From: Gemmatimonadaceae bacterium
GTDB lineage: Bacteria; Gemmatimonadota; Gemmatimonadetes; Gemmatimonadales; Gemmatimonadaceae
DNA length: 64,000 nt
Assembly: GCA_035606695.1 (NCBI GenBank)
Contig: DATNEW010000031.1
Location: 124,001 to 188,000 of the forward strand
Reading direction: 5' to 3'
Both the position numbers and the translations under genes were made by a program. Of the stretch, positions 1-64,000 are shown one piece after another (positions within the stretch are counted from its first letter, which is position 1; each line of letters begins with the position of its first letter). The notes beneath the pieces are model-generated. The model made no database searches and was not told where the DNA came from. It worked only from the letters and a program-made list of their open reading frames with translations.

Positions 1-366
1 AAGGCCAACAGCCCCGTCTTCTACGGTTACGAGAACAAGATCTTCCCGATCAAGTTCCCACAGGGATCCCAGGTGTTCCGCGTCGGGATCGCCGATCAGG
101 CGAACGTGATCGGCGAGTACGTGGGCGGCGACGCGTCGGTGCTGAGCGGTTCGATCACGGGCGCCGACAATCTCCGCAATCGCGCGTTCGCGGTGGACAT
201 TCCGCAGGCGTACAACGGGGGCGGGCGGGTGATCATGTTCGCGAACAATCCGGTGTATCGCTGGCAGAACCACGGAGAGTTCAACATGATCTTCAACTCG
301 ATCATGAACTGGAATGATGAGCCAAGGGCTGTCGCGCCCGCCGCGGCGACGAGCAGTGGACGGTAG
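1..366 (+). CDS. C-terminal part of a large protein, possibly M14-type carboxypeptidase family
   Basis: The frame is open from base 1, so only the last 121 residues are present. The visible part is rich in Gly, Asn and aromatic residues. It contains a segment of the form GRVIMFANNPVYRWQNHGEF, followed by FNSIMNW and an Ala/Pro-rich tail. Similar 'recover the image of the enzyme as a C-terminal beta domain' endings occur in long secreted zinc carboxypeptidase-like (M14) proteins of Gemmatimonadota and Acidobacteria. That is recall of family style, not a demonstrated match; no catalytic residues are in view. A strong hairpin terminator follows the stop. Confidence 0.5.
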   Translation, partial: KANSPVFYGYENKIFPIKFPQGSQVFRVGIADQANVIGEYVGGDASVLSGSITGADNLRNRAFAVDIPQAYNGGGRVIMFANNPVYRWQNHGEFNMIFNSIMNWNDEPRAVAPAAATSSGR

Positions 367-423
367 GACAAAAGCGACCACGGACGGACGGCGGACAACG
401 GCGGAACGGCACGGAGACGGCGT

Positions 424-445
424 AAACTGCAATTGACTGCAGTTT
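424..445. repeat. Short inverted repeat, 8-bp arms
   Basis: AAACTGCA and TGCAGTTT flank a 6-base spacer just before the main terminator. It may be an accessory hairpin or a protein-binding site. Nothing else in the sequence decides between these. Confidence 0.4.
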
Positions 446-450
446 CATGG

Positions 451-514
451 CCTTTTTAGAAAACCCTCAGGACGCTTCGAGCCACAAAGCGTCCTGAGGG
501 TTTTCTAAAAAAGG
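451..514. terminator. Strong two-way intrinsic terminator
   Basis: Arms of 27 and 28 bases (451-477 and 487-514) pair along their whole length with a single bulged A, around a 9-base loop. The stem is GC-rich in its upper half (CCCTCAGGACGC). It begins with CCTTTTT and ends with AAAAAAGG, so a U-run is made on either strand. It sits between the gene ending at 366 (plus) and the gene ending at 613 (minus), as expected for a shared terminator of convergent units. Confidence 0.85.
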
Positions 515-612
515 CGTTCAACGTCAAACGTTCAACGCCGTCTCCGTGCCGATCCGTGTACGTCCGAAGTTGGTCCGTGGTGTTTTTCTTGCGCCAGTAC
601 GCTGCGTACCGT

Positions 613-1071
613 CTACTCGAGATGCTTCCAAACGCTTGCCGTCAAACAAAGACCCACGGCACTCGTCACGATCGATGCCGTGCTGAGCCCGTGGCCCACC
701 GACGCGAGCGTCGCCGTAAACCCGAGCATCGCTGTAAATCCTCCGGCGCGCCGACGCTGCCGTAACAACCGCGCGGTGTACAAGCTCGCCCACGAGGTCA
801 GCCCAAGCATCGCGTAGCCCTCCCAGATGCGCAGCTCCCGCCAGTGGTCGACGAGCGTCATGAGCATCGCGATCGACGAGAACCCGAGACCCGCGAGCAT
901 CAGCCAGCCGATGACCGAGAAGTACCCGGCGACGAGCCGAATGCGTCCGCCGCCGGGCAACTGGTCGCGGAGCGCGGCCTCTTCCTGCGCGAGCTCCATC
1001 TCGTAGCGCGCGTCGTAATAGACCGGCTCCGCCGGTTCCGGCGGCGTAACGAGCGTGAAGCGTGATCGCAC
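613..1071 (-). CDS. Small integral membrane protein of unknown function
   Basis: 152 residues from a GTG start, with GGAG about 9 bases upstream. A polar N-terminal segment of about 40 residues (acidic, DARYEMELAQEEAALRDQ) precedes three to four hydrophobic stretches: roughly residues 46-75, 85-102 and 112-148. A positive RQRRR loop between the last two suggests a cytoplasmic loop. It lies 18 bases after the creatininase-family gene on the same strand, so the two are probably co-transcribed. I do not recognise the family. Confidence 0.7.
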   Translation of the reverse strand: MRSRFTLVTPPEPAEPVYYDARYEMELAQEEAALRDQLPGGGRIRLVAGYFSVIGWLMLAGLGFSSIAMLMTLVDHWRELRIWEGYAMLGLTSWASLYTARLLRQRRRAGGFTAMLGFTATLASVGHGLSTASIVTSAVGLCLTASVWKHLE

Positions 1072-1089
1072 GGCCAGGTCTCCGAAGGA

Positions 1090-1956
1090 CTACTTGTTGG
1101 TTTCCGTGCCGGCCAGGAACGCGTTGATCTGCCGCACGGCGTAATCGACCTTGATGTCGAACGCCTTCTTGCCGAGCTCCTTGGTCGAGCGCCGCGCGTC
1201 GCCCGAGATGCCGTTGTTGATGCGCGGCACCTTTGGATCGCGCTGCGCGCCGCGCCCGAGCGTGTCGCCGAGCGCGGTAGGAATGAGATCGGCGCGGACG
1301 TAGACGTTGGCGGAATCGAGATACCACATCTCTGATGTATCGGGGATGCCGGCGTGCGAGCTCACCGGATATCCGTTCGCCTTGAGCCAGGCGTCGAAGT
1401 CGCCCTGCGCCTTGGCGTACACCTCATCGCAGAAAAAGACGCGCACGCCCTGCGGCGCGTACTTGGCGTCGAGCTTTTTCGCGACCTCGCCGTACACGTT
1501 CGTGCCGCCGCCGTGATCCTGCATGAGGATGACGTTCTTGAAGCCGGTGGCGATCGCCTGCTCGGTCAGGCGTTCGAGTACCGCGCCGAGAATCTCGGGC
1601 GTGAGGCCGATGGTGCCGGGCAGCGTCGCGCTCGCGTTGTTCGGCGTGTACGGCAGGACGGGCAGCGCGATCGCATTCCCGAGTTTGATGGCGATCGCCT
1701 TGACCGTCGCCTGCGCCATCATGGTATGGCCGCCGTTGGTATTCTGCGGACCGCGCTGTTCGGTGCCGCCCGTATAGATGAGGGCCGTGGTCTTGCCTTC
1801 GGCCATCGCTTGTTTGACTTCGGGCCAGGTCATCTTGTCGAATTCGACGAGCGGCCCCTTGGGTGGGTTCCTGGACAGCTGGGCGCCGGACGCGGCGAGC
1901 GGGAACATGAGCGCGGCGGCAGGTACCGCCACGGCGGCGATGCGAAGACGGGACAT
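1090..1956 (-). CDS. Creatininase-family amidohydrolase, exported
   Basis: 288 residues. The start is set at the Met that opens a signal peptide (RLRIAAVAVPAAALMFPLAASGAQ); in-frame codons further upstream give low-complexity Pro/Arg sequence and are left out. The creatininase fold is recognised from the conserved run TGGTEQRGPQNTNGGH, corresponding to the E..GPH metal-site region. A later NVILMQDHGGGTNVYGE segment matches the family's second metal motif. The classical His of GPH is Gln here (GPQ), so the metal site differs from true creatininases and the substrate cannot be named. The signal peptide puts it in the periplasm. Confidence 0.8.
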   Translation of the reverse strand: MSRLRIAAVAVPAAALMFPLAASGAQLSRNPPKGPLVEFDKMTWPEVKQAMAEGKTTALIYTGGTEQRGPQNTNGGHTMMAQATVKAIAIKLGNAIALPVLPYTPNNASATLPGTIGLTPEILGAVLERLTEQAIATGFKNVILMQDHGGGTNVYGEVAKKLDAKYAPQGVRVFFCDEVYAKAQGDFDAWLKANGYPVSSHAGIPDTSEMWYLDSANVYVRADLIPTALGDTLGRGAQRDPKVPRINNGISGDARRSTKELGKKAFDIKVDYAVRQINAFLAGTETNK

Positions 1957-2028
1957 GGGCTCGAAGGGTCGGGAGAATGGGGGCGTGGTCGGCGGAATTG
2001 TGGTGCGCGGGGCGCTGCCCGGCAAGTC

Positions 2029-2064
2029 GAGCCGCTCGGCGAGCCGCTCGGCGAGTCGCTCGTC
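2029..2064. repeat. 12-bp tandem repeat, three units
   Basis: Two exact GAGCCGCTCGGC units are followed by one with two changes (GAGTCGCTCGTC). It lies in the noncoding stretch between the divergent creatininase and PadR genes. It is probably a replication-slippage array. The same 12-bp period recurs inside two genes of this window. Confidence 0.7.
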
Positions 2065-2153
2065 GGCCTGCTCGGCCGCTTAATCGACTCTTAATGGAAA
2101 TGCCGGCCGTTTCATCACGCTTCGCCGTTAACGGACCCATACGGTGCGCTGCT

Positions 2154-2174
2154 ATATGTGTCAGTCCCACATAT
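2154..2174. promoter_or_regulatory. Candidate PadR operator
   Basis: ATATGTG and CACATAT form a perfect 7-bp inverted repeat with a 7-base spacer, 12 bases before the PadR start codon. PadR-family repressors commonly bind ATGT-N8-ACAT; here the spacing is ATGT-N9-ACAT. Autoregulation is inferred from position and symmetry. Confidence 0.6.
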
Positions 2175-2186
2175 CGAGCGCCAGCG

Positions 2187-2519
2187 ATGCTCACCGACGA
2201 ACTGAAGAAAGGCAGTGCCGAATTCCTCGTACTGTCGCTGCTCGAGACCGAGCACCGGCATGGGTACGAGCTTCAGAAGCTCATCGAGTCGCGGTCGAAG
2301 GGCGTGTTGGTGTTTCACGTCGCCTCGCTCTATCCGCTGCTCTATCGGCTCGAGGATCGCGGATGGATCGCGGGGCGCTGGGTCGAGAAGGCGGGCGAGC
2401 GTCGGCGCCGCTTCTACCGCCTGACGCCCGCCGGCCGCGCGCCACTCGTCGCCCAGCGCGAAGGGTGGCGTGAATTCGTGTCGGCAATCAACCGCGTCGC
2501 GGGGGTGCGATATGCGTGA
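2187..2519 (+). CDS. PadR-family transcriptional regulator
   Basis: 110 residues forming a PadR winged helix. The opening LKKGSAEFLVLSLLETEHRHGYEL and the SLYPLLYRLEDRGWI turn are diagnostic, followed by RRRFYRLTPAGR. The start is the first Met of the domain, 12 bases after an inverted repeat that may be its own operator. Its stop overlaps the next gene's start by 8 bases, so the pair is one operon. PadR next to this kind of giant permease is a recurrent arrangement in Gemmatimonadota and Acidobacteria. The likely role is repression of the downstream exporter in response to a small molecule that is not identifiable from sequence. Confidence 0.88.
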   Translation: MLTDELKKGSAEFLVLSLLETEHRHGYELQKLIESRSKGVLVFHVASLYPLLYRLEDRGWIAGRWVEKAGERRRRFYRLTPAGRAPLVAQREGWREFVSAINRVAGVRYA

Positions 2520-5187
2520 GTCACACCAGTCACCTGAGTCATTCGATTGGCGCGCCGACGTGCGCGCGCGGCTGTCCACATCGGGATTGAGGTCCGAGGA
2601 CGAAGCCGACATCGTCGAGGAGGTCGCCCAGCATCTCGAGCAGCAGTTCACCGAGCTGACGCCGCAGATCGGCGCGACGGCGGCGCGTGAACGATTGCTC
2701 CGCCAACTACGCGACGAAGCATTCGAGGGGGCGGTGATCGGCCGACGTCGCCGTGTCGTGCAGAGCCGAGCGCGCGTGTGGAGCTCGACGTCGGTGCTGC
2801 GCGATTTCCGCGAGGGCTTTCGGTCGCTCCGGCGCAGTCCGGCCACGCTCATCGCCGGCAGTGCCGCGCTGTCGCTCGGCATTGGCCTCACGGTGGCGAT
2901 GTTCAGCATCATCTATGGATTGCTGCTCAAGGGACTGCCCTACGACAATCCCTCGCGCATCGCGGTGGTGAAGCTCATCGATCCGCGCGAGCCGGGCGTC
3001 GACGCGCTCATTCCCTTCGGCGATCTCGCCGCGTACCGGGCGCAACAGCGTTCCTTCGAGACACTCGGCGCCTACTCGACGTCCACGGTGAACGTGAGCG
3101 GCGGGGATCGCGCCGATCGCGTGCAGGCGGCGGAGGTCACCGTCGGCACGATCGAAGTCACGCGCACCGCGCCCGCGCTTGGCCGCTCGTTTCAAGCGGC
3201 GGACGCCGATCCATCGGCACCGCCGGCGGCCATCCTGAGTCATTCGCTCTGGCGCGACCGGTTTGCGTCGAATCCGAACGTGGTCGGAGCCACGATTCGT
3301 GTCGACGGTCGTCCCCGCACCATCGTCGGTGTGATGCCCGACGCATTCGAGTTTCCGTATAGCACCCGGATCTGGCTGCCGCTGCAGGCGAACGCGACCG
3401 TGCCGCCGGGCGAGGGACCGATGGTCAATCCCGTCGGCCGGCTGCGGCCGGACGCGTCATATGAGAATGCGAATGCCGAGTTCGCGAGCCTGGCGGGCCG
3501 GCTCGCGGCCGTCCGGCCGGTTCAGGATGCGAGGATGCGCATCGTGGTGCTGCCGTTCGTGCGCGCGTCCGTCAACCCGCGATTCTACTGGCTGATGAAC
3601 ACGATGTTCGTTGCCGTCTTCCTGGTGTTGCTCGTCGCGTGCGCGAACGTCGCCAACCTGCTGCTCGATCGAGCGGCCAACCGGAGCCGCGAGATCGGCA
3701 TTCGCACCGCGCTTGGCGCCTCGCGACTGGCCATCGTGCGCCAGTCGCTCGTCGAGTCGAGCATTCTCGCGATCGGAGCGGCGATCGTCGGGATTGCGAT
3801 CGCGCAGGTTGGAATCACCGTGTTCAACCGCGCCGTCGCCAATGCGGAGTCGCCGTTGTTCTGGATGGACGTCGGGTTGCATCCCGCGGTGCTGCTGTTC
3901 GTCGTCGCGACGGCGGTCGTGGCGAGCATCGTGTCGGGGCTGGCGCCGGCGATTCAGTCCGCGCGCATCGACATCAGCGCGGTGCTCAAGGATGAATCAC
4001 ACGGTGCGTCATCGCTGCGCGTCGGCCGGCTGAGTCGCACGCTCGTGGTCGTTCAGATCGCGGTGTCGAGCGCGATTTTGCTCGCGTCGGGATTCATCAC
4101 GCGCAGTATCGTCAATTTGCGGGACGTCGATCCGGGCTTCACGACAGCCGGGTTGGTTACCGCGCGAGTGACACTGACGACCGGCGACACTGTGCGTCAG
4201 CGCGCGTTCTTCGAGCGCCTCGATCGCGAGCTTGCCACGCTGCCGGGGAACGGCGGCGTATATCTCGGCAACGGACTGCCCGGTGCCGGATGGGTATCGC
4301 ATCATGCGTACGTCGAAGGCCGCACGTATCGCACGCAGCGAGAACGACCGATCGTCAGCTCGCTCGCGGTCACGCCCGGTTTCTTCACGACGTTCGGTGT
4401 ACGCGCGACACGCGGCCGCACGATCACCGCCGCCGATCGTTCCGGCGCAGCGGACGTCGCTGTCGTCAGCGAGTCGTTCGTGCGCCGCCAGTTTCATGGC
4501 GAAGACGCGATCGGCAAACGAATTCGTGTGAGCTCGGACTCGACGGCGCCGTGGCTCACCATCATCGGTGTGATTCCGACGCTGTTCGCGGCGAGCATCG
4601 ACAATCCGTGGCCGCCGGAAGTGCTCACTTCGTTCTGGCAGGAGGGCGGGCATGCGACGGGGGTCGTCGCATTGCGCGGCACGGGCGACGCGACAAGCGC
4701 GGCATTGCGTCGCATCGTGGCGTCGATCGATCCTGAGACGCCGGTGTACAAGGTCCAGAGCATGGCCGACGTGATGAAACAGCCGATGTGGTTGTTCAAT
4801 GTCTTCGCGACGATCTTCCTCATCTTCGGCGCGGTGGCGCTCGTCCTGTCTTCGATTGGCCTGTACGCGGTGATGGCATTCTCCGTCAGCCGGCGCATAC
4901 GCGAACTGGGAATTCGGCTCGCGCTCGGTGCAACCGCTGGCGACGTGTTGGGCATGGTCTTTCGACAGGGGGCGCGTCAGACCGCTGTCGGGATGGCGAT
5001 CGGCCTCGTCGTTGGCCTCGTGCTGGTGCGTGCGGCAAGCGCGGCGTTGTTCGGCGTGCGGCCGGGCGATCCACTCGTCATGGCGGTCGTCGCGATCGTG
5101 CTTGGCGGAACGGCGACGATCGCGTGCATCGTTCCGGCGCGGCGGGCGACGCGTGTGGATCCCCTCATCGCGCTGCGGACGGATTGA
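2512..5187 (+). CDS. Large MacB/FtsX-type ABC transporter permease (ADOP family)
   Basis: 891 residues, from an ATG that overlaps the PadR stop. A soluble N-terminal region (about 1-95, predicted helical, containing EEVAQHLEQQF) is followed by the first membrane helix. A MacB-type periplasmic domain then precedes three helices with the FtsX signature (NVANLLLDRAANRSREIGIRTALGAS). The whole TM-periplasmic-TM unit is repeated, ending with RRIRELGIRLALGAT and a final helix plus PARRATRVDPL. The protein is thus a fused pair of MacB-like halves. No ATPase is encoded beside it, as is usual for this family. It probably exports drugs or lipids, or acts as a mechanotransmission element. Confidence 0.88.
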   Translation: MRESHQSPESFDWRADVRARLSTSGLRSEDEADIVEEVAQHLEQQFTELTPQIGATAARERLLRQLRDEAFEGAVIGRRRRVVQSRARVWSSTSVLRDFREGFRSLRRSPATLIAGSAALSLGIGLTVAMFSIIYGLLLKGLPYDNPSRIAVVKLIDPREPGVDALIPFGDLAAYRAQQRSFETLGAYSTSTVNVSGGDRADRVQAAEVTVGTIEVTRTAPALGRSFQAADADPSAPPAAILSHSLWRDRFASNPNVVGATIRVDGRPRTIVGVMPDAFEFPYSTRIWLPLQANATVPPGEGPMVNPVGRLRPDASYENANAEFASLAGRLAAVRPVQDARMRIVVLPFVRASVNPRFYWLMNTMFVAVFLVLLVACANVANLLLDRAANRSREIGIRTALGASRLAIVRQSLVESSILAIGAAIVGIAIAQVGITVFNRAVANAESPLFWMDVGLHPAVLLFVVATAVVASIVSGLAPAIQSARIDISAVLKDESHGASSLRVGRLSRTLVVVQIAVSSAILLASGFITRSIVNLRDVDPGFTTAGLVTARVTLTTGDTVRQRAFFERLDRELATLPGNGGVYLGNGLPGAGWVSHHAYVEGRTYRTQRERPIVSSLAVTPGFFTTFGVRATRGRTITAADRSGAADVAVVSESFVRRQFHGEDAIGKRIRVSSDSTAPWLTIIGVIPTLFAASIDNPWPPEVLTSFWQEGGHATGVVALRGTGDATSAALRRIVASIDPETPVYKVQSMADVMKQPMWLFNVFATIFLIFGAVALVLSSIGLYAVMAFSVSRRIRELGIRLALGATAGDVLGMVFRQGARQTAVGMAIGLVVGLVLVRAASAALFGVRPGDPLVMAVVAIVLGGTATIACIVPARRATRVDPLIALRTD

Positions 5188-5231
5188 TCGCGGGCGCTTG
5201 ACGCGCGGCGCGGCGCGGCGGAGAATAGACC

Positions 5232-5720
5232 ATGGACCGCCGCACGCTACTCAAGTCGCTCGCCGCCGCGGGCGCGTCCTCCCTGCTGCCGCACGACGCC
5301 TTCGCGGCGTGGGAGCGGGTGGCATCGGGCGTTGCGCCTCGCGACGGCTTGAGCGAGGCGCAGCTCGCGCACATCGGCGCGATTGCCGACGTCATTCTTC
5401 CCCGCACCGAGACGCCGAGCGCGACGGACGTCGGCGTGCCGGCGTTCATCGACGTGATCGTGAGCGAGCAGATGACGGAGGTCGATCGCCAGACGTTCGT
5501 CGCGAATCTCGACGCGATCGACCCCGCGGCGCTCGACGCAATCGAATCGTCGAGCGATCGCCGCGGCGAACCGGCGCACACGTATTGGCGGCTCAAGGAT
5601 CTGATCGTGTACGGCTACTTCACGAGCGAGCCGGTGATGAAGACGGTGCTGCACTACGAGGTGATGCCCGGCAAGTTCGACGGCGGTGCGCCGATGCCGA
5701 TGGCGATGCCGCATGGTTGA
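5232..5720 (+). CDS. Gluconate 2-dehydrogenase subunit 3 family protein, Tat-exported
   Basis: 162 residues. The N-terminus MDRRTLLKSLAAAGASSLLP is a twin-arginine-type signal, and GGCGGAG lies just upstream of the ATG. The body has the ILPRTETPSATDVGVPAFID segment typical of the small third subunit of membrane-bound GMC dehydrogenases, which helps export and assemble the flavin subunit. The His/Met-rich tail (GGAPMPMAMPHG) overlaps the next gene's start by 8 bases. It is almost certainly the partner of the flavoprotein that follows. Confidence 0.85.
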   Translation: MDRRTLLKSLAAAGASSLLPHDAFAAWERVASGVAPRDGLSEAQLAHIGAIADVILPRTETPSATDVGVPAFIDVIVSEQMTEVDRQTFVANLDAIDPAALDAIESSSDRRGEPAHTYWRLKDLIVYGYFTSEPVMKTVLHYEVMPGKFDGGAPMPMAMPHG

Positions 5721-7404
5721 AACCACGCACTTCGACGCGATCGTCGTCGGCTCGGGAATCAGCGGAGGCTGGGCCGCGAAGGAGCTCACCGAGCACGGCC
5801 TGAAAACGCTCGTGCTCGAGGCGGGCGGCCCGATCGATCCGAATACCGATTTCGTCGAGCACGTGCAGCCGTGGCAGATGCACTTCCGCGGCATGGGCGA
5901 CCGCAAGGCGCTCGAGCGCGACTATCCGGTTCAGCGTGGCTGCTACGCGTGCGATGAGATGGGCCACAAGTTCTTCGTGAAGGACGCGGAGAATCCGTAC
6001 ACCACGCCCGATAACGCGCCGTTCAAGTGGTTCCGTGGCCGACAGGTTGGCGGGCGTTCGATCACGTGGGGTAGGCAAGTCTATCGCTGGAGCGATCTGG
6101 ATTTCGGCGCGAATGCACGGGACGGCCACGGCAACGATTGGCCGATTCGTTACCAGGACATCGCGCCGTGGTACTCGCATGTCGAGCGCTTCATCGGCGT
6201 GACCGGCGCGCCCGAGGGATTGTCGCAGCTGCCGGATGGCGAATTTCTCCCCGCGATGCCGATGACCGTCGTCGAGGAATACGCGCGACCCAAGATCCTT
6301 TCGAAGTTCGGCGGCGAGCGCGTGATGACGATCGGCCGCGCGGCGATCCTGACGCAGAATCACAACGGCCGCCTGGCGTGCCACTACTGCGGCCCGTGCG
6401 AGCGCGGCTGCATCACGCACTCGTACTTCAATAGTCTTGGCTCGACGTTGCCCGCGGCGCGCACGACGGGCAATCTCACGCTGCGGCCGAACAGCGTCGT
6501 GGCCGAAGTGTTGTACGATCCGAAGCGCGGTCGCGCGCGCGGCGTGCGTGTGATCGACGCCAACACGATGCAGTCGCGTGAATACACGGCGCGTGTCGTA
6601 TTTCTATGTGCGTCGGCGATCGAGTCGGTGCGTCTCCTGTTGAACTCGAAGAGCACGCGCTTTCCGGACGGCCTCGCGAACTCGAGCGGCATTCTGGGCC
6701 GCTACGTGATGGATCATCACTATGGATCAGGGGCGTCGGGAACCGTGCCGGGCTTCACCGACAGGCGCACGACGGGGCGGAGGCCGAACGGCATCTACAT
6801 CGCGCGATTCCGCAATGTGAAATCCCAGCATCCGGACTTTCTGCGCGGCTACGGCATGCAGGGCGGATCGGGCCGCGATGGGTGGGGCCGCGGCGGGCGG
6901 ATGCCGGGCTACGGCACCGACTTCAAGAATTCTCTCATCAACGAGCTGGGTCCCTGGTCGCTGTCGGCGTCGGGATGGGGTGAGACGCTGCCCAACGAAG
7001 CCAATCGTGTGACGCTCGACGACACCGTGAAGGACAAGTGGGGCGTGCCGTCGGCGCGCATCGAGGTGCGGTGGCGCGACAATGAAAAGGCAATGGACAA
7101 GGACATGCAGACCGCGATGGCCGAGATGCTGGACGCCGCGGGCTGCACGAACATCCGCACGCATGGCTCGAGCAATCCGCCGGGCCACTGCATTCACGAG
7201 ATGGGCGGCGCGCGCATGAGCAAGACGGCGAACGACGGTGTGCTCAATCGCTGGAATCAGGCGTGGGACGTCAAGAACCTGTTCATCACCGACGGCGCGT
7301 GCATGGCGAGCAACGGGTGTCAGAATCCGAGCATTACGTACATGGCGTTGACGGCGCGGGCGGTGGATCATGCGGTGCGGGAGATGAAGGCAGGCGCGCT
7401 GTGA
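5713..7404 (+). CDS. GMC-family FAD oxidoreductase
   Basis: 563 residues. The Rossmann FAD motif (FDAIVVGSGISGGWAAKELTEHG) is at the N-terminus and a second GMC element follows (PFKWFRGRQVGGRSITWGRQ). The C-terminal catalytic region holds HCIHEMGGARM, then NLFITDGACMASNGCQNPSITYMALTARA. A central CHYCGPCERGCITHSYFNS stretch carries four Cys, the ferredoxin-like cluster seen in the gluconate/sugar dehydrogenase branch. The Met chosen is the one directly before the FAD motif. Together with the preceding subunit it should oxidise a sugar or polyol on the periplasmic side and pass electrons to a c-type cytochrome. No cytochrome gene is adjacent. Confidence 0.88.
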   Translation: MVETTHFDAIVVGSGISGGWAAKELTEHGLKTLVLEAGGPIDPNTDFVEHVQPWQMHFRGMGDRKALERDYPVQRGCYACDEMGHKFFVKDAENPYTTPDNAPFKWFRGRQVGGRSITWGRQVYRWSDLDFGANARDGHGNDWPIRYQDIAPWYSHVERFIGVTGAPEGLSQLPDGEFLPAMPMTVVEEYARPKILSKFGGERVMTIGRAAILTQNHNGRLACHYCGPCERGCITHSYFNSLGSTLPAARTTGNLTLRPNSVVAEVLYDPKRGRARGVRVIDANTMQSREYTARVVFLCASAIESVRLLLNSKSTRFPDGLANSSGILGRYVMDHHYGSGASGTVPGFTDRRTTGRRPNGIYIARFRNVKSQHPDFLRGYGMQGGSGRDGWGRGGRMPGYGTDFKNSLINELGPWSLSASGWGETLPNEANRVTLDDTVKDKWGVPSARIEVRWRDNEKAMDKDMQTAMAEMLDAAGCTNIRTHGSSNPPGHCIHEMGGARMSKTANDGVLNRWNQAWDVKNLFITDGACMASNGCQNPSITYMALTARAVDHAVREMKAGAL

Positions 7405-7416
7405 GCGGTGGGCGCT

Positions 7417-7536
7417 GGGCGATGGGCGCTGGGCGGGTCGATGTCTGACCGGCGGAGCGTTCTGCGTGCGATGGCTTCCGCGGTGGCGGCGACCGCGCTC
7501 GGCACGACGAAATCGGTCGCCCAGCGCCCATCGCCC
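7417..7536. repeat. Inverted repeat of GGGCGATGGGCGCTGGGCG spanning a gene start
   Basis: The 19-base sequence at 7417-7435 recurs exactly in reverse complement at 7518-7536. The first copy lies between two genes. The second lies inside the coding sequence of the next gene, right after its signal peptide, where it encodes QRPSPIAHR. Sub-repeats of GGGCGATGGGCG are visible in both. This looks like a mobile or amplified extragenic repeat partly absorbed into a gene. Confidence 0.7.
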
Positions 7537-8295
7537 ATCGCCCATCGCGTACGGCAGTCGTTGTCGCGCTGGTGCTACGCCCGGATCCCCCTCGACGACC
7601 TCTGCGAGACCGCGAAGAGCATCGGCTACGCCTCGGTCGAGCTGCTCGACGAAAAGGATTGGAGCGTGGTGAAGAGTCACGGCCTGGCGTGCGCCATGGC
7701 CAACGGTTTCGGCTCGATTCCCGTCGGCTTCAATCGGCCGGATCATCACGACAAGCTCGTCGCCGATGCCGAGGCGCTGCTTCCCAAAGCGGCGGCGGCG
7801 GGGGTGCCGAACATCGTCTGCTTCAGTGGCAATCGCGCGGGTTTGTCCGACGGCGAAGGCATCGCGAATTGCGTCGCGGGCCTCAAGCGGGTGACGCCGG
7901 CGGCCGAGCAGCACGGCGTGACGCTCTGCCTCGAGGTGCTGAACAGCAAGGTCGATCACAAGGACTACCAGGCCGATCACACGGCCTGGGCCGCCGAGGT
8001 GGTGAAGGGCGTCGATTCGCCGCGATTAAAGATCTTATATGATATTTATCATATGCAGATCATGGAAGGCGACATCATCCGGACCATCCGGACCTATTAC
8101 CCGTTCATCGGCCACTTCCATACCGGCGGCGTGCCGGGCCGGAACGAGATCGACGACACGCAGGAGCTCAATTACCATCGCGTCATGCAGGCAATCGCCG
8201 ACCTGGGATACACCGGCTACGTCGGCCAGGAGTTCGTGCCCAAAGGCGACCCGGTCGCCGGCATGAAGCAGGCGTTCGAGATCTGTAACGTCTGA
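7441..8295 (+). CDS. Hydroxypyruvate-isomerase-like TIM-barrel protein, exported
   Basis: 284 residues. The N-terminus (MSDRRSVLRAMASAVAATAL) is twin-arginine-like. The mature part is an AP-endonuclease-2/sugar-isomerase TIM barrel. Metal-site segments are LCLEVLNSK, LKILYDIYHMQIMEGD, FIGHFHTGGVPGRNEID and YTGYVGQEFVPKGDP, which match hydroxypyruvate isomerase and related epimerases. The linker after the signal (about residues 25-37) is encoded by an interspersed repeat and is probably unstructured. It follows the GMC oxidoreductase by 36 bases, suggesting a shared sugar-oxidation pathway. Confidence 0.82.
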   Translation: MSDRRSVLRAMASAVAATALGTTKSVAQRPSPIAHRVRQSLSRWCYARIPLDDLCETAKSIGYASVELLDEKDWSVVKSHGLACAMANGFGSIPVGFNRPDHHDKLVADAEALLPKAAAAGVPNIVCFSGNRAGLSDGEGIANCVAGLKRVTPAAEQHGVTLCLEVLNSKVDHKDYQADHTAWAAEVVKGVDSPRLKILYDIYHMQIMEGDIIRTIRTYYPFIGHFHTGGVPGRNEIDDTQELNYHRVMQAIADLGYTGYVGQEFVPKGDPVAGMKQAFEICNV

Positions 8296-8317
8296 TCGCG
8301 CCGGCGCGCCTCGACCC

Positions 8318-10174
<1,857 letters not shown>

Positions 10175-10347
10175 GCGGCGAGGGCTCCGTTCGTAAACCC
10201 CGGACGTTACACGGGCGGGTTATGCGGGGGCAAGCTCGTGGCTGAGTCCGGCTGCGGCAGCGATCCCGCGTGGGTGGTCGATTCATGATCGTGGATTCGG
10301 TCGCGATAGTTTATCTGCGAATCCCGAATAGTGAGTTTCTAATCCCG

Positions 10348-11703
10348 ATGATCGACGACGCCGTGGCGCACCTGCGCCGCATGATCCAGATCGACACCAC
10401 CAATCCGCCAGGCAACGAGCTGCCGCTGGCGAAGTACATCGAACGGACGCTCTCGGCGGCGGGAGTCGAGACGCAGCTGTTCGAGCCCGTGACGGGGCGC
10501 GCGCACCTCATCGGCCGCCTGCGCGGCGATGGAAGCGCGCCGCCGATTCTCATCACCGCGCACATGGACGTGGTGGGTGTCGAGCGCGAGTCGTGGAGCG
10601 TCGATCCGTTCGGCGGTGAGATTCGTCATGGCGCGCTCTATGGCCGCGGCGCGATCGACGACAAGGGCATGCTGGCGGCGAATCTCGCGGCGATGCTTGC
10701 CGCCAAGCGCGACGTCGACGCCGGGCGGCTCAGGCTTCGCCGCGACGTCATCTTCGCGGCGACGTCCGACGAGGAAACCGGCGGCGCGTATGGGTTGGGA
10801 TGGATGATCGCGAATCATCCCGACGCCATCCGCGCCGAGTATGCGTTGAACGAGGGCGGGCGAATTCGCATCGTCGATGGGAAGCCGCTGTACGCCGCGG
10901 TGCAGACGACCGAGAAGGCGGCGCACGTCGTGACGATCACGGCGCATGGGCCGAGCGGGCACGCGTCTGTGCCGCTCGCGGGGAACGCTGTCGCGCGGCT
11001 GGCGAGGGCCGTTGCCATCGTTACGGCGCATCAAGAGCCGGTGCGACTCATTCCCACCGTGCGCGAATTCTTCGCGCGGCTGAGCGCCATCTGGCCAGAG
11101 GCGAATGTCGCGGCGGCGATGCGCGACGTCGGCGCGGACGACAAGAGTGTCGCCGAGCGCGGATACGCCGAGCTCTGTCGGTTGCCGATGTACAACGCGG
11201 TGCTGCGCACGGGAATCTCGGCGACGGTGATGTCGGCGGGCATGCGCCACAATGTGATTCCGGCCGAGGCCACAGCGACGCTCAGCGTGCGGACGTTGCC
11301 GCGCGATTCGATCGACGACGTGGTCCATAGGCTGCAGGCTATGGTTGCCGACGATGCCGTGACGATCGCGGTGACGTCGCGTGGAACCGATGCGCCGGCG
11401 TCCGATCATCAATCGCCGATGTTCGCCGCGATTCGGGACGCCGTTACGTCGCTCGACCCGTCGATCGTGACGGTGCCGTACATGAGCACGGGAGCAACGG
11501 AGAGCGCGCAGCTGCGCGCCTGGGGCGTGCAGACGTTCGGCCTGCTGCCGTTTCCCCTCGATGCGGATGATGAATCACGCATGCATGGAAACGACGAGCG
11601 CGTGCCGTTGAACTCGTTGGAGTTCGGCACGCGGCTCGTGTTTGACGTGGTGCGGCGAATGGCTGTCATTCCGAGCGAAGCGAGGAATCTGACGTCCTGG
11701 TAG
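10348..11703 (+). CDS. M20-family metallopeptidase
   Basis: 451 residues. Metal and catalytic motifs of the M20 (ArgE/DapE/CPG2) family are clear: ITAHMDVVG, then GRGAIDDKG (bridging Asp), then ATSDEETGG (general-base Glu and metal Glu), and a terminal HGNDERVPL. The dimerisation domain follows YAAVQTTEKAAHVVTITAHGPSGHAS. The start is the Met before DDAVAHLRRMIQIDTTNPPGNE; upstream in-frame codons look noncoding. The last 12 residues (VIPSEARNLTSW) come from an interspersed repeat and are not part of the family. No signal peptide, so it is cytoplasmic. The substrate is a peptide or an acyl-amino acid. Confidence 0.9.
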   Translation: MIDDAVAHLRRMIQIDTTNPPGNELPLAKYIERTLSAAGVETQLFEPVTGRAHLIGRLRGDGSAPPILITAHMDVVGVERESWSVDPFGGEIRHGALYGRGAIDDKGMLAANLAAMLAAKRDVDAGRLRLRRDVIFAATSDEETGGAYGLGWMIANHPDAIRAEYALNEGGRIRIVDGKPLYAAVQTTEKAAHVVTITAHGPSGHASVPLAGNAVARLARAVAIVTAHQEPVRLIPTVREFFARLSAIWPEANVAAAMRDVGADDKSVAERGYAELCRLPMYNAVLRTGISATVMSAGMRHNVIPAEATATLSVRTLPRDSIDDVVHRLQAMVADDAVTIAVTSRGTDAPASDHQSPMFAAIRDAVTSLDPSIVTVPYMSTGATESAQLRAWGVQTFGLLPFPLDADDESRMHGNDERVPLNSLEFGTRLVFDVVRRMAVIPSEARNLTSW

Positions 11704-11758
11704 AGTCACTATTCTCTCTACCAACCTGCAAGATTCCTCGCCTGCGGCTCGGAATGAC
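11665..11758. repeat. GTCATTCCGAGCGAAGCGAG-type interspersed repeat (paired arms)
   Basis: Left arm 11665-11690 and right arm 11731-11758 are near reverse complements, ending in GTCATT and AATGAC. The stop codon of the M20 peptidase falls in the loop. It lies between convergent genes and could double as a terminator. Related copies occur near 22.3, 25.3, 32.9, 56.3 and 61.6 kb. Confidence 0.8.
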
Positions 11759-11762
11759 GATG

Positions 11763-13643
11763 CTACTTCGTCGCCGAAGCCAGCCGATGGATCTCGTTCG
11801 CCAGCGTCTTCACCCGCTCCGGATCGCGCGCGGCGTCGACATATCCGTCAACCTTGGCGCCGAGTGCCTGAAGCGACTTGGCACGTGCGGCGCCGCTCTG
11901 CTTTTCGGCCGCCGTGAGCGCCTGATCGATCGCCGACGTGCGGTCGCTCGACAAGCCGTTATTGCGCACGAGCTGATCGAGATACGAGCGAACGACTGGG
12001 AACGCCGCCGGCCATGTGACGTGCGGCTGGCTCTGCGGATTGTATTCGTGCGTCTTCGGGTCGAACCCGTCGATGCGCGCCAGCTTCGCCGCCTCGAGCT
12101 CGTTCTTCGACAACTCATCGCTCGGCAGCAGCTCGAGCACGTCGAAGCCGCGCGCGAGCTCGGAGGAATACACGTAGCCGTTGTAGTAGTACGCGCCCCA
12201 CGAGCCGCCGATCGTGCCGCGCTGGCGGCTGATCGACTTGTTCGCGGTGTCGCCCGGCGCCGGCGGCAGGTCGGCCGGACCGCGATCGAAGAAGCCGATC
12301 TCGAACGGATGATCGGGATCGCTGAAGTCGATGGCGTCGACGCCGCCCTGATACCAGCCCTGCACCATGATGTCGCGGCCCGGCACCGGCACGAGTCCGC
12401 CGTTGTGCGACACGCAGTTCTCCTGCGCCGACTGCGCCGACGGAATCTTGAAGTACGCGCGCTGCGTCATCTTGCCGCCGCTGATGGTGAGCGTCGTGTT
12501 GCCGCCCATCTCCATCATGCTCGTGGCCTGGCACATCGGCTGCGTGCCGCCGCCCCACTCGTCGGTGAACACGACCTTCGATGCGTCATTGCTGAACACC
12601 GCGGTGTGCCAGAGTGAGAAGTTCGTATCGGCGCGCGCGTCGAGGCGCACCGGGTGCATCGGATCGGAGATGTCGACGAGCAGGCCATAGCTGGCGCACG
12701 CGCCGGCGAGCAGGTGCATGGCGGGATACGCCGTCACGTCGTGACAGTTCTTCGGGCCCGTGGGCACGATCGGATCGCCCGCCTGCTGGGCGCCCTGCGC
12801 TCCTTGTGCGCCCGCCGCGCCACGATTGCCGCGACCACCACGGCTGCCACGCGACTGCAACGCTTCGCGACGGATCGCGCTCGTCGGCGCGGCATCGAGT
12901 CCCGTGAAGATGCGCGCGCCCGTCACCACCGCGGCCTGCTCGGGATGGTTGAGCGGCACGCGAATGACGTCCAGGCGGTACATCGAATTGTTCTCGTCCG
13001 CGGGATCGGTGCCGTTGTTGCAGCCGGCGAGCTCGCTGTCCGGACGCGCCGCCTGACTGCCCGAGACATAGAGGTAGACGATGTTCTTGTCCTTGGGGTC
13101 GGGGATGACCGTGTGCGTGTGCGAGCCTTTGCACGTCTGCACGTTCTTGACGAGCTTCGGCATGCGCGGATTAGAGATGTTATAAATGCGCACGCCGGCC
13201 ATGTGATCCTTCGGATCCTTGACGCCGCCCTTCGCGCAGTCGTTGCGATTGCCGTTGCCTTCCGCGGACACGAAGAGCAGATTGCCGACGATCGACGGGT
13301 CGCCCTGCGACGTGATGCACGGCACGACGGCGAGCATCTCGGGCTTCGCCGGATTCTTCACGTTCCACACCGTGAATCCCGCGAAGTTGCCCTGCACGAT
13401 CGTGTTGCCCTTGAACGCGAGATCCGAGTTGATGAAGGTGAGGCCGCTCGCCGTATCGAACTCGGCGGGTTTCTTCGTGAATGAGACGAGCCGCATGTTC
13501 TTGGCGGCGGTGCCGGCGTCGAGGAAGCCGGCCTTGAGGCCGTTCCGCGGGTCGTTGCCCTTGGGATACGTCTGCGAGAGGAGCGCCGGTGCCGCGGCGA
13601 GCAGGGCGGCGAACGCGAATGCGTACGTGTGACGAATACTCAT
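11763..13643 (-). CDS. Secreted LVIVD-repeat protein
   Basis: 626 residues with a signal peptide (YAFAFAALLAAAPALLSQ). Several beta-propeller-like repeats have the form '..VRIYNISNPRMPKLV' and 'GLLVDISDPMHPVRLDARAD', the LVIVD class of surface repeat. HTHTVIPDP, WHTAVFSND and DVTAYPAMH supply many His. A low-complexity insert (about residues 265-295, rich in Gly, Arg, Ala and Gln) interrupts the propeller. The C-terminal 100 residues are helical. Function is not known; such proteins are found in secretomes of soil bacteria. It is 22 bases downstream of the DUF305 gene and is likely in one operon with it. Confidence 0.82.
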   Translation of the reverse strand: MSIRHTYAFAFAALLAAAPALLSQTYPKGNDPRNGLKAGFLDAGTAAKNMRLVSFTKKPAEFDTASGLTFINSDLAFKGNTIVQGNFAGFTVWNVKNPAKPEMLAVVPCITSQGDPSIVGNLLFVSAEGNGNRNDCAKGGVKDPKDHMAGVRIYNISNPRMPKLVKNVQTCKGSHTHTVIPDPKDKNIVYLYVSGSQAARPDSELAGCNNGTDPADENNSMYRLDVIRVPLNHPEQAAVVTGARIFTGLDAAPTSAIRREALQSRGSRGGRGNRGAAGAQGAQGAQQAGDPIVPTGPKNCHDVTAYPAMHLLAGACASYGLLVDISDPMHPVRLDARADTNFSLWHTAVFSNDASKVVFTDEWGGGTQPMCQATSMMEMGGNTTLTISGGKMTQRAYFKIPSAQSAQENCVSHNGGLVPVPGRDIMVQGWYQGGVDAIDFSDPDHPFEIGFFDRGPADLPPAPGDTANKSISRQRGTIGGSWGAYYYNGYVYSSELARGFDVLELLPSDELSKNELEAAKLARIDGFDPKTHEYNPQSQPHVTWPAAFPVVRSYLDQLVRNNGLSSDRTSAIDQALTAAEKQSGAARAKSLQALGAKVDGYVDAARDPERVKTLANEIHRLASATK

Positions 13644-13665
13644 CTAATGAAGCTCCGTGGGGGGT

Positions 13666-14403
13666 TCACAGTCCGTTCAACATCTGTTGCATGACGCCGA
13701 TCTCCGCCGTCTGCACGACAACTACATCGTTGGCGAAAACAGAGACGTCCACATCCTGCGCGGCGAGCGGACTCGCGAACAAATCGCTCACCATCTGAAG
13801 CGCGCCTTTATGGTGGTGAATCATGCCGGTCAGAAAGAGCCGGTCGAACTCCGGCCCCTTCGCCGAGTCGAGCTGCGCGAGCTGTGCGCTCGTGAGCATG
13901 CCGGCCATCGACATCCTGTGCCACGACGAAGTATCCGGCGCGAATTGGCCGTTCGAGCGCAACCACTGCTGCATCAGCTTGATTTCGGCGACCTGCGACT
14001 GGTCGATCTTGTTCGCGAGCTTCAGCACGCGCGCATCGGCGCCGTGCGCCGCCGCCATGCGTGACATGTAGATCGCCTGTGCGTGGTGCGCGATCATGCC
14101 TTGCATGAAGCGCACGTCGGCTTCGGTGTAGAGCGCGCCCTTGGGAATCGTGATCCGAGGCATCGTCGCCGACATCGACATGTCCGTCATGTCGGGCATG
14201 CCAGCCATCGGGTGCGGTTGCTCGGCGGGCTTTTCGGGCGCGGGTCGAGCGGCTTGGGTCGCAGTGGGCGCCGGGGCGGGCGCAGTGGAGGCGAGGGGTG
14301 CGGGGGCGGGTGTCGCGACTGCCGGCTGTGGCGAGCGACAACCAAACGCCGCCGGGACGAGAAGGAGCGCGACAGTGATATCGCGAGCCTGATGCGGTTT
14401 CAC
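13666..14403 (-). CDS. DUF305-family exported protein (CopM-like)
   Basis: 245 residues from a GTG start. A hydrophobic leader ends in VPAAFGC, a weak lipobox. A long Ala/Pro linker follows, then a His/Met-rich stretch (HPMAGMPDMTDMSMSATM). The DUF305 core has the duplicated HH motif: FMQGMIAHHAQAIYMSRMA and FLTGMIHHHKGALQMVSDL. DUF305 proteins such as CopM bind copper or silver in the periplasm, and the Met/His segments fit that. The start is uncertain because no clear ribosome site is seen. It precedes the LVIVD-repeat gene. Confidence 0.85.
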   Translation of the reverse strand: MKPHQARDITVALLLVPAAFGCRSPQPAVATPAPAPLASTAPAPAPTATQAARPAPEKPAEQPHPMAGMPDMTDMSMSATMPRITIPKGALYTEADVRFMQGMIAHHAQAIYMSRMAAAHGADARVLKLANKIDQSQVAEIKLMQQWLRSNGQFAPDTSSWHRMSMAGMLTSAQLAQLDSAKGPEFDRLFLTGMIHHHKGALQMVSDLFASPLAAQDVDVSVFANDVVVVQTAEIGVMQQMLNGL

Positions 14404-14491
14404 GGGGAGTACCTGGGGTACGATGAAAGTGGCGGGGACTTCTATAGGGTACCGCCGCGCGCGCGGCTCCGCTAGCACCGTGCCGCGGTCC

Positions 14492-15433
14492 TTAGAGGTC
14501 CGCCACCACCACCGCGCTATTGCTCATCCCGCGCCGATGCGGACTCGGTTCGCCGCTCACCAATTCATGCAACTCGCGCCGGCGCAGATCGAGATGATAG
14601 TGCGTCCCCACGATGCCGACGCGCAGATGCGACAGCGTGAGCTGGCGCCCCTTCTCGAGATCCCCCGCATTGTCGAAGCGCACGGTATCTCGCCCGTCCA
14701 CGAACGTCACGCCGCCCGCCCCCACGACTTCGCCGACGCCGTCGTGCACGACGAGCGCCGTGTCTTCATCGATGCCGAGTCCAAACAACTGCGTGTTCGA
14801 CGCGACGACGAGAAACAGACGCTGTAGACGGCGTCGTTGCGAGAAGTGCGTGTCGATGATCGCATCGTGGCCGAGCAATCCGAAGCCCGGTCCGATGTAC
14901 TGCTCGACGAGGTTGCCTTCTTCGTCCATCTCGCCGCCGGCCATCGTGAGCTGGCTCAACGCCGCGGCGCCCGCGCTCGTCCCGCAGATCGTGCCGCCGC
15001 GCATGAACAGCTCGCGCATCGCCGCGCACGTCTTCGTTCCGCTCAATGACGTGACCAGCTTCACCTGGTCGCCGCCGCCGAGAAATACGCCTTGCGCCTC
15101 GTCGATCATGCGCGCGATGCGCGCGTCGACGTCTTCACGTGCCTCGAAAATCGGAATGTCCACGTTCCGCACGCCGATGTGATTGAACGCGCCCTTCCAA
15201 TACGCCGCGGCGTCGACCGCTTCGCCGCTCGCCGTCGTCAATCCGACGATGCGCGCCCCATTGGCCGCGCCGGTCGCGTCGATGAAGGATCGCATCGCGT
15301 GGCCGTGCGGTGTCGCGGCGCCGCCGATCAGAATCAGCGTGCCGTCGCTCCCTTGCTCGGATGCGGCCGGAACGTCGACCGGTTCGTCGACGCGGGGAAC
15401 GCCGTTCTCACGTTTCTCATGCCGCTCACGCAC
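14492..15433 (-). CDS. cphB: Cyanophycinase
   Basis: 313 residues, peptidase family S51. The start is a GTG overlapping the upstream stop by 8 bases (GTGCGTGA), so translation is coupled. After a 30-residue polar leader the fold begins at TLILIGGAATPHG. The nucleophile elbow is GTICGTSAGAAAL, and VFLGGGDQVKLV precedes it. A later DTHFSQRRRLQRL helix and LGIDEDTALVV are also typical. The enzyme cuts cyanophycin to beta-Asp-Arg dipeptides. No secretion signal is seen, so it acts on the cell's own reserve. It is the last gene of the synthetase operon, as in other cph loci. Confidence 0.92.
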   Translation of the reverse strand: MRERHEKRENGVPRVDEPVDVPAASEQGSDGTLILIGGAATPHGHAMRSFIDATGAANGARIVGLTTASGEAVDAAAYWKGAFNHIGVRNVDIPIFEAREDVDARIARMIDEAQGVFLGGGDQVKLVTSLSGTKTCAAMRELFMRGGTICGTSAGAAALSQLTMAGGEMDEEGNLVEQYIGPGFGLLGHDAIIDTHFSQRRRLQRLFLVVASNTQLFGLGIDEDTALVVHDGVGEVVGAGGVTFVDGRDTVRFDNAGDLEKGRQLTLSHLRVGIVGTHYHLDLRRRELHELVSGEPSPHRRGMSNSAVVVADL

Positions 15434-16499
15434 AGTCGACTCTCGTTACGTATTCGCCGAGGGCGGCGGCCACCTGCGCTTCGGCGGACACGTCATCGCG
15501 CAGCATTCCCGCGGACACGGGATCACCGCATCGCTCGACCCAGATCTCTCCGTTGCGCACGAGACCGACCGCCGATGCGACGCGCTGATCGCGCCACGTC
15601 ACGTCGTCGTCCACCGCGAAGATCGCCACTCGGCAATCGAGATCGCGCGCGTAATCCTGCAGCTCCCACTCCTTCGCCGGGCAGATGACCGTGCCGTTCC
15701 GCGGCACCGCGTCGGCGACGATGCCCACGAGGCGCCGCGCATTCTCCGGTTCCTGGTAACGCTCGGGCACGGCGTTCCCGGGGCGGGCATCGAGAATGAT
15801 CGCGATCTCGGAGCGCGAGTAGGGGAGTCCGGCTTGCAGCAGGTACGACGGCGCCGCGTCGATGACGAGCGGATCCTGAACACCGCGCGCCTCGAGCAGG
15901 CGCACCAACTCCGCCTGCGTTTCGGCGCGCGGACCGCCGCCAGTGATGCCGCATGTCACCCGCTGCCGCAGCTCCGGTGTGTTCGTGGTGCCGGCGAGTG
16001 ACTCGAGCTCTTCGATGATCGGATGAACTGTCTCCAGCGAACCGGCGAAGGCGCGCTGTACGATGTCGAGCGCGGCAGCGGCAGCGCGCATCCCGACTTG
16101 CTCGTGCCGATGCTCGAAGACGACGGTGTACTCGCCGCGCACGTCGCCGCCGCGCGTGCGGCCGTAGCCAACCTCGTGGCCGACGAGCGCCTGCAACTCC
16201 AGCGCGACGTGCTCGATGATATGCGGCGCATAGGTGCCGCGCTTGAGGCGAATGACGAACCCTCCTCGCGAGCCGATGCTGCAATGATGATCCTGTAAAC
16301 CCGGCAGCGCGGCGAGCAAGCGGTCGGTGAACCCGTCGACGGCCGCGGAATGGATCTCATCGTACGCGCCGACGGCCAGGTCCATGCGAATGACCGGCCG
16401 TTTCGACCAGAAGTTGATGCCGCGCGTCGAGTGCAGCGTCGTGATCTTGATCTCGGCGGTTGGATCCCGAACGGTCTCGGTGACCTCGCCGGACGTCAC
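15426..16499 (-). CDS. Short cyanophycin-synthetase-like paralogue without ATP-grasp or P-loop
   Basis: 357 residues. Residues about 16-165 align well with the N-terminal domain of the neighbouring synthetase (compare HIIEHVALELQALVGHEVGYGR here with HVLEHVSLELQSLAGSDVGFGR there). The whole ATP-grasp domain is absent. Residues about 185-300 resemble the central part of the Mur-ligase domain (SEIAIILDARPGN against CDVGVVLNVSADH), but the GTNGKTTT P-loop is replaced by a Gly-rich ITGGGPRAE. It should not be able to bind or use ATP as the synthetase does. It overlaps the synthetase by 4 bases and cyanophycinase by 8, so it is made with both. A structural or regulatory partner is the best guess. 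Confidence 0.8.
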   Translation of the reverse strand: MTSGEVTETVRDPTAEIKITTLHSTRGINFWSKRPVIRMDLAVGAYDEIHSAAVDGFTDRLLAALPGLQDHHCSIGSRGGFVIRLKRGTYAPHIIEHVALELQALVGHEVGYGRTRGGDVRGEYTVVFEHRHEQVGMRAAAAALDIVQRAFAGSLETVHPIIEELESLAGTTNTPELRQRVTCGITGGGPRAETQAELVRLLEARGVQDPLVIDAAPSYLLQAGLPYSRSEIAIILDARPGNAVPERYQEPENARRLVGIVADAVPRNGTVICPAKEWELQDYARDLDCRVAIFAVDDDVTWRDQRVASAVGLVRNGEIWVERCGDPVSAGMLRDDVSAEAQVAAALGEYVTRVDCA

Positions 16500-19162
16500 G
16501 TGGCGGTCACCGCGTGGGCGCGAATCGCCGCGAGCGTCTGCGGCACTTTCTCGGCGATCACGACCAGCAGATCATCCTCGGTGACTTGCACGATGCCGGC
16601 ATCGATCGCCTCGCGCCCGTTGCGAATGATCTCGATCTCCTCGTGTTCGAGCCCGCCCTTCACCAAACCTTCCTCGAGCAGCTCGGCGATCTCGCCGGGA
16701 ACGCGGCCGCGCAGATCTTCGTCTTCCTTGATGATGACGTGATCGAAGCTCGCGACGAGCTCGCCGGCGCGGATGATGTCTTCGTTGCGGCGGTCGCCCG
16801 GTACGGTGACGATACCAATCCGCCGCCGCGCCGGCAGCCGATGCACGAAGTCCATGAGTCCCTCGAGCGCGGCGGCATTGTGCGCGTAGTCCACCATTGC
16901 GCGGGCGCCGCCGTGGAGGCGAATGAGATTCAACCGCCCGGGCGTGAGCGACGCCGACGGGAAGAAGGACAGAAGGCCGGCGCGAATGTCATCGTAGCGC
17001 ATACCCTGCACGTAGGCGCTGCCGATCGCGGCGAGAATGTTCTGCCGCTGGAATCGCGCCGCGCCGCCAAGCATGAGCGGCACTTCGCGCTCGCTCGCGA
17101 TCGGAATGCGCAGCCGCCCCCGGCGAATGATGAACTGACCGTCCTCGATGTTCGCGGCGATGCCGTTCCGCGCGATATGGTCCTCGACCAGCTGGTTCTC
17201 GCCCGGCGCCGTAGTGCTGAACAGGACGATGTCGGCGCCCGTCTTGTCGCGCATGGCGAAGACCAGCGGGTCGTCGGCGTTGAGCACCGCGTGACCCTCG
17301 CGTTTTACTACCGCTGGTATTACAGATTTCACATCGGCCAACTGCTCGATCGTGTTGATGCCGCGCAGGCCGAGATGATCGGCGCTGACGTTGAGCACGA
17401 CGCCGACGTCGCATTCCTCGAACCCGAGTCCCGAGCGCAGAATGCCTCCGCGCGCGGTCTCCAGCACCGCGACGTCGATCGTCGGGTTCGAGAGGATGAT
17501 GTTCGCGGCGAACGGGCCCGTCATGTCGCCTTCCATCACCAGGCGATTCTGAATGTAGACCCCGTCCGTCGTCGTGAACCCAACGCGATGTCCGGTGTTG
17601 CGGAACAGATGCGCGAGCAACCGCACCGTCGTCGTCTTTCCGTTCGTGCCCGTGACCGCGAGAATCGGAATCGTGGCGTCCGAGCCCGGCGGGTACAGCA
17701 TGTCGAGAATGGGCGTGCCGACGTTGCGCGCCGTGCCCTCGGTCGGATGCGTGTGCATCCGAATGCCGGGCGCCGCATTGACCTCGAGAATCACCGCGTC
17801 GTTCTCGCGGAACGGCACGCCGATGTCTCTCGTCAGCACATCGATGCCGGCGATGTCGAGACCGACGATGCCCGCCGCCATCTCGCACGCGGTGACGTTG
17901 TCGGGATGCATCTCCTCCGTGCGATCGATCGACGTCCCGCCCGTCGAGAGATTCGCCGTCCCGCGCAGAAAAACTCTCTCGTCTTTCGGCGGGACGGTGT
18001 CGAGCGTCAGCCCTCGTTTCGCGAGATACGCCACCGTGCGATCGTCGCTCGGCAGCCGGGTGAGAATTTTTCGATGGCCGACGCCGCGGCGCGGATCGCG
18101 ATTCGCGATCTCGATCAACTCGATGATCGTGTGCACGCCATCGCCGACCACGTGCGCCGGCACCCGCTCCGCGCAGGCGACCACTTTGCCGTTCACCACC
18201 AGCACGCGGTGATCGTTCCCTTCGTGATAGTGCTCGACCAGCACGCGCCGCGACACGGAGCGCGCCATCTCCCACGCTTCGCCGATGGAATCCGGCGAGT
18301 CGAGCTTGCCCGAGATGCCGCGGCCGTGGCTCGCATCGATCGGTTTGAGGATCACCGGATAGCCGATGTCTTCGGCCAGCTCGATCGCGCCATCGAGCGT
18401 TCTCACCGTGCCGCCGCGCGGTACCGGCAAACCGATGTTGCTCAAGACGCGCTTCGTGTCTTCCTTGTCCTGCGCGATCTCGACGGCAATCGAGCTCGTG
18501 AACTCGGTTACCGTCGCCTGAATGCGCCGCAGATTCTTGCCGAGCCCGAGCTGAATCAGCGAGCGGGAGTTGAGGCGGCGCACCGGGATGTTGCGGCGTC
18601 GTGCTTCTTCGACCACCGCCGCCGTCGACGGACCGAGCTGGACGGTTTCGTAGAGATCCTGCAAGTCGTCGATCAAATCATCCATGCCGACCTGCGCGCC
18701 ATCGATGCACGCGCGAATCAATCGGACGGCTTGGTGCATCGCCTCGAGCCCGACCTCCTCTTCCTCGTACTCGACGATCACCCACCATACGCCGGCGTCG
18801 CCGGACTGAACGACGCGGCCGAAGCCGACGTCACTGCCCGCGAGCGACTGCAACTCGAGCGAAACATGCTCGAGCACGTGCGGCAAATGCGTGCCTTCAT
18901 TGAGCCGCTCGGCGAAGCCTCCGCTATCACCGCGCGAGCACGGATGCTCACGCAGTGATGGAAGATTCGCGAGCAGTCGCTCGCAGAAGCCTGGGATCTC
19001 ATTCGATGCGACGTCCTCGAGCTTGCCGAGTCGGACGTCGCAGGCGATGACCGGCGCCAGGCGCCAATAGTTCGGGCCGCGCAACGCGCGGATGCGGGTG
19101 ACGCGGAATTCGTATGAGTCGAGTGCGTCGGGCTCGGCGACCGTGGTATCGACGGTGGTCAT
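16496..19162 (-). CDS. cphA: Cyanophycin synthetase
   Basis: 888 residues, the usual length. Domains: N-terminal CphA domain (1-165), ATP-grasp (about 220-480, with TVTEFTSSIAVEIAQDKEDTKRVL, YPVILKPIDASHGRGI and ILEVNAAPGIRMHTHPTEG), then Mur-ligase-type domain (from 495) with P-loop TGTNGKTTT at 504-512, LETARGGILRSGLGF and MVDYAHNAAALEGLM. It joins Asp and Arg into the polymer cyanophycin, a nitrogen store, using ATP at both active sites. All key motifs are intact. It starts 42 bases after the giant-permease gene on the same strand and overlaps its short paralogue by ATGA. Confidence 0.95.
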   Translation of the reverse strand: MTTVDTTVAEPDALDSYEFRVTRIRALRGPNYWRLAPVIACDVRLGKLEDVASNEIPGFCERLLANLPSLREHPCSRGDSGGFAERLNEGTHLPHVLEHVSLELQSLAGSDVGFGRVVQSGDAGVWWVIVEYEEEEVGLEAMHQAVRLIRACIDGAQVGMDDLIDDLQDLYETVQLGPSTAAVVEEARRRNIPVRRLNSRSLIQLGLGKNLRRIQATVTEFTSSIAVEIAQDKEDTKRVLSNIGLPVPRGGTVRTLDGAIELAEDIGYPVILKPIDASHGRGISGKLDSPDSIGEAWEMARSVSRRVLVEHYHEGNDHRVLVVNGKVVACAERVPAHVVGDGVHTIIELIEIANRDPRRGVGHRKILTRLPSDDRTVAYLAKRGLTLDTVPPKDERVFLRGTANLSTGGTSIDRTEEMHPDNVTACEMAAGIVGLDIAGIDVLTRDIGVPFRENDAVILEVNAAPGIRMHTHPTEGTARNVGTPILDMLYPPGSDATIPILAVTGTNGKTTTVRLLAHLFRNTGHRVGFTTTDGVYIQNRLVMEGDMTGPFAANIILSNPTIDVAVLETARGGILRSGLGFEECDVGVVLNVSADHLGLRGINTIEQLADVKSVIPAVVKREGHAVLNADDPLVFAMRDKTGADIVLFSTTAPGENQLVEDHIARNGIAANIEDGQFIIRRGRLRIPIASEREVPLMLGGAARFQRQNILAAIGSAYVQGMRYDDIRAGLLSFFPSASLTPGRLNLIRLHGGARAMVDYAHNAAALEGLMDFVHRLPARRRIGIVTVPGDRRNEDIIRAGELVASFDHVIIKEDEDLRGRVPGEIAELLEEGLVKGGLEHEEIEIIRNGREAIDAGIVQVTEDDLLVVIAEKVPQTLAAIRAHAVTAT

Positions 19163-19204
19163 GGCGAGACCACCGAAAGTGCAAGAGATAGTCCGGGACG
19201 GAAG

Positions 19205-21829
19205 CTACTCTGCGCGCAACGCCGTCATCGGATCCACCTTCCCCGCTCGGCGCGCGGGCGCCCACGCCGCCACCAGCGCGACAGTCGCGAGCAGGACCGA
19301 GACACCGACGAGGGTCGCGGGATCCGTCGGCGTGATCTCGAACAGGAACTTCGAGAGCAATCGCATCAGCGCGAACGCTGCCGCGAGTCCGATCGCCAGC
19401 CCCGGCACGATGAGCACCAGGGTGCGCATGAGTACCATGCGCACGACGCCGCGCGACGTTGCCCCGAGCGCGAGCCGAACGCCGAACTCGCGCGTGCGCT
19501 CACCGACAGAATACGCCAGCACACCGTAGATGCCGACGGCGGCGAGCACCAACGCGAGCACCGAGAACAAGGTCAGCACGGCCGTCTGAAACCGCGGCTC
19601 GGCGACCGACGACGCGACGATACTGCTCATCGTCTCGATCGACTCGGTCGGTTGATCGGCATCGACCGCGTGGACGGCGGCGCGCATCGCCGACGCCACT
19701 CGAGCGACGTCGCCCGTCGTGCGCGCACCGAATGTCAGGTGCTCGAGCCAGCCCGTGCGCTTCGTCTGCGCAAGCGGCAGATAGATCGCCGGCATGGTCC
19801 CGTCACGAGCGCTGTGTTGGTGCACGTCGTCGACGACGCCGACGATCGTCATCCAGTCGGCGGCGGTTGGATGATCCTCCATCGCGATACGTTGTCCGAC
19901 CGCGTTCCCCTTCGGCCAGAAGTAGCTCGCCACCGAGCGGCTGATGACCGCGACCAGCGGCGCGCGCGCGTCGTCCGCGTTCGTGAACGCGCGTCCGTGG
20001 CGAATGGGCATGCGCATCATCGCGAAGTACCCGGGCGTGATGCACGGTTTCGCGACCATGTAGTCCGGCGGCAGTTCGCGCCCGTCGGCGAGCTCGAAAT
20101 CGCCCATCGTCAGTGCCGCCGTGATCGGCATCCAGTTCACGGCGGCGGACGCCGCGACTCCGGGAATCGACGCGATGCGCGCCGACAACTCTCGCTGCGT
20201 TGCGTGCAGCGCTTCGGCGCTGCGGTACCGGCTCTCCGGCAAGTCCAGCGTGACGGTGACGACGTTGTCCGGCTTGAAACCGAGGTCGACGTTCACCAGC
20301 CGCACGTAGCTGCGCACGAGCAACCCCGCACCGACGAGCAGGACGAGGGCGAGCGACGTTTCGATCAGCACCATGATGCTGCGCGCCGCGGAGCGCGTCG
20401 TGACGCGCCCCGGCGCGCCGAATGTGCCGCGAAGATCGCGGCGCGCCGTGTGCAACGCCGGCAGCAGGCCGAACGCCACGCCGGCGACGACGCACGCGGC
20501 GAGCGTCGCGGCGAGCACGTGCCAGTCGAGGTGAATCTCGCTCGTGCGGGACAGCAGGCCCGGAGGCGCCATCGCGAGCGCGACGCGCAGACACACCATG
20601 CCGACGCCCACACCGAGTGCGCCGCCGATCACGGCGATCACGAGACTCTCCGTCAACAGTTGCCGAATGATGCGCATGCGCGACGCGCCGAGCGCGGCAC
20701 GAATGCCGAACTCGTGACCGCGCGCGGCGGCCCGCATCGCCAGGAGATTCGACACGTTCGCGCACGCGATGAGCAGCACGAATCCCACCGCGGCGCTGAA
20801 GAGCAGCAACGCGTGCCGCGTCTCGCCGACGACCGCATCGCGGAGCGGAACGATGCGCGAGACCGCGTGTTCGTTGCGCTGGTCCGGCAGGTTGCGCTCG
20901 ATGCGTTTCATGAACGCGTCCAGCTCGGCGGTCGCGTCGGCGACGCTCGCGCCCGGCGCGAGCCGGCCGATGACCGGGCGCATCGCCATGCGATGCGGGT
21001 CGAGGGCGATGTACATCGGCAGATAGATTTCCGCGCGCGCCGGAAAATCGAAGCCGTCGGGCAGCACGCCGACAATCGTGTGTCGTTCGCCTTCGATGGT
21101 GATGCTGCGGCCGATCGCGCTCGAGTCGGCGCCGAATCGTGTGCGCCAGAGCGTGGCGCTGAGCATGGCCACTGCATCGTCGCCCGGGCGATCCTCGTTC
21201 GGCAGAAACCCGCGGCCGAGTTGTGGCCGCACGCGGAGCACGGATAGGAACGACGGCGTGACGCGCACGGTTTGAACGTGCGCCGGCTCGCCCACGCCGA
21301 CGAGTGTTGCCTCGTACGCGTTGTACGCCGTCGTCGCCGCGAACGCGCGGGTTGCTCCGCGATATTCCGCGTATTCGCGGTCGGCCATGGTGTTCCAGGC
21401 GAGAAACGGCGAGTTCGCGGGTGCGTGCGCGATCATGTAGAGATGCGACGGATCCTCGAACGGCAGCGGCCGAAGCAGCACGCCGTTGACGACGGTGAAC
21501 ATCGCCGTGTTGACGCCGATGCCCAACGCGACCGTGAGTACGGCGACGACGGCGAACGTCGGCGTGCGCCGCAACGAACGCAGCGCGTAGCGAAGATCCT
21601 GAAGGAGGCGCTCGACCCAGAGGCCACCCCACGTTTCGCGCGTGACTTCCTTGACGTGGCCGACGTTGCCGAATTCGCGGCGAGCGGCGGCGAGGGCTTC
21701 GTCCGGGGATTCGCCGCGCGCGATACGGTCCGCGACGGCCATGCCGAAATGCGCGCGCAACTCCTCGTCGAGCGCGGCGTCGTCGGTATCGCGACGACGC
21801 TGCCATGGCAACTGTGAGAAAATGCTCAT
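19205..21829 (-). CDS. Large MacB/FtsX-type ABC transporter permease (ADOP family)
   Basis: 874 residues with the same architecture as the permease at 2.5-5.2 kb. The soluble N-terminal region includes DEELRAHFGMAVADRIARGESPDEALAAARREFGN, the typical leader of this family. It is followed by TM1, a periplasmic domain, and the first FtsX block (NVSNLLAMRAAARGHEFGIRAALGASR). A second copy ends in GERTREFGVRLALGATSRG and APARRAGKVDPMTALRAE. Its ATG overlaps the PadR stop by 4 bases. No ATPase is adjacent. It lies directly upstream of cphA on the same strand, so read-through into cphA is possible. Confidence 0.9.
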   Translation of the reverse strand: MSIFSQLPWQRRRDTDDAALDEELRAHFGMAVADRIARGESPDEALAAARREFGNVGHVKEVTRETWGGLWVERLLQDLRYALRSLRRTPTFAVVAVLTVALGIGVNTAMFTVVNGVLLRPLPFEDPSHLYMIAHAPANSPFLAWNTMADREYAEYRGATRAFAATTAYNAYEATLVGVGEPAHVQTVRVTPSFLSVLRVRPQLGRGFLPNEDRPGDDAVAMLSATLWRTRFGADSSAIGRSITIEGERHTIVGVLPDGFDFPARAEIYLPMYIALDPHRMAMRPVIGRLAPGASVADATAELDAFMKRIERNLPDQRNEHAVSRIVPLRDAVVGETRHALLLFSAAVGFVLLIACANVSNLLAMRAAARGHEFGIRAALGASRMRIIRQLLTESLVIAVIGGALGVGVGMVCLRVALAMAPPGLLSRTSEIHLDWHVLAATLAACVVAGVAFGLLPALHTARRDLRGTFGAPGRVTTRSAARSIMVLIETSLALVLLVGAGLLVRSYVRLVNVDLGFKPDNVVTVTLDLPESRYRSAEALHATQRELSARIASIPGVAASAAVNWMPITAALTMGDFELADGRELPPDYMVAKPCITPGYFAMMRMPIRHGRAFTNADDARAPLVAVISRSVASYFWPKGNAVGQRIAMEDHPTAADWMTIVGVVDDVHQHSARDGTMPAIYLPLAQTKRTGWLEHLTFGARTTGDVARVASAMRAAVHAVDADQPTESIETMSSIVASSVAEPRFQTAVLTLFSVLALVLAAVGIYGVLAYSVGERTREFGVRLALGATSRGVVRMVLMRTLVLIVPGLAIGLAAAFALMRLLSKFLFEITPTDPATLVGVSVLLATVALVAAWAPARRAGKVDPMTALRAE

Positions 21830-22185
21830 GATTCACCCTCGGTGACGGGTGGACGCATGACGCCGGCGATGGCGTGCGTGAGTTGCTCCCATTTATCGCG
21901 CTCGACGGCGAGCTGTTTGCGCCCCGCGGGCGTGAGCGTGTAGACGCGGACGCGCTGGCCGTTCTCGGAGACGTCCCAGTCGGCCGAGATCCACTTCTTC
22001 TTCGCGAGGCGGTGGAGGGCCGGGTAGAGCGACCCCGTCTCCACCTGGAGCGCGTCGTTCGAATTGGCGCGGATGATCTGCGCGATGCCGTACCCGTGCC
22101 GCGGTCCCCAGCGCAGGGTCTGGAGGATGATGAAGTCGAGCGTGCCTTGGAGGAGCTCGACGCGGGAGAGCGGGTGTCTGGACAT
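21826..22185 (-). CDS. PadR-family transcriptional regulator
   Basis: 119 residues: VELLQGTLDFIILQTLRWGPRHGYGIAQII, then the wing helix SLYPALHRLAKKKWI and RVRVYTLTPAGRKQL. This is a PadR domain of the acidobacterial/gemmatimonadal type. The start is the Met before SRHPLSR; upstream codons belong to a repeat region. Two near-identical palindromes sit 4-42 bases upstream of the start codon, which points to autorepression of the PadR-permease operon. Confidence 0.9.
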   Translation of the reverse strand: MSRHPLSRVELLQGTLDFIILQTLRWGPRHGYGIAQIIRANSNDALQVETGSLYPALHRLAKKKWISADWDVSENGQRVRVYTLTPAGRKQLAVERDKWEQLTHAIAGVMRPPVTEGES

Positions 22186-22188
22186 GGA

Positions 22189-22227
22189 TGTAGGGTGTCT
22201 ACAGGGTTGATGTAGAGTGTCTACATC
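22189..22227. promoter_or_regulatory. Tandem PadR operators
   Basis: TGTAGGGTGTCTACA (22189-22203) and TGTAGAGTGTCTACA (22211-22225) are spaced 22 bases centre to centre, two helical turns. The second extends to a perfect 8-bp inverted repeat, GATGTAGA-GTG-TCTACATC (22209-22227). They lie immediately upstream of the minus-strand PadR gene and would cover its promoter or ribosome site. Confidence 0.75.
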
Positions 22228-22262
22228 CTGCGGTGCTGTCAAGCCTTGATTGCCGGCAACTC

Positions 22263-22419
22263 GTGTCATCCCGAGCGAGCGCAGCGAGCGAGTCGAGGGA
22301 CCCCCGTCCCGGCGGAGGAGCTCTCCGTAGTGAAGGGGGTCCTTCGACTCCGGCGCTCCGCGCCTCCGCTCAGGATGACACAAGCGGCGGGCGCTCCGCG
22401 CCTCCGCTCAGGATGACAC
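22263..22419. repeat. GTCATCC-type interspersed repeat, one paired copy plus a half copy
   Basis: Left arm 22263-22305 (GTGTCATCCCGAGCGAGCGC...) pairs with right arm 22335-22381 (...CGCTCAGGATGACAC). The right half is repeated at 22391-22419. It fills most of the 350-base gene-free stretch between the divergent PadR and spermidine-synthase-like genes. No gene is seen in that stretch. Confidence 0.8.
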
Positions 22420-22536
22420 GCGCGCGCTTTTTCTCCCTAGCCAACACCCGGTCCACCGTCCAACATCTGCCCACTAACACCCGTAGTCTGTCAGTTCCTC
22501 CCGCCGCCTTCGACGTCCCTCAAGCCCTCACACGCC

Positions 22537-25104
22537 GTGTCGTCGACCAAATCCGCTCGCCGTACGCAAGCCTACAACACCGGTTCGGCTCCCATCATTC
22601 CGGCCGACCCGATCGCGGCCAACCGATTCCTCCCGCTCCTCGTGCTGCTGTTCGTCGGCAGCGGCGCCGCGGCACTCATCTATGAGATCGTGTGGCTGCA
22701 GTTGCTCAGCCTCATCGTCGGCTCCAGCGCCGTCTCGATGGCCGTCTTGCTCGGCACGTTCATGGGCGGCATGTGCATCGGCAGTCTCTTCCTGTCGAAG
22801 TACGTGTCGCGCGCGCAACATCCATTGCGCGTGTACGCCATGCTCGAGGGCGCGATCGCGCTGTTCGGACTGCTCGTGTTGTGGGGTATGCCGTACGTCG
22901 GCGGCCTGTACTTCAAGATCGCCGTGCATGGGATGAACGGCATCTTCGTGCGCGGTATCATCTGCGCGCTGTGCCTCTTGCCGCCGACGATCCTGATGGG
23001 CGCGACGCTGCCCGCGATCGCGCGTTGGGTGGAGACGACCGCTGACGGCGTGGCGTGGCTCGGTTTCTTCTACGGCGGCAACATCGGCGGCGCGGTGTTC
23101 GGGTCGCTTTTCGCCGGCTTCTATCTGCTGCGCATCTACGACATGTCGATCGCGACCTATGTCGCGGCGTTCATCGATCTGATCGTCGTCGGTGCGGCGC
23201 TCGCGCTCTCACGCGTGACGCGATACTCGCCGCCGGCAACGAGCGAGGTCGACGCGCATGATGACGCGCATGATGACGCGCATGATGACGCGCCGCGCGA
23301 ACGTCCGCGTCTCATTCCGCGCGGCATGTGGCCTGTCTATGTAAGCATCGGCCTCTCGGGCGCCACGGCTCTCGCGGCCGAAGCGATCTGGACGCGATTG
23401 CTCTCGCTCCTCCTTGGCGCCACGACGTACACCTTCTCGATCATTCTCGCGGCGTTTCTCTTCGGACTGGGCATCGGCAGCGCGATCGGCGCGTCGGTCG
23501 GTCGCGCGTCGACGAATCCGCGCCGCGCGCTCGCGTTCTGTCAGGCGATGCTCGCGGTCGCGATCGCCTGGGCCGCGCACGCGATGCTCGAGCAGCTTCC
23601 ATACTGGCCGATCAATCCGAGTCTCGCATCCACGCCGACGAACACGTTTCAGATCGATCTCGTGCGCTGCCTGTGGGCGGTGCTGCCCGCTGCCATCTTG
23701 TGGGGCGCGAGCTTCCCGCTGGCGCTTGCCGCCGTCGGCCGCGACGAAAGGGATCCGGGTCGCCTCGTCGGGGGCGTATACGCGGCGAACACCATCGGCG
23801 GCATCGTCGGCGCGCTACTGGGCAGCCTGCTGCTGATCGCGTGGATCGGATCGCAGAAGTCGCAGCAGGTACTCATCAGCGTCGCGGCCGTCAGCGCGAT
23901 GATCGCGCTGCTGCCCGACCTGCTGCCCGACCTGGTGTTCGACCTGCGGCGCGGCACTCAGGTGCGCGCGCGCGGCCGGCGCCGAGCGATCCTCTTGGCG
24001 GCGTACGCGCTGATCCTCGCGATCTATGGCAGCAAGCTCGTTCCGCCCGTGCCGCCGCTTCTCGTCGGATATGGGCGCTGGTTCGCGACGCGGCTCGACA
24101 ACGCCGGCGATTTCATCTATGTCGGCGAAGGCATGACGGCGTCGGTGGCGGTATCACAACTCTCTAATGGCGTGCTCAATTATCACAATGCGGGCAAGGT
24201 GCAGGCGTCGAGCGAGCCGCAGGACATGCGGCTCCAACGCATGCTCGGCCACCTCACGACGCTCTTGCCGCCGAAGGCGGACAACGTGCTCGTGATCGGT
24301 TGTGGTGCCGGTGTCACGGCGGGCGCGGTGAGCATCGAGCCGCGGCTCAAGCGCGAGACCATCGCCGAGATCGAGCCGCTGGTGCCGAAGGTGGTGTCGA
24401 AGTATTTCGGCGCGCACAACTTCAACGTCGTGACGAATCCCAAGGTGCACGTGCAGATCGACGACGCGCGTCACTTTGTGCTCACTACCGACCAGAAGTT
24501 CGACGCGATCACGTCGGATCCGCTCGATCCATGGGTGAAGGGCGCGGCGACATTGTACACGGAAGAGTTCTTCAACGTCGCAAAGGAGCATCTCAATCCG
24601 GGCGGCGTCGTCACGCTGTTCGTGCAGCTCTACGAGAGCGGCACGCCGGCGGTGAAGAGCGAAGTCGCGACCTTCATGAAGGCGTTCCCGAATGCCGTCG
24701 TCTTCGGCAACACGAACAACGGCGGCGGCTACGATCTCGTGCTCGTCGGCCAGAACGTGCCTGGCCCGATGAAAATCGACGTCGACGCGATCGAAGCGAA
24801 GCTCGCGAGTCCGGAGTACGCGCAGGTGTCGGCGTCCTTGCGCGAGATCGGATTCTCGAACGCAACGGAGTTGTTCTCGACGTTCGCCGGTAATGAAGAG
24901 ATGCTGCGGCCGTGGCTGGCCGATGCGCAGATCAACCACGATCGCAATTTGCGTCTTCAGTTCCTCGCGGGGCTCGGGCTCAATCACTACGATCAGGCCG
25001 GGATCTTCAGTCAGATGGTGCAGTACCGCCGCTATCCGGATGGGATGTTCAGCGGCTCGGCGGCGCGTCTCGAGCAGATCCGCGCGGGTGTGCGCATGTA
25101 CTAG
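22537..25104 (+). CDS. Membrane-anchored spermidine-synthase-like protein
   Basis: 855 residues from a GTG start. An MFS-like membrane region of about a dozen hydrophobic segments (about 30-520) opens with FVGSGAAALIYEIVWLQLLSL, a signature of fused 'spermine/spermidine synthase' membrane proteins. It is split by a linker of three DAHD units encoded by a 12-bp repeat. The C-terminal 300 residues form a Rossmann methyltransferase/aminopropyltransferase domain: NVLVIGCGAGVTAG, IAEIEPLVPKV, VHVQIDDARHFV, FDAITSDPLDPW. True polyamine synthesis is not certain, since this fused family is functionally uncharacterised. Confidence 0.85.
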   Translation: MSSTKSARRTQAYNTGSAPIIPADPIAANRFLPLLVLLFVGSGAAALIYEIVWLQLLSLIVGSSAVSMAVLLGTFMGGMCIGSLFLSKYVSRAQHPLRVYAMLEGAIALFGLLVLWGMPYVGGLYFKIAVHGMNGIFVRGIICALCLLPPTILMGATLPAIARWVETTADGVAWLGFFYGGNIGGAVFGSLFAGFYLLRIYDMSIATYVAAFIDLIVVGAALALSRVTRYSPPATSEVDAHDDAHDDAHDDAPRERPRLIPRGMWPVYVSIGLSGATALAAEAIWTRLLSLLLGATTYTFSIILAAFLFGLGIGSAIGASVGRASTNPRRALAFCQAMLAVAIAWAAHAMLEQLPYWPINPSLASTPTNTFQIDLVRCLWAVLPAAILWGASFPLALAAVGRDERDPGRLVGGVYAANTIGGIVGALLGSLLLIAWIGSQKSQQVLISVAAVSAMIALLPDLLPDLVFDLRRGTQVRARGRRRAILLAAYALILAIYGSKLVPPVPPLLVGYGRWFATRLDNAGDFIYVGEGMTASVAVSQLSNGVLNYHNAGKVQASSEPQDMRLQRMLGHLTTLLPPKADNVLVIGCGAGVTAGAVSIEPRLKRETIAEIEPLVPKVVSKYFGAHNFNVVTNPKVHVQIDDARHFVLTTDQKFDAITSDPLDPWVKGAATLYTEEFFNVAKEHLNPGGVVTLFVQLYESGTPAVKSEVATFMKAFPNAVVFGNTNNGGGYDLVLVGQNVPGPMKIDVDAIEAKLASPEYAQVSASLREIGFSNATELFSTFAGNEEMLRPWLADAQINHDRNLRLQFLAGLGLNHYDQAGIFSQMVQYRRYPDGMFSGSAARLEQIRAGVRMY
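23251..23286. repeat. 12-bp tandem repeat inside a gene, three exact units
   Basis: GACGCGCATGAT is repeated three times without change and followed by GACGCG. It encodes DAHDDAHDDAHD in a linker between membrane halves. Because the unit is 12 bases, copy-number change would not shift the frame. A related LLPD LLPD LVFD repeat lies further on in the same gene (about 23907-23945). Confidence 0.85.
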
Positions 25105-25156
25105 CGCGTCTCGCGTTTCGCGCGATGTGTGCGCGCGTGGACGCAGTGGGCGCTCC

Positions 25157-25246
25157 GGGCCGGGGATGTCTTCCGGCGAGCGAGTGCAATAGTGCCGATA
25201 CGGCCGGGCACTATTGCCACGCCTCGCCTCCAGACATCCTCGGCCC
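25157..25246. other. Long imperfect stem-loop, possible structured RNA or small mobile repeat
   Basis: Three nested helices: 25157-25171 with 25232-25246 (15 bp, one G-T wobble), 25175-25180 with 25223-25228 (6 bp), and 25186-25196 with 25207-25217 (11 bp, GCAATAGTGCC/GGCACTATTGC) around a 10-base loop. It begins 52 bases after the stop at 25104. There is no terminal U-run, so a plain intrinsic terminator is not obvious. Confidence 0.6.
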
Positions 25247-25270
25247 GTCGCTCGTCGGGCAGGCCGTGGT

Positions 25271-25366
25271 GTCATCCTGAGCGAAGCGAAGGATCTCATC
25301 CGCGTACGTGATCCCGATGCCGGGACGCGGACGAGATCCGTTCGTCGCGGCGCGACTCAGGATGAC
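25271..25366. repeat. GTCATCCTGAGCGAAGCGAA interspersed repeat, paired arms
   Basis: Left arm 25271-25296 and right arm 25334-25366 (ending CTCAGGATGAC) are partly complementary. This is a typical copy of the window's repeat family. It follows the long stem-loop, in a 379-base stretch without any gene between 25104 and 25484. Confidence 0.8.
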
Positions 25367-25407
25367 GAACGGCGCGCGTCGCCGCGCCGCCCACTCGGCC
25401 GCCGCGC

Positions 25408-25465
25408 GGCCGCGGTACCCTGTCGACGAAACGCACGGCCGCGGTACCCTCTCCACCAAACGCGC
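25408..25465. repeat. 29-bp tandem duplication
   Basis: GGCCGCGGTACCCT plus 15 further bases (25408-25436) is repeated at 25437-25465 with about five changes. It lies just before the MFS gene start and may be part of its leader. Confidence 0.6.
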
Positions 25466-25483
25466 GCCTTTAGGTTCATTCGC

Positions 25484-26731
25484 GTGCCCGACAATTCCAC
25501 TCGCATCCACCACGGAACCCCCGAGTTCCGCCGCGCGATGCTCGCGCTGTTCGCGGCGGGCTTCGCGACATTCGCGCTGCTCTACTGCGTGCAACCACTC
25601 ATGCCTGTGTTCGCGCGCGACTTTCACGTCAGCGCCGCACAATCGAGCCTCTCTCTTTCCCTGACCACCGGCCTCCTCGCGCCGGCGATGATTCTCGCCG
25701 GCGCGATCTCCGAATCGCGCGGCCGCAAACCGATGATGGTCGCGTCGCTGTTCGCCTCGTCGGTGCTCACGATCGTCTGCGCCGTGGTTCCGCACTGGCC
25801 AACGTTTCTCGCGCTGCGCGCGCTCGCCGGGATAACATTCGCCGGCCTGCCCGCGATCTCGCTCGCCTATCTCAGCGAGGAGCTCGACGCGACATCCGTC
25901 GGCCTCGGCGTCGGCCTCTCGATCGGCGGTAACGGCCTGGGTGGCATGTGTGGACGATTGCTCACGGGCCTCATCGCCGACCTCCTGTCGTGGCGCTACT
26001 CGCTCGGCGTCATCGGACTGCTCGGACTCGTTGCGACAGTCATCTTTTGGCGCACGCTGCCGCCGTCGCGAAACTTTCAGCCGCGTCCGACGCACTTCGG
26101 CGACCTGTTTCGAACGTTCGGCGAGCAGCTGCGTGACCGTCGGCTCGTACCCCTGTTCGCGATTGGCTTTTTGTTGATGGGGAGCTTCGTCACGAGCTAC
26201 AACTACATCAGCTATCGCCTGATGGATGCGCCGTACGCGCTGAGCCAATCGGCGGTCGGTCTCATCTTCACCGTCTATCTCGTCGGCATCTTCGCGTCGG
26301 CATGGATTGGCGCGCGCGCCGATCGTGTCGGCCGCGGCCGCATGCTCGTGTTGATGACGATCGTCATGGTGGCCGGCGTCGCGCTCACGCTCGCGCGGCC
26401 GCTGGCGCTCGTCGTGATTGGCATCGCGACGCTGACGTTCGGATTCTTCGGCGGCCATTCGGTCGCCAGCAGCTGGGTCGGCTTGCGCGCGCAGCACGCA
26501 AAGGCCCAGGCCGCGGCCCTATATCTATTCTTTTATTACGTCGGCTCGAGCGTCGCTGGATCCGCCGGCGGATTGTTCTGGGACGACGCGAAATGGCTCG
26601 GCGTCGCCGCGTTCGTGGCGGCATTGCTCATGCTGGCACTCGGCGCGGCGTTCGTAACGGCACGACAGGGTGTGCCGAGCGCGGCGAGCGCGGCATCCGA
26701 CGTCGGAGGAACCGCGCGACCACGGCGCTGA
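25484..26731 (+). CDS. MFS transporter, YnfM-like
   Basis: 415 residues. The start is placed at the GTG before PDNSTRIHHG; longer in-frame openings would translate the repeats upstream. Twelve hydrophobic segments are visible. The N-terminal run AAGFATFALLYCVQPLMPVFARDF, with SAAQSSLSLSLTTGLLAPA, is characteristic of the YnfM/AraJ branch of drug or sugar efflux transporters, as is the SRGRKPMM loop between TM2 and TM3. It should act as a proton-driven exporter; the substrate is not predictable. The next gene starts 29 bases later. Confidence 0.88.
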   Translation: MPDNSTRIHHGTPEFRRAMLALFAAGFATFALLYCVQPLMPVFARDFHVSAAQSSLSLSLTTGLLAPAMILAGAISESRGRKPMMVASLFASSVLTIVCAVVPHWPTFLALRALAGITFAGLPAISLAYLSEELDATSVGLGVGLSIGGNGLGGMCGRLLTGLIADLLSWRYSLGVIGLLGLVATVIFWRTLPPSRNFQPRPTHFGDLFRTFGEQLRDRRLVPLFAIGFLLMGSFVTSYNYISYRLMDAPYALSQSAVGLIFTVYLVGIFASAWIGARADRVGRGRMLVLMTIVMVAGVALTLARPLALVVIGIATLTFGFFGGHSVASSWVGLRAQHAKAQAAALYLFFYYVGSSVAGSAGGLFWDDAKWLGVAAFVAALLMLALGAAFVTARQGVPSAASAASDVGGTARPRR

Positions 26732-26760
26732 TTCGTTCGCACCACCGCCAGGAGTCGCTC

Positions 26761-27414
26761 GTGAAGATCGTCTTGTTCGGAGCATCGGGAAACATCGGGC
26801 AGCGCATCGCGAAGGAAGCATTGCGTCGCGGACATGAGGTCGCCGGTGTCGTGCGCGATCCCGATAACGCCACACCGCCCGATCCGCGCGTACGTCTCGT
26901 GAAAGGCGACGCGACTGATGCCGACAGCGTTGCGCGCGTGGTGAAGGGCGCCGACGCCGTGGTGAGCGCGATCTCACCGCGCCCCAACGCGAAGTCGAAT
27001 CTGCCCGCGCCCTCACTGAGTGACGCGGCGCGCGGACTCATCGCCGGACTCGCGGCGGCCGGCGTCAAACGATTGATCGTCGTGGGCGGCGCGGGTTCGC
27101 TCGAGGTCGCGCCGGGCAAGAAGCTCATGGATCAACCTGGATTTCCTCCTGCCTATCTCGGTGAAGCAATCGAGGGGCGCGACGCGTTGGACGTTTATCG
27201 CGCCGAGGGCGGCAACGTCGAATGGACATTCTTGAGTCCAGCCGCGGAAATCGGGCCCGGAGCACGCACCGGCAAATTCCGCCTCGGCGGCGACAATCTC
27301 GTCGCGGATGCTTCGGGGAAGAGTTACATCACGTACGAGGATTACGCGGTCGCGCTGGTAGACGAGATCGAGCAGCCCAAGCACGTTCGAGAGAGGTTCA
27401 CCTTGGCCTACTAG
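26761..27414 (+). CDS. NAD(P)-binding Rossmann protein (atypical SDR, YwnB-like)
   Basis: 217 residues from a GTG start with AGGAG nearby. The motif VKIVLFGASGNIGQRIAKEALRRGHEV (GASGxIG) marks an NAD(P)H-binding-like short-chain dehydrogenase. GDATDADSVARVVKGADAVVSA and VKRLIVVGGAGSLEV follow. A classical YxxxK catalytic pair is not evident, as in other atypical SDRs such as YwnB or biliverdin-reductase-like proteins. Probably a redox or quinone-related sensor enzyme; substrate unknown. Confidence 0.85.
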   Translation: MKIVLFGASGNIGQRIAKEALRRGHEVAGVVRDPDNATPPDPRVRLVKGDATDADSVARVVKGADAVVSAISPRPNAKSNLPAPSLSDAARGLIAGLAAAGVKRLIVVGGAGSLEVAPGKKLMDQPGFPPAYLGEAIEGRDALDVYRAEGGNVEWTFLSPAAEIGPGARTGKFRLGGDNLVADASGKSYITYEDYAVALVDEIEQPKHVRERFTLAY

Positions 27415-27433
27415 CATGCGTAGCTTGCGTCGC

Positions 27434-27928
27434 ATGCCCGATCTTTTCGCGACACTCGACGCACTGAAGATTCCGTTCGAGCGACACGACCACGCGCCGG
27501 TCTTCACGTGCGACGAGGCGTTCGCCGCGCTCCCCGGTCACGACAGCGTGCAGACCAAGAACATCTTTCTGCGCGACAAGCGCGGACGCCGCCACCTGCT
27601 GCTCGTCACGACGTGCGAGAAGGCGGTGGACATCAAGGATTTCACGGAGCAGGCAGACGCCGATCGATTGAGCTTCGGATCGCCCGAGCGACTGATGAAA
27701 TACCTGGGTGTGACGCCCGGCTCGGTGACCGTCCTCGGACTGATTCACGACGAAACGCTGGGCGTCGAGCTCTACGTCGATCGCGACGTCTGGAACGCGC
27801 CGCTCTGGCGATGCCATCCGCTCACGAACACCGCCACGTTGATCATGGCCCGCACGGACCTCGAGCGGTTCTTCGAGCACACCGGGCACACCCCTCGCGT
27901 GGTGGATCTCCGAGAGCGAGCAGCCTGA
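27434..27928 (+). CDS. Prolyl-tRNA editing protein, YbaK/ProX family
   Basis: 164 residues. The domain is recognised from FERHDHAPVFTCDEA, then DSVQTKNIFLRDKRGRRHLLLVTT, a typical INS/ProXp-ala substrate-site strand with Lys, and LGVTPGSVTVLGLIHDE. It ends with ATLIMARTDLERFF. These free-standing proteins hydrolyse Ala- or Cys-tRNA(Pro). A second Met at 27416 is six codons upstream; the chosen one starts nearer the domain and the choice is open. It lies just after the Rossmann gene. Confidence 0.85.
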   Translation: MPDLFATLDALKIPFERHDHAPVFTCDEAFAALPGHDSVQTKNIFLRDKRGRRHLLLVTTCEKAVDIKDFTEQADADRLSFGSPERLMKYLGVTPGSVTVLGLIHDETLGVELYVDRDVWNAPLWRCHPLTNTATLIMARTDLERFFEHTGHTPRVVDLRERAA

Positions 27929-27954
27929 ATTGGGTTCCCATTATATTGACGTCT

Positions 27955-29862
27955 ATGGATGAACCTGAAATCAATCCGCCGGACAGCTTGACGCCTGCGG
28001 ACGCCATACCCGTTTCGCCCGGTCTCGAGCAAATCGAGGACGCGTCGGCGATGCGCGAACGCACGCCGCTCACGCCGGCCGAATACGAGCCGGTCGATCA
28101 ACGCACGCTCGTCATCACCGTGATGGCGATCGTCGTCGCGTTTCTCGCGGCGTTGTGCGCGGAGTTTCTCAGCCGCCTGATCGGCCTCGTCACCAACGTG
28201 TCGTTCTACGATCGTTGGAGCACCGCGCTCGTCGCACCGGGCCTCGGCATGCGGCACCCGGCCGCGCTGCTGCTCATTCCGATCCTCGGCGCGATCATCG
28301 TCGGCTTCATGGCCCGCTGGGGTTCGAAGGCGATTCGCGGCCACGGCATTCCTGAAGTGATGGAACGCGTGCTGTTCGGCGAGAGCAAGATCGCGCCACG
28401 CGTGCTCATTCTAAAACCCTTATCGGCGGCGATTGCCATCGGAACCGGCGGGCCGTTCGGCGCCGAGGGCCCGATCATCGCCACCGGCGGCGCGCTCGGA
28501 TCGATCGCCGGACAGATCGTTCGCGTCACCGCCGACGAACGCAAGACACTACTCGGTGCTGGCGCGGCAGCGGGCATGGCCGCGACGTTCGGCACACCGG
28601 TGAGCGCGGTGTTGCTCGCCGTCGAACTCCTGTTGTTCGAATACCGTCCGCGATCGCTCATTCCTGTGGCGCTCGCCGCGGCCACGGCCGCCGCGACGCG
28701 CATCGTGTTCCACGGTACGGCGCCGATCTTTCCGATCGCCACGATGCAACAGCCCAGCGGAACGGCGTTGGCCGGATACGCGGCGCTCGGTCTCGTGATG
28801 GGCGTGGTCGCGACGTTCATTACACGCGTGACGTATGGGGTCGAGGACGCGTTCGAGCACTACGGCGAACATTGGCACATTCACTTCATGTGGTGGCCGG
28901 CCATCGGCGCCGTCGTGGTGGGCTGCATCGGCTTGATCGAGCCTCGCACGCTGGGCGTCGGCTACGAAAACATCATCGGCGAGATCGATGGCACGATCGT
29001 CGGGCGGGCGCTCGCGGTGCTCGTCATTCTGAAATTCATTTCGTGGGCGGTGTATCTCGGCAGCGGCACCTCGGGCGGAACGATGGCGCCGTTGTTCACG
29101 ATCGGCGCCGGGGTCGGTGCGGGCATCGGCAGCGGTGCGGCGCGACTCGTTCCAGCGGCCGCGCTCGACGCACACGTCGCCGGTCTGGTCGGCATGGCCG
29201 CGCTGTTCGCCGGTGCGTCGCACGCGGTGCTCGCGTCGATGGTGTTCGCGTTCGAGACGACGCGACAACCGGTCGGACTATTACCGCTGCTCGTCGGATG
29301 CAGTTCGAGTTATCTGGTCGCGCTATTCCTTGGGCGAAACTCGATCATGACGGAGAAGCTCGCACGGCGTGGCATCAGCATCCGCGCCGAGTACGCGATC
29401 GATTACCTGGGACGCGTGAACGTCGGTGCCGTCGGCAAGCGCAAGGTACAGACGTTGCGCGCCGCGATGTCGGTGGCCGAAGCGCGCAAGTGGTTGCTCG
29501 ACAGCTCGGGCGACACGGCGCACCAGGGATTTCCGATTGTAGACGAGCGCAATCTTCTCGTCGGCGTGTTGACGCGACGCGACATCTTTGACGCGAAGCG
29601 AACGGAGGGCGAGCCGCTCGATTCGCTGATTCATCGTCCGCCCGTCGCCGTGTTCGAGGAGAACACGCTGCGCGAAGCGGCCGATTTGATGGTCGTACAT
29701 CACGTCGGCCGTCTTCCCGTGGTCACGCGGGACGAGCCGCGTCGCGTCGTCGGGATCGTATCGCGAAGCGATCTGTTGGCGGCGCATGGCGAGCGTCTGC
29801 AGCACGCGAGTGCGATGGCGCGGCGGTTGTCACCGTTCTGGGCGCGTCGAGCGATAAAATAG
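27955..29862 (+). CDS. ClC-family chloride channel/antiporter with C-terminal CBS pair
   Basis: 635 residues. Ion-path motifs are GHGIPEVM (GxGIP), GTGGPFGAEGPIIATGG (GxEGP with the gating Glu kept) and GTSGGTMAPLFTIGAG. About 11 membrane segments run from residue 48 to 455. Two CBS domains follow (about 495-620): HQGFPIVDERNLLVGVLTRRD and VGRLPVVTRDEPRRVVGIVSRSDLL. CBS pairs usually sense adenylates. Whether it is a channel, a H+/Cl- antiporter or another anion carrier cannot be settled; the second filter residue is Ala, not the Met of fluoride exporters. Confidence 0.9.
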   Translation: MDEPEINPPDSLTPADAIPVSPGLEQIEDASAMRERTPLTPAEYEPVDQRTLVITVMAIVVAFLAALCAEFLSRLIGLVTNVSFYDRWSTALVAPGLGMRHPAALLLIPILGAIIVGFMARWGSKAIRGHGIPEVMERVLFGESKIAPRVLILKPLSAAIAIGTGGPFGAEGPIIATGGALGSIAGQIVRVTADERKTLLGAGAAAGMAATFGTPVSAVLLAVELLLFEYRPRSLIPVALAAATAAATRIVFHGTAPIFPIATMQQPSGTALAGYAALGLVMGVVATFITRVTYGVEDAFEHYGEHWHIHFMWWPAIGAVVVGCIGLIEPRTLGVGYENIIGEIDGTIVGRALAVLVILKFISWAVYLGSGTSGGTMAPLFTIGAGVGAGIGSGAARLVPAAALDAHVAGLVGMAALFAGASHAVLASMVFAFETTRQPVGLLPLLVGCSSSYLVALFLGRNSIMTEKLARRGISIRAEYAIDYLGRVNVGAVGKRKVQTLRAAMSVAEARKWLLDSSGDTAHQGFPIVDERNLLVGVLTRRDIFDAKRTEGEPLDSLIHRPPVAVFEENTLREAADLMVVHHVGRLPVVTRDEPRRVVGIVSRSDLLAAHGERLQHASAMARRLSPFWARRAIK

Positions 29863-29882
29863 AGCCGGACGCCGAGGTACAC

Positions 29883-30452
29883 ATGCTGACCGCCGTCGAT
29901 CCGTCGGGCAACGTTCGCGCTCCGCGGCTTGCTCATTGGCTGCTGCGCTTCGGTGGTTCAGTGATGTGTCTCGCGGCGTGTCAGTCGCGCGCGACTGATT
30001 CGCGCGCGAATCAGGCACGTCATGCGACGGAGAAGCCGGTCACGCTGTCGGCTACGCCGTTGACGATTCATGGCGTCGATTCGGTGACGTTCGTCGCGAC
30101 GTTGCGGCCAGACATTGCCAGGCTCGTCGCCGCTTCAACGGCGGATCCCGACACCGGCGCCATCCATCCGCACATTGTCGGCTGGTTCTGGGTACCGGAC
30201 CTGGTCGGCATGGATCCATGGACCAAAGGCTGTGTCTCGGTTGCGCTGACGTGCCGCACGGAGCTGCACGGGGACGGTACGATGGTGTTCAGCGTCCGCG
30301 TGATGGATCAGATATGCGCCGACTGGGTGCATATCGAGGAGGAGTCGATCCCTGACGTCGACGAACGAGACAGTTCGGTCCGGAAGCGGCGTGATTCCGT
30401 GAACAAGTTGATTCGCACGAAGTCGCCGATGTGGGAACGATGCTCGTTGTGA
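29883..30452 (+). CDS. Putative lipoprotein of unknown function
   Basis: 189 residues. A hydrophobic leader (LAHWLLRFGGSVMCLAAC) ends in a good lipobox, LAAC at about residue 33, giving a secreted lipoprotein. The mature part has several Cys and Trp (PHIVGWFWVPDLVG, KGCVSVALTCRTELHGDGTMVFSVRVMDQICADWVHIEEE) and probably a disulphide-bonded beta fold. I do not recognise a family. It starts 20 bases after the ClC gene and ends before a convergent terminator. Confidence 0.7.
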   Translation: MLTAVDPSGNVRAPRLAHWLLRFGGSVMCLAACQSRATDSRANQARHATEKPVTLSATPLTIHGVDSVTFVATLRPDIARLVAASTADPDTGAIHPHIVGWFWVPDLVGMDPWTKGCVSVALTCRTELHGDGTMVFSVRVMDQICADWVHIEEESIPDVDERDSSVRKRRDSVNKLIRTKSPMWERCSL

Positions 30453-30496
30453 CTTGATAGACGCGGCTGGGACGTCGCGTCTACATCGCGCGCGAA

Positions 30497-30531
30497 CGCG
30501 GCGGTCGGAGCACGTTGCCCCGACCGCCGCG
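30497..30531. terminator. Convergent terminator hairpin
   Basis: CGCGGCGGTCGG (30497-30508) and CCGACCGCCGCG (30520-30531) are perfect 12-bp arms around an 11-base loop. A smaller hairpin (TAGACGCG/CGCGTCTA, 30458-30483) precedes it. It lies between genes ending at 30452 (plus) and 30549 (minus). Confidence 0.7.
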
Positions 30532-30548
30532 CTTAGCCTTTGCGCGTG

Positions 30549-30851
30549 TTAGCGCGCTACCGGTCCGGCGGCACACGTCACCTTCGTGTGCATCGGCGTG
30601 TAGATGCTGTACGTGATGGCGCCTACGAGACCGTTCAGGAAGGTGCGTTCGGTCTCGACCTTCGCGACGCCTTGTGCGCACGTTGACTGCGCTTCGATCT
30701 GAGTGGGCGGAACGAGCCCGTACACAAAGCTATTCTGCCATTCCTTATCGATCTTCTGCGCCGCTTCGGGGGCGCCGGTTACAACCGTAACGTGATAGCA
30801 GCCGGCGCAAAGAAACGCGGCAAGTGTTGGCAGAACGAGTTTTATATGCAT
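30549..30851 (-). CDS. Bor-like lipoprotein (copy 1)
   Basis: 100 residues. The leader MHIKLVLPTLAAFLCAGC has a lipobox ending CAGC. The tail ERTFLNGLVGAITYSIYTPMHTKVTCA resembles the conserved end of Bor/Iss lipoproteins (FVNGLLGFITLGIYTPLEARVYC in the lambda protein). Bor/Iss are outer-membrane lipoproteins linked in enterobacteria to serum resistance. Here the role is unknown. A paralogue lies directly upstream on the same strand. Confidence 0.75.
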   Translation of the reverse strand: MHIKLVLPTLAAFLCAGCYHVTVVTGAPEAAQKIDKEWQNSFVYGLVPPTQIEAQSTCAQGVAKVETERTFLNGLVGAITYSIYTPMHTKVTCAAGPVAR

Positions 30852-30874
30852 CGGAAGTTGCCTCGGCTGGGGGG

Positions 30875-31300
30875 TTAGAACCGGAGGACTGTCGGTATGT
30901 CAGTATCGAGCGAGTGCTTGATGGCGTCGTTGATCATTTGGCCACGTTGTTCGGGCGTCGCTGTCGTTGGAATCGTCACGACTTGCGCGCCAGTGGGCAG
31001 GCTTGCCGTGCTCGACGCGCACGTGATCTGGACATGCTGCGGGGAATAGATGCCGAGCGTCAGCCCCCCGACCAGGCCATTCAAGAAGCTCTGCTCCGTC
31101 GTCACGACGGCGACGCCGTTCGGGCACTGCTGGCGAACGTCGATCGGCTGCGCAGGAACGATCCCCCACAGCCACGTCGCGACGAACGTCTTGTCGACCG
31201 TCGTCGAGCCGGGAGTACGACCCGTCTGCACGACTTGGTGAAAGCACGCTGACGAGGAAAGGAGAACGACAGACGCGCCGATCCAGCGTTTGAATCGCAT
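30875..31300 (-). CDS. Bor-like lipoprotein (copy 2)
   Basis: 141 residues. Lipoprotein leader (RWIGASVVLLSSSAC). The core TEQSFLNGLVGGLTLGIYSPQHVQITCAS is nearly the same as copy 1. It carries about 40 extra C-terminal residues (TGAQVVTIPTTATPEQRGQMINDAI...). A second Met five codons upstream is possible. The 23-base gap to copy 1 suggests a tandem duplication read as one operon. Confidence 0.75.
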   Translation of the reverse strand: MRFKRWIGASVVLLSSSACFHQVVQTGRTPGSTTVDKTFVATWLWGIVPAQPIDVRQQCPNGVAVVTTEQSFLNGLVGGLTLGIYSPQHVQITCASSTASLPTGAQVVTIPTTATPEQRGQMINDAIKHSLDTDIPTVLRF

Positions 31301-31445
31301 ACGATTCAGCCTCAATGGTTGGGTGGTGCTGCCCGGTGGGAATGACTCGAGGCAAACACTAATCAGACCGAGGCCGTCTCGCCAGGTCTTTATTTCATGA
31401 TCTTGCTAAACGCCGACTAGTATCAATCGGCTCAGGATAACGCCA

Positions 31446-31898
31446 TTACCGGGCGATACGATGCATGCGATCGCCCGACGGCGCCGGGTGGCGAAGGCGC
31501 TTTCCATCGATCGTTCGCCACGCATTCAGAATGAACATGTAGGCGCCAAGCGCCGAAAGCGTTCCGCCGGCCGACAGCACGATCGTGCCGGCTGTCACAG
31601 TTTGCAGATGCACGCGCAGCGCGATGCCCACGACCATCATCGCGAGCCCGGCGTTCGACGCGACCCAGTGCCACACCGGAACGCGCCGACTCCATAGCGG
31701 ATGCCCGGTGAAGCGCGGCAATACGTGATACGCGACGCCGTAGATCATCATGGTGACGAAGCCGAGCAGGTTGATGTGCATGTGTGCCGGCGCGTAGATC
31801 GTCAGCGCCGGCTCGACCGCCATGCACACGCCGAGTGTGACGCCGACGCCGAGCCAGGCGAGGCTGGACTTGATGAACGCGCGAGCAAACCAGTCCAT
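31446..31898 (-). CDS. Small heme-copper-oxidase-like membrane protein
   Basis: 150 residues, four hydrophobic helices. The second helix has APAHMHINLLGFVTMMIYGVAYHVLPR, with His residues arranged like the haem ligands in subunit I of cbb3/NO-reductase-type proteins and NnrS. It is too short to be a full oxidase. Such mini-subunits recur in NO-handling operons. It is the last gene of the nirK operon and 9 bases from the RIC-like gene. A decayed paralogue sits at 34.75-34.95 kb. Confidence 0.75.
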   Translation of the reverse strand: MDWFARAFIKSSLAWLGVGVTLGVCMAVEPALTIYAPAHMHINLLGFVTMMIYGVAYHVLPRFTGHPLWSRRVPVWHWVASNAGLAMMVVGIALRVHLQTVTAGTIVLSAGGTLSALGAYMFILNAWRTIDGKRLRHPAPSGDRMHRIAR

Positions 31899-31907
31899 CG
31901 CGAGTTC

Positions 31908-32171
31908 CTAGCGATGCGAGCTGCAGCCGCAGGAGCACGACTTCGGCTCCGGAGCAACCGTCGAATCAGTCGCGGCGGCGGTCGCGAGGATCTCGGCGGC
32001 GATTGCGTGGCCGTCGAGGCCGACTTCGGTCGCGGCATCGGCGAGCGACATCTGGCCGCGGCAACAGGTATCGATGCGGCAGGCATGCAATAGCGCGCCG
32101 GCGGACGGGTACTGGCCGAGGACCTCGTTGATGGACATTTGTATGTCGAGCGCGTGTGTCGTGGAGAACAT
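31908..32171 (-). CDS. Stand-alone RIC/ScdA N-terminal domain protein (DUF542)
   Basis: 87 residues. MSINEVLGQYPSAGALLHACRIDTCCRGQMSLADAA matches the N-terminal domain of RIC/YtfE/ScdA di-iron proteins, which repair Fe-S clusters damaged by NO. The di-iron hemerythrin-like domain is missing. The domain's CC pair is kept. The protein ends in a Cys/His-rich tail (SCSCGCSSHR), which could bind metal. A later Met (residue 12) is an alternative start. Its place in the nirK operon fits a nitrosative-stress role. Confidence 0.8.
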   Translation of the reverse strand: MFSTTHALDIQMSINEVLGQYPSAGALLHACRIDTCCRGQMSLADAATEVGLDGHAIAAEILATAAATDSTVAPEPKSCSCGCSSHR

Positions 32172-32197
32172 GAGTAGTCTCTAATTATATGATGTGA

Positions 32198-32929
32198 TCA
32201 GCGCAGCGCGCAACGGAAGCCGAGGTGGGTCGCCGCCGTACGCGTCGTAAGTCCGGAACGAAAGGCGGAGCGAAGAAACGCGGCGTAGTTCGAGGGATCT
32301 GACGCGCCCATCGCCGCGCCGGCGCAGTTGAGATCGTGGTGATGCATGTGGTCCATCCGTCCGCCGTCGAAGTCCGACGTCCACTCCCAGTGCACGCCAT
32401 GCAGGTCGGACACGCCGAACGCGTTGCGAAAGCCGCCGGTGTGGTTTGTGTAGCTCGCGAGAAGCCGTTGAATGAATGCGGGGTCACTGGTCGCATCTCG
32501 CTTCGTTTCGCTTGCCGCCGCGACGTACTCCCACTCGTCGGTCGTCGGCAGACGCTTGCCGAGCGATTCGCAGTACGCGCGGGCCGCGAACCACGAAACG
32601 TTTCGAATGGGTTCGCGAAGTGCCTTGCCGTCGCCGGCATCGAGGTCGCTTGTCCAATCGTTCAGGTACGATGACTCGGCGATCGCCGGCTTGACGGCGC
32701 TTTTACGCCACGATGGATGCTCGCGCACGAAACGAAGGAACTCTCCGCGCGTGACGGGCTCACGATCGATCGAGAACGCGGCGACGCGCGTACGCGGGCT
32801 GGCCGGCATCGCGTAGAGCGGGCGGTAGGACCCGGCGGGGATTGCGGCCATGCTCGCCGGCGGTTTCGCGTGAGAGCCGAGCGTGGCGGTGAGAATGACG
32901 GAGAGGGGGAGGGAGAGTTGGAGAAGCAT
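32198..32929 (-). CDS. nirV: NirV-like formylglycine-generating-enzyme family protein
   Basis: 243 residues with a signal peptide. FGE/SUMF1 fold markers: MAAIPAGSYRP, IDREPVTRGEFLRFV, REPIRNVSWFAARAYCESLGKRLPTTDEWEYVAAA, then GVHWEWTSDF and a final THLGFRCAL. Genes of this family beside nirK are called nirV; they are widespread in denitrifiers but their function is not settled. It lies 83 bases downstream of nirK with half of an interspersed repeat in the gap. The symbol rests on context. Confidence 0.82.
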   Translation of the reverse strand: MLLQLSLPLSVILTATLGSHAKPPASMAAIPAGSYRPLYAMPASPRTRVAAFSIDREPVTRGEFLRFVREHPSWRKSAVKPAIAESSYLNDWTSDLDAGDGKALREPIRNVSWFAARAYCESLGKRLPTTDEWEYVAAASETKRDATSDPAFIQRLLASYTNHTGGFRNAFGVSDLHGVHWEWTSDFDGGRMDHMHHHDLNCAGAAMGASDPSNYAAFLRSAFRSGLTTRTAATHLGFRCALR

Positions 32930-32933
32930 GACA

Positions 32934-32962
32934 GAGGTCCTTCGCTTCGCTCAGGATGACAG
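32934..32962. repeat. Half copy of the GTCATCC-type interspersed repeat
   Basis: GTCCTTCGCTTCGCTCAGGATGAC is one arm of the repeat, inserted in the gap between nirK and nirV. On its own it cannot form the paired structure, so it may be a remnant or act with a distant arm. Confidence 0.75.
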
Positions 32963-33012
32963 GTGCGTTGTGTGTGCGCCGTTCGGGCCCTGCGCCCTTT
33001 CAGCGTTTTCGA

Positions 33013-34125
33013 TCATTCCTTCTGAACGCCCAACCCTTGTATGGCCGCGAACACTTTCGCATTCGCCGCCCCCGCGACGTGAATCATTCCGAGCGCCCCT
33101 TGATTGAACGCCCGAAAGATCGAATGATCGACCAGAATCAGATCCCCAGGATTCTCCACGCCGAATTCCACGATCGACGCGCCGCCCGACGGAATGAGCG
33201 TTGTCTGAACGTCGTGCTCGGTCGCGACGCTCGATCCTTCGGGATAGACGTTGTCGAAGATCTCGCCGATCACGTGGAACGAGCTCGTGAGGTTCGGTCC
33301 CGCGTCGCCGATGAAGATGCGCACGCGCTCGCCGACCTTCGCCTGCAACGACTTGTCGCCCGCGATCGCGCCGACGGCGCCGTTGAACACCACGTAGGTC
33401 GGCCGCTCCTCGACGCCCTTCTCCATGTCGAGCTGCTGCAGGCCATGCTCGCCGTACTTGCCCGTCGTGTAGTACTCGCTCTGCATCACGTAAAATTCGC
33501 GATCGACCTTGGGCAGCCCGGCCTTCGGCTCGACGAGGATCATGCCGTACATGCCGTTCGCCATGTGCATCGGTACGGGCGAGGTCGCGCAATGATAGAT
33601 GAAAAGGCCGGGGTTCATCGCCGTGAACGCGAAGATCGATTCATGGCCGGGAATCACCATCGAGAACTTCGCGCCGCCGCCCGGGCCCGTGACGGCGTGC
33701 AGGTCGATGTTGTGCGGCATCGTGTTGCCCGGCGCATTCTCGAGATGCAGCTCGACGAGATCGCCTTCGCGCACGCGAATGAACTTGCCGGGCACCGAGC
33801 CGCCGAACGTCCACACGTTGTATCGCACGCTGTCGGCGATCTGGATCGTCTTCTCGATCACCTCGAGATTGACAATGACTTTCGTCGCGTGCGTGCGCGT
33901 GATTGCCGGCGGCACATTCGGCGCATCCGTCAACACGGCGACTTCCTGGCCGACGATCGGATCCGACGGCGTGCGAACCGGCACGGTATTGTTGCGCGAT
34001 TCAGCGGCATCGGCATGCGTGCAACTCGTGATCGTCGCGGTGCCAAAGAGAGCGAGCGCGGTCAGCGCGGCAGCCGCCGCGGCGCGCTTGAGAGGGATCG
34101 GAAGGTGAGTGACGGTGGACGACAT
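33013..34125 (-). CDS. nirK: Copper-containing nitrite reductase
   Basis: 370 residues. The leader ends in TITSC (Cys35), so a lipoprotein is likely, as in AniA. All copper ligands are present: type 1 site H138, C179, H187, M192; type 2 site H143, H178, H334; catalytic D141 (MPHNIDLH) and H284 ([10 protein letters not shown]). The [16 protein letters not shown] loop resembles the AniA-like class. It reduces nitrite to NO on the outer side of the inner membrane. It lies 29 bases after an Rrf2-family regulator gene, which probably controls it. Confidence 0.95.
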
Positions 34126-34154
34126 GGCTATGATCTCAGCGTGGATATGGTGGG

Positions 34155-34562
34155 TCAGATACCGTTGCGGCCGAGGAGGTCGGCGATCGACGTGGTGGTG
34201 AGCGGAGCGCGTGCGGAGCGCATCATCGTGGACCAGCGTGCGTGCGCGGCGCAGGGATTATCGGCGTCGCACTGGCGGCGTCCGAGCAGACACTTCCGGT
34301 GAAGCCGCGGCTCATCGAACACCTCGGCCACGCGCGCGACGGACAGGCTCGATGGATCCTGCGTCAGTACGAAGCCGCCAAGCGGACCGCGCGCGCTTGC
34401 GACGATGCCGGCTTTCGCGAGCGCGTTCATGGTCTTCGACAAATAGTTGCGCGGCGCATCGATCGCCGCGGCGATCCGGTCCGACTGCACCGCGGTACCG
34501 CGTGGCTCGCGCGCGAGCACGAGTATGGCACGAAGGGCGTAGTCGGCGGTGAGGGAAAGCAT
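34155..34562 (-). CDS. Rrf2-family regulator, NsrR-like
   Basis: 135 residues. The start is at [20 protein letters not shown], the canonical beginning of Rrf2 proteins; longer reading is discarded. The wing has [15 protein letters not shown]. Three Cys follow in a 2Fe-2S loop ([15 protein letters not shown]), as in NsrR/IscR. It is the first gene of the nirK operon, so it may sense NO through an Fe-S cluster and control nitrite reduction. A TTCTCAT/ATGAGAA palindrome lies 26 bases upstream. Confidence 0.88.
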
Positions 34563-34587
34563 CAGCGGGTCCCGTGAATTGGCGAGT

Positions 34588-34607
34588 TTCTCATGTCGAT
34601 ATGAGAA
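34588..34607. promoter_or_regulatory. Candidate Rrf2/NsrR operator
   Basis: TTCTCAT and ATGAGAA form a perfect 7-bp inverted repeat with a 6-base spacer, 26-45 bases before the Rrf2 start codon. It is a plausible autoregulatory site. It also lies between the operon and the remnant gene on the other strand. Confidence 0.6.
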
Positions 34608-34753
34608 TCGCCATTGTGGGCGTCCGACAAAGTCGGCGGCATCCCGGATGCGTTGTGCGGACATTGCCGCGGCGTTCGTCGGGGAAACTCCTACAAGCGA
34701 TCGGACTCCTGGTCCTGGAGGCATCGCGCTCCGGCACGCGCTATCATGCTCGC

Positions 34754-34952
34754 ATGTACTCGCTCGTTCGCCGCTACATCAAGACCGCAATCATGTTTCT
34801 TTTCGTCGGCCTCGCGATCGGCGGCTGGATGATGACCGAGCGCGAGCTCGGTCCGAGCCTGGCGAGGACTCGCCGTATTCTTCTACACGATGTGGTCGCG
34901 GATTCATGCGGTCGGCAGCGCCGTGCGTGAAGCGAAAGGGGAGCGCTTCTAA
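34754..34952 (+). pseudogene. Remnant of a heme-copper-oxidase-like small membrane protein
   Basis: The start (MYSLVRRYIKTAIMFLFVGLAIGGWMMTEREL) matches the first helix of the protein at 31446-31898. The last part, in another frame and ending at 34952, reads GLAVFFYTMWSRIHAVGSAVREAKGERF and matches that protein's last helix and tail (LGAYMFILNAWRTIDGKR). The two central helices, including the His-bearing one, are missing, and the join changes frame. The gene looks like it lost about 80 codons. It faces away from the nirK operon. Confidence 0.7.
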
Positions 34953-36586
34953 CCGCCGGCGGCGGCCAACGCGCTCTCGATGTCCGGCGCGACGTTCGCG
35001 CGTCCGATCTCCTCGAGGAGTCCCGATCGTTCGAGCGCCGCAAGCGGCTGAGACTGCACGTCCGACAGCAGCAACCGCGTGCCGTCGCTGTGGCATCGCC
35101 GCATGACGTCTTTCAGGGCGTGCATGGCCGTGGAATCGAGCACCGTCACGTCGCGCATCCGAATGATCAATACGCGGGGACGCTCGGCGACCTGGCCGAG
35201 TGTCTCCTTGAACGTTTCCGCGGCGCCAAAAAACAGCGGGCCCGCGACCTCGAACACGCGCACGCCGTCGGGAATGCGCGCCTGCCACTCGGCCAGGTCG
35301 TCGGTATCGGCATCATCGTCGAGCGCGCGGCGTACCTCGTTGATGTTTGCCGTGGTCGCCATTCGGCGAATGAACAGGAACGACGCCAACACGAGACCAA
35401 CGGCGATCGCCACCGTGAGATCGACCAGGACGGTGAGTCCGAACGTCGTGAGGAGGACTGCAACGTCGCTCCTGGGCGAACGAAGCTCGGCCCGAAAGGT
35501 TCGCCACTCGCTCATATGGTACGCGACAATGACGAGAATGCCGGCGAGCGTCGCCAGCGGCACGAGCGCGGCGTAACGGCCGAAAAACAATGTGACGAGC
35601 AGCAGCGTGAGGGCGTGCGTCATTCCCGCGATGGGTGTGCGACCACCGTTCTTGACGTTCGTCGCGGTGCGTGCGATCGCGCCCGTCGCGGGGATGCCGC
35701 CGAACAGCGGCGACGCGATGTTCGCCACGCCTTGCGCCACGAGCTCCATGTTCGAGCGGTGACGGCCGCCGATCATGCCATCCGCAACGACAGCCGAGAG
35801 CAGCGATTCGATCGCCGCCAGCATGGCGATCGTGAATGCGGGTCCGACGAGCCCCGTGATTTGCTCGACCGACAGATGCGGGAGCTGCGGGTGCGGCACC
35901 GAGGGATCGATCGGCCCGAAGTGACTGCCGATCGTCTCGACCGGCCAATGTCCGAGGTACACCACGAGTGTCGTTGCGATGAGCGCCACGAACGGCCCGG
36001 GGATGCGCCGATTGATGCGCGGCCACACGATGAGGATCGCGAGCGTGAGCGTCGATACGACGAGCGCCGCCGGAGTGAATGCGCGTGCGTGTTCGATGAA
36101 CGCACTCCACTTCGGCAGAAACGCCGCAGGTACGGCGCCCATGCGCAGGCCGACGAGGTCCTTGACCTCGCTCGAGAAGATGATGACGGCGATTCCGCTC
36201 GTGAACCCCGTAATGACCGGATGCGGAATGAACTTGATCAAGCCGCCCAAGCCGGATAGTCCCATGACGACGAGCAGCGCACCGGCCATGAACGTCGCGA
36301 CGGTGAGACCGTCGATGCCGTACTTCTGAACGATCCCGTAGACGATCACGACGAACGCGCCCGTTGGTCCGCCGATCTGCACGCGCGATCCGCCGAGCGC
36401 GGAGATCAGGAACCCGGCGACGATCGCGGTCCAGAGGCCGCGCCCGGGCGTGACCCCGCTGGCGATCGCGAAGGCAATCGCCAGCGGAATGGCGACGATG
36501 CCGACGATGACGCCGGCGATGACATCGCGGCCGAACTGGGCGCGGTCATACGTCTTTAACGTTGTAACAAGTTTTGGAAGCAGCAC
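34949..36586 (-). CDS. SulP-family anion transporter with STAS domain
   Basis: 545 residues from a GTG start chosen because sequence upstream of it is low-complexity; no strong ribosome site is seen. SulP markers: GVIVGIVAIPLAIAFAIASGVTPGRGLW, HPVITGFTSGIAVIIF, then NIASPLFGGIPATGAIARTATNVKNGG. After 10-12 helices a STAS domain (about 450-545) reads FEVAGPLFFGAAETFKETL and VTVLDSTAMHALKDVMRRC, with a Ser in the regulatory position. It may carry sulfate, bicarbonate or another anion. It is divergent from a Usp gene and shares the inferred stress promoter region. Confidence 0.88.
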   Translation of the reverse strand: MLLPKLVTTLKTYDRAQFGRDVIAGVIVGIVAIPLAIAFAIASGVTPGRGLWTAIVAGFLISALGGSRVQIGGPTGAFVVIVYGIVQKYGIDGLTVATFMAGALLVVMGLSGLGGLIKFIPHPVITGFTSGIAVIIFSSEVKDLVGLRMGAVPAAFLPKWSAFIEHARAFTPAALVVSTLTLAILIVWPRINRRIPGPFVALIATTLVVYLGHWPVETIGSHFGPIDPSVPHPQLPHLSVEQITGLVGPAFTIAMLAAIESLLSAVVADGMIGGRHRSNMELVAQGVANIASPLFGGIPATGAIARTATNVKNGGRTPIAGMTHALTLLLVTLFFGRYAALVPLATLAGILVIVAYHMSEWRTFRAELRSPRSDVAVLLTTFGLTVLVDLTVAIAVGLVLASFLFIRRMATTANINEVRRALDDDADTDDLAEWQARIPDGVRVFEVAGPLFFGAAETFKETLGQVAERPRVLIIRMRDVTVLDSTAMHALKDVMRRCHSDGTRLLLSDVQSQPLAALERSGLLEEIGRANVAPDIESALAAAGG

Positions 36587-36637
36587 TCGAGGCGGGGAAT
36601 AGCTGTCAGGCAGTGTAGCACGTGGGCGCCGCTGTTC

Positions 36638-36656
36638 TGTCAGGGGTTTCCTGACA
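36638..36656. promoter_or_regulatory. Stress-motif site 1 (SulP/Usp)
   Basis: TGTCAGGGGTTTCCTGACA has 7-bp inverted arms, TGTCAGG/CCTGACA, and a 5-base centre. It is between divergent SulP and Usp genes, 56 bases before the Usp ATG. Another half-site, TGTCAGG, is at 36604-36610. It belongs to the six-site family described in the findings. Confidence 0.7.
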
Positions 36657-36712
36657 TTCGTCGGTTGCTCGCCCGACACCGCGCCGGCGCCCGATCGCCG
36701 AGCTTCCCTGGC

Positions 36713-37594
36713 ATGACCGCATTCGTCAACGCAGCACCACGCGTACAGTATCATGGGCTCGGCGAGGGATGGCCGCACGGCATTCTCGTCGCGAGCGACG
36801 GTCGCACGCCTGCCGACGCCGCGCTCCGCGCGGCGCGCCATCTCGCTCCGATGGGTTCGTTCGGAGTGCTCTCGGTGATTCCAAGCAACACGTCGACGAC
36901 GCCGTTCGACGCGCGCGTCGATCCCACTGATGCGGCAGAGCAGCTGGCACTGGTGAAGGCGCAGATTGAGCGCCTGTTCGGCGACTCGGTGAGCGTGCCG
37001 ATCGAGACGCGCGCCGGCTACCCACCGGCCGTCATCTCCGCGTATGCCGACACGCACGAATCGGCGCTGCTGATCGTCGGCATCGGCCGACCCCGTGTGC
37101 TCGATCGGTTGAGCGGCGACGAATCGGCGCTTCGTCTCGTGCGACTGAGTCGCACGCCGGTCCTTGTCGTCGCCGAAGGGCGCGCGACGCCGCCCCGTCG
37201 CGTCATCGTCGGCATGGACTTTACGCCGACGAGCGTGGAGGCGGCGACCCTTGCGCGCGAGCTCGCCGCGCCGGACGCCGGGATCGTGCTGGCCCACGTC
37301 GGCACGCCCGACGGACGCGCGATGCCCGAGTTGGGCATGCGGCGCATGGTGGAGACGCTGCAGACCGGATTCTGCGGTCGCATCACATCGCGGATGCTGC
37401 GCGGCGATCCGGCGACGGAGCTGCTCTCGCTCGCGAGTGAGTGGTCGGCGGACGCGCTCGCGATAGGCATGCACGGGCATGGGGCACTGGATCGCGTCGC
37501 GATCGGACCGGTGGCGATGCGCGTGGTGCGCTGCGCGAATTGTTCGGTGATCGTCACGCCGCGCGCGAGAGTCCGGGCAAATCCGGACGGCTGA
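36713..37594 (+). CDS. Tandem universal stress protein (UspA x2)
   Basis: 293 residues with two Usp domains (about 20-160 and 165-290). ATP-type signatures appear in domain 1 (LLIVGIGRPRVLDRLSGDESALRLVRLSRTPVLVVAE) and domain 2 (DALAIGMHGHGALDRVAIGPVAMRVVRCANCSVIVTP, a GxHGxG variant). It is the first gene after a stress-motif site. A second Usp gene follows 80 bases on. Probably ATP- or nucleotide-binding, acting under energy or oxygen stress. Confidence 0.9.
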   Translation: MTAFVNAAPRVQYHGLGEGWPHGILVASDGRTPADAALRAARHLAPMGSFGVLSVIPSNTSTTPFDARVDPTDAAEQLALVKAQIERLFGDSVSVPIETRAGYPPAVISAYADTHESALLIVGIGRPRVLDRLSGDESALRLVRLSRTPVLVVAEGRATPPRRVIVGMDFTPTSVEAATLARELAAPDAGIVLAHVGTPDGRAMPELGMRRMVETLQTGFCGRITSRMLRGDPATELLSLASEWSADALAIGMHGHGALDRVAIGPVAMRVVRCANCSVIVTPRARVRANPDG

Positions 37595-37674
37595 ACGCGG
37601 GACGGACATACGGCCAACGGCCGACAGACGAAACCATGCAAACGCGTGCACGATGAGATCAACGGAGGCACGTC

Positions 37675-38602
37675 ATGACCAAGACTGTTCGCGAGCGCGC
37701 GGAAACGCGTCGCTCGCGCGTCGCCGCCCCCCGCCCGATGGAAGTACGCGTGCTGTTGGCGACCGCCGGCGAGCCCGAATCACGCGGTGCGGCCACGGTG
37801 GCGGCCGCAATCGCCAAACGGTATCACGCACCTGTGCTGGCGCTGGGCGTCGTCACGCCGTTCCCGCACAACCTCTCGACGATCACGTCGATGCGGCATC
37901 CCGTCGCGCTCGACGAGACGAGCCGACTCGAGGTGCTCGAAGCCGTTCGGCAAGCGGTCCACCAGTTCTCCGCGGGTGAGTGGGAGACGCGCGCGGTCAT
38001 CGGCGATCCGGCGTCTACCATCGACGATCTCGCGCGACAGTGGGGCGCCACGCTGATTGTGACCGGACTTGGCCGCCACAAACGCGTCGATCGAATCTTC
38101 GGGAGCGAGACCGCCATTGCGGTGATGAAGCACTCGACGATTCCAGTGCTTGCCGTACCTGCGCGCATGAGCGGTCTGCCAGAGCGCGCGGTGGCGGCGA
38201 TCGACTTCACCGCGCCGAGCATGGCTGCCGCGGCGATTGGCACCGACATTCTGAGCGACGCAGGAACGCTGACCGCGGTGCACGTGTGCGGATTCGCCGG
38301 CGTCAAGGCCGAGCCGGGAGACCTGGTCGAGCTCTATCGCGCGGGTGCGAGCACCAAGCTGGAACTGGCCCTCAGCGACTTGCGCCGCCACACCAAGCGG
38401 CGTGTCGATTCAGCGATGCTCGAGGGCGAGCCCAGTCGCCCCGTCGTTGAATACGCACGACGCGAGCACTGCGAGCTCATTACGCTTGGAGGGGATGAAC
38501 GAGGGCTCCTCGACCAGCATCGTGCTGGGGAGCGTGAGAACGCGCGTCGTTCGCGATGCGCGATGCGCGGTATTGGTCGCGCCCGCGCCTGCCGCTCAGT
38601 AG
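37675..38602 (+). pseudogene. Tandem universal stress protein with a C-terminal frameshift
   Basis: A good ribosome site (CGGAGG) precedes the ATG. Two Usp domains are visible; the first is complete (LIVTGLGRHKRVDRIFGSETAIAVMKHSTIPVLAVPA). The second breaks at a GGGG run, 38491-38494. In the starting frame the protein continues as nonfamily Arg-rich sequence to 38691. One base shorter, it reads EGSSTSIVLGSVRTRVVRDARCAVLVAPAPAAQ and stops at 38602, the normal Usp ending. Either a sequencing error or a real single-base insertion. Confidence 0.75.
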
Positions 38603-38626
38603 ATGTAGACTTTCGTTCCGACGGGA

Positions 38627-38968
38627 TCACGAGCGCCCGACGCGTTTCTGCTCGACCGCGATGCGGTCATCGACTCCCGTCGACGCGATGATGTCGCCGA
38701 GAACGTCCATCGGAAGCTCGTCGAGCGATTTGAATCGCAGGCAGCTCTTGCCCATGTCCAGCTTCTTTCCTCGCGCCTTGTACGCGGCGGCGAGGCGGGC
38801 GAGCAGCGTTTTGCTGTCCGCGAGTCCCGTCATGTACAACGCGTAGTTGTTCTTCTGCGCGGCGAGCGCGAGGTACATGAGCGGCTGCTTGTTGTACGTG
38901 TCCGGAAAGCGCGACAGGGGCACTTCGTACGCGAGCGCGGCGGGCGTGAGGGCTTTGCTCGAGACCAT
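38627..38968 (-). CDS. DUF1801-family protein, shortened
   Basis: 113 residues. YEVPLSRFPDTYNKQPLMYLALAAQKNNYALYMTGL and KKLDMGKSCLRFKSLDELP are the family's core (frataxin-like fold, sometimes called iron chaperone). Normal members begin with about 35-40 more helical residues between the opening MVSSKA... and the YxVPLSR strand. Here that part is missing in frame. It may be impaired. It is convergent with the frameshifted Usp gene. Confidence 0.75.
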   Translation of the reverse strand: MVSSKALTPAALAYEVPLSRFPDTYNKQPLMYLALAAQKNNYALYMTGLADSKTLLARLAAAYKARGKKLDMGKSCLRFKSLDELPMDVLGDIIASTGVDDRIAVEQKRVGRS

Positions 38969-39044
38969 CTGCGTATTCCTCGATTGAGGGGAAGCGTCAT
39001 CATGTCACGGCCGCCGACACCGCGCAACCTTCATTCGACCGCGT

Positions 39045-39611
39045 TTATGTAGGGGCTCCGGTCGAAGAAATCCGCCCTTCGCTGTTCCGCGTGAACGACT
39101 CGCGTTGGCGAAGGACGTCCATCGCGACGGCCATCGACGTGAACAGAACCTCCACGCCGCTGAACCGCCCGGCGTACCGCGCGAGCAATCCGCCCCAGCC
39201 CATGCGGTATCCGCCGTAGGCGCCGCGGGCATGATCGCTCATCCGCTCCCAGCCCGACGACACCAACTCGACGCGTGTTCCGCGTCCCTCGGCCGTGAAC
39301 GTCACTTCGACCTGCTGCGCGTCGGCGCGCGCGAACGCCGCGTGGAAGGTGAACGCCACGCGTGCCGGAGGCTCGAGCTGCGTGACAGTGCCCCACTCGT
39401 AGCGCGTGCCGTCGTAGTGCTCCTCGTAGATGGCGCCGCCGACGCGCGCATCGAATACGACACACTTCACGCGGCGTCCGCCGATCGAGTGTCCGTAACG
39501 CGGCCACCAGCGCCCGAACTCCTCGACGAAGCGGCGGTAGGCGGCGTCGGGCGTCCACGGAACGGTTACCGATCGGCGAATCGGCGGGACATCGCGAGAT
39601 GCGTGGGTCAT
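39045..39611 (-). CDS. SRPBCC-family (AHSA1-like) protein
   Basis: 188 residues. VTVPWTPDAAYRRFVEEFGRWWPRYG, GGAIYEEHYDGTRYEWGTVTQLEPPARVAFTFHA and TRVELVSSGWERM show the START-like SRPBCC fold of the AHSA1 branch (hydrophobic ligand binding, not the true Hsp90 co-chaperone). The start overlaps the ArsR stop by 4 bases. ArsR + SRPBCC pairs are common and probably answer to a hydrophobic compound. Confidence 0.87.
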   Translation of the reverse strand: MTHASRDVPPIRRSVTVPWTPDAAYRRFVEEFGRWWPRYGHSIGGRRVKCVVFDARVGGAIYEEHYDGTRYEWGTVTQLEPPARVAFTFHAAFARADAQQVEVTFTAEGRGTRVELVSSGWERMSDHARGAYGGYRMGWGGLLARYAGRFSGVEVLFTSMAVAMDVLRQRESFTRNSEGRISSTGAPT

Positions 39612-39946
39612 GGGCGGCGTTTCCGTGAAGGGGTTGGACGCGGGCGTGCCGGTGCCTCGCCGGCGTCGGCATAGGCGCTGAGCACGTCGTCCCACATCGA
39701 CTCGAGCCAGCGGTGCAGGGCCTCGAGTCCTTCGGTGGACGCGGCGTAGTAGCGGCGCGTCCCTTCGCGGCGATCGTGCACGAGATGCGCGCGGTGCAGC
39801 ACGCGCAGGTGTTCCGACGCGCTCGGCTGGCGAATGGCGACGCGTTCGGCGAGCTCGCCCACGGTATAGGGGCGCCGGCGAAGGTGCGCGTACATCGCGC
39901 GGCGCGTGGGATCGGCGAGGGCGGTCAGCACGTATTCATAGGTCAT
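39608..39946 (-). CDS. ArsR-family transcriptional regulator
   Basis: 112 residues, winged helix: YVLTALADPTRRAMYAHLRRRPYTVGELAERVAIRQPSASEHLRVLHRAHLVHDRREGTRRYYAAS. No metal-site Cys is seen, so it belongs to the non-metal branch typically paired with SRPBCC proteins. A perfect GCCTATATAGGC palindrome lies right before the ATG and could be its operator. It overlaps the preceding CBS gene by 11 bases. Confidence 0.9.
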   Translation of the reverse strand: MTYEYVLTALADPTRRAMYAHLRRRPYTVGELAERVAIRQPSASEHLRVLHRAHLVHDRREGTRRYYAASTEGLEALHRWLESMWDDVLSAYADAGEAPARPRPTPSRKRRP

Positions 39947-40349
39947 GGCCTATATAGGCACCGACCGATGAAGCTGTCAAGCGCGCGATGTCCACCCGGC
40001 TGATCACGCCGAGGACGATCTCGTCTTCGTCGACCACGGGCAGCCGGCGCACTCGCGCGGCGTCCATCGCGGCCAGCGCCCGGTCGACGCTGTCCAGCGG
40101 TCCGATCGTCGCCACCGGCGCCGGCGTCATCACGTCGCGCACGTGATCCGCTGACGCCCGCTCCTCAGCCATCGCGCGCACCACGAGATCGCGATCGGTC
40201 ACGACGCCGAGCAACTGGCGATAGAGTTTGCTCTCGACGACCGGCAGCAGGCCCACCCCGTGCGTGCGCATCAGCCGCGCCGCCGTCGTGATCGAATCGC
40301 CCGGCACTACTTCGGCGGGGCTCCAGGTCATGGCGTCTTTCACGAGCAT
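39936..40349 (-). CDS. Two-CBS-domain protein
   Basis: 137 residues: two CBS motifs (MLVKDAMTWSPAEVVPGDSITTAARLMRTHGVGLLPVVE..LLGVVTDRDLVV and VRDVMTPAPVATIGPLDSVDRALAAMDAARVRRLPVVDEDEIVLGVISRVDI). It should bind adenine nucleotides or a related ligand. The start is the Met directly before the first CBS domain. It overlaps the upstream Usp gene and the downstream ArsR gene by about 10 bases each. Stand-alone CBS proteins beside Usp are typical of low-oxygen regulons. Confidence 0.88.
   Translation of the reverse strand: MLVKDAMTWSPAEVVPGDSITTAARLMRTHGVGLLPVVESKLYRQLLGVVTDRDLVVRAMAEERASADHVRDVMTPAPVATIGPLDSVDRALAAMDAARVRRLPVVDEDEIVLGVISRVDIARLTASSVGAYIGHDL
39948..39959. promoter_or_regulatory. 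Candidate ArsR operator
   Basis: GCCTATATAGGC is a perfect 12-bp palindrome two bases upstream of the ArsR start codon, overlapping the end of the CBS gene. Repressor binding here would block its own translation start region or promoter. Confidence 0.5.
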
Positions 40350-41191
40350 TGGATGGCCTCCGACGCGCGCTCGGTGGGGATGCCGCGGCCGCGCCACGGC
40401 GCTGACGGCGGGCGGCGGAGGAGAAGGGGCAGGCGGCTTTCGCGCTCGAGCCGGGCCGTGACGCGTCCGCGACTCTGCAACGAAGCCCCGCTGCCGTGCG
40501 TGGCCATCGCGATGGCCGAGACGTTGTAGGTCCACGCGAATTTCAGGATGGCAGCCGCGACGTCGCGTGACACGATGACGTACGAATCGACGTCGCAGTC
40601 GCTCCGAGCGGCCAGGTCGATCGCCGCGTGCGTGAGCTCCTCGTAGGCGTCGGCGACGGCCGTCTGCATCGCCTGCTCATCGCGCTCGGCCTCGTGATAG
40701 TTCGATCGAAGCAACCGCTGCAGCGATGGCGCCGGCTGCTCGATCACGCGGAGCAGGAGGATCTGCGACACGCCGTGGCGCGCGAGATTCGCGACCGGTC
40801 CAAAAATGGTGCGCGACTCCGCCGATTCATCGACTGGAACGAGGATGCGTGCGAAGTCGTTTCGTGACCGAACCACGCCGGGCCGCATTGGACGGGGATC
40901 CTCGGGCACTTCCAGCAGTGGAACGTCCGTGTGCGCGACGAGATAGTCTCCGACGCTCTCGGCGAACACGCTCGAGAGGCGTCCGATGCGCGGCGCCGCA
41001 AGCACGATCAGATCGGCGTCGAGCTCGCGAGCCTGTCGGCTCACCCACTCCGCCATCACGCAACCGACAGCGGCGCGCAGCGGAAGCGACGTCAGCGTGG
41101 CGCCGTCGCGCGCGGCGAGCCCGCCCGCGACACGCAACGCCCGGTCCGCGGCGAGGGAATCGTCGACGGGTATGAGAATGTGCTGATACAT
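40340..41191 (-). CDS. Tandem universal stress protein, first domain shortened
   Basis: 283 residues. The ATG has GAGGGGG at a good distance. Domain 1 opens HILIPVDDSLAADRALRVAGGLAARDGATLTSLPL but then jumps straight to VMAEWVSRQARELDADLIVLAAPRIGRLSSVFAESVGDYLVAHTDVPLLEVPE, about 45 residues shorter than usual. Domain 2 (ARILVPVDESAES...) is full length, with IAMATHGSGASLQSRGRVTARLERESRLPLLLRRP. It follows the small membrane gene at 41206 on the same strand. Confidence 0.87.
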   Translation of the reverse strand: MYQHILIPVDDSLAADRALRVAGGLAARDGATLTSLPLRAAVGCVMAEWVSRQARELDADLIVLAAPRIGRLSSVFAESVGDYLVAHTDVPLLEVPEDPRPMRPGVVRSRNDFARILVPVDESAESRTIFGPVANLARHGVSQILLLRVIEQPAPSLQRLLRSNYHEAERDEQAMQTAVADAYEELTHAAIDLAARSDCDVDSYVIVSRDVAAAILKFAWTYNVSAIAMATHGSGASLQSRGRVTARLERESRLPLLLRRPPSAPWRGRGIPTERASEAIQCS

Positions 41192-41205
41192 GATGTATCC
41201 CCCTC

Positions 41206-41535
41206 TCACGGTCTATTGAGTCGGATGGCATGCGCCGCGTCGAGTGCGCGCCGGCGCCCAAATGCGCGAACCACCGACGTCGCGAAACCGCCGCCCAGCA
41301 CCAGCCACGCGCCGGCGGTGAAGGTCACGACGAACACCGAATGATCGAACGTGCCCATCCACGCGATGATGAAGCCGAGGAGTGGCGGCATCACGACGGC
41401 GCCGAGCACGGCCGCGTTCAACGCGCGCTCCCACGTCCACGTCGTCGGCCTGAGCGCATTCGCCGCCCAGATGGCCGCGACGAGAACGACGCCGGTGATG
41501 CGGATGGCAATGCGAAGTCCACGATGACGCGCCAT
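41206..41535 (-). CDS. Small membrane protein, unknown function
   Basis: 109 residues with three hydrophobic segments (VVLVAAIWAANAL, NAAVLGAVVMPPLLGFIIAWMG, SVFVVTFTAGAWLVLGGGFATSVVRAF). The start is the Met before ARHRGLRIAIRI, with GGAG a few bases upstream. Divergent from mlaE, sharing the stress-motif region, and upstream of the Usp gene. No family recognised. Confidence 0.65.
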   Translation of the reverse strand: MARHRGLRIAIRITGVVLVAAIWAANALRPTTWTWERALNAAVLGAVVMPPLLGFIIAWMGTFDHSVFVVTFTAGAWLVLGGGFATSVVRAFGRRRALDAAHAIRLNRP

Positions 41536-41610
41536 GCTCGGCTCCACGTGCGATACGAACGCAAGCTGGCTCGAGGCGCGCGGCCGGGCTGTCGGGCGAA
41601 GGCCGGGCGG

Positions 41611-41630
41611 TGTCCGCCAAATCCCCGACA
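41611..41630. promoter_or_regulatory. Stress-motif site 2 (Mla/membrane protein)
   Basis: TGTCCGCCAAATCCCCGACA; read on the other strand it starts TGTCGGGGATTT and ends GGACA. An additional half-site, TGTCGGG, is at 41590-41596. Site 2 is 54 bases before the mlaE start and 75 bases before the divergent gene's start. Confidence 0.6.
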
Positions 41631-41684
41631 GTCGGCGGCGTCGCGAGATACCAACGTTCGCGCGCACCGCACACCGTCACGACG

Positions 41685-42485
41685 ATGACCTCGCCGCTCT
41701 ATCCGATTGAATCGCTGGGGACCGCCACGCTGCGCGGACTGCGCGTGGTGGGGCGCACCGCGCGGTTCGTCGGCGGCATTGCCGCGTCGTTGCGCGATGC
41801 ACGAACGTGGCGTTCGCCGGCGATCCAGCAGATGTGGCGGCTCGGCGTCGGCTCGCTGCCGATCGCCGCATTCATCGCGCTCTTCACCGGCATCGTGCTC
41901 GCGCTGCTCGCGAGCTACTCCTTCACGGGCGCTGTGCCGCTCTACTTCGTGGGAACGCTCGTCGAGAAGACCATCACGCTCGAGCTCGCGCCGGTGCTCA
42001 CCGGTCTCGCGCTGCCCGGGCGGGTCGGCGCGAACATCGCCGCGGAGCTCGGCACCATGCGCGTCACCGAGCAGATCGACGCGCTGGAGACACTCGGCTA
42101 CGATCCGGTGTCGTTTCTCGTCGTGCCGCGCGTGATCACGGGAGTCGTGATGTTTCCCGTCGTCGTGGCGGCGGCCATGCTCATCGCGGTCGCGGCCGGA
42201 TGGGCGGCCTCGGTGATGTTGCTACATCTCTCATCGGCCGAGTTCACGAAGGGATTCCGGCTGTTCTTTCAGCCGTTCGACGTCGAGTACGGGCTCGTCA
42301 AATCGGCGAGCTTCGGCGCGGCCGTGACGATCGTCGGATCGCGACGCGGATTGAACGCCGAAGGCGGAGCCGTGGGCGTGGGCAACGCCGCCACGTCGGC
42401 GGTCGTGTACTCCGCGATCTGCATTCTCGTGCTCGATGCATTCTGGGCGGTGACGTGGCTGCTCGGCCGCCAGGCGGCGCGATGA
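41685..42485 (+). CDS. mlaE: MlaE-family ABC permease
   Basis: 266 residues. ALPGRVGANIAAELGTMRVTEQIDALETLGYDPVSFLVVPR is the conserved MlaE/YrbE cytoplasmic loop, and five to six membrane helices surround it. It forms the inner-membrane core of an MCE phospholipid transporter. It overlaps the MlaD gene by ATGA. The usual ATPase gene (mlaF) is not present here, so an ATPase must come from elsewhere. A stress-motif site is upstream. Confidence 0.88.
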   Translation: MTSPLYPIESLGTATLRGLRVVGRTARFVGGIAASLRDARTWRSPAIQQMWRLGVGSLPIAAFIALFTGIVLALLASYSFTGAVPLYFVGTLVEKTITLELAPVLTGLALPGRVGANIAAELGTMRVTEQIDALETLGYDPVSFLVVPRVITGVVMFPVVVAAAMLIAVAAGWAASVMLLHLSSAEFTKGFRLFFQPFDVEYGLVKSASFGAAVTIVGSRRGLNAEGGAVGVGNAATSAVVYSAICILVLDAFWAVTWLLGRQAAR

Positions 42486-43483
42486 AACGTCGATACGATG
42501 CGCTCGTCGGGTTGGTGGTGGTCGTCGTCGTCATTGCGACGATCGCGGGCGTCGCGTGGGCCCGGCAGACCGACGTCGGGCGGCGGCAGCGCGACGTCGT
42601 CGCGCTCTTCCGTGACGTTGGGAATGCGCGCGTCGGCAACGACGTCGTGGTGCGCGGTGTGGTTGGCGGACGCATTCAGGCGATCGAGCTCGCGCCACGC
42701 GGATGGGTCGAGGTGCGGATGCGGATCGATCCGTCGACCGTGTTGCCTGCGGAGCCGGCGGTGTTGCTCAACGAATCGAGCCTGTTCGGGGATTGGCAGG
42801 CGACGATCGTCGAGCGCGCGGCGCTGCGCGACGCGGATGTGCAGCGCGAGATCGACGCGGCGTCGCACGAGGCGGGAAAGCTTCCGGGCGCGTCGCTCCC
42901 CGGCATCGGCAAGCTCACGGCGGTGGCGGGGCAGATCGCGGGCGACGTGGCGACCGTCGCCGATCGCGTGCAGGTCGCGTTCGATGATTCCGCGGCGCGC
43001 GAGTTGCGCGCATCGATCCGAAATGTGGCGGATCTCTCGACGACACTGCGCAGCGTGGCGACGACGCATGCGTCGGACATCGATTCGCTCTCCGCGCAGC
43101 TGCGCGCGGCGGTGGCGTCGCTCAATCGCACGGCGGCGGGCGTCGAGGTGACGTCGCGCCGTATCGATTCGGCCGTGACGTCGGATGACGCGCGGCGTCT
43201 CGTGGCGAACTTCAGCATCGCCTCGGTCGAGCTCCGTCACGCGGCGACGGAAGTGCGCGACCTCACCGCGCGGGTGTCGACGACGCAGGCGCGGCTCGAT
43301 GCGCTGCTCGCCGTCAGCGACAGCGTCGCGCGCAAGTTGAACCGCGGCGACGGCACCCTCGGGCTGCTGCTCAACGATCCGTCGCTCTATCGGCGCACCG
43401 ATTCGCTGCTCGCCGAGCTGCGGATGCTCGCCGCCGACGTCCGCGCCAATCCCAAGCGGTACGTGAGCGTGAAGTTGTTCTGA
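42482..43483 (+). CDS. mlaD: MlaD/MCE-domain substrate-binding protein
   Basis: 333 residues. One N-terminal helix (LVGLVVVVVVIATIAGVAWARQ) anchors it. The MCE domain (about 35-120) has RQRDVVALFRDVGNARVGNDVVVRGVVGGRIQAIEL. A long Ala/Ser-rich helical region (150-320) follows, as in MlaD/Pqi-type proteins that form a hexamer bridging the periplasm. It ends GTLGLLLNDPSLYRRTDSLLAELR. It pairs with the MlaE permease just upstream. Confidence 0.87.
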   Translation: MKRRYDALVGLVVVVVVIATIAGVAWARQTDVGRRQRDVVALFRDVGNARVGNDVVVRGVVGGRIQAIELAPRGWVEVRMRIDPSTVLPAEPAVLLNESSLFGDWQATIVERAALRDADVQREIDAASHEAGKLPGASLPGIGKLTAVAGQIAGDVATVADRVQVAFDDSAARELRASIRNVADLSTTLRSVATTHASDIDSLSAQLRAAVASLNRTAAGVEVTSRRIDSAVTSDDARRLVANFSIASVELRHAATEVRDLTARVSTTQARLDALLAVSDSVARKLNRGDGTLGLLLNDPSLYRRTDSLLAELRMLAADVRANPKRYVSVKLF

Positions 43484-43504
43484 GGGGGAAGGTTTTCCCC
43501 GACG
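43481..43504. promoter_or_regulatory. Stress-motif site 3 (Usp-DUF5335)
   Basis: Core GGGGAAGGTTTTCCCC, followed by GACG; it begins in the mlaD stop codon. Spacing is a few bases longer than in the other sites. It is 98 bases before the Usp-DUF5335 start. Confidence 0.5.
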
Positions 43505-43602
43505 GCGTTTCAGCGGATCGCCGACGGACTCGCCGCCGCGTCGCGTCCATTCTTCCATCAGCGCCCGCCCACCGACCGCGGGTCCCTCTGGAGGAGGAAA
43601 CC

Positions 43603-44886
43603 ATGACCACGCTCAAGATGCCTTCGACCACGCCGGAGCTCGGCGTCCGCGCCTCGCGTGCCGCGCCCATCATCATCGCGACGGACGGCCGCGATCAGTC
43701 CGATCCCGCGCTCGTCCTGGGACGCCTGGTCGCCGGTTCTCCCGACGCGCTCCGCATCGTCACCGTTCTCAAAACGGTTCCGGTGGTGAGCCCCGACATG
43801 CAGCTCTCCGTCTCGGCCGATGTCGAGGCGGCGCGACGGGCCGAAGCGCGCCGCTCGGTGATCGATCAGATGCAGCGCTGGTGGTCGAGCGACGCGAAGG
43901 AGTCGGGTGCGGTCGAGTTGTACGACGGAGATCCCGCGACCGTCGTCACGCGCCTCGCGCACGAATCGGCGGCCACCATGATCGTTGCCGGTCTTGGGCG
44001 TCATCGGGTGATGGATCGAGTGTTCGGCGACGAGACCGCGCTGCGGCTCATTCGCCTGTCCGACGTCCCGGTGCTCGCCGTCGCCACTGGGGCGACGCAC
44101 GCGCCGCGGCGCATCGTCGTCGCGGCGGATTTCAGCGAGACCAGTCTGCGCGCGGCGCGGCTGGCGCTCGAGGTCGCGGCGCCGGAGGCGACAGTCTATC
44201 TCGCGCACGTTGCGCCTCGCGACAGCACGCTGTATGAGTGGAACGCGCCCGGCACGTCGTACCGGATGGATGCCGGCGCCGCGCTGCGGAAGACGCAGGA
44301 TCAACTGCGCGTGCCGCCCGACATGACGGTGCAGCGCGTGCTCCTGCAGGGTGATCCGGCGACCGAGTTGCTGGCGTTCGCGTCGAGCGTCAACGCGGAC
44401 CTCATTGCCACGGGAAGTCATGGGCACGGCTTCGTGGCGCGCCTGCTGATCGGCAGCGTCACGACGCGTATCGTGCGATGCGCGACGTGCAGCGTGCTGA
44501 CGGTGCCGCACGCCGCCGCGATGACACGCGTGCGAACACGGGTCGAGCCGGCGGCGGTGGTCGCGCTTCCGCGCAACGACTGGAGCACCCAGTTGGACGA
44601 CTTCACGCGCAAGAACATGGGACGAAAGTCCATCCTCGAAGTCGACGATCCGGAGATCGGCGCCCAGGCGCAACAGTTCGACTACCCGCTGCTCGGCGCC
44701 AGTTTCGACAGTCACGACCAACGGGTGGAGCTGATGTTCGGCCAGCTCGGCGATACGCGACGTCATCTTTCGCGGGGCATCGGAGGGGTAACCGGGATCG
44801 ACGTGCTGCGTGACGCCGCTGGCCGCGACGTTGCACTCCGAGTTGTACACGGTGCGGGGCAGACGTTGCTGCACTTCACCTCGTAG
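43603..44886 (+). CDS. Tandem Usp fused to a DUF5335 domain
   Basis: 427 residues with a strong ribosome site (GGAGGAGG). Two Usp domains (about 20-155 and 160-305; SVNADLIATGSHGHGFVARLLIGSVTTRIVRCATCSVLTVP) are followed by a C-terminal 100-residue domain: WSTQLDDFTRKNMGRKSILEVDDPEIGAQAQQFDYPLLGASFDSHDQRVELMFG...ITGIDVLRDAAGRDVALRV. That is DUF5335, usually a separate small protein. The fusion suggests DUF5335 works with Usp in stress sensing. Confidence 0.85.
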   Translation: MTTLKMPSTTPELGVRASRAAPIIIATDGRDQSDPALVLGRLVAGSPDALRIVTVLKTVPVVSPDMQLSVSADVEAARRAEARRSVIDQMQRWWSSDAKESGAVELYDGDPATVVTRLAHESAATMIVAGLGRHRVMDRVFGDETALRLIRLSDVPVLAVATGATHAPRRIVVAADFSETSLRAARLALEVAAPEATVYLAHVAPRDSTLYEWNAPGTSYRMDAGAALRKTQDQLRVPPDMTVQRVLLQGDPATELLAFASSVNADLIATGSHGHGFVARLLIGSVTTRIVRCATCSVLTVPHAAAMTRVRTRVEPAAVVALPRNDWSTQLDDFTRKNMGRKSILEVDDPEIGAQAQQFDYPLLGASFDSHDQRVELMFGQLGDTRRHLSRGIGGVTGIDVLRDAAGRDVALRVVHGAGQTLLHFTS

Positions 44887-44973
44887 CGGTCAACTCGGTC
44901 GAGGCGTGCGGGCGGTTCGCGACGGTCGGCGCGGCCGTTCGCATGTCCTCGAGCTCTGGAGCCATGCCCAACA

Positions 44974-46902
44974 ATGTCTAGACGCGCACGCACGTTCTCG
45001 CTGGGCCTGACGCTGGGGACCCTCGCCGCGGGCGCGGCACTGTACGTCACTGGCCGCGCCGACATCGCACGGCTGATATGGATGATCGGCGTCGTCGTCA
45101 CGGGTGCGCCGGTCGTCGTTCGCACCCTGCGTCAGGCGCTGCGCGGGCGACTGGCGACGGACATGGTGGCGTCGCTCTCCATCATTGGAAGCGTGGCGCT
45201 CGATCAGCCGTTCGCCGGCTTGATCATCGTGTTGATGCAGACCGGCGGCGAAGCGCTCGAGCAATATGCCGAGGGTCGCGCGTCGGCCGCGGTGCGCGCG
45301 CTCGAGGATGCGGCGCCGCGCATCGCGCACGTCGTGCGTGACACGAGCGTCGAGGACGTGCCGGTCTCGCAGGTCCGTGTGGGCGACGTTCTACTCGTTC
45401 GCGCCGGCGACGCCGTGCCGTGCGACGGCGTCGTGATCGACGGCGAGTCGGAGCTCAACACATCGTCGCTCACGGGCGAAGTCGCGCCGGTACGCGCGAC
45501 GGCCGGTGTCAGCGTGATGAGCGGCTCCATCAATGGCGACGGCGCATTTCGCATGGGTGCGAGCGCGCCGGCCGAACGCAGCCAATATGCGCGGATCGTG
45601 GAGCTCGTGCGCTCGGCGCAGTCGAGCAAGGCGCCGCTGCAGCGTCTCGCGGACCGCTACGCGATCTGGTTCACGCCGGTCACGGTGCTCGTCTGCGGGG
45701 CGGCGGTCTGGATCACACACGACTGGATGCGCGCGCTCGCGATTCTCGTCGTGGCTACACCGTGTCCGCTCATTCTCGCGACACCGGTCGCGATCATCGG
45801 CGGCATCAATCGCGCGGCGCGCCGGTTCATCATCGTGCGTCACGGTGGCGCGCTCGAGCGTCTCGCGGTCGTGGATGCCGCCGTGTTCGACAAGACCGGT
45901 ACGCTCACCATTGGAAAGCCGTCGTTGGATCGCGCGAACGTGATGCCGCGATTCGATCGCGACACCGTGCTTCGCTACGCCGGTGCGGTCGAGCAGGAGT
46001 CGAGTCACTTGCTGGCGCGCGTGCTGGTGGACGCGGTGCACGCCGACGGTCTGGGTATTCCGCGCGCGGTCGGCGCGACCGAGACGCCGGGCCATGGCGT
46101 GCGCGGGCAGGTGGACGGGCACGACGTGCGCGTCGGTGCGCGCGCGTTCGTCGTACCGTATTGCGAGAACGGCGTGATGGATGCCGCTCGCCTCGAGCGA
46201 GACGATACCACGCTGCGCGCCTATATGAGCATCGACGGCGAGCTCGCTGGCGTATTCGAGTACGCCGATCGCATACGACCCGAGCTGCCCGCGGTCTTGC
46301 GCGCGCTCCGGAACGCCGGCGTCCGGCGCGAGGTGCTGCTGTCCGGCGACCATGCGCCCATCGCGCGCGCGGTTGCCGCCACCGCGGGCATCACGGAGAC
46401 GCACGGCGATCTGTTGCCCGTCGAGAAGGCGTCGTTCGTCGAGCGGCTGCAGGCGGAAGGGCACGTGGTGATGATGATTGGCGACGGGATCAACGATGCG
46501 CCCGCACTGGCCGCTGCCGACGTCGGCGTCGCGCTGGCCGCGCATGGCGGCGGCATCACGGCGGAGGCGGCGGACGTCGTGCTGCTCGCCGATTCGCTCG
46601 ACCGCGTCGTCGACGCGATCGGCATCAGCCGCCGCACGATGCGCATCGCGCGGCAGAGCATCATCGCGGGTTTGAGTATGAGCGGCGTCGCCATGCTCGT
46701 TGCCGCGGTCACCAATCTGCCGCCGGCGATCGGCGCGGGCGTGCAGGAAGCGATCGACGTCGCGGTGATTCTCAACGCGCTGCGGACGTCGATGGCGCCG
46801 CGCGGGCCGCGCGAGGCGTTGAATGACACCGCCGGCCGGCACACCGGGAAACCTTCGCATGCACGTGGCGATCTCCGACCGGTTTCGTCGCTTCGCGCAT
46901 AG
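44974..46902 (+). CDS. P1B-type metal-transporting ATPase, TPC class
   Basis: 642 residues. No N-terminal metal-binding domain. Actuator TGE at 167-169, ion-path motif TPCP at 262-265 (not CPC), phosphorylation DKTGT at 306-310, and GDGINDAPAL near 505. The TPC motif differs from Cu/Zn/Cd pumps (CPC) and Co pumps (SPC); it resembles the P1B-5 class, sometimes linked to nickel or iron. The C-terminal hemerythrin domain that class often has is absent. It may export a transition metal used by, or toxic to, the nearby copper enzymes. Confidence 0.88.
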   Translation: MSRRARTFSLGLTLGTLAAGAALYVTGRADIARLIWMIGVVVTGAPVVVRTLRQALRGRLATDMVASLSIIGSVALDQPFAGLIIVLMQTGGEALEQYAEGRASAAVRALEDAAPRIAHVVRDTSVEDVPVSQVRVGDVLLVRAGDAVPCDGVVIDGESELNTSSLTGEVAPVRATAGVSVMSGSINGDGAFRMGASAPAERSQYARIVELVRSAQSSKAPLQRLADRYAIWFTPVTVLVCGAAVWITHDWMRALAILVVATPCPLILATPVAIIGGINRAARRFIIVRHGGALERLAVVDAAVFDKTGTLTIGKPSLDRANVMPRFDRDTVLRYAGAVEQESSHLLARVLVDAVHADGLGIPRAVGATETPGHGVRGQVDGHDVRVGARAFVVPYCENGVMDAARLERDDTTLRAYMSIDGELAGVFEYADRIRPELPAVLRALRNAGVRREVLLSGDHAPIARAVAATAGITETHGDLLPVEKASFVERLQAEGHVVMMIGDGINDAPALAAADVGVALAAHGGGITAEAADVVLLADSLDRVVDAIGISRRTMRIARQSIIAGLSMSGVAMLVAAVTNLPPAIGAGVQEAIDVAVILNALRTSMAPRGPREALNDTAGRHTGKPSHARGDLRPVSSLRA

Positions 46903-46929
46903 CGTCGGCCAGCGCGTGCGACGCGAGGC

Positions 46930-46948
46930 TGTGGGGAATTCCCTCACA
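46930..46948. promoter_or_regulatory. Stress-motif site 4 (porin/nos)
   Basis: TGTGGGGAATTCCCTCACA, near-palindromic with TGTG/CACA ends. A weaker second site, CCCGACGGAATCCCCGGTTGG-like, lies at about 46986-47005. These are the only candidate control elements in the 192-base gap before the porin and nosZ genes. Confidence 0.7.
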
Positions 46949-47094
46949 AAAAAACAAGCATCCCCGCACGTGCGCGACCGCTATTGCCCGACGGAATCCC
47001 CGGTTGGCGAGCCGTAGCTTCGGATCAGATCGAGCGAGGCGCGCCGCCGAGTGGCGGCACCCCGTTCGACTGAATCCCGACCGGAGGAACTACC

Positions 47095-48504
47095 ATGCTA
47101 CGCCTCAAGACTCTCAGCTTCGCAGCCGCCGCGACCCTGGTCGCCGGACTTGCGATGGCCCAGCAGCCGTCGATGAAAATCGCGAGCGCCACCGTTGCTC
47201 GCGTTGCTACGGACAGCGTCAAGCCGGACAGTGCCAAGAAGGACCCCAAGATCAATCCGCAGTCCGTGACCTTGTACCGTCCGGCGGAGATCGATCACAT
47301 CCGTCCGGCCGACATCCGCGGTCTCAACATCTTCGAGCCGCCCAAGCAGAGCACCGTGCCGTTCACGGGCTTCGCGCTGTCGCTCGGCGGTGCCTTCACG
47401 CAGGAGTTCCAGGGCCTGGACCACACGAACGCCGCGCTGTCCGCCCTCACGAACGGTGTGAATGCGAATCAACTCATCGCGATCGGTCACGGCTTCAACA
47501 ACGCGGTCGCGAACCTGAACGTGAACGCGCAGATCGCGCCGGGGATCCGCGTCGCCATGACATCGTATCTCTCCGCGCGTCATCACCAGGAGAGCTGGGT
47601 GAAGGACGGCTACTTCCTGATGGACGAGTCGCCGATTCACACCGCGCTGCTCGACGCGCTCATGAAGAACGTCACACTCAAGGTTGGTCACTTCGAGATC
47701 GACTACGGTGACGATCATGCGCGCCGCTCGGACAACGGCAATTCGATGTACAACCCGTTCATCGGCAACTCGATCCTCGAGGCGTTCACGACCGAGATCG
47801 GCGGCGAAGTGTTCTACCGTCCTGGCGATCTCATCGCGATGTTCGGCGTGACCGGCGGCGAAGTGCATGGCCAAGTCACCGCTCCGGGTGCGCGCAGTGC
47901 CTCGGTGCTCGGCAAGCTCGGATTCGACACCAAACTCGACGAAGGCGTCCGCGTCCGCCTGACCGGCAGCTTCTACTCGAACAACAAGTCGGCGAGCAAC
48001 ACGCTGTTCACCGGCGATCGCGGCGGCTCGCCCTTCTATGATGTGCTCGAGAACACCGCGTCGACCGAAACCACCAACGCGTGGTCGGGTGAGATCCGCC
48101 CCGGGTTCTCGAACAAGGTCAATGCGGAAATTCTGAATCCCTTCGTCAAGATCGGCGGACTGGAATACTTCGGCAGCTATGAAACCGCCCGTGGCGGAGC
48201 ATTCACCGAACCGAAGCTGCGCAACCTGCGTCAGTTCTCGAGCGACCTGCTGTATCGCTTCGGCGGCGGCGAGCGGTTCTACGGCGGCGCGCGGTATCTC
48301 ACGCTCAACGGGCAGATGCTGCCAAGGGTCTACACGGATCAGAACGTGAACCGTTGGGAGCTCGGCGGCGGTTGGTTCGTGACACCGAACGTGCTCGCCA
48401 AGGCCGAATGGGTGACGCAGGAGTACAACAACTTCCCATCGAACAACATCTACAACGGCGGCAAGTTCAACGGTTTCATGATCGCGGGCGCCGTGGGCTT
48501 CTGA
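47095..48504 (+). CDS. Outer-membrane porin-like beta-barrel protein
   Basis: 469 residues with a signal peptide (LKTLSFAAAATLVAGLAMAQ) and CCGGAGGAACT upstream. The mature protein has the alternating, aromatic-rich beta-strands of a porin and ends in Phe (FMIAGAVGF), as outer-membrane barrels do. No known porin family is obvious. It is immediately upstream of the nos genes and follows a stress-motif site. It may let nitrate, nitrite or copper pass. Confidence 0.75.
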   Translation: MLRLKTLSFAAAATLVAGLAMAQQPSMKIASATVARVATDSVKPDSAKKDPKINPQSVTLYRPAEIDHIRPADIRGLNIFEPPKQSTVPFTGFALSLGGAFTQEFQGLDHTNAALSALTNGVNANQLIAIGHGFNNAVANLNVNAQIAPGIRVAMTSYLSARHHQESWVKDGYFLMDESPIHTALLDALMKNVTLKVGHFEIDYGDDHARRSDNGNSMYNPFIGNSILEAFTTEIGGEVFYRPGDLIAMFGVTGGEVHGQVTAPGARSASVLGKLGFDTKLDEGVRVRLTGSFYSNNKSASNTLFTGDRGGSPFYDVLENTASTETTNAWSGEIRPGFSNKVNAEILNPFVKIGGLEYFGSYETARGGAFTEPKLRNLRQFSSDLLYRFGGGERFYGGARYLTLNGQMLPRVYTDQNVNRWELGGGWFVTPNVLAKAEWVTQEYNNFPSNNIYNGGKFNGFMIAGAVGF

Positions 48505-48524
48505 TCGACAACTCACCTCTGCGG

Positions 48525-48555
48525 AATCCCTGCCGGGCGGTGTCCGGCAGGGATT
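48525..48555. terminator. Hairpin downstream of the porin gene
   Basis: AATCCCTGCCGG (48525-48536) and CCGGCAGGGATT (48544-48555) are perfect 12-bp arms around a 7-base loop. No U-run follows, so it may be a processing site or attenuator that lowers read-through into nosZ rather than a full terminator. Confidence 0.65.
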
Positions 48556-48575
48556 CGACTATCCGGGAGCGGAAC

Positions 48576-49088
48576 ATGTTCGGACGAGTCATGATCGTGC
48601 TCGCGTGCGCGGCCGGCGTCTGCGCCGGACGGAGCGTACACGCGCCGTCGGCTTTGACGTCTCGGTGCACGTACGACGCATGCGCGCTCAACATCGTTCC
48701 GAGGCTACGCGGACTCGACGTGGTGCGCGGCGATGCCGAAGAGCGAGTCGCGACGCTCGACTTTCTCTGGCCGCGCTCCGTGAATGCGGCGTTCGGGGGC
48801 AGTGCGCAGGCCGAGCACCACGCATCGCGCGCGTTGTCGATCCGGCGAATTGCGTCGGTGATGACGGATGTCGGCGGCTTGGTTGCGGCGGCGGCCGCGA
48901 TTCGCGCGGCGGAAACTCCGCAACATCGCCGCGTTTCGGTGGGAATTTCGCTCGGCGGCATCGCGCTGCTCGGCGCGTCGGTCCTGCCGCAATTCGCGGC
49001 GGACACCGAGCTCAGTCGCGCGGTGCGCGACTACAACAGGCAGTTCGTCAGCAAATCACCTACAACACTTCCCGACATCGCCCGATAG
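48576..49088 (+). CDS. Exported protein of unknown function before nosZ
   Basis: 170 residues with a signal peptide (MFGRVMIVLACAAGVCAGRSVHA). A Cys pair follows (SRCTYDACALNIVPRL). Two hydrophobic stretches at the C-terminal half (IASVMTDVGGLVAAAAAIRAA, RVSVGISLGGIALLGASVLPQ) could be membrane segments. GGGAGCGG lies upstream. I recognise no family. Its place between porin and nosZ suggests a helper role in N2O respiration or a copper-related function. Confidence 0.6.
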   Translation: MFGRVMIVLACAAGVCAGRSVHAPSALTSRCTYDACALNIVPRLRGLDVVRGDAEERVATLDFLWPRSVNAAFGGSAQAEHHASRALSIRRIASVMTDVGGLVAAAAAIRAAETPQHRRVSVGISLGGIALLGASVLPQFAADTELSRAVRDYNRQFVSKSPTTLPDIAR

Positions 49089-49161
49089 AGCGGGATCGTC
49101 GCTCGACGAACCTTATCAGCACGGCTTTGTCCGCATTTCTCACACTCGGGTGCGCAATCCC

Positions 49162-51153
49162 ATGAGACTCTCTACTCAACGCTCGTTGTTGCTGGCCGCG
49201 GTTGCGGTCGCCGGCGTGATCTACGCGTGTACGCCGCGCGCGAAAACCGCCAGCCTCGCGGCGTCGGACGCCGCGTCAAAGGTCTACGTGCCGCCGGGCA
49301 GCTACGACGAATTCTACGCGTTTCTGTCCGGTGGATACAGCGGCCAGGTGTCCGTGTACGGCCTGCCGTCCGGCCGGCTGCTCAAGCTCATTCCAGTTTT
49401 CTCACAATTTCCCGAAGACGGCTACGGCTACAACGAAGAGACCAAGCCGCTGCTTCAGACGACGTACGGCTTCGTGCCGTGGGACGATTCGCATCATCCG
49501 GAACTGTCGCAGACGAACGGCGTGCCGGACGGCCGCTGGCTCTTCATCAACGCGAACAACACGCCGCGCGTCGCGCGTATCGACCTGACGCGCTTCGAGA
49601 CCGACGAGATCCTCCAGATCCCCAACTCGGCCGGCGGCCACGCGTCCCCGTTCACGACGCCGAACTCCAAGTACGTCGTGTCGGCGACGCGGTTCAGCGT
49701 GCCGATCCCGAACACCGACGTCGCGATCGATACGTACAAGCAAAACTTCAAGGGCACGATCACCTTCATGACGGCCGATCAGCCGGGGAAGATGGACATC
49801 GCGTTCCAGATCCTGATGCCCGGCTACAACTACGATCTCGGCCACGCCGGCAAGGGCCCGTCCGATGGGTGGTTCTTCTTCACCTCGTACAACACGGAGC
49901 AGGCGAGCACCAAGCTCGAGGAAAACGCGTCCCAGAACGACAAGGACTACGTCGCGGCGATCAACTACAAGCGCGCCGAGGAATGCGTGGCGCAAAACAA
50001 GTTCACGACGCAAACCACCGAGTATGTCCACAACTGGGTGGACCAGGCGTCGCGGGCAGCCAAGTCGGAAAAGAAGACGAGCGTCAAGCTCATCAATCCG
50101 TCGCAATGCCCGGGCATCGCGTACTACCTGCCGACGCCCAAGTCGCCGCACGGCGTGGACATCGACCCCACCGGCGAATACATCGTGGCCGGCGGCAAGC
50201 TCGCCACGGTCATTCCAGTCCACTCATTCACGAAGCTGCAGAAGGCGATCGCCGACAAGGCGTTCGACAAGGAAGTGGACGGCATTCCGGTGCTGAAGTA
50301 CGACGCGGTCATCGCCGGCGAAGTGCAGAAGCCGGGGCTAGGCCCCCTGCATACCGAGTTCGACGGGAAGGGCTACGCGTACACGTCGATGTTCATCTCG
50401 TCTGAAGTCGTGAAGTGGAAGCTCGGCACGTGGGAAGTCGTCGATCGCATTCCGACCTATTACTCGATCGGCCACCTGTCGATTCCGGGAGGCGACTCGA
50501 AGCAGCCGTGGGGCAAGTACGTCCTGGCGCTGAACAAGATCACGAAGGACCGCTATCTCCCGACCGGCCCCGAGATGGCGCAGTCGGCTCAGCTGATCGA
50601 CATCAGCGGCGACAAGATGAAGCTGCTGCTCGATTTCCCGACGATCGGCGAACCGCACTACGCGCAAGCGCTGCCCGCAAGTCTGATCAAGGACAAGCAG
50701 ATCAAGTTCTTCAAGCTCGCCGAGAACGCCCACCCATTCGCGACGAAGGCCGAGTCCGAGGGCGGCATCACGCGGACGGGCAAGCGCGTGGACGTCAAGA
50801 TGATCGCCATCCGCAGCCACTTCGCGCCGGACAATCTCGAAGGCGTGCAGGTGGGCGATACGGTCTACTTCCACGTCACCAACATTGAACAGGACTGGGA
50901 CATCGAGCACGGATTCGCGGTGCTCGGGCAAAACAACTCCGAGCTGATTCTCAATCCTGGTGAGACGCGCACGCTGCAGTGGATTCCCAAGACACCGGGC
51001 GTCTACCCGTTCTACTGCACCGACTTCTGCTCGGCGCTGCATCAGGAGATGCAGGGCTACGTCCGCGTGTCGCCCGCCGGTTCGCCGGTGAAGCTCATGG
51101 CGAACGTCAGCAAGAAGACGCAGGCGCAGCTCGTCGAAGCCCAAAAGCATTAA
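49162..51153 (+). CDS. nosZ: Nitrous-oxide reductase, clade II (lipoprotein type)
   Basis: 663 residues. The leader ends in VIYAC, a lipobox rather than the twin-arginine signal of clade I enzymes. The seven-bladed propeller with the CuZ His ligands includes DDSHHPELSQTNG, NSAGGHASPF, SPHGVDIDPTGEY and GPLHTEFDGKGY. The C-terminal cupredoxin CuA site is complete: C619-TDF-C623-SAL-H627-QE-M630. The enzyme reduces N2O to N2 in the periplasm. It heads the NosL/D/F/Y genes. No strong ribosome site is seen before the chosen ATG. Confidence 0.95.
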   Translation: MRLSTQRSLLLAAVAVAGVIYACTPRAKTASLAASDAASKVYVPPGSYDEFYAFLSGGYSGQVSVYGLPSGRLLKLIPVFSQFPEDGYGYNEETKPLLQTTYGFVPWDDSHHPELSQTNGVPDGRWLFINANNTPRVARIDLTRFETDEILQIPNSAGGHASPFTTPNSKYVVSATRFSVPIPNTDVAIDTYKQNFKGTITFMTADQPGKMDIAFQILMPGYNYDLGHAGKGPSDGWFFFTSYNTEQASTKLEENASQNDKDYVAAINYKRAEECVAQNKFTTQTTEYVHNWVDQASRAAKSEKKTSVKLINPSQCPGIAYYLPTPKSPHGVDIDPTGEYIVAGGKLATVIPVHSFTKLQKAIADKAFDKEVDGIPVLKYDAVIAGEVQKPGLGPLHTEFDGKGYAYTSMFISSEVVKWKLGTWEVVDRIPTYYSIGHLSIPGGDSKQPWGKYVLALNKITKDRYLPTGPEMAQSAQLIDISGDKMKLLLDFPTIGEPHYAQALPASLIKDKQIKFFKLAENAHPFATKAESEGGITRTGKRVDVKMIAIRSHFAPDNLEGVQVGDTVYFHVTNIEQDWDIEHGFAVLGQNNSELILNPGETRTLQWIPKTPGVYPFYCTDFCSALHQEMQGYVRVSPAGSPVKLMANVSKKTQAQLVEAQKH

Positions 51154-51215
51154 ATGCGGAATTCCGAGCGGAGGCGCGAAGCGCCGAAGCGAGGAACAAT
51201 CACAGGGATTTGAAG

Positions 51216-51842
51216 ATGTCTAATATATCGAGACTGCTCCTCGCGCTCGCGTCGGGCCTGTTGCTTGCCGCGCTCGCACTGCCCCTTTGGCGCGTTCAAC
51301 TCGTCGCGCCGCAGTACCCGGAAGGACTGGGCATGGAGATTCACGCGCAAACCGTGCGCGGCGCGGCGGAGCAGGATCTCGGGAACATCAACGAGTTGAA
51401 TCACTACATCGGCATGAAGACGATCGAGCCGGCCGCGATTCCCGAGCTGCGAATCATCCCGTGGCTCATCGCCGGATTGTCGGCGTTCAGCCTGGTCGCC
51501 GTCATCACCGGCAAGCGGGCCGTCGTCTGGGCGTGGCTCGCGTCCTTCGCCGCGCTTGGGCTCGTGGGCATGTGGGATTTCTGGCACTGGGAGTACTCCT
51601 ACGGCCACGACCTCGACATGGTGCACGCCATCATCAAGATCCCGGGCATGAGCTACCAGCCGCCGCTCATTGGAACCAAGCAACTGCTGAATTTCACGGC
51701 GAGCTCGTGGCCCTCCACCGGCACGGCGCTCATCGGTGCCGCCTTTCTCCTCGGCGTCGTGTCGCTCGTCTTGCATCACGGCCCGACCCGCCTGAATCCC
51801 GCGGCGGCGACGCGAGCCGCGCTTCGCGAGGCCCGCGCGTGA
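51216..51842 (+). CDS. Nos-cluster multi-pass membrane protein
   Basis: 208 residues with four or five hydrophobic segments. After TM1 comes a periplasmic stretch (QYPEGLGMEIHAQTVRGAAEQDLGNINELNHYIGMK); later GLVGMWDFWHWEYSYGHDLD. Conserved membrane proteins of this kind sit beside clade II nosZ and correspond in place to NosB of Wolinella-type clusters; I do not assign the symbol. Its role could be electron transfer or assembly. It overlaps nosL by GTGA. Confidence 0.75.
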   Translation: MSNISRLLLALASGLLLAALALPLWRVQLVAPQYPEGLGMEIHAQTVRGAAEQDLGNINELNHYIGMKTIEPAAIPELRIIPWLIAGLSAFSLVAVITGKRAVVWAWLASFAALGLVGMWDFWHWEYSYGHDLDMVHAIIKIPGMSYQPPLIGTKQLLNFTASSWPSTGTALIGAAFLLGVVSLVLHHGPTRLNPAAATRAALREARA

Positions 51843-52273
51843 AGCGCGCGACGCGAAGCCGTCTCGCGCGCGCGGCCGTGCTGGTGCTCGTCGCGGCCTG
51901 CGCGGCCGGCGGGCCCGACGCCATCCTCTACGGCGTCGACGCGTGCGCGTTCTGCAAGATGCAGATCGCCGAGCAGCGGTTTGCGGCGGAAGTCGTGACC
52001 AAGCATGGCAAAGCGGTCAAGTTCGATTCGATCGAATGCCTGCTCGCCTATCTGCACGCCGCAAAGGCGAACGAGCAACCGGAGTCAGTGTGGGTTTCAG
52101 ATTTTCGTAATCCGGGCCGCCTGCTCGACGCGTCACAGGCGCGCTTCATCGATCTCGGACCGCAGCGCGCGCCGATGGGTCGCGGGTGGGCGGCGGTCGC
52201 GACGGCGCGCGACGCGGCCGCCGTCGGTGTGATCGACGCCGGCGCCATCAAACGCTGGGCGGAGCTGCTCTGA
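51839..52273 (+). CDS. nosL: NosL copper chaperone lipoprotein
   Basis: 144 residues from a GTG start overlapping the upstream stop. Lipobox VLVAAC (Cys21). The copper(I) site motif is DACAFCKMQI, with KFDSIECLLAYLH further on, as in the NosL family, which feeds copper to the CuZ centre of NosZ. It ends overlapping the nosD ATG (TGATG). Confidence 0.92.
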   Translation: MKRATRSRLARAAVLVLVAACAAGGPDAILYGVDACAFCKMQIAEQRFAAEVVTKHGKAVKFDSIECLLAYLHAAKANEQPESVWVSDFRNPGRLLDASQARFIDLGPQRAPMGRGWAAVATARDAAAVGVIDAGAIKRWAELL

Positions 52274-53505
52274 TGCTTCGCCGCGCACTGGTGCTCAGCT
52301 TCGTCGCGATGGGGCCCGCCGAAGCGCAGCGGACCGTTGACGTCGGCGCGACGTACGCGCATCGCACCATCGCGAGCGCGATCGCCGCGGCCCACGACGG
52401 CGATACCGTCCTCGTGCACGCCGGACTCTATCGCGAGCCGCTCGTCGTCATCGACAAGCCCATCGCACTCGTCGGCGACGGTTGGCCGGTGCTCGACGGG
52501 GAAGGGAAACACGGCCTGGTGCTCGTCACCGGCCCCGCCGTCACCGTGCGCGGGCTCGTGCTGCGCAACGTCGGCACGAGCTTCGTCGAGGATCGCGCGG
52601 CGCTGCGAGTGAGCGAGACGCACGGGTGCGTCATCGAACACAATCGCCTCGAGAACGCATTCTTTGGGATCTATCTCGCCAACACGACCGACTGCCGCGT
52701 CGCCGACAACGTCATTCACGCGAACGGCACGCGGGAAACGGAGTCGGGAAACGGTATTCACCTCTGGACGTCGCGCCGCATCACGATCGAGCGCAACGAG
52801 ATCTCGGGCCAGCGCGACGGGATCTACTTCGAGTTCGTGCACGACAGCGACATCCGCGGCAACCTCAGCGAACGCAATCTGCGGTACGGCCTGCATTTCA
52901 TGTATTCCGACGACTGCCGCTACGTGGACAACACGTTTCGGCACAACGGCTCGGGCGTCGCCGTGATGTACACGAAGCGCGTGCGCATGACCGGCAACCG
53001 GTTCGAGGACAACTGGGGCGCCGCCGCGTACGGACTCCTCCTCAAGGAGATCAGCGACGCGACGCTCGAGCGAAACGTCTTCGCGCACAACACGGTTGGC
53101 CTGTTCGCCGACGGCGCCAATCGCCTTCAGGCGATCCACAACGACTTTCGCCGCAACGGCTGGGCGGTGCGCCTCGACGCCAGCACGCTCGACGGCCGCT
53201 TCCGCAGCAACAATTTCATCGGCAACAGCTTCGACGTCTCCACGAACAGCCGCGAGCCGTCGACGACCTTCACCGGCAACTACTGGGACGGCTACCGCGG
53301 CTACGATCTCGATCGCAATGGCGTCGGCGACGTTCCGCATCGCCCCGTTCGGCTGTTCTCGGTGATCGTCGAGCATCAGTCGCCCGCGCTCATCCTCATG
53401 CGTTCGGCGTTCGTCGAGCTGCTCGAGAACGCCGAGCGTGCACTTCCCTCACTCACGCCGAACGCACTGGTCGACTCCACTCCCGCCATGAGGCCCATTC
53501 CGTGA
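52273..53505 (+). CDS. nosD: NosD periplasmic beta-helix protein
   Basis: 410 residues with a signal peptide. Parallel beta-helix repeats (VRGLVLRNV, CVIEHNRLENAFFGIYLANTTDCRVADNVI, ITIERNEISGQRDGIYF, YGLHFMYSDDCRYVDNTF) are typical of NosD/CASH proteins. NosD with the NosFY transporter matures the CuZ centre, probably in sulfur or copper delivery. Overlaps nosF by GTGA. The last 30 residues are poorly conserved. Confidence 0.92.
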   Translation: MLRRALVLSFVAMGPAEAQRTVDVGATYAHRTIASAIAAAHDGDTVLVHAGLYREPLVVIDKPIALVGDGWPVLDGEGKHGLVLVTGPAVTVRGLVLRNVGTSFVEDRAALRVSETHGCVIEHNRLENAFFGIYLANTTDCRVADNVIHANGTRETESGNGIHLWTSRRITIERNEISGQRDGIYFEFVHDSDIRGNLSERNLRYGLHFMYSDDCRYVDNTFRHNGSGVAVMYTKRVRMTGNRFEDNWGAAAYGLLLKEISDATLERNVFAHNTVGLFADGANRLQAIHNDFRRNGWAVRLDASTLDGRFRSNNFIGNSFDVSTNSREPSTTFTGNYWDGYRGYDLDRNGVGDVPHRPVRLFSVIVEHQSPALILMRSAFVELLENAERALPSLTPNALVDSTPAMRPIP

Positions 53506-54212
53506 TCGAGTTCTCCGGCATCACCAAACGCTTTGGGCGGCTCGACGTGCTGCGCGGAGTGAACCTGCGCGTCACACGCGGCCGTGTGTTGGGTATCGTC
53601 GGTCCGAACGGCTCTGGTAAGACAACGCTCATCAAACTTTTGTTGGGACTCGCGCACCCAACGTCGGGCGACATCCAGATGAACGGCGTATCGATCGTCG
53701 CGGGCGAATCATACCGCGCGGCCATCGGCTACATGCCGCAGATCGCGCGTTTCCCGGAGAATCTGAGTGCCCGCGAAGTGCTGGCGCTCATCCGCGACCT
53801 TCGGCGCACCGCGCCGGCCATCGACGAGGAGCTTCTTTCGAGCTTCAATCTCGCCGAGCAGCTCGACAAGCCGTTGCGTACGCTCTCGGGCGGCACACGG
53901 CAGAAAGTGAACGCGTGCCTCGCGCTGTTGTTTCGCCCGTCGCTGCTCGTCCTCGACGAGCCGACCGCCGGTCTCGATCCGCTCTCGAGCGCGTTACTCA
54001 AGGACAAGCTCCTTGCGCGCCGCGCCGAGGGGGCGACGGTGATCGTGACGTCGCACATCATGAGCGAGCTCGAGGAGCTGTGCGACGACGTCGCGTTTCT
54101 GCTCGACGGCGTGGTGCGGTACGTCGGCCCTGTCGCCGACCTCACGGCGCTCACGCGCCAGGCAACGCTCGAGCGGGCGATTGCCGCGCTCATGATCCGG
54201 GAGGTCGCATGA
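53502..54212 (+). CDS. nosF: NosF ABC transporter ATPase
   Basis: 236 residues from a GTG start. Walker A GPNGSGKTTL, Q loop GYMPQ, signature LSGGTRQKVN, Walker B LLVLDEPTAGLD and switch His (TSHIMSELEELCDDV) are all intact. It drives the NosY permease for CuZ assembly. It overlaps nosD upstream and nosY downstream by 4 bases each. Confidence 0.94.
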   Translation: MIEFSGITKRFGRLDVLRGVNLRVTRGRVLGIVGPNGSGKTTLIKLLLGLAHPTSGDIQMNGVSIVAGESYRAAIGYMPQIARFPENLSAREVLALIRDLRRTAPAIDEELLSSFNLAEQLDKPLRTLSGGTRQKVNACLALLFRPSLLVLDEPTAGLDPLSSALLKDKLLARRAEGATVIVTSHIMSELEELCDDVAFLLDGVVRYVGPVADLTALTRQATLERAIAALMIREVA

Positions 54213-55003
54213 CCGCGACCGTCGCCAAGTTGATCCGCATTCAGACGGCGGACGTGCTGCGCAGCCGATGGATCGCTCTCTACGCCGCGTTCTTCCTCTG
54301 TCTGACCGAAGGCTTGCTGCGATTCTCCGGCGGCGACGCGCGCGCGGTGCTCAGTCTGGGAACCGCGGTGCTCATGGTCATTCCGCTCGCGTCGCTCGTG
54401 CTGGCGACCATCTATGTCTACAACGCGCGCGAGTTCACCGAGCTGCTGCTCGCGCAGCCGATCCACCGTTCGTCGCTGTTCACCGGCTTGTATCTCGGCC
54501 TGTCGCTGCCGATGGCCGTGGCCTTTCTCGCCGGCGTCGGCGTGCCGTTCCTGACGCGCGGCGGCGCCGAGCCGGACGTGCGCGGTGCCCTCGCCATGCT
54601 GCTGGTCGTGGGTGCATTGCTCACGTTCGTGTTCACCGCGGTCGCGTTCTGGATCGCCCTCCGCACCGAGGATCGATTGCGCGGCGTCGGCATCGCGCTC
54701 GGCGTGTGGCTGCTCGTCGGCGTGCTGTACGACGGGATGGTGCTGCTGGGCGTCGCGCTCTTCTCGGACTATCCGGTGGAGCGAGCGCTGCTCGCGCTCA
54801 CGCTCGCGAATCCCATCGATCTTGGGCGCGTGCTGCTTCTTCTCACACTCGACGTCGCGGCGCTCATGGGATACACGGGCGCCGTGTTCGAGCGGTTCTT
54901 CGGCGGCACCGGCGGCGCATTGCTCGCGCTCACGATGCTGCTCGTCTGGACCGCGGTTCCCATCGCGGCCGGCGCACGACGCTTCCGCCGCCGCGACTTC
55001 TGA
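54209..55003 (+). CDS. nosY: NosY ABC transporter permease
   Basis: 264 residues with six membrane helices of the ABC-2/NosY type. YVYNAREFTELLLAQPIHRSSLFTGLYLGL is the conserved coupling region. It pairs with NosF and NosD in maturation of N2O reductase. The cupredoxin gene begins 35 bases later. Confidence 0.92.
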   Translation: MTATVAKLIRIQTADVLRSRWIALYAAFFLCLTEGLLRFSGGDARAVLSLGTAVLMVIPLASLVLATIYVYNAREFTELLLAQPIHRSSLFTGLYLGLSLPMAVAFLAGVGVPFLTRGGAEPDVRGALAMLLVVGALLTFVFTAVAFWIALRTEDRLRGVGIALGVWLLVGVLYDGMVLLGVALFSDYPVERALLALTLANPIDLGRVLLLLTLDVAALMGYTGAVFERFFGGTGGALLALTMLLVWTAVPIAAGARRFRRRDF

Positions 55004-55038
55004 ACATTCTAACACTCCAATTCACAGGACATCCGACC

Positions 55039-55494
55039 ATGTCTGCCTCTCGTTCCCCGTTCATCATCCTGTCGGCGGCTACGCTCGCCGTGCTTGCCGC
55101 CTGCGGCGGCGAATCGAAGCCCACCGCGGCGTCATCGAGCGCCCCGCCCGCGGCGGCCGCGGCGCCCAGCGGTCCGCAAACGCCCGATCCCGGCGGCAAG
55201 GTGGTCGTCGTCGAGCTCTCGAGCGACGCCAACGGCAATTACTTCAAGCCGGCCGAAGTTCATGTCAAGCGCGGCGACGTCGTTCGCTACACGCTCAAGG
55301 TTGGCGTGCACAACGTGCACTTCCTGGCCGACTCGAACGCGGGAAAGTCGGGCTTCCCGGCGTCGCCCAGTGATTTCCTGCAGCTCCCGGGGCAGACGTA
55401 TGACGTGCTCGTGCACCTCGACAAGGGGTCGTACTACTTCCAGTGCGATCCACACGCCGCGCTTGGCATGAAGGGGCATCTCATCGTCGAGTAG
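55039..55494 (+). CDS. Lipoprotein cupredoxin (plastocyanin/azurin-like)
   Basis: 151 residues. Lipobox LAAC, then an Ala/Pro-rich tether. The copper site has VHNVHF (His) and YYFQCDPHAALGMKG (Cys, His, Met), a complete type 1 set. It is last in the nos operon and is a likely electron donor to NosZ or NirK. Confidence 0.88.
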   Translation: MSASRSPFIILSAATLAVLAACGGESKPTAASSSAPPAAAAAPSGPQTPDPGGKVVVVELSSDANGNYFKPAEVHVKRGDVVRYTLKVGVHNVHFLADSNAGKSGFPASPSDFLQLPGQTYDVLVHLDKGSYYFQCDPHAALGMKGHLIVE

Positions 55495-55510
55495 CGCGCG
55501 CGAAGGAGCG

Positions 55511-55529
55511 CGTCGGGGATTCCCCGGCG
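55511..55529. promoter_or_regulatory. Stress-motif site 5 (YceI)
   Basis: CGTCGGGGATTCCCCGGCG, with a strong GGGGATTCCCC core. It is 140 bases before the YceI start, in a 175-base gap. Confidence 0.65.
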
Positions 55530-55669
55530 GTAGAGGCGGCGAAGGCGGACACAGAATCAGCGCATCACCGACATATCCGCCACGATCGAAATCCGATCTT
55601 CAATGCAGTTCGATGACGCAGCGTGACCGACCGGCGCGACCGCGGCATCGAGAGATCGAGGGAGATCGT

Positions 55670-56311
55670 ATGAGGACCGCCATTCGTTTCGCCGCCGTCA
55701 CTGCCTCTACCGCCGCGCTCCTGCTCGTTGCCGCAGCCGCCGGCGCTCAAAATACCGCTCGCGTGAACGTGTCCGCCGACAGCAAGCTGTGGATCGACGG
55801 CACGTCGAACTTGCACGACTGGAGCTGCAAAGCCGACAAGATCGACGCGGCGATCGACATGGACGTCGCGGCGGCCGCCTCGATGACCGTCACCGCGCCA
55901 AAGGCGGTGAAGAAGGTGGAAGTCAGGATTCCCGTGAAGGCGCTCCACTGCAATCACGGCGGCATGGACGGCAATGTTTATAAAGCGCTCAAGGCCGACC
56001 AGGCGCCGGACATCAGCTACATCCTGGCGACGCTCGAGGCGGTGCCGGGCGACAAGGACGAGATCACCCTCAAGACCGAAGGCACGCTGACGATCGCGGG
56101 GAAGGAGAACAAGATCTCGATGACCATCGAGGCGGTGCGGCTCGCGGACGGCACGCTCAAGGCGAAGGGTGTGGTGCCGATCAAGATGACGGACTACGGC
56201 ATTCAGCCGCCGACGGCGATCTTCGGGCGGCTCAAGACGGGGGATGAGGTGAAGGTGAACTTCGAGCTGAACGTGGGGGCAAAAGCGATCGCCGCGCTGA
56301 ACGAGCGGTAA
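55670..56311 (+). CDS. YceI-family periplasmic protein
   Basis: 213 residues with a signal peptide (FAAVTASTAALLLVAAAAGAQ) and GGAG upstream. YceI lipocalin markers: KLWIDGTSNLHDWSCKADKIDAAIDMDV, VEVRIPVKALHCNHGGMDGNVYKALKA and ITLKTEGTLTIAGKENKISMTIEA. YceI proteins bind polyisoprenoid lipids (quinones or carotenoid precursors) in the periplasm and are often induced by stress. Two Cys are present. Confidence 0.88.
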   Translation: MRTAIRFAAVTASTAALLLVAAAAGAQNTARVNVSADSKLWIDGTSNLHDWSCKADKIDAAIDMDVAAAASMTVTAPKAVKKVEVRIPVKALHCNHGGMDGNVYKALKADQAPDISYILATLEAVPGDKDEITLKTEGTLTIAGKENKISMTIEAVRLADGTLKAKGVVPIKMTDYGIQPPTAIFGRLKTGDEVKVNFELNVGAKAIAALNER

Positions 56312-56327
56312 GCGGTCGCACACCGTT

Positions 56328-56402
56328 GTCATCCTGAGCGAAGCGAAGGACCTCTCTCCTCGGTGGAAAGGGGTCCTTCGTCGCTTCGCTCCTCAGGATG
56401 AC
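56328..56402. repeat. GTCATCCTGAGCGAAGCGAA interspersed repeat, paired arms
   Basis: Left arm 56328-56359 and right arm 56372-56402 pair well and flank a short loop (CGGTGGAAAG region). A further half copy lies at 56411-56427. It is directly downstream of the YceI gene and could terminate its transcript. Confidence 0.82.
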
Positions 56403-56431
56403 AACTCACGCTGCGCTCCTCAGGACGACGA

Positions 56432-56450
56432 TGTGAGGGATTCCCCGACC
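56432..56450. promoter_or_regulatory. Stress-motif site 6 (multicopper oxidase)
   Basis: TGTGAGGGATTCCCCGACC, closest in form to sites 4 and 5. It lies 84 bases before the multicopper oxidase start and upstream of the sensor/regulator genes that follow it. Confidence 0.7.
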
Positions 56451-56534
56451 GCTTTTCCACCAACCCCCGACACAGCCCGCCCCTGACGCGCCGTAAACTC
56501 TTCCCTGTCAAACCAAACCGCACACGAACCGACC

Positions 56535-57608
56535 ATGTCCGACCTACTCAATAAGTCCACCGATCGCCGCTCGTTTCTGCGCAAAGGCGCGACTGCCGCG
56601 TTCGCCGCGGGGATCGTCACGGCCTGCAAGCAGGACGCGGCCGCGAAGTCCGCGACGCAAGCGCCCAACGGTCAGACCGGCGGCACTATGGGGCCGCACG
56701 ACACGATGTCGGGCGCCACGGCCATGTCGACGGCCGACGCCATGGACGCCATGCACGAGAAAGGCATCAAGGCGTTTCCGGCGAAGACGGCCGGCAAGGG
56801 CAACCAGCCTCTCGCCCCGACGCTCGACAAGGGCGTGAAAGTGTTCGAGCTCACCGCGAAGAAAATCCAGTGGGAAACGGAGCCCGGCCACCTGGTCGAG
56901 GCATGGGCCTACAACGATCAAGTGCCCGGACCACAGATTCGCGTCAAGGAAGGCGAACGCGTGCGCGTCATTCTACACAACGAGCTGCCCGAGTCGACGG
57001 CCGTGCACTTTCACGGACTCGAGCTGCCGAACGCCATGGACGGCGTGCCGTTCATCACGCAGCCGCCGGTCAAGCCTGGGCAGAGCTTCACGTACGAGTT
57101 CGTCGTGCCCAACGCGGGCTCGCACATGTATCACTCGCATCACGACTCCGCCAAGCAAGTCGGACTTGGACTGCTCGGTGCGTTCATCGTGGAACCGAAG
57201 AATCCGCTGCCCATCGAGAAAGTGGATCACGACTTCGTGTTCATCCTGAACGACGGCGCGCACGGCTACACGTTCAACGGCAAGAGCTTTCCCGCCACGG
57301 ATCCGCTCGTTGCCAAGCTCGGTGAGAAGATTCGCATCCGCTTCATGAACGAAGGGATGATGATTCACCCCATGCACCTGCACGGCATGCACATGACGGT
57401 CATCTCGAAGGACGGCTGGCCGCTCGCGAGCCCGTGGAAGTGCGACACGCTCAACGTGGCGCCGGGCGAACGGTGGGACGTCGTCGTCAACTGCAACAAT
57501 CCGGGCACCTGGGCGTTCCACTGCCACATCCTCCCGCATGCCGAATCGGAGCATGGTATGTTCGGGATGGTGACGGCCCTGGTGGTACAGAATTCGTTAA
57601 GTACCTAA
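56535..57608 (+). CDS. Two-domain multicopper oxidase, Tat-lipoprotein
   Basis: 357 residues. DRRSFLRKGATAAF is a twin-arginine signal, followed by VTAC (Cys31). Two cupredoxin domains (about 100-222 and 225-350). Trinuclear ligands: H158, H160 (HFH), H200, H202 (HSH) in domain 1; HPMHLHG (278-284) and HCHILPH in domain 2. The type 1 Cys (C330) is in domain 2 only. A Met/His/Gly stretch (residues 45-75) suggests metal binding. It may oxidise copper(I) or phenols, or be a nitrite-reductase ancestor-like enzyme. A stress-motif site is upstream. Confidence 0.88.
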   Translation: MSDLLNKSTDRRSFLRKGATAAFAAGIVTACKQDAAAKSATQAPNGQTGGTMGPHDTMSGATAMSTADAMDAMHEKGIKAFPAKTAGKGNQPLAPTLDKGVKVFELTAKKIQWETEPGHLVEAWAYNDQVPGPQIRVKEGERVRVILHNELPESTAVHFHGLELPNAMDGVPFITQPPVKPGQSFTYEFVVPNAGSHMYHSHHDSAKQVGLGLLGAFIVEPKNPLPIEKVDHDFVFILNDGAHGYTFNGKSFPATDPLVAKLGEKIRIRFMNEGMMIHPMHLHGMHMTVISKDGWPLASPWKCDTLNVAPGERWDVVVNCNNPGTWAFHCHILPHAESEHGMFGMVTALVVQNSLST

Positions 57609-57627
57609 CTGCTACTTATTCGTCGTC

Positions 57628-58776
57628 ATGGCCGTCACCGTCTCCGTGAACCCAGACTCCGCGCCACGCCCGCTGCCACGCCCGCTGCCTCGCCCGCTGC
57701 CACGCACGCGCACGATCGCGCGCACGCTTCCCCGCACGGTGCCGCTCTTTCGGGGGCAGCCGCGCAGCGCCGCGAAGCCGAGCATTCGGCTCGCGGCGCT
57801 CCGCGTGCCGCTCGTCGCGAAGCTCGTCGGCGCCAACCTGCTCGTGCTGTCGGTGCTCACTGTCGCATGGATGGCCGCGGGCGGCGCGCTCTCCACTCGC
57901 GTGGCGCTCGTGCTGATCGCCGTCGGGGCGGCGCACTTTGCGCTCGTCGTCGTGGCGCTTCGGCCAATTAGAGATCTGGAAACAGTCGCGTCGCGCGTGT
58001 GGCACGGCGATTTCGGCGCGCGCGTCGCCAAGTCGAGCGTCGCCGACAGCGAAGTGCTGCGCGTGGGCTCGATGTTCAACATTCTGCTCGACGGGCTCGC
58101 GTCCGATCGCGCGCGGCTCCGCACGCTGGCGAGCGAAGTGATCGCGGCGGGCGATCGCGAACGCGCGTCGATCGCTCGCGAGCTGCACGATTCGACCGCG
58201 CAGCGCATCGCGGCGCTGGTGTTGGAGCTGTCCGTCGCCGTGCGCGACGAGCATGATCCCGCGCTGCGCAGTCGCCTGCTCGCCGCGCAGAATGCGACGC
58301 AATCCATCCTCGAGGAAGTGCGGTTGCTCTCGCACACCATGCATCCCGCGGTGCTGGACGATCTCGGTCTTGGCGCGGCGCTGCTGAAGCTCGCACGCGA
58401 TGCATCGAACGGAAACGGCATCGACTTCGACGTGAACGCTACGCGGCTTCAATCGCGACTGCCGCGGCATGCCGAGGCGGTGTTGTACCGCGTGGCGCAG
58501 GAGGCGGTGCGCAACGCGGCGCGCCACGCGAAGCCGAGCCACATTCGCATCTCCGTCGACGCGGATGGCTCGGTCGCGACGCTCGAGGTGAGCGACGATG
58601 GCATTGGATTCGACCTGAACGACGCCGACCGGCGCCGGCAGGGCATGGGACTGACGTCGATGCGCGAGCGCGTCGGACTCGTCGACGGCTGGCTCGAGAT
58701 CAAGACCGCGCCGGGCAGCGGCACGACCGTGAGCGCGAACGTGCCGCTACGGCCGGCCCCCGACGCGCTACATTAG
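57628..58776 (+). CDS. NarL-type sensor histidine kinase (HisKA_3)
   Basis: 382 residues. The N-terminus is a cytoplasmic Pro/Arg repeat (PRPLPRPLPRPLPR) from a 12-bp DNA repeat. Two helices (about 63-85 and 91-112) and a HAMP-like linker (112-165) follow. The HisKA_3 box is ASIARELHDSTAQRIAAL (His187); the HATPase contains EAVRNAARHAKPSH, DDGIGFD and GMGLTSMRERV. No sensory domain beyond the helices. It starts 19 bases after the copper oxidase and is paired with the regulator at 58785. Confidence 0.92.
   Translation: MAVTVSVNPDSAPRPLPRPLPRPLPRTRTIARTLPRTVPLFRGQPRSAAKPSIRLAALRVPLVAKLVGANLLVLSVLTVAWMAAGGALSTRVALVLIAVGAAHFALVVVALRPIRDLETVASRVWHGDFGARVAKSSVADSEVLRVGSMFNILLDGLASDRARLRTLASEVIAAGDRERASIARELHDSTAQRIAALVLELSVAVRDEHDPALRSRLLAAQNATQSILEEVRLLSHTMHPAVLDDLGLGAALLKLARDASNGNGIDFDVNATRLQSRLPRHAEAVLYRVAQEAVRNAARHAKPSHIRISVDADGSVATLEVSDDGIGFDLNDADRRRQGMGLTSMRERVGLVDGWLEIKTAPGSGTTVSANVPLRPAPDALH
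57664..57711. repeat. 12-bp tandem repeat inside a kinase gene, four units
   Basis: CCACGCCCGCTG occurs twice exactly, then CCTCGCCCGCTG, then CCACGCACGCGC. It encodes a Pro-Arg-Pro-Leu repeat before the first membrane helix. Unit length keeps frame. Confidence 0.85.
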
Positions 58777-58784
58777 GAGGACGT

Positions 58785-59447
58785 ATGACAGGCGACGTGA
58801 TTCGTGTGGTTCTGGCGGATGACCACGCCGTCGTGCGCGCCGGGCTCAAGGCCGTGCTTGGCGCCGCGCGCGACATCGACGTGATCGGCGAAGCGAAGAA
58901 CGGCCGCGAAGCGGTATCGCTCGCCGAACGCTTCAATCCTGACGTCGTCGTGATGGACTTGGGGATGCCCGAGCTCGACGGCACGGCGGCGACGAAGGAG
59001 ATCGTTGCCAAAGGGCTCGCGGCGCGCGTGCTCATCCTCACGATGCAAGCGGAGGAAGACTATCTCGTTCCGCTCATGGAAGCCGGTGCGGCGGGCTTTC
59101 TGGTGAAGAGTGCCGCCGATCGCGAGCTCGTCGACGCGGTTCGTGCGGTCGCGCATGGCGACGTCTACGTTCGACCAGCGGCGGCGCGCGTCCTGGCGAA
59201 GAATCTCACGAAGAAAGACCCCGCGGCGACGGAGCGCGAGCGCTTCGAGAAACTCACGCAGCGTGAGCGCGATGTGCTCCGGCTCGTGGCGCAAGGCTAT
59301 TCGGCGCCCGAGATCGGCGAGAAGCTGTTCATCAGCCCGAAGACAGTGGACACCTACAAGCAGCGCATTCAGGAAAAGCTTGGGCTGTCCCACCGCTCGG
59401 ACTACGTGCAGCTCGCGCTCAAGCTGGGGTTGCTCGCGGAGGTGTAG
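58785..59447 (+). CDS. NarL/DosR-type response regulator
   Basis: 220 residues; AGGAGG precedes the ATG. Receiver domain: ADDH at 11-14, phospho-Asp58 (VVVMDLGMPELDG), Thr (LILTMQAEED) and Lys (GFLVKSAADREL). LuxR-type helix-turn-helix (about 150-212): LTQRERDVLRLVAQGYSAPEIGEKLFISPKTVDTYKQRIQEKLGLSHRSDYVQLAL. It pairs with the kinase just upstream. Stress-motif sites lie upstream of this cluster and of many low-oxygen genes nearby, so it is a candidate master regulator. Confidence 0.93.
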   Translation: MTGDVIRVVLADDHAVVRAGLKAVLGAARDIDVIGEAKNGREAVSLAERFNPDVVVMDLGMPELDGTAATKEIVAKGLAARVLILTMQAEEDYLVPLMEAGAAGFLVKSAADRELVDAVRAVAHGDVYVRPAAARVLAKNLTKKDPAATERERFEKLTQRERDVLRLVAQGYSAPEIGEKLFISPKTVDTYKQRIQEKLGLSHRSDYVQLALKLGLLAEV

Positions 59448-59449
59448 GC

Positions 59450-61162
59450 CTGCTCGCCTCGATCCTGATCGCGCTCGCCGCGGCGGCGCTCATCGTCGCG
59501 CAGTCCGCCTATCTGCGCTGGCGCCTGCGCTCTCAGCATGGGATCGAGGATGAGCTTCGCGCGTCGGAGGCCAAGTTCTCGGGCATTCTGGCCATCGCCG
59601 CGGACGCCATCGTCACCGTCGATCAAGCGCTGCGCATCATCCACTTCAATCGCGGCGCCGAGGAGATCTTCGGCTACGCCGAAAAGGATGCGCTCGGCCG
59701 GCATTTGAATATTCTCATACCCGCGCGCTATCGCGCGGGCCACGACGCGCACATGGAGCGATTCGCGCGCGCGCCGGAGACCGCGCGCCGCATGGGCGAA
59801 CGCCGCGCCATCTTCGGCTTGCGGAGCAACGGCACCGAATTTCCGGCCGAGGCGTCGATCTCCAAGCTCGTGGCACCCGACGGGATTCTGTTCACCGTCG
59901 TGATGCGCGACATCACCGATCAGAAGCGCAAGGAAGAGGACGAGCGGTTTCTCGCCGACGCCGCGCGTGAGCTCGTGCAGACGCTCGACCTCGCGACGAC
60001 GGTGCGGACGATCGCCGACCTGCCCGTGCCGCGCCTCGCGGACGCGTGCATCGTCGATCTCGTTCCGGAAACGGGCGATGCCATGCGCCGCACGGCGAGC
60101 ACGCGCCAGCGCGCGGAATTGACGCCGGCGCTCGAAGCGCTCGCGGCCCACCCGCTCACGTACGATTCCCCGTCCCCGATCATCGACGCCATTCGGCGCA
60201 ATCGCCCTGAAGTGGCGGAGCACATCGATGACGATTGGTACGAGGCGAACGCCGACCTCGACGCCGTGCCGCACTGGCAGGCGCTCGCCGCGCGATCGAT
60301 CATGATCCTACCGCTGTTCGCGGCGGGCGAGACGTTCGGCGCCGTGACGCTGCTGCGGACGGACGAACGCGCCTATGATGCCGAAGCGAGATCACTCGCC
60401 GACAAGTTCGCCGCACTCGCCGCGACGACACTCGAGAACGTGCGACTGTACGGCGTCGTGCAGCGCGCGAATCACGCGCGCGACGAAGTGCTGGGCATCG
60501 TCTCGCATGATCTGCGCAATCCGCTCAGCGCGATCGCGATGTGCGCGCGCGTGCTCGAGGAGAATCCGCCGAACGCGCCGGCCGAGCGGGTCGCGATGCT
60601 CCACACCATTCGCGAATCGACGGAATGGATGAATCGTTTGATTCAGGATTTGCTCGACGTGGCGAGCATCGAGCGTGGCGGGCTCTCGCTCGAGATTCGG
60701 CCGCTGGAGCCCTCGCAGCTCGTGCTGCAGGCGCGGCACATGTTCGAGCTCGAGGCGCACGAAAACGGCATCGCGCTCGACGTCGATTTGCCGACGGGAC
60801 TTCCGCTCGTCGCCGGCGATGGCGGTCGTATCGTTCAAGTACTCGGCAACCTCGTCCGCAACGCCATCAAGTTCACGCCGAGCGGGGGGCGTATCGTGCT
60901 CTCGGCGGCGCGGCGTGATGGGGCGGTGGAGTTTGCCGTGAAGGATTCGGGGCGGGGGATCAGTTCCGAGAATCAGACACGCATCTTCGATCGCTATTGG
61001 CAGTCGTCCGACGGCGCGCGCGCGCGCGGCTCAGGACTCGGCCTCTCGATCGCGAAGGGAATCGTCGAGGCGCACGGCGGACATATTCGCCTTGAAAGCG
61101 CGCGTGATGCAGGCAGTTTGTTCGCGTTCACGGTGCCCGCGTCCGCGGCGCCGATCACGTGA
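59450..61162 (+). CDS. Membrane-anchored PAS-GAF sensor histidine kinase with probable CTG start
   Basis: 570 residues if it starts at CTG 59450, seven bases after a perfect GGAGG inside the previous stop region. There is no ATG, GTG or TTG in frame before 59705, which is inside the PAS domain. One helix (LLASILIALAAAALIVAQSAYL), PAS (45-160, FSGILAIAADAIVTVDQALRIIHFNRGAEEIFGY), GAF (about 165-335), HisKA (His353, GIVSHDLRNPLSAI), HATPase (445-565). It is coupled to the NarL-type regulator and may feed it. Confidence 0.88.
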   Translation: MLASILIALAAAALIVAQSAYLRWRLRSQHGIEDELRASEAKFSGILAIAADAIVTVDQALRIIHFNRGAEEIFGYAEKDALGRHLNILIPARYRAGHDAHMERFARAPETARRMGERRAIFGLRSNGTEFPAEASISKLVAPDGILFTVVMRDITDQKRKEEDERFLADAARELVQTLDLATTVRTIADLPVPRLADACIVDLVPETGDAMRRTASTRQRAELTPALEALAAHPLTYDSPSPIIDAIRRNRPEVAEHIDDDWYEANADLDAVPHWQALAARSIMILPLFAAGETFGAVTLLRTDERAYDAEARSLADKFAALAATTLENVRLYGVVQRANHARDEVLGIVSHDLRNPLSAIAMCARVLEENPPNAPAERVAMLHTIRESTEWMNRLIQDLLDVASIERGGLSLEIRPLEPSQLVLQARHMFELEAHENGIALDVDLPTGLPLVAGDGGRIVQVLGNLVRNAIKFTPSGGRIVLSAARRDGAVEFAVKDSGRGISSENQTRIFDRYWQSSDGARARGSGLGLSIAKGIVEAHGGHIRLESARDAGSLFAFTVPASAAPIT

Positions 61163-61187
61163 ACGCGACTTGAATCGGGAGCTCGGT

Positions 61188-61643
61188 ATGGCGCTCACCT
61201 CACGACCCAGGTTCGGCGAGTTGCCGGCTCACGATGCGATCGCGCTGCTCGGGCGCAATCACGTGGGGCGGCTGGCGTTCACCTTTCACGATCGCGTGGA
61301 CATCGAACCGATTTCGTACGCGTACGACGAGCGTTACATCTACGCGCGCACGTCGCCGGGCACGAAGCTCACCACGATGCAACATCACCCGTGGGTGGCG
61401 TTCGAGGTCGATGAAGTGGAGGGGCAGTACGATTGGCGCAGCGTGACCGTGCGCGGGGCGCTGTACTTCCTCGAGCCGGCGGGCAGCGATCGCGATCGTG
61501 AGGCGTACGATCACGCGGTGGAAGTGCTGCGCGCGGTGGATGCGGAAGCGTTGACGGCGGGAGATCCGGCGCCGCACCGGACGCGCGTGTTTCGCATCTT
61601 CGTCGACGAGTTGACGGGGCGGCAAGCGACGACATCCACATAA
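61188..61643 (+). CDS. Pyridoxamine 5'-phosphate oxidase-family flavin-binding protein
   Basis: 151 residues: LPAHDAIALLGRNHVGRLAFTFHDRVDIEPISYAYDERYIYARTSPGTKLTTMQHHPWVAFEVDEV. This is the FMN-binding split barrel of the PNPOx-like 'nitroimidazole/general stress' group. GGGAG precedes the ATG. Such genes are common members of low-oxygen regulons. It is 25 bases after the kinase gene. Confidence 0.87.
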   Translation: MALTSRPRFGELPAHDAIALLGRNHVGRLAFTFHDRVDIEPISYAYDERYIYARTSPGTKLTTMQHHPWVAFEVDEVEGQYDWRSVTVRGALYFLEPAGSDRDREAYDHAVEVLRAVDAEALTAGDPAPHRTRVFRIFVDELTGRQATTST

Positions 61644-61645
61644 TT

Positions 61646-61671
61646 GTCATCCTGAGCGCAGCGACGGATCC
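61646..61671. repeat. Single-arm GTCATCCTGAGCGCAGCGAC repeat
   Basis: One arm of the repeat family with two changes, between the flavin-binding gene and acetate kinase. There is no paired arm, and it overlaps the leader of ackA. Confidence 0.7.
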
Positions 61672-61691
61672 CGGTCGACGCGATACGCTCT

Positions 61692-62933
61692 ATGCACATC
61701 CTCGTACTGAACGTCGGCTCGTCGTCGCTCAAGTTCCAGCTCATCGACACCGACGCCGACGCCATCGCGGCGCAGAAGGACCGTCGATTGGCGCGCGGAC
61801 AGATCGAACGCATCGGCGGCGAGGCGATTCTCACGCTCGAGGCGGAAGGACAGCGCGCCGTCAAGACCACGGCGTCGATTCGCGATCACGCGAATGCCGT
61901 GGAGCACGTGATCTCCTGGCTCACGAGCGACACGTCGGGGGTGCCGATCGCGAGCGTCGCGGAGATCCAGGCCGTCGGGCATCGCGTCGTGCACGGCGGC
62001 GAGCGGTTCTCGCAGTCGACGCTGGTGACGGACGACGTGTGGCGCGCGCTCGAGGACCTGATCGATCTCGCGCCATTACACAATCCTCATAACCTGCGCG
62101 GCATCACGGCGGCACGAGCGGTCGTCGGGCCGGGCATTCCGCAGGTCGCGGTATTCGATACGGCGTTTCATCACAGTTTGCCCGAGACGGCGTATCTCTA
62201 CGCCATTCCGTATCAGTACTACCGCCGTTATCGCGTCCGGCGATACGGATTCCATGGGACGTCGCATCGCTATGTCGCCTATCGGTACCGCCAGCTCACC
62301 GGCAAGACGCGCGAGCAGACGAAGATCATCACGCTGCACCTGGGGAACGGTGCGTCAGCGTGCGCGATCTCGGCCGGCGAGTCGGTGGATACGAGCATGG
62401 GCTTCACGCCGCTCGAGGGGCTGGTGATGGGAACGCGCTCCGGCGATCTCGACCCGGCGATTCTCGACTTCGTCGCGGCGAAGGAAGGCATGACGTTCCG
62501 CGACGTCGACAACATGCTCAACAAGCAGTCCGGGCTGCTCGGCGTTTCGGGGCTGACCGCCGACATGCGAGAGCTGCTCGCGGAAGAAGGCGAGCATGCC
62601 GATCGCCGCGCGCGATTGGCGATCGACCTTTTTTGCTATCGCGTCCGAAAGTACATCGGTGCGTACCTCGCGACGATGAATGGAGCGGACGCGATCGTGT
62701 TCGCGGGCGGGATCGGCGAGAACGCGCCGGAGGTGCGCGGACGCATCTCTGACGGGCTGAGTTGGCTGGGTGTCGAGGTCGACGCCGCGCGAAACGCCGC
62801 GATGCGCGGCGGCCTGGAAGGGCGCATCGATGCCGAGGGCTCGCGCGTTCAGGTCTGGGTGATTCCGACGGATGAGGAATTGCTCATCGCGCGCGATACA
62901 TGGCGCGTCGTCAGCGGCTCGGAGCTGCCGTAG
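61692..62933 (+). CDS. ackA: Acetate kinase
   Basis: 413 residues, full length. [111 protein letters not shown] and [13 protein letters not shown] are all canonical. It makes ATP and acetate from acetyl phosphate, an energy route under low oxygen. Phosphotransacetylase is not nearby. Its end overlaps the convergent cupredoxin gene by 23 bases. Confidence 0.96.
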
Positions 62934-63423
62934 CAGTCGGCCCCGCGGGCGTGACCGCGGACGGCGCCAACACGACGAGTTGTCCCCACATCATCGGCAG
63001 GTGGCTTTGCACCGCGCATTGGAACGTGTAGATGCCGGCGCGGCGCGCGACGTACGTGGCTGTGGTCGTTTTCTGTCCCGGCAGCGAAACCGCGAAATCG
63101 GGAAGGATGAAGGAGTGCACGTCGTCTTCGGCGTTGATGAAGGTGAAGTCAATCGTGTCGCCCTCGATCACGGTGATCGTGCTCGGGCTGAACGCGTACA
63201 CTTCCTTGCCGTCGAGCACGCCTCCCTTGGCGAAGTCTTCCTTGAGGAAGGGCAGCACGCCTGACTGTTCCTTGACGAGGAGTGGAACGGTCGTGACGGT
63301 GATCGCGCGTGCTTGCGGCGTGTAGTTCGTGCGTCGTGAAGACGGTGCGTTCGGCGTGCACGCGGCGCCGAGCGCGGCGCTGGCGATGAGGACGATGAGA
63401 GGTTTGCGAAAGCGTTTGCGCAT
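62911..63423 (-). CDS. Lipoprotein cupredoxin (copper-binding)
   Basis: 170 residues, start at [23 protein letters not shown] with lipobox [31 protein letters not shown] (His) and [24 protein letters not shown] (Cys, His, Met) give a complete type 1 copper set, as in plastocyanin-like or nitrosocyanin-like proteins. It is convergent with ackA and overlaps its end. It may serve as an electron carrier to NirK or NosZ. Confidence 0.85.
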
Positions 63424-63535
63424 GACCAATGATATGACGGATCTCTTAATGCTGATTGCGAGCCGACTGTTTCCGATTGGCACGCACGCTGCCCATGTAG
63501 GCCGGACTGAAAACCAGCCAACCCATGGAGCCGAA

Positions 63536-63847
63536 ATGCAGCATCGACTCGAGACGTTCGCAATGAGCCTGTCGACCGTCGCGATGATTTGCGCGGCGGC
63601 GTGCGGACACAGCAGCAACGCCAACACGACCGCGAATTCGGCGGGCGGCGACCTTGCTCCGCCCGCGTCGAGCGTGAGCGCACCGGCGACGACCGACGTG
63701 AGCGCGGATACGACGCAGGATCATCACAGCAAGTTCAAGGGCGCGCTCGTCGGCGCCGCGGCCGGCCACGTACTCGGCCACCATGCGTTGGCGGGCGCAG
63801 CGGTCGGTGCTTTGGTTCAGCATGAGCGCAACAAGCATCCTCGATAG
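63536..63847 (+). CDS. Small glycine-zipper lipoprotein
   Basis: 103 residues. GGAG precedes the ATG. Leader MSLSTVAMICAAAC (lipobox CAAAC), a Thr/Ser/Ala-rich tether and a C-terminal glycine zipper (FKGALVGAAAGHVLGHHALAGAAVGALVQHERNKH). Such proteins anchor in the outer membrane; function unknown. Divergent from the cupredoxin gene. Confidence 0.75.
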   Translation: MQHRLETFAMSLSTVAMICAAACGHSSNANTTANSAGGDLAPPASSVSAPATTDVSADTTQDHHSKFKGALVGAAAGHVLGHHALAGAAVGALVQHERNKHPR

Positions 63848-63853
63848 AGTCCC

Positions 63854-63895
63854 GCTTTCGCGCGGCGCGACGATATTGTCGCGCCGCGCGAAAGC
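63854..63895. terminator. Perfect 18-bp convergent terminator
   Basis: GCTTTCGCGCGGCGCGAC (63854-63871) and its exact reverse complement (63878-63895) flank a 6-base loop, GATATT. It lies between genes ending at 63847 (plus) and 63902 (minus). Confidence 0.85.
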
Positions 63896-63901
63896 AGGAG
63901 A

Positions 63902-64000
63902 TCACTCGCAACTCGGCAACTTGATCGTTCCGTCCGGCAGCTTCACCGTTCCACCGCGGGTCTTGACCGCGGTGGTGACACGAGACCACGCCGCCGCGAC
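63902..64000 (-). CDS. C-terminal end of an unidentified gene
   Basis: Only the last 32 residues are visible (WSRVTTAVKTRGGTVKLPDGTIKLPSCE, then TGA). They contain a duplicated Gly-x-Val/Ile-Lys-Leu-Pro unit (GGTVKLPDGTIKLPS). The rest lies beyond the window, so no family is named. Confidence 0.65.
   Translation of the reverse strand, partial: VAAAWSRVTTAVKTRGGTVKLPDGTIKLPSCE

Follow-up and report, generated by a model that had tools for sequence, protein, structure and literature searches.

What is the role of a gene that resembles a broken cyanophycin synthetase and lies between the genes of the synthetase itself and of a cyanophycin-degrading enzyme? The question is raised by a genomic locus of a Gemmatimonadaceae bacterium (GenBank assembly GCA_035606695.1), contained in a window of 64,000 nucleotides (contig DATNEW010000031.1, positions 124,001 to 188,000), where cphA, a middle gene that we refer to as MID, and cphB follow each other on the minus strand as one operon (Table 1). 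The literature that we found treats CphA1, CphA2 and the clustering of cph genes. A stand-alone protein made of the N domain of CphA, with or without the Mur core (Mcore), was not described in the open-access literature, which leaves most subscription papers outside and is weak evidence of absence, and a 2023 survey of cph clusters has no match for “Gemmatimonad”, “truncat” or “N domain”.

Table 1. Genes of the cyanophycin operon and parts of their products, in window positions
Feature	Position	Strand	Description
cphA	16496..19162	-	888 aa, CphA1-type synthetase: N + ATP-grasp + Mur ligase
CphA Cx19HxxEH zinc site	18866..18940	-	C75 to H99, intact
Middle gene (MID)	15426..16499	-	357 aa, CphA N domain + degenerate Mur core, GTG start
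MID N domain	16005..16451	-	residues 17-165, PF18921
MID Cx19HxxEH zinc site	16209..16283	-	C73, H93, E96, H97, equal to SuCphA1 C59, H79, E82, H83
MID degenerate Mur-ligase core	15432..15971	-	residues 177-356, without Mlid lobe
Lost P-loop position in MID	15921..15941	-	GGGPRAE, residues 187-193
cphB	14492..15433	-	exo-cyanophycinase, peptidase S51, GTSAGA nucleophile motif

The start of MID overlaps the end of cphA by 4 bp (GTGA) and its own end overlaps cphB by 8 bp, in agreement with the coordinates, the frame and the overlaps of a few bases with both real enzymes proposed in a previous sequence-only reading of this DNA, and these overlaps suggest a coupled expression of MID with its neighbours. 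Both flanking products score above the curated cut-offs of their families (CphA, 1129.5 bits against TIGR02068; CphB, 163.4 bits against TIGR02069), and MID and CphA are the only two PF18921 proteins in the whole genome. Further Peptidase_S51 genes and a gene of the IaaA-type isoaspartyl peptidase family occur elsewhere in the genome, which makes a full route of cyanophycin synthesis and degradation plausible. Antisense to cphA, there is also an open frame of 814 aa (window 16514-18958, plus strand) with no sign of being a real gene, likely a mirror frame of GC-rich DNA.

Domain composition and predicted fold of MID

The N-terminal part of MID is readily recognized. The CphA domain that the sequence-only reading had placed there is found by Pfam (PF18921, E=4e-38, residues 39-149) and by an NCBIfam alignment to TIGR02068 spanning residues 17-169, it shows 46% identity to the neighbouring CphA over 113 residues (BLASTP), and it is present in 30/30 MID homologues scanned. 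The score of MID against TIGR02068, 170.8 bits, stays far below the curated whole-length cut-off of 850 bits. The C-terminal half is more elusive: neither a Mur nor an ATP-grasp Pfam family was matched in any of 30 homologues, and phmmer recovers a second stretch collinear with CphA1 residues 551-665, too weak when taken alone. Profile comparison relates this half to the M domain of the neighbouring CphA (probability 74.6%, E 2.6e-5), but hardly to its G domain (only 3.9%). Two losses that had been read from the letters are therefore borne out, the first being the ATP-grasp domain, which has no Pfam match in MID, the low G-domain probability just mentioned and no counterpart in the structural alignment. 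The second is the Mur P-loop GTNGKT, which reads GGGPRAE in MID, and neither this P-loop nor the catalytic Asp-His is found in any of the 33 homologues.

An AlphaFold2 model of MID, computed from an alignment of 30 rows, is confident and compact (pLDDT 94.9, pTM 0.89). Its top structural match is 7TXV, the E82Q mutant of SuCphA1 with cyanophycin (Z 33.0, 2.5 A, 332 residues), tied with TeCphA1 (7WAE, Z 32.7), and the alignment covers the CphA1 chain from residue 1 to about 711, leaving out the ATP-grasp region. After the CphA1 structures come the Mur ligases, which match MID residues 177-356 with Z of about 14-17 (MurD 3LK7, Z 16.7 over 161 residues; MurF, MurC and MurE are comparable), so that the part after residue 165 retains the Mur core fold and not an unrelated one. 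TeCphA1 has been divided into the modules N (1-161), G (162-487), Mcore (488-723) and Mlid (724-876) (PMC9427784), and by these limits the modelled MID is N plus Mcore, with G excised and Mlid absent. The packing of N against Mcore seen in CphA1 is predicted to be kept, while MID has no counterpart of the large Gcore dimer interface of CphA.

Zinc site, polymer contacts and evolution

In the sequence-only reading the N domain appeared as a polymer binder, but its function in CphA1 goes beyond binding, since it is a zinc metallopeptidase-like endo-cyanophycinase with a Cx19HxxEH site, whose action on cyanophycin yields primers about four dipeptides long (PMC9262961). When supplied in trans, the isolated N domain of SuCphA1 converts a primer-dependent CphA1 into a primer-independent one, and primer-independent activity is lowered or lost in the SuCphA1 mutants H57A, C59A, R70A, H79A and E82Q (PMC9262961). 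The polymer bound at the N-site of SuCphA1 also contacts the Mcore residues S603 and E607 (PMC9262961). The active-site residues of the N domain are complete in MID. In SuCphA1 numbers, H57, C59, S60, F67, R70, H79, E82 and H83 are invariant in 33/33 homologues, where one row scored as Cx20 carries two adjacent cysteines and fits Cx19 as well; Y110 and either Arg or Lys at position 100 are also found in 33/33, and E87 in 30/33. E90, another polymer contact of SuCphA1, occurs in 1/33 and is likewise not conserved in the other Gemmatimonadota CphAs examined. The description of MID as catalytically dead is thus right for both synthetase sites and not supported for the zinc site: judged by its residues, MID is dead as a synthetase and intact as an endo-cyanophycinase.

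The polymer contacts differ between MID and its partner. By an ungapped phmmer alignment, over a stretch that is weak alone, SuCphA1 E607 corresponds to MID D263, an Asp in 29/30 homologues and a Glu in the remaining one. The partner synthetases, which we call CphA_I, mostly have Ala at this position, otherwise Ser, Gln or Arg, and never an acidic residue where it is readable; at the position of Tyr110 they have Trp in 33/35 cases. The other type of CphA in this phylum (type II) keeps Glu607 in 30/32 and Tyr110 in 54/62. The contact losses in CphA_I fit a shift of the cutting activity to MID, a link that stays suggestive because two genomes with CphA_I but without MID (G330 and G341) have the same substitutions. 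Although they have lost these contacts, the partner CphAs keep an intact Cx19HxxEH site and should be able, by motif, to make their own primers. This led us to reject a division of labour in which the zinc site would be missing from the partner. The idea that type II CphAs lack the N-site was rejected too, as 59/62 contain Cx21HxxEH.

The search for homologues and their gene context that the sequence-only reading had suggested yielded 33 homologues, mostly beside cphA and cphB: MID is present in 32 of 395 Gemmatimonadota genomes and in one further record. Identities are 56-66% over about 340 residues in most genomes and 43-47% in three deeper ones, and the frame is full-length in nearly all of the genomes carrying it. 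The gene order is close to constant, with CphA_I directly before MID in 29/32 testable loci and cphB directly after it in 28/30, so that the proposal of a CphA paralogue with a fixed place among the cph genes extends well beyond one genome. Together with the Mur core fold of the model, this is the opposite of what would have refuted the sequence-only reading, an unrelated fold after residue 165 and no link to cph genes elsewhere. The exceptions are two genomes with a MID-cphB pair located away from cphA (G379 and G311), one with about 3.1 kb between cphA and MID-cphB (G285), and two with MID still next to cphA and no cphB after it (G158 and G356). CphA_I occurs in every MID genome whose contigs allowed a check, and no case of MID accompanied by type II CphA alone was seen. 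No MID was found on plasmids by tblastn against PLSDB, whose matches were CphA and N+M proteins only, nor outside Gemmatimonadota in one single-sequence scan of genome contigs.

In a tree of N domains, MID forms a single clade (100/97) that spans two families of the class Gemmatimonadetes and is sister to CphA_I (99/92). Both clades have long stems, a kind of join about which the program warns, which leaves their sister relation on less firm ground than the unity of either one. Such a tree is what one old duplication in the lineage of the partner CphA would produce. Pairwise dN/dS ratios well below 1 (0.02-0.20 in the N domain, 0.08-0.41 in the Mur core) indicate that MID is under purifying selection. 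The constraint on the Mur core is weaker but real, with conserved positions of its own, which may reflect an additional role of MID. The notion that the N domain is more conserved in MID than in CphA was discarded, since it holds for dN in close pairs only, and over 465 pairs the two are equal (0.703 in MID and 0.698 in CphA_I).

Known and newly noticed relatives

MID is neither a CphA1, three of whose defining features it lacks, nor a CphA2. With CphA1 (SuCphA1, 7TXV; PMC9262961) it has in common the N domain, the Cx19HxxEH site, the shell residues and, in the model, the Mcore packing; it differs as a separate gene product without ATP-grasp, P-loop, Asp-His and Mlid, and so without polymerization. 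CphA2 is a reduced relative of CphA1 that lacks the M-domain P-loop and the Mlid module (PMC9427784), as MID does too, but CphA2 keeps the G domain and has no N-site motif, whereas MID shows the reverse, with no G domain and HxxEH in 33/33 homologues; the separation from CphA2 made in the sequence-only reading was correct. CphB also cuts cyanophycin, as predicted for MID, with the unrelated fold of a serine exopeptidase, and the Peptidase_S51 domain present in the downstream cphB has no Pfam match in MID. From the Mur ligase family MID has the core fold without the ATP-binding P-loop GTNGKT. The HxxEH motif is also common to the M16 inverzincins, whose third ligand is a downstream acidic residue or His, in contrast to the upstream Cys73 of MID, equivalent to that of CphA1 (PMC9262961).

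Other CphA-like proteins were noticed along the way. A second Gemmatimonadota operon has the layout cphB, cphA type II (Cx21HxxEH) and a G-less paralogue of about 575 aa (most of L084-L143, for example L088:2077-7619), a layout that also occurs on a plasmid of Ruegeria sp. THAF33 (L083). These paralogues, named “Mur ligase family protein”, resemble MID in having an N-like domain plus a Mur part, with ATP-grasp excised, and in lying beside cphA, but their Mur ligase is complete and their degenerate N domain has lost the zinc site, the mirror image of MID; the model of one of them matches 7WAE with Z 37.2 over 551 residues, corresponding to CphA1 N and M with G removed. A plasmid of Legionella adelaidensis (L075:6001-7869) encodes a protein of 622 residues with an intact N-site, a full Mur ligase and no ATP-grasp, annotated as a Mur ligase family protein and adjoining genes for a cyanophycinase and an isoaspartyl peptidase. 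Several genomes have, close to the operon, another CphB-like S51 gene of divergent sequence (31-36% identity; L035:1544-2389, L036:5731-6789, L037:129-2078, L047:8380-9453).

Stand-alone CphA-like N domains were also found in phages (IMG/VR L149:7049-7942, L150:1478-2215, L151:8010-9824 and L152:8001-8918; BFVD A0A6J5PU94), in proteins of 245 to more than 600 aa that have a complete Cx19HxxEH but neither a G nor an M domain. Of the four that are distinct, three have a motif of the IRRILREE type after the N domain, at about residue 160, and the same type of motif occurs near the N-terminus of many neighbouring phage ORFs. It may resemble a capsid-targeting sequence that is cleaved at an (L/I)xE site, and a new use of this peptidase, in the maturation of virions or in an attack on a host polymer, is possible; a PHROGs search gave no match. 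The phage N domains fall together with the N+M protein of Legionella and apart from MID, which makes it probable that stand-alone N domains have more than one origin.

A candidate endo-cyanophycinase acting in trans

We propose, with a probability of about 0.65, that MID descends from CphA and is an endo-cyanophycinase in its own right, which would act in trans to provide primers or fresh chain ends. In the cphA lineage that occurs in the class Gemmatimonadetes, one copy from an old duplication would have lost ATP-grasp in full, together with the Mur P-loop, the catalytic Asp-His and the Mlid lobe. It would have retained the zinc metallopeptidase N domain and the Mur core packed against it, a unit whose retention is probably explained by the polymer groove of the N-site, which appears to lie against Mcore. 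MID would then cut cyanophycin chains internally, and since CphA adds to the C-terminus of chains and CphB attacks them from their ends, each cut would yield both a primer for the former and a fresh end for the latter. With a gene of its own for the cutting enzyme, the ratio of cutting to polymerizing could be set by expression, which is impossible with CphA1 alone. As for its main role, the demonstrated effect of the isolated N domain favours, by analogy, the supply of primers to CphA, a choice that we hold tentatively. Help in the mobilization of cyanophycin comes next as a rather doubtful candidate, kept in play by the position of MID beside cphB, where it is retained when cphA has moved. 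A fuller scenario, in which MID is a naturally split-off primer-making enzyme whose partner kept the zinc ligands and changed its polymer contacts, with cutting and polymerizing balanced by expression, is conceivable at somewhat less than even odds.

The main competitor of this proposal is a protein with no enzymatic activity, a subunit or regulator that would attach to CphA, to CphB or to the granule and control chain length or activity, either by docking its Mur core at the contact sites between Mcore and Gcore of CphA or by holding chains with its N domain. Such a protein could explain why both synthetase sites are lost in all homologues and why the Mur core is retained with conserved positions of its own; in the TeCphA1 tetramer, moreover, Mcore contacts three Gcore modules (PMC9427784), and the overlaps within the operon suggest coupled expression. 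The chief argument against it is that binding alone leaves the retention of the zinc site in 33/33 homologues unexplained, to which can be added the absence of the large Gcore dimer interface of CphA and the three genomes where MID lies beside cphB though cphA has moved or is separated. We consider it unlikely, and with all the zinc-site residues intact, the binding, chain-length or regulatory role of the sequence-only reading keeps some weight but is no longer the simplest one.

Much less probable is an endo-enzyme recruited from the CphA N domain towards another substrate, be it a different isopeptide or a protein. The phage stand-alone N domains, which have an intact site and adjoin proteins with a capsid-targeting-like motif, indicate that the fold can exist outside cyanophycin metabolism, but MID was found solely with CphA_I, nearly always beside cphA or cphB, and most of its polymer-contact residues are kept. 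The loss of the synthetase motifs, together with a Pfam coverage of just half of the protein, could point to a pseudogene in decay or to an open frame that arose by chance, readings that are nevertheless hardly credible for one clade kept across two families, with dN/dS of 0.02-0.41, frames full-length in nearly all genomes and a confident compact fold.

When the N-site of CphA1 was discovered in 2022, the authors pointed out that one and the same polypeptide carries out synthesis and hydrolysis, so that expression cannot set the balance between the two (PMC9262961). The MID operon, which is conserved in a soil phylum of which few members are cultured, seems to be a naturally occurring exception to this constraint, and it makes the control of cyanophycin yield and chain length through primers testable by adding, removing or mutating one small protein. 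The yield of cyanophycin in heterologous hosts is limited by the supply of primers (PMC9262961), so a natural stand-alone endo-cyanophycinase would be a practical part. The locus also carries a warning, in that the sequence of an apparently degenerate synthetase may be that of a working hydrolase.

Follow-up and report, generated by a model that had tools for sequence, protein, structure and literature searches.

The window, a 64,000-nucleotide stretch of DNA, belongs to Gemmatimonadaceae, a family of the Gemmatimonadota, which are common soil bacteria. A two-domain multicopper oxidase (56535-57608, forward strand) opens an operon that continues with a two-component system (57628-59447): a histidine kinase with HisKA_3 and HATPase domains (57628-58776, forward) and a NarL-family response regulator with Pfam Response_reg and GerE domains (58785-59447, forward). 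By eye, the kinase shows two hydrophobic segments joined by a short loop, and a HAMP-like stretch. Domain scans found no known oxygen-binding domain in this kinase, and no GAF domain at E up to 1 in it or in its counterparts in six relatives. The receiver, the GerE (LuxR) domain, and the HisKA_3 kinase partner are features of the NarL/FixJ superfamily. Against solved structures the regulator scores 144.7 bits for VraR, 123.8 for NarL, and 107.0 for DevR; against NCBIfam its best model is UvrY/SirA/GacA (163.5 bits, below the cut-off of 280), followed by MctR (158.7) and by MadR and NarL (about 149). A neighbouring PAS/GAF kinase (59705-61162), which has a HisKA rather than a HisKA_3 domain, could be a further sensor.

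Several other genes of the window are putative targets of this system. On the reverse strand are an Rrf2-family regulator (34155-34562, start inferred) and, behind it, the copper nitrite reductase NirK (33013-34125; TIGR02376, 360.1 bits, cut-off 296.3). On the forward strand are a Usp protein (36713-37594, start inferred), a tandem Usp-DUF5335 protein (43603-44886), a gene (47095-48504) that an earlier note on this DNA called a porin and that has no match in Pfam or NCBIfam, and a YceI-like protein (55613-56311). The Sec-type (clade II) nitrous-oxide reductase NosZ (48868-51153, forward; TIGR04246, 930.6 bits) and the nos genes downstream of it are inferred to belong to the same set.

The earlier note quoted six near-palindromes upstream of transcription units, and all six are present at the positions it gave. 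Its consensus is matched at 15-16 of 19 positions by sites 1, 4, 5, and 6, a level found in 20 first-order Markov sequences at a mean of 0.15 places per window for 15 positions and 0 for 16. Because that consensus was derived from the very sites being scored, the sites were retested with a matrix built from relatives only. De novo palindromic EM on the promoters of the response regulator operon in 20 relatives, with the window excluded, gave the 19-bp motif TGTCGGGGAATCCCCGACA, with a log-likelihood ratio of 152 compared with 33-38 in three shuffles; the motif was recovered at width 19, not 18. With a threshold of at least 10 bits, set post hoc once the ranking in the window was known, the matrix finds 62 places in 20 loci (375 kb), of which 39 do not fall in the training stretches, and the reversed matrix finds none. 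A GC content of 66% in the window, together with the failure or weakness of two of the six quoted sites, would suit GC-rich palindromes arising by chance, but that explanation is countered by the independent matrix, the reversed-matrix control, and conservation; it is refuted for the strong sites and scarcely credible overall.

Under the relatives' matrix, five places in the window score far above all others, the next best reaching 11.1 bits; as palindromes, they are given without strand. The site at 34677-34695 (21.2 bits), overlooked in the earlier note, is a putative operator about 115 bp 5' of the inferred Rrf2 start at 34562. Site 1 (36638-36656, 23.5 bits) lies between divergent SulP (inferred start about 36589) and Usp (inferred ATG at 36713, 56 bp from the site by reading the sequence), and G005, a relative of the same genus, has a 24.9-bit site in the gap upstream of SulP. 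Both of these sites fall within longer mechanical open reading frames and are intergenic only with the inferred starts. The remaining putative operators are site 4 (46930-46948, 20.2 bits), 146 bp 5' of the putative porin gene preceding nosZ, site 5 (55511-55529, 16.7 bits), 83 bp 5' of the YceI gene, and site 6 (56432-56450, 21.5 bits), 84 bp 5' of the multicopper oxidase-kinase-regulator operon; G004, also of the same genus, has a 22.6-bit site upstream of its porin homolog. Site 2 (41611-41630, no strand), proposed as an operator for Mla genes, is only a half-site at -0.5 bits, and nothing of at least 9 bits precedes MlaE in G005, the sole same-genus relative where MlaE turned up, so that this site is discarded. 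Site 3, re-framed to 43486-43504 (no strand) and 98 bp 5' of Usp-DUF5335, scores 9.96 bits and ranks seventh in the window, but its position is conserved, it has a partner 22 bp away, and stronger sites stand at a similar distance in several orthologous Usp-DUF5335 promoters; it is probably a weak but real operator. The motif said to be shared by six sites is thus present at four, weak at site 3, and missing at site 2, and the distances to start codons reported for sites 3, 4, 5, and 6 (83-146 bp) agree with ours.

Some of these sites are paired. Scored in floored bits, where no position counts below -2, weak partners (no strand) occur at 43508-43526 (12.3 floored bits, exactly 22 bp downstream of 43486), at 55555-55573 (11.2, 44 bp downstream of site 5), and at 56454-56472 (10.0, exactly 22 bp downstream of site 6). 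Among strong sites, about one in three is accompanied by a weaker one at a distance of 22 or 44 bp; such partners lie on the gene side in 21 cases and on the other in 5. The tandem spacing of a strong and a weak site suggests cooperative dimers.

Of the 35 genomes sampled from the family, the window's own among them, 30 hold an ortholog of the response regulator, with an ortholog cut of at least 63% identity that was our own choice. In the training set, to which the five same-genus operons examined belong, 19 of 20 relatives have the motif at the regulator's operon, and in the held-out set, where G018 is without a locus, an upstream site of at least 14 bits is found at 5/9 loci; the four without a strong site include G026 and G028. 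The motif precedes nosZ in 13/18 genomes with the regulator and 0/10 without it (Fisher 2.5e-4), or 12/17 and 0/5 when nosZ is restricted to at least 65% identity. These 28 genomes are 31 rows minus two fragments and the window's own genome, whose site stands before the porin gene, beyond the 1.5 kb scanned. In G026 the gene between the motif and nosZ, expected to be a homolog of the window's porin, is not one. For NirK and NirK-like genes together the counts are 10/17 and 0/9 (25 of 26 rows were scanned first and the final row, with the regulator, was added later); one of the ten matches is a training site (G034) and one is shared with nosZ (G025), and true nirK has the motif in only 2/7 genomes with the regulator. 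For CcoNO of the cbb3 oxidase, with 19 of 20 rows scanned and the G022 fragment excluded, the motif stands at 12/16 loci with the regulator and 0/3 without, or 10/14 of the former when G032 and G028, whose matches had prompted the test, are left out. Usp-DUF5335 relatives have it at 10/22 loci, and the window's own genome has a 16.0-bit site 5' of coxB. Twenty follow-up stretches, hand-picked high scorers from six genomes among the matches listed, added targets seen in one genome each: hemN (436 bits, cut-off 325), FeoB, a heme-type radical SAM protein, and Rrf2. In the main, then, promoters are favoured over coding DNA and sites recur before orthologous genes, the two checks proposed in the earlier note, and the independent matrix, promoter bias, and recurrence at orthologs strongly support its idea of a common regulon with a shared operator.

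The regulator at 58785, already put forward in the earlier note, is the best candidate for the protein that binds these sites, since the motif stands at its own operon in training and held-out relatives alike and at nosZ, NirK-like, and cbb3 genes tracks its presence. Genome-wide density backs the link weakly, at 1.03 motif matches per Mb compared with 0.05 for the control in 31 genomes with the regulator, and 0.62 compared with 0.18 in 28 genomes without it. Presence of the regulator largely follows taxonomic family, and the association is therefore confounded; G039, from another family, has the regulator but no motif at its nosZ, NirK-like, or regulator genes. Sister-family genomes without the ortholog are still enriched (42 matches, 10 in the control), so the motif may also be used by a different regulator. 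A real motif bound by another protein, such as a paralogous NarL-family regulator with the kinase-regulator operon as merely one target, would account for this enrichment, and genomes do hold several related regulators; one in G032, a paralog at 57%, is preceded by a 23.2-bit site. Binding by another protein is unlikely, however, as no genome tested without the ortholog reaches at least 10 bits at nosZ, NirK-like, or CcoNO genes (0/10, 0/9, 0/3) and the regulator's operon is the most regular target of the motif. Rrf2 was tried as binder and rejected: among the 20 training relatives, eight give no match to Rrf2 at 1e-10, yet seven of these have the motif at the regulator operon, and G053, G054, and G055 have Rrf2 and nosZ without the motif at nosZ.

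The targets fit a low-oxygen class of genes, namely high-affinity oxidase, oxygen-independent heme synthesis, ferrous iron uptake, and anaerobic respiration. A signal of nitric oxide, nitrite, or copper would suit several targets in the window, namely NirK, NosZ, and the multicopper oxidase, which are copper proteins or serve denitrification, but it seems improbable given that in relatives the motif also stands at cbb3 oxidase (12/16 loci) and Usp genes, and before oxygen-independent coproporphyrinogen oxidase and FeoB in one genome each. The sequences themselves show the motif, how it is conserved, where it sits in promoters, how its tandem copies are spaced, which genes it precedes, and that it goes with the regulator; the regulator's role as binder and activator, and low oxygen as the signal, we infer. 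The palindromes are probably the operators of a single low-oxygen regulon, in which the 57628-59447 system controls the targets as well as its own expression. Upon respiratory oxygen shortage, the membrane kinase would phosphorylate the response regulator, whose dimers would occupy the 19-bp palindrome TGTCRGGRAWTYCCYGACA; in roughly one case in three, a further dimer would sit on the weaker gene-side partner, at a spacing of 22 or 44 bp. The bound regulator would then activate nitrous-oxide and nitrite respiration, stress proteins, and its own operon, as well as cbb3 oxidase in relatives.

The clade II nitrous-oxide reductase of Gemmatimonadota is a sink for a greenhouse gas. Searches of the open-licence literature found nothing on this motif or on regulation in Gemmatimonadota, and no nosZ regulator for the phylum among the titles listed as matches. 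Now that a regulator can be proposed, together with a matrix for the operator and a set of targets, experiments can address directly how N2O reduction is turned on in these bacteria.

Several known systems share some of these features. FNR-type control of nos genes also concerns nosZ and responds to oxygen, but the regulators described in the part of the source available are Crp-fold proteins (PMC10100939). Of nine HTH_Crp_2 matches in the window's genome, five were read, and none showed N-terminal cysteines clustered as in FNR (starts set by eye); that genome therefore likely lacks FNR. More tentatively, the regulon could be Gemmatimonadaceae-wide and play FNR's role, with a near-loopless kinase, devoid of a recognised oxygen-binding domain, sensing respiratory or quinone state in the membrane and with operators paired two helical turns apart. 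GacA/UvrY is the top NCBIfam model for the regulator, though under its cut-off, and GacA-type regulators, with the 18-bp box TGTAAGN6CTTACA, are described as activators of CsrA-binding small RNAs in the portion of the source available (PMC8523701). The matrix half-site TGTMRG covers TGTAAG, TGTAAG halves occur among the sites, and one relative has TGTAAGGCAATCGCTTACA; scores of GacA-type oligonucleotides were discarded, their filler cores having favoured the matrix. Unlike what that portion gives for GacA/UvrY, the motif here is 19 bp rather than 18, has a G/C-rich core, and serves protein-coding respiratory targets. NmpRSTU of Myxococcus xanthus likewise places Usp, P-type ATPase, and high-affinity oxidase genes under two-component control, but according to the part of the report available uses an NtrC-type regulator, sigma-54 promoters, and the box GCGCA-N5-TGCGC (PMC11841059).

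Gene content and the tandem arrangement of strong and weak sites bear out the DosR-like character suggested in the earlier note, but operator, kinase, and regulator similarity speak against kinship with DosR. The DosR operator resembles TTSGGGACTWWAGTCCCSAA, and the sensor kinases DosS and DosT have a GAF domain with heme. As far as the accessible sections of the sources go, DosR/DevR of mycobacteria and OsdR of Streptomyces, with operator AGGGCCGATCGGCCCT for the latter, bind cooperatively where a weak site lies next to a strong one (PMC5069765, PMC3029386) and have in common with the window a NarL-family regulator, targets linked to Usp and respiration, autoregulation, and a GGG..CCC palindrome. 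The many Usp targets, the palindrome, the regulator family, and the tandem sites would favour a genuine dormancy regulon of the DosR/OsdR kind, in a phylum new for it, but this is very improbable: the best matrix scores are -18.9 bits for the DosR box and -17.7 bits for the OsdR box, the partner kinase is without GAF in the window and the six relatives scanned, and DevR ranks under VraR and NarL. Thus the system resembles DosR and OsdR in its targets and site arrangement, but differs in operator sequence, in partner kinase, and in the recognition helix of its regulator, which reads PKTVDTYKQRI where DevR has EKTVKNYVSRL.

The palindromes of this window are probably operators of one low-oxygen regulon run by the two-component system at 57628-59447, a histidine kinase (57628-58776, + strand) and a NarL-family response regulator (RR; 58785-59447, + strand). 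The six strings quoted as shared operators in the earlier note (sites 1 to 6 at 36638, 41611, 43481, 46930, 55511 and 56432) are all present there (6/6), and in sites 1, 4, 5 and 6 the agreement with TGTCGGGGATTCCCCGACA covers 15-16 of the 19 positions. In 20 sequences simulated from a first-order Markov model, such places numbered 0.15 per window at 15 matches and none at 16. With up to three mismatches, TGTCGGGGATTCCCCGACA finds only sites 5 and 6 in the 5.9-Mb genome (control matches, 0), and a degenerate consensus gives 46 strand-wise matches genome-wide versus 8 for the reversed pattern.

A consensus drawn from the sites themselves proves little, so a matrix was trained on relatives by a palindromic motif search of 410 bp around the RR-operon start in 20 genomes, leaving the window out. 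Width 19 gave TGTCGGGGAATCCCCGACA with a log-likelihood ratio of 152 (33-38 in three shuffles); widths 18 and 20 gave different motifs, with ratios of 53 and 63. A site of at least 15 bits was present in the stretch used at 19/20 training loci (the exception, G025, has 5.1 bits), and 5/9 held-out RR loci reached at least 14 bits, those of G014, G039, G026 and G028 having no 14-bit site. Under this matrix five places stand apart in the window: site 1 (36638, top at 23.5 bits), site 6 (56432, 21.5), a site at 34677-34695 unlisted by the earlier note (21.2), site 4 (46930, 20.2) and site 5 (55511, 16.7). These are intergenic if the inferred Rrf2, SulP and Usp starts are correct. The next match lies inside nosZ (49046, 11.1 bits). 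Four of the proposed six hold, site 3 is weak (9.96 bits, re-framed at 43486), and site 2, proposed as the Mla operator, falls away at -0.5 bits.

In the main, promoters are favoured over coding DNA and promoters of orthologous genes in relatives share the motif, as the earlier proposal requires. In 20 loci (375 kb) the matrix finds 62 places of at least 10 bits, 39 lying beyond the training stretches, and the reversed matrix finds 0; 42 places reach 14 bits, and a single one of these was flagged deep in an ORF. Deep-coding 700-bp windows (n=128) reached 10 bits in 2.3% of cases and 14 bits in none. Among hand-picked places of six relatives, 3/21 sites were deep in an ORF, and the window's own genome has an 18.4-bit match within the ORF of a BTAD-type regulator (L005:1501-1519, C1:96777), 288 bp ahead of a glycosyltransferase gene. 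The window targets are Rrf2-nirK, SulP/Usp, porin-nosZ, YceI and the multicopper oxidase-kinase-RR operon, with Usp-DUF5335 behind the weak site. Outside the training stretches, same-genus relatives have sites at the SulP gap (G005, 24.9 bits), the porin promoter (G004, 22.6 bits), the Rrf2-nosZ promoter (G005, 15.7 bits) and YceI (4/5 relatives, 10.7-16.5 bits). Elsewhere in the own genome, coxB has a 16.0-bit site about 112 bp upstream, and a NirK-like oxidase (169 bits against a cut-off of 296) has a 14.3-bit site 71 bp upstream that overlaps a Usp gene at its end. Hand-picked sites in the six relatives also precede a fused CcoNO cbb3 oxidase (two genomes), Usp-DUF5335, Rrf2, an RR paralog, DoxX, hemN, a heme-type radical SAM protein, FeoB, a cytochrome b/ferredoxin and others. 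We infer low oxygen as the signal from this target set of cbb3 oxidase, N2O and nitrite respiration and Usp, together with oxygen-independent heme synthesis and ferrous iron uptake, found in single genomes each. An operator of 23.8 bits sits at the start of a 481-aa protein with no match in Pfam or NCBIfam that adjoins nosZ in G026 (L273:1049-2494).

The RR is largely a family trait. Its closest named relatives (63-91% identity, 5 loci) are from Gemmatimonadaceae or Gemmatimonadetes assemblies, and orthologs, cut by us at 63% identity or more, occur in 30/35 sampled family genomes, own included, and 1/24 in two sister families. A nosZ upstream site of at least 10 bits was found in 13/18 genomes with the ortholog versus 0/10 without, the latter including four distant nosZ (45-47%) and one partial; at 65% identity or more the counts are 12/17 and 0/5. 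For NirK plus NirK-like oxidases they are 10/17 and 0/9 (true NirK, at least 58%, 2/7 and 0/2; NirK-like 8/10 and 0/7), for CcoNO loci 12/16 and 0/3, and for Usp(-DUF5335) loci 10/22 and 0/1. Fisher p values are 0.00025 for nosZ, 0.0028 for NirK (taken as 10/16) and 0.036 for CcoNO, and these associations are confounded with taxonomy. Sister-family genomes lacking the ortholog (n=16) have 42 motif matches versus 10 in the control, some above 20 bits. The RR gene adjoins a cbb3 oxidase gene in G008 (L054/L304) and G029 (L049/L308).

Rrf2 was considered as the binder and rejected, because the motif occurs in 7 of the 8 training relatives (of 20) that have no Rrf2 match, and G053, G054 and G055 combine Rrf2 and nosZ with neither an RR ortholog nor a nosZ motif. 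The nosZ homologs of G055 (L062) and G054 (L076) each show one in-frame TGA in the search match. The window Rrf2 protein (34155-34562, adjoining nirK) has a cluster of three cysteines and might bring nirK under additional iron-sulphur or NO control.

Sequence establishes a conserved operator family with its targets, tandem spacing and RR association; the RR itself would bind and activate these promoters. Its recognition helix, PKTVDTYKQRI, is largely invariant across 29 aligned proteins. The window kinase matches HisKA_3 and HATPase, with no domain match in its N-terminal part; there, the window kinase and 19 aligned relatives have by eye two hydrophobic stretches, a short loop and a HAMP-like segment. 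Seven kinases were scanned with Pfam: one has HAMP above cut-off, two others have it weakly, and none has GAF. Downstream of the RR (59705-62933) come a PAS/GAF histidine kinase and an acetate kinase; as a GAF-kinase match is near the RR in at least 10/20 relatives, this histidine kinase may be a second sensor. MlaE and MlaD directly follow the RR gene in 3/20 relatives (L090, L091, L093), where they may be co-transcribed with it, though the window Mla site is unsupported.

About a third of the strong sites are paired. A second match lies 22 or 44 bp away for 27/85 distinct strong sites; 22 bp is the commonest offset (18/170 flank positions, where two pairs each enter twice, once per end) and 44 bp the second (10), the remaining offsets within 20-79 giving 0-6. 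Counting only the stronger neighbour (82 sites) leaves 16 and 10, and because the genomes are related these cases are not all independent. Where one gene direction was assignable, partners at 22/44 bp (+/-1) lie on the gene side in 21 cases versus 5 away (11 versus 3 at exactly 22 or 44), and at other offsets in 13 versus 10. Within the window, partners lie at +22 of site 6 and +44 of site 5; site 3 consists of a pair of weak sites spaced by 22 bp, and no partner of sites 1, 4 and 34677 exceeds 1 bit. Judged from sequence, two RR dimers bound to the same face of the DNA would require such a spacing.

No paper on the motif or on Gemmatimonadota regulation was found among the openly licensed literature matches listed. 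We suggest only tentatively a family-wide regulon doing FNR's job, with paired operators and a kinase that senses in the membrane without a recognised oxygen-binding domain. Five of the 9 HTH_Crp_2 matches in the window's genome were read by eye, and in these five no FNR-like cysteine cluster was seen near the N-terminus. The best NCBIfam model for the RR is UvrY/SirA/GacA, under cut-off and only slightly ahead of MctR, MadR and NarL; TGTAAG, the GacA half, is one of the forms covered by the half-site TGTMRG, but the present motif has one extra base between halves. The DevR helix, EKTVKNYVSRL, differs from that of the RR, whereas the tandem strong/weak spacing parallels the cooperative binding of DevR to an adjacent weak site, as reported in PMC3029386.
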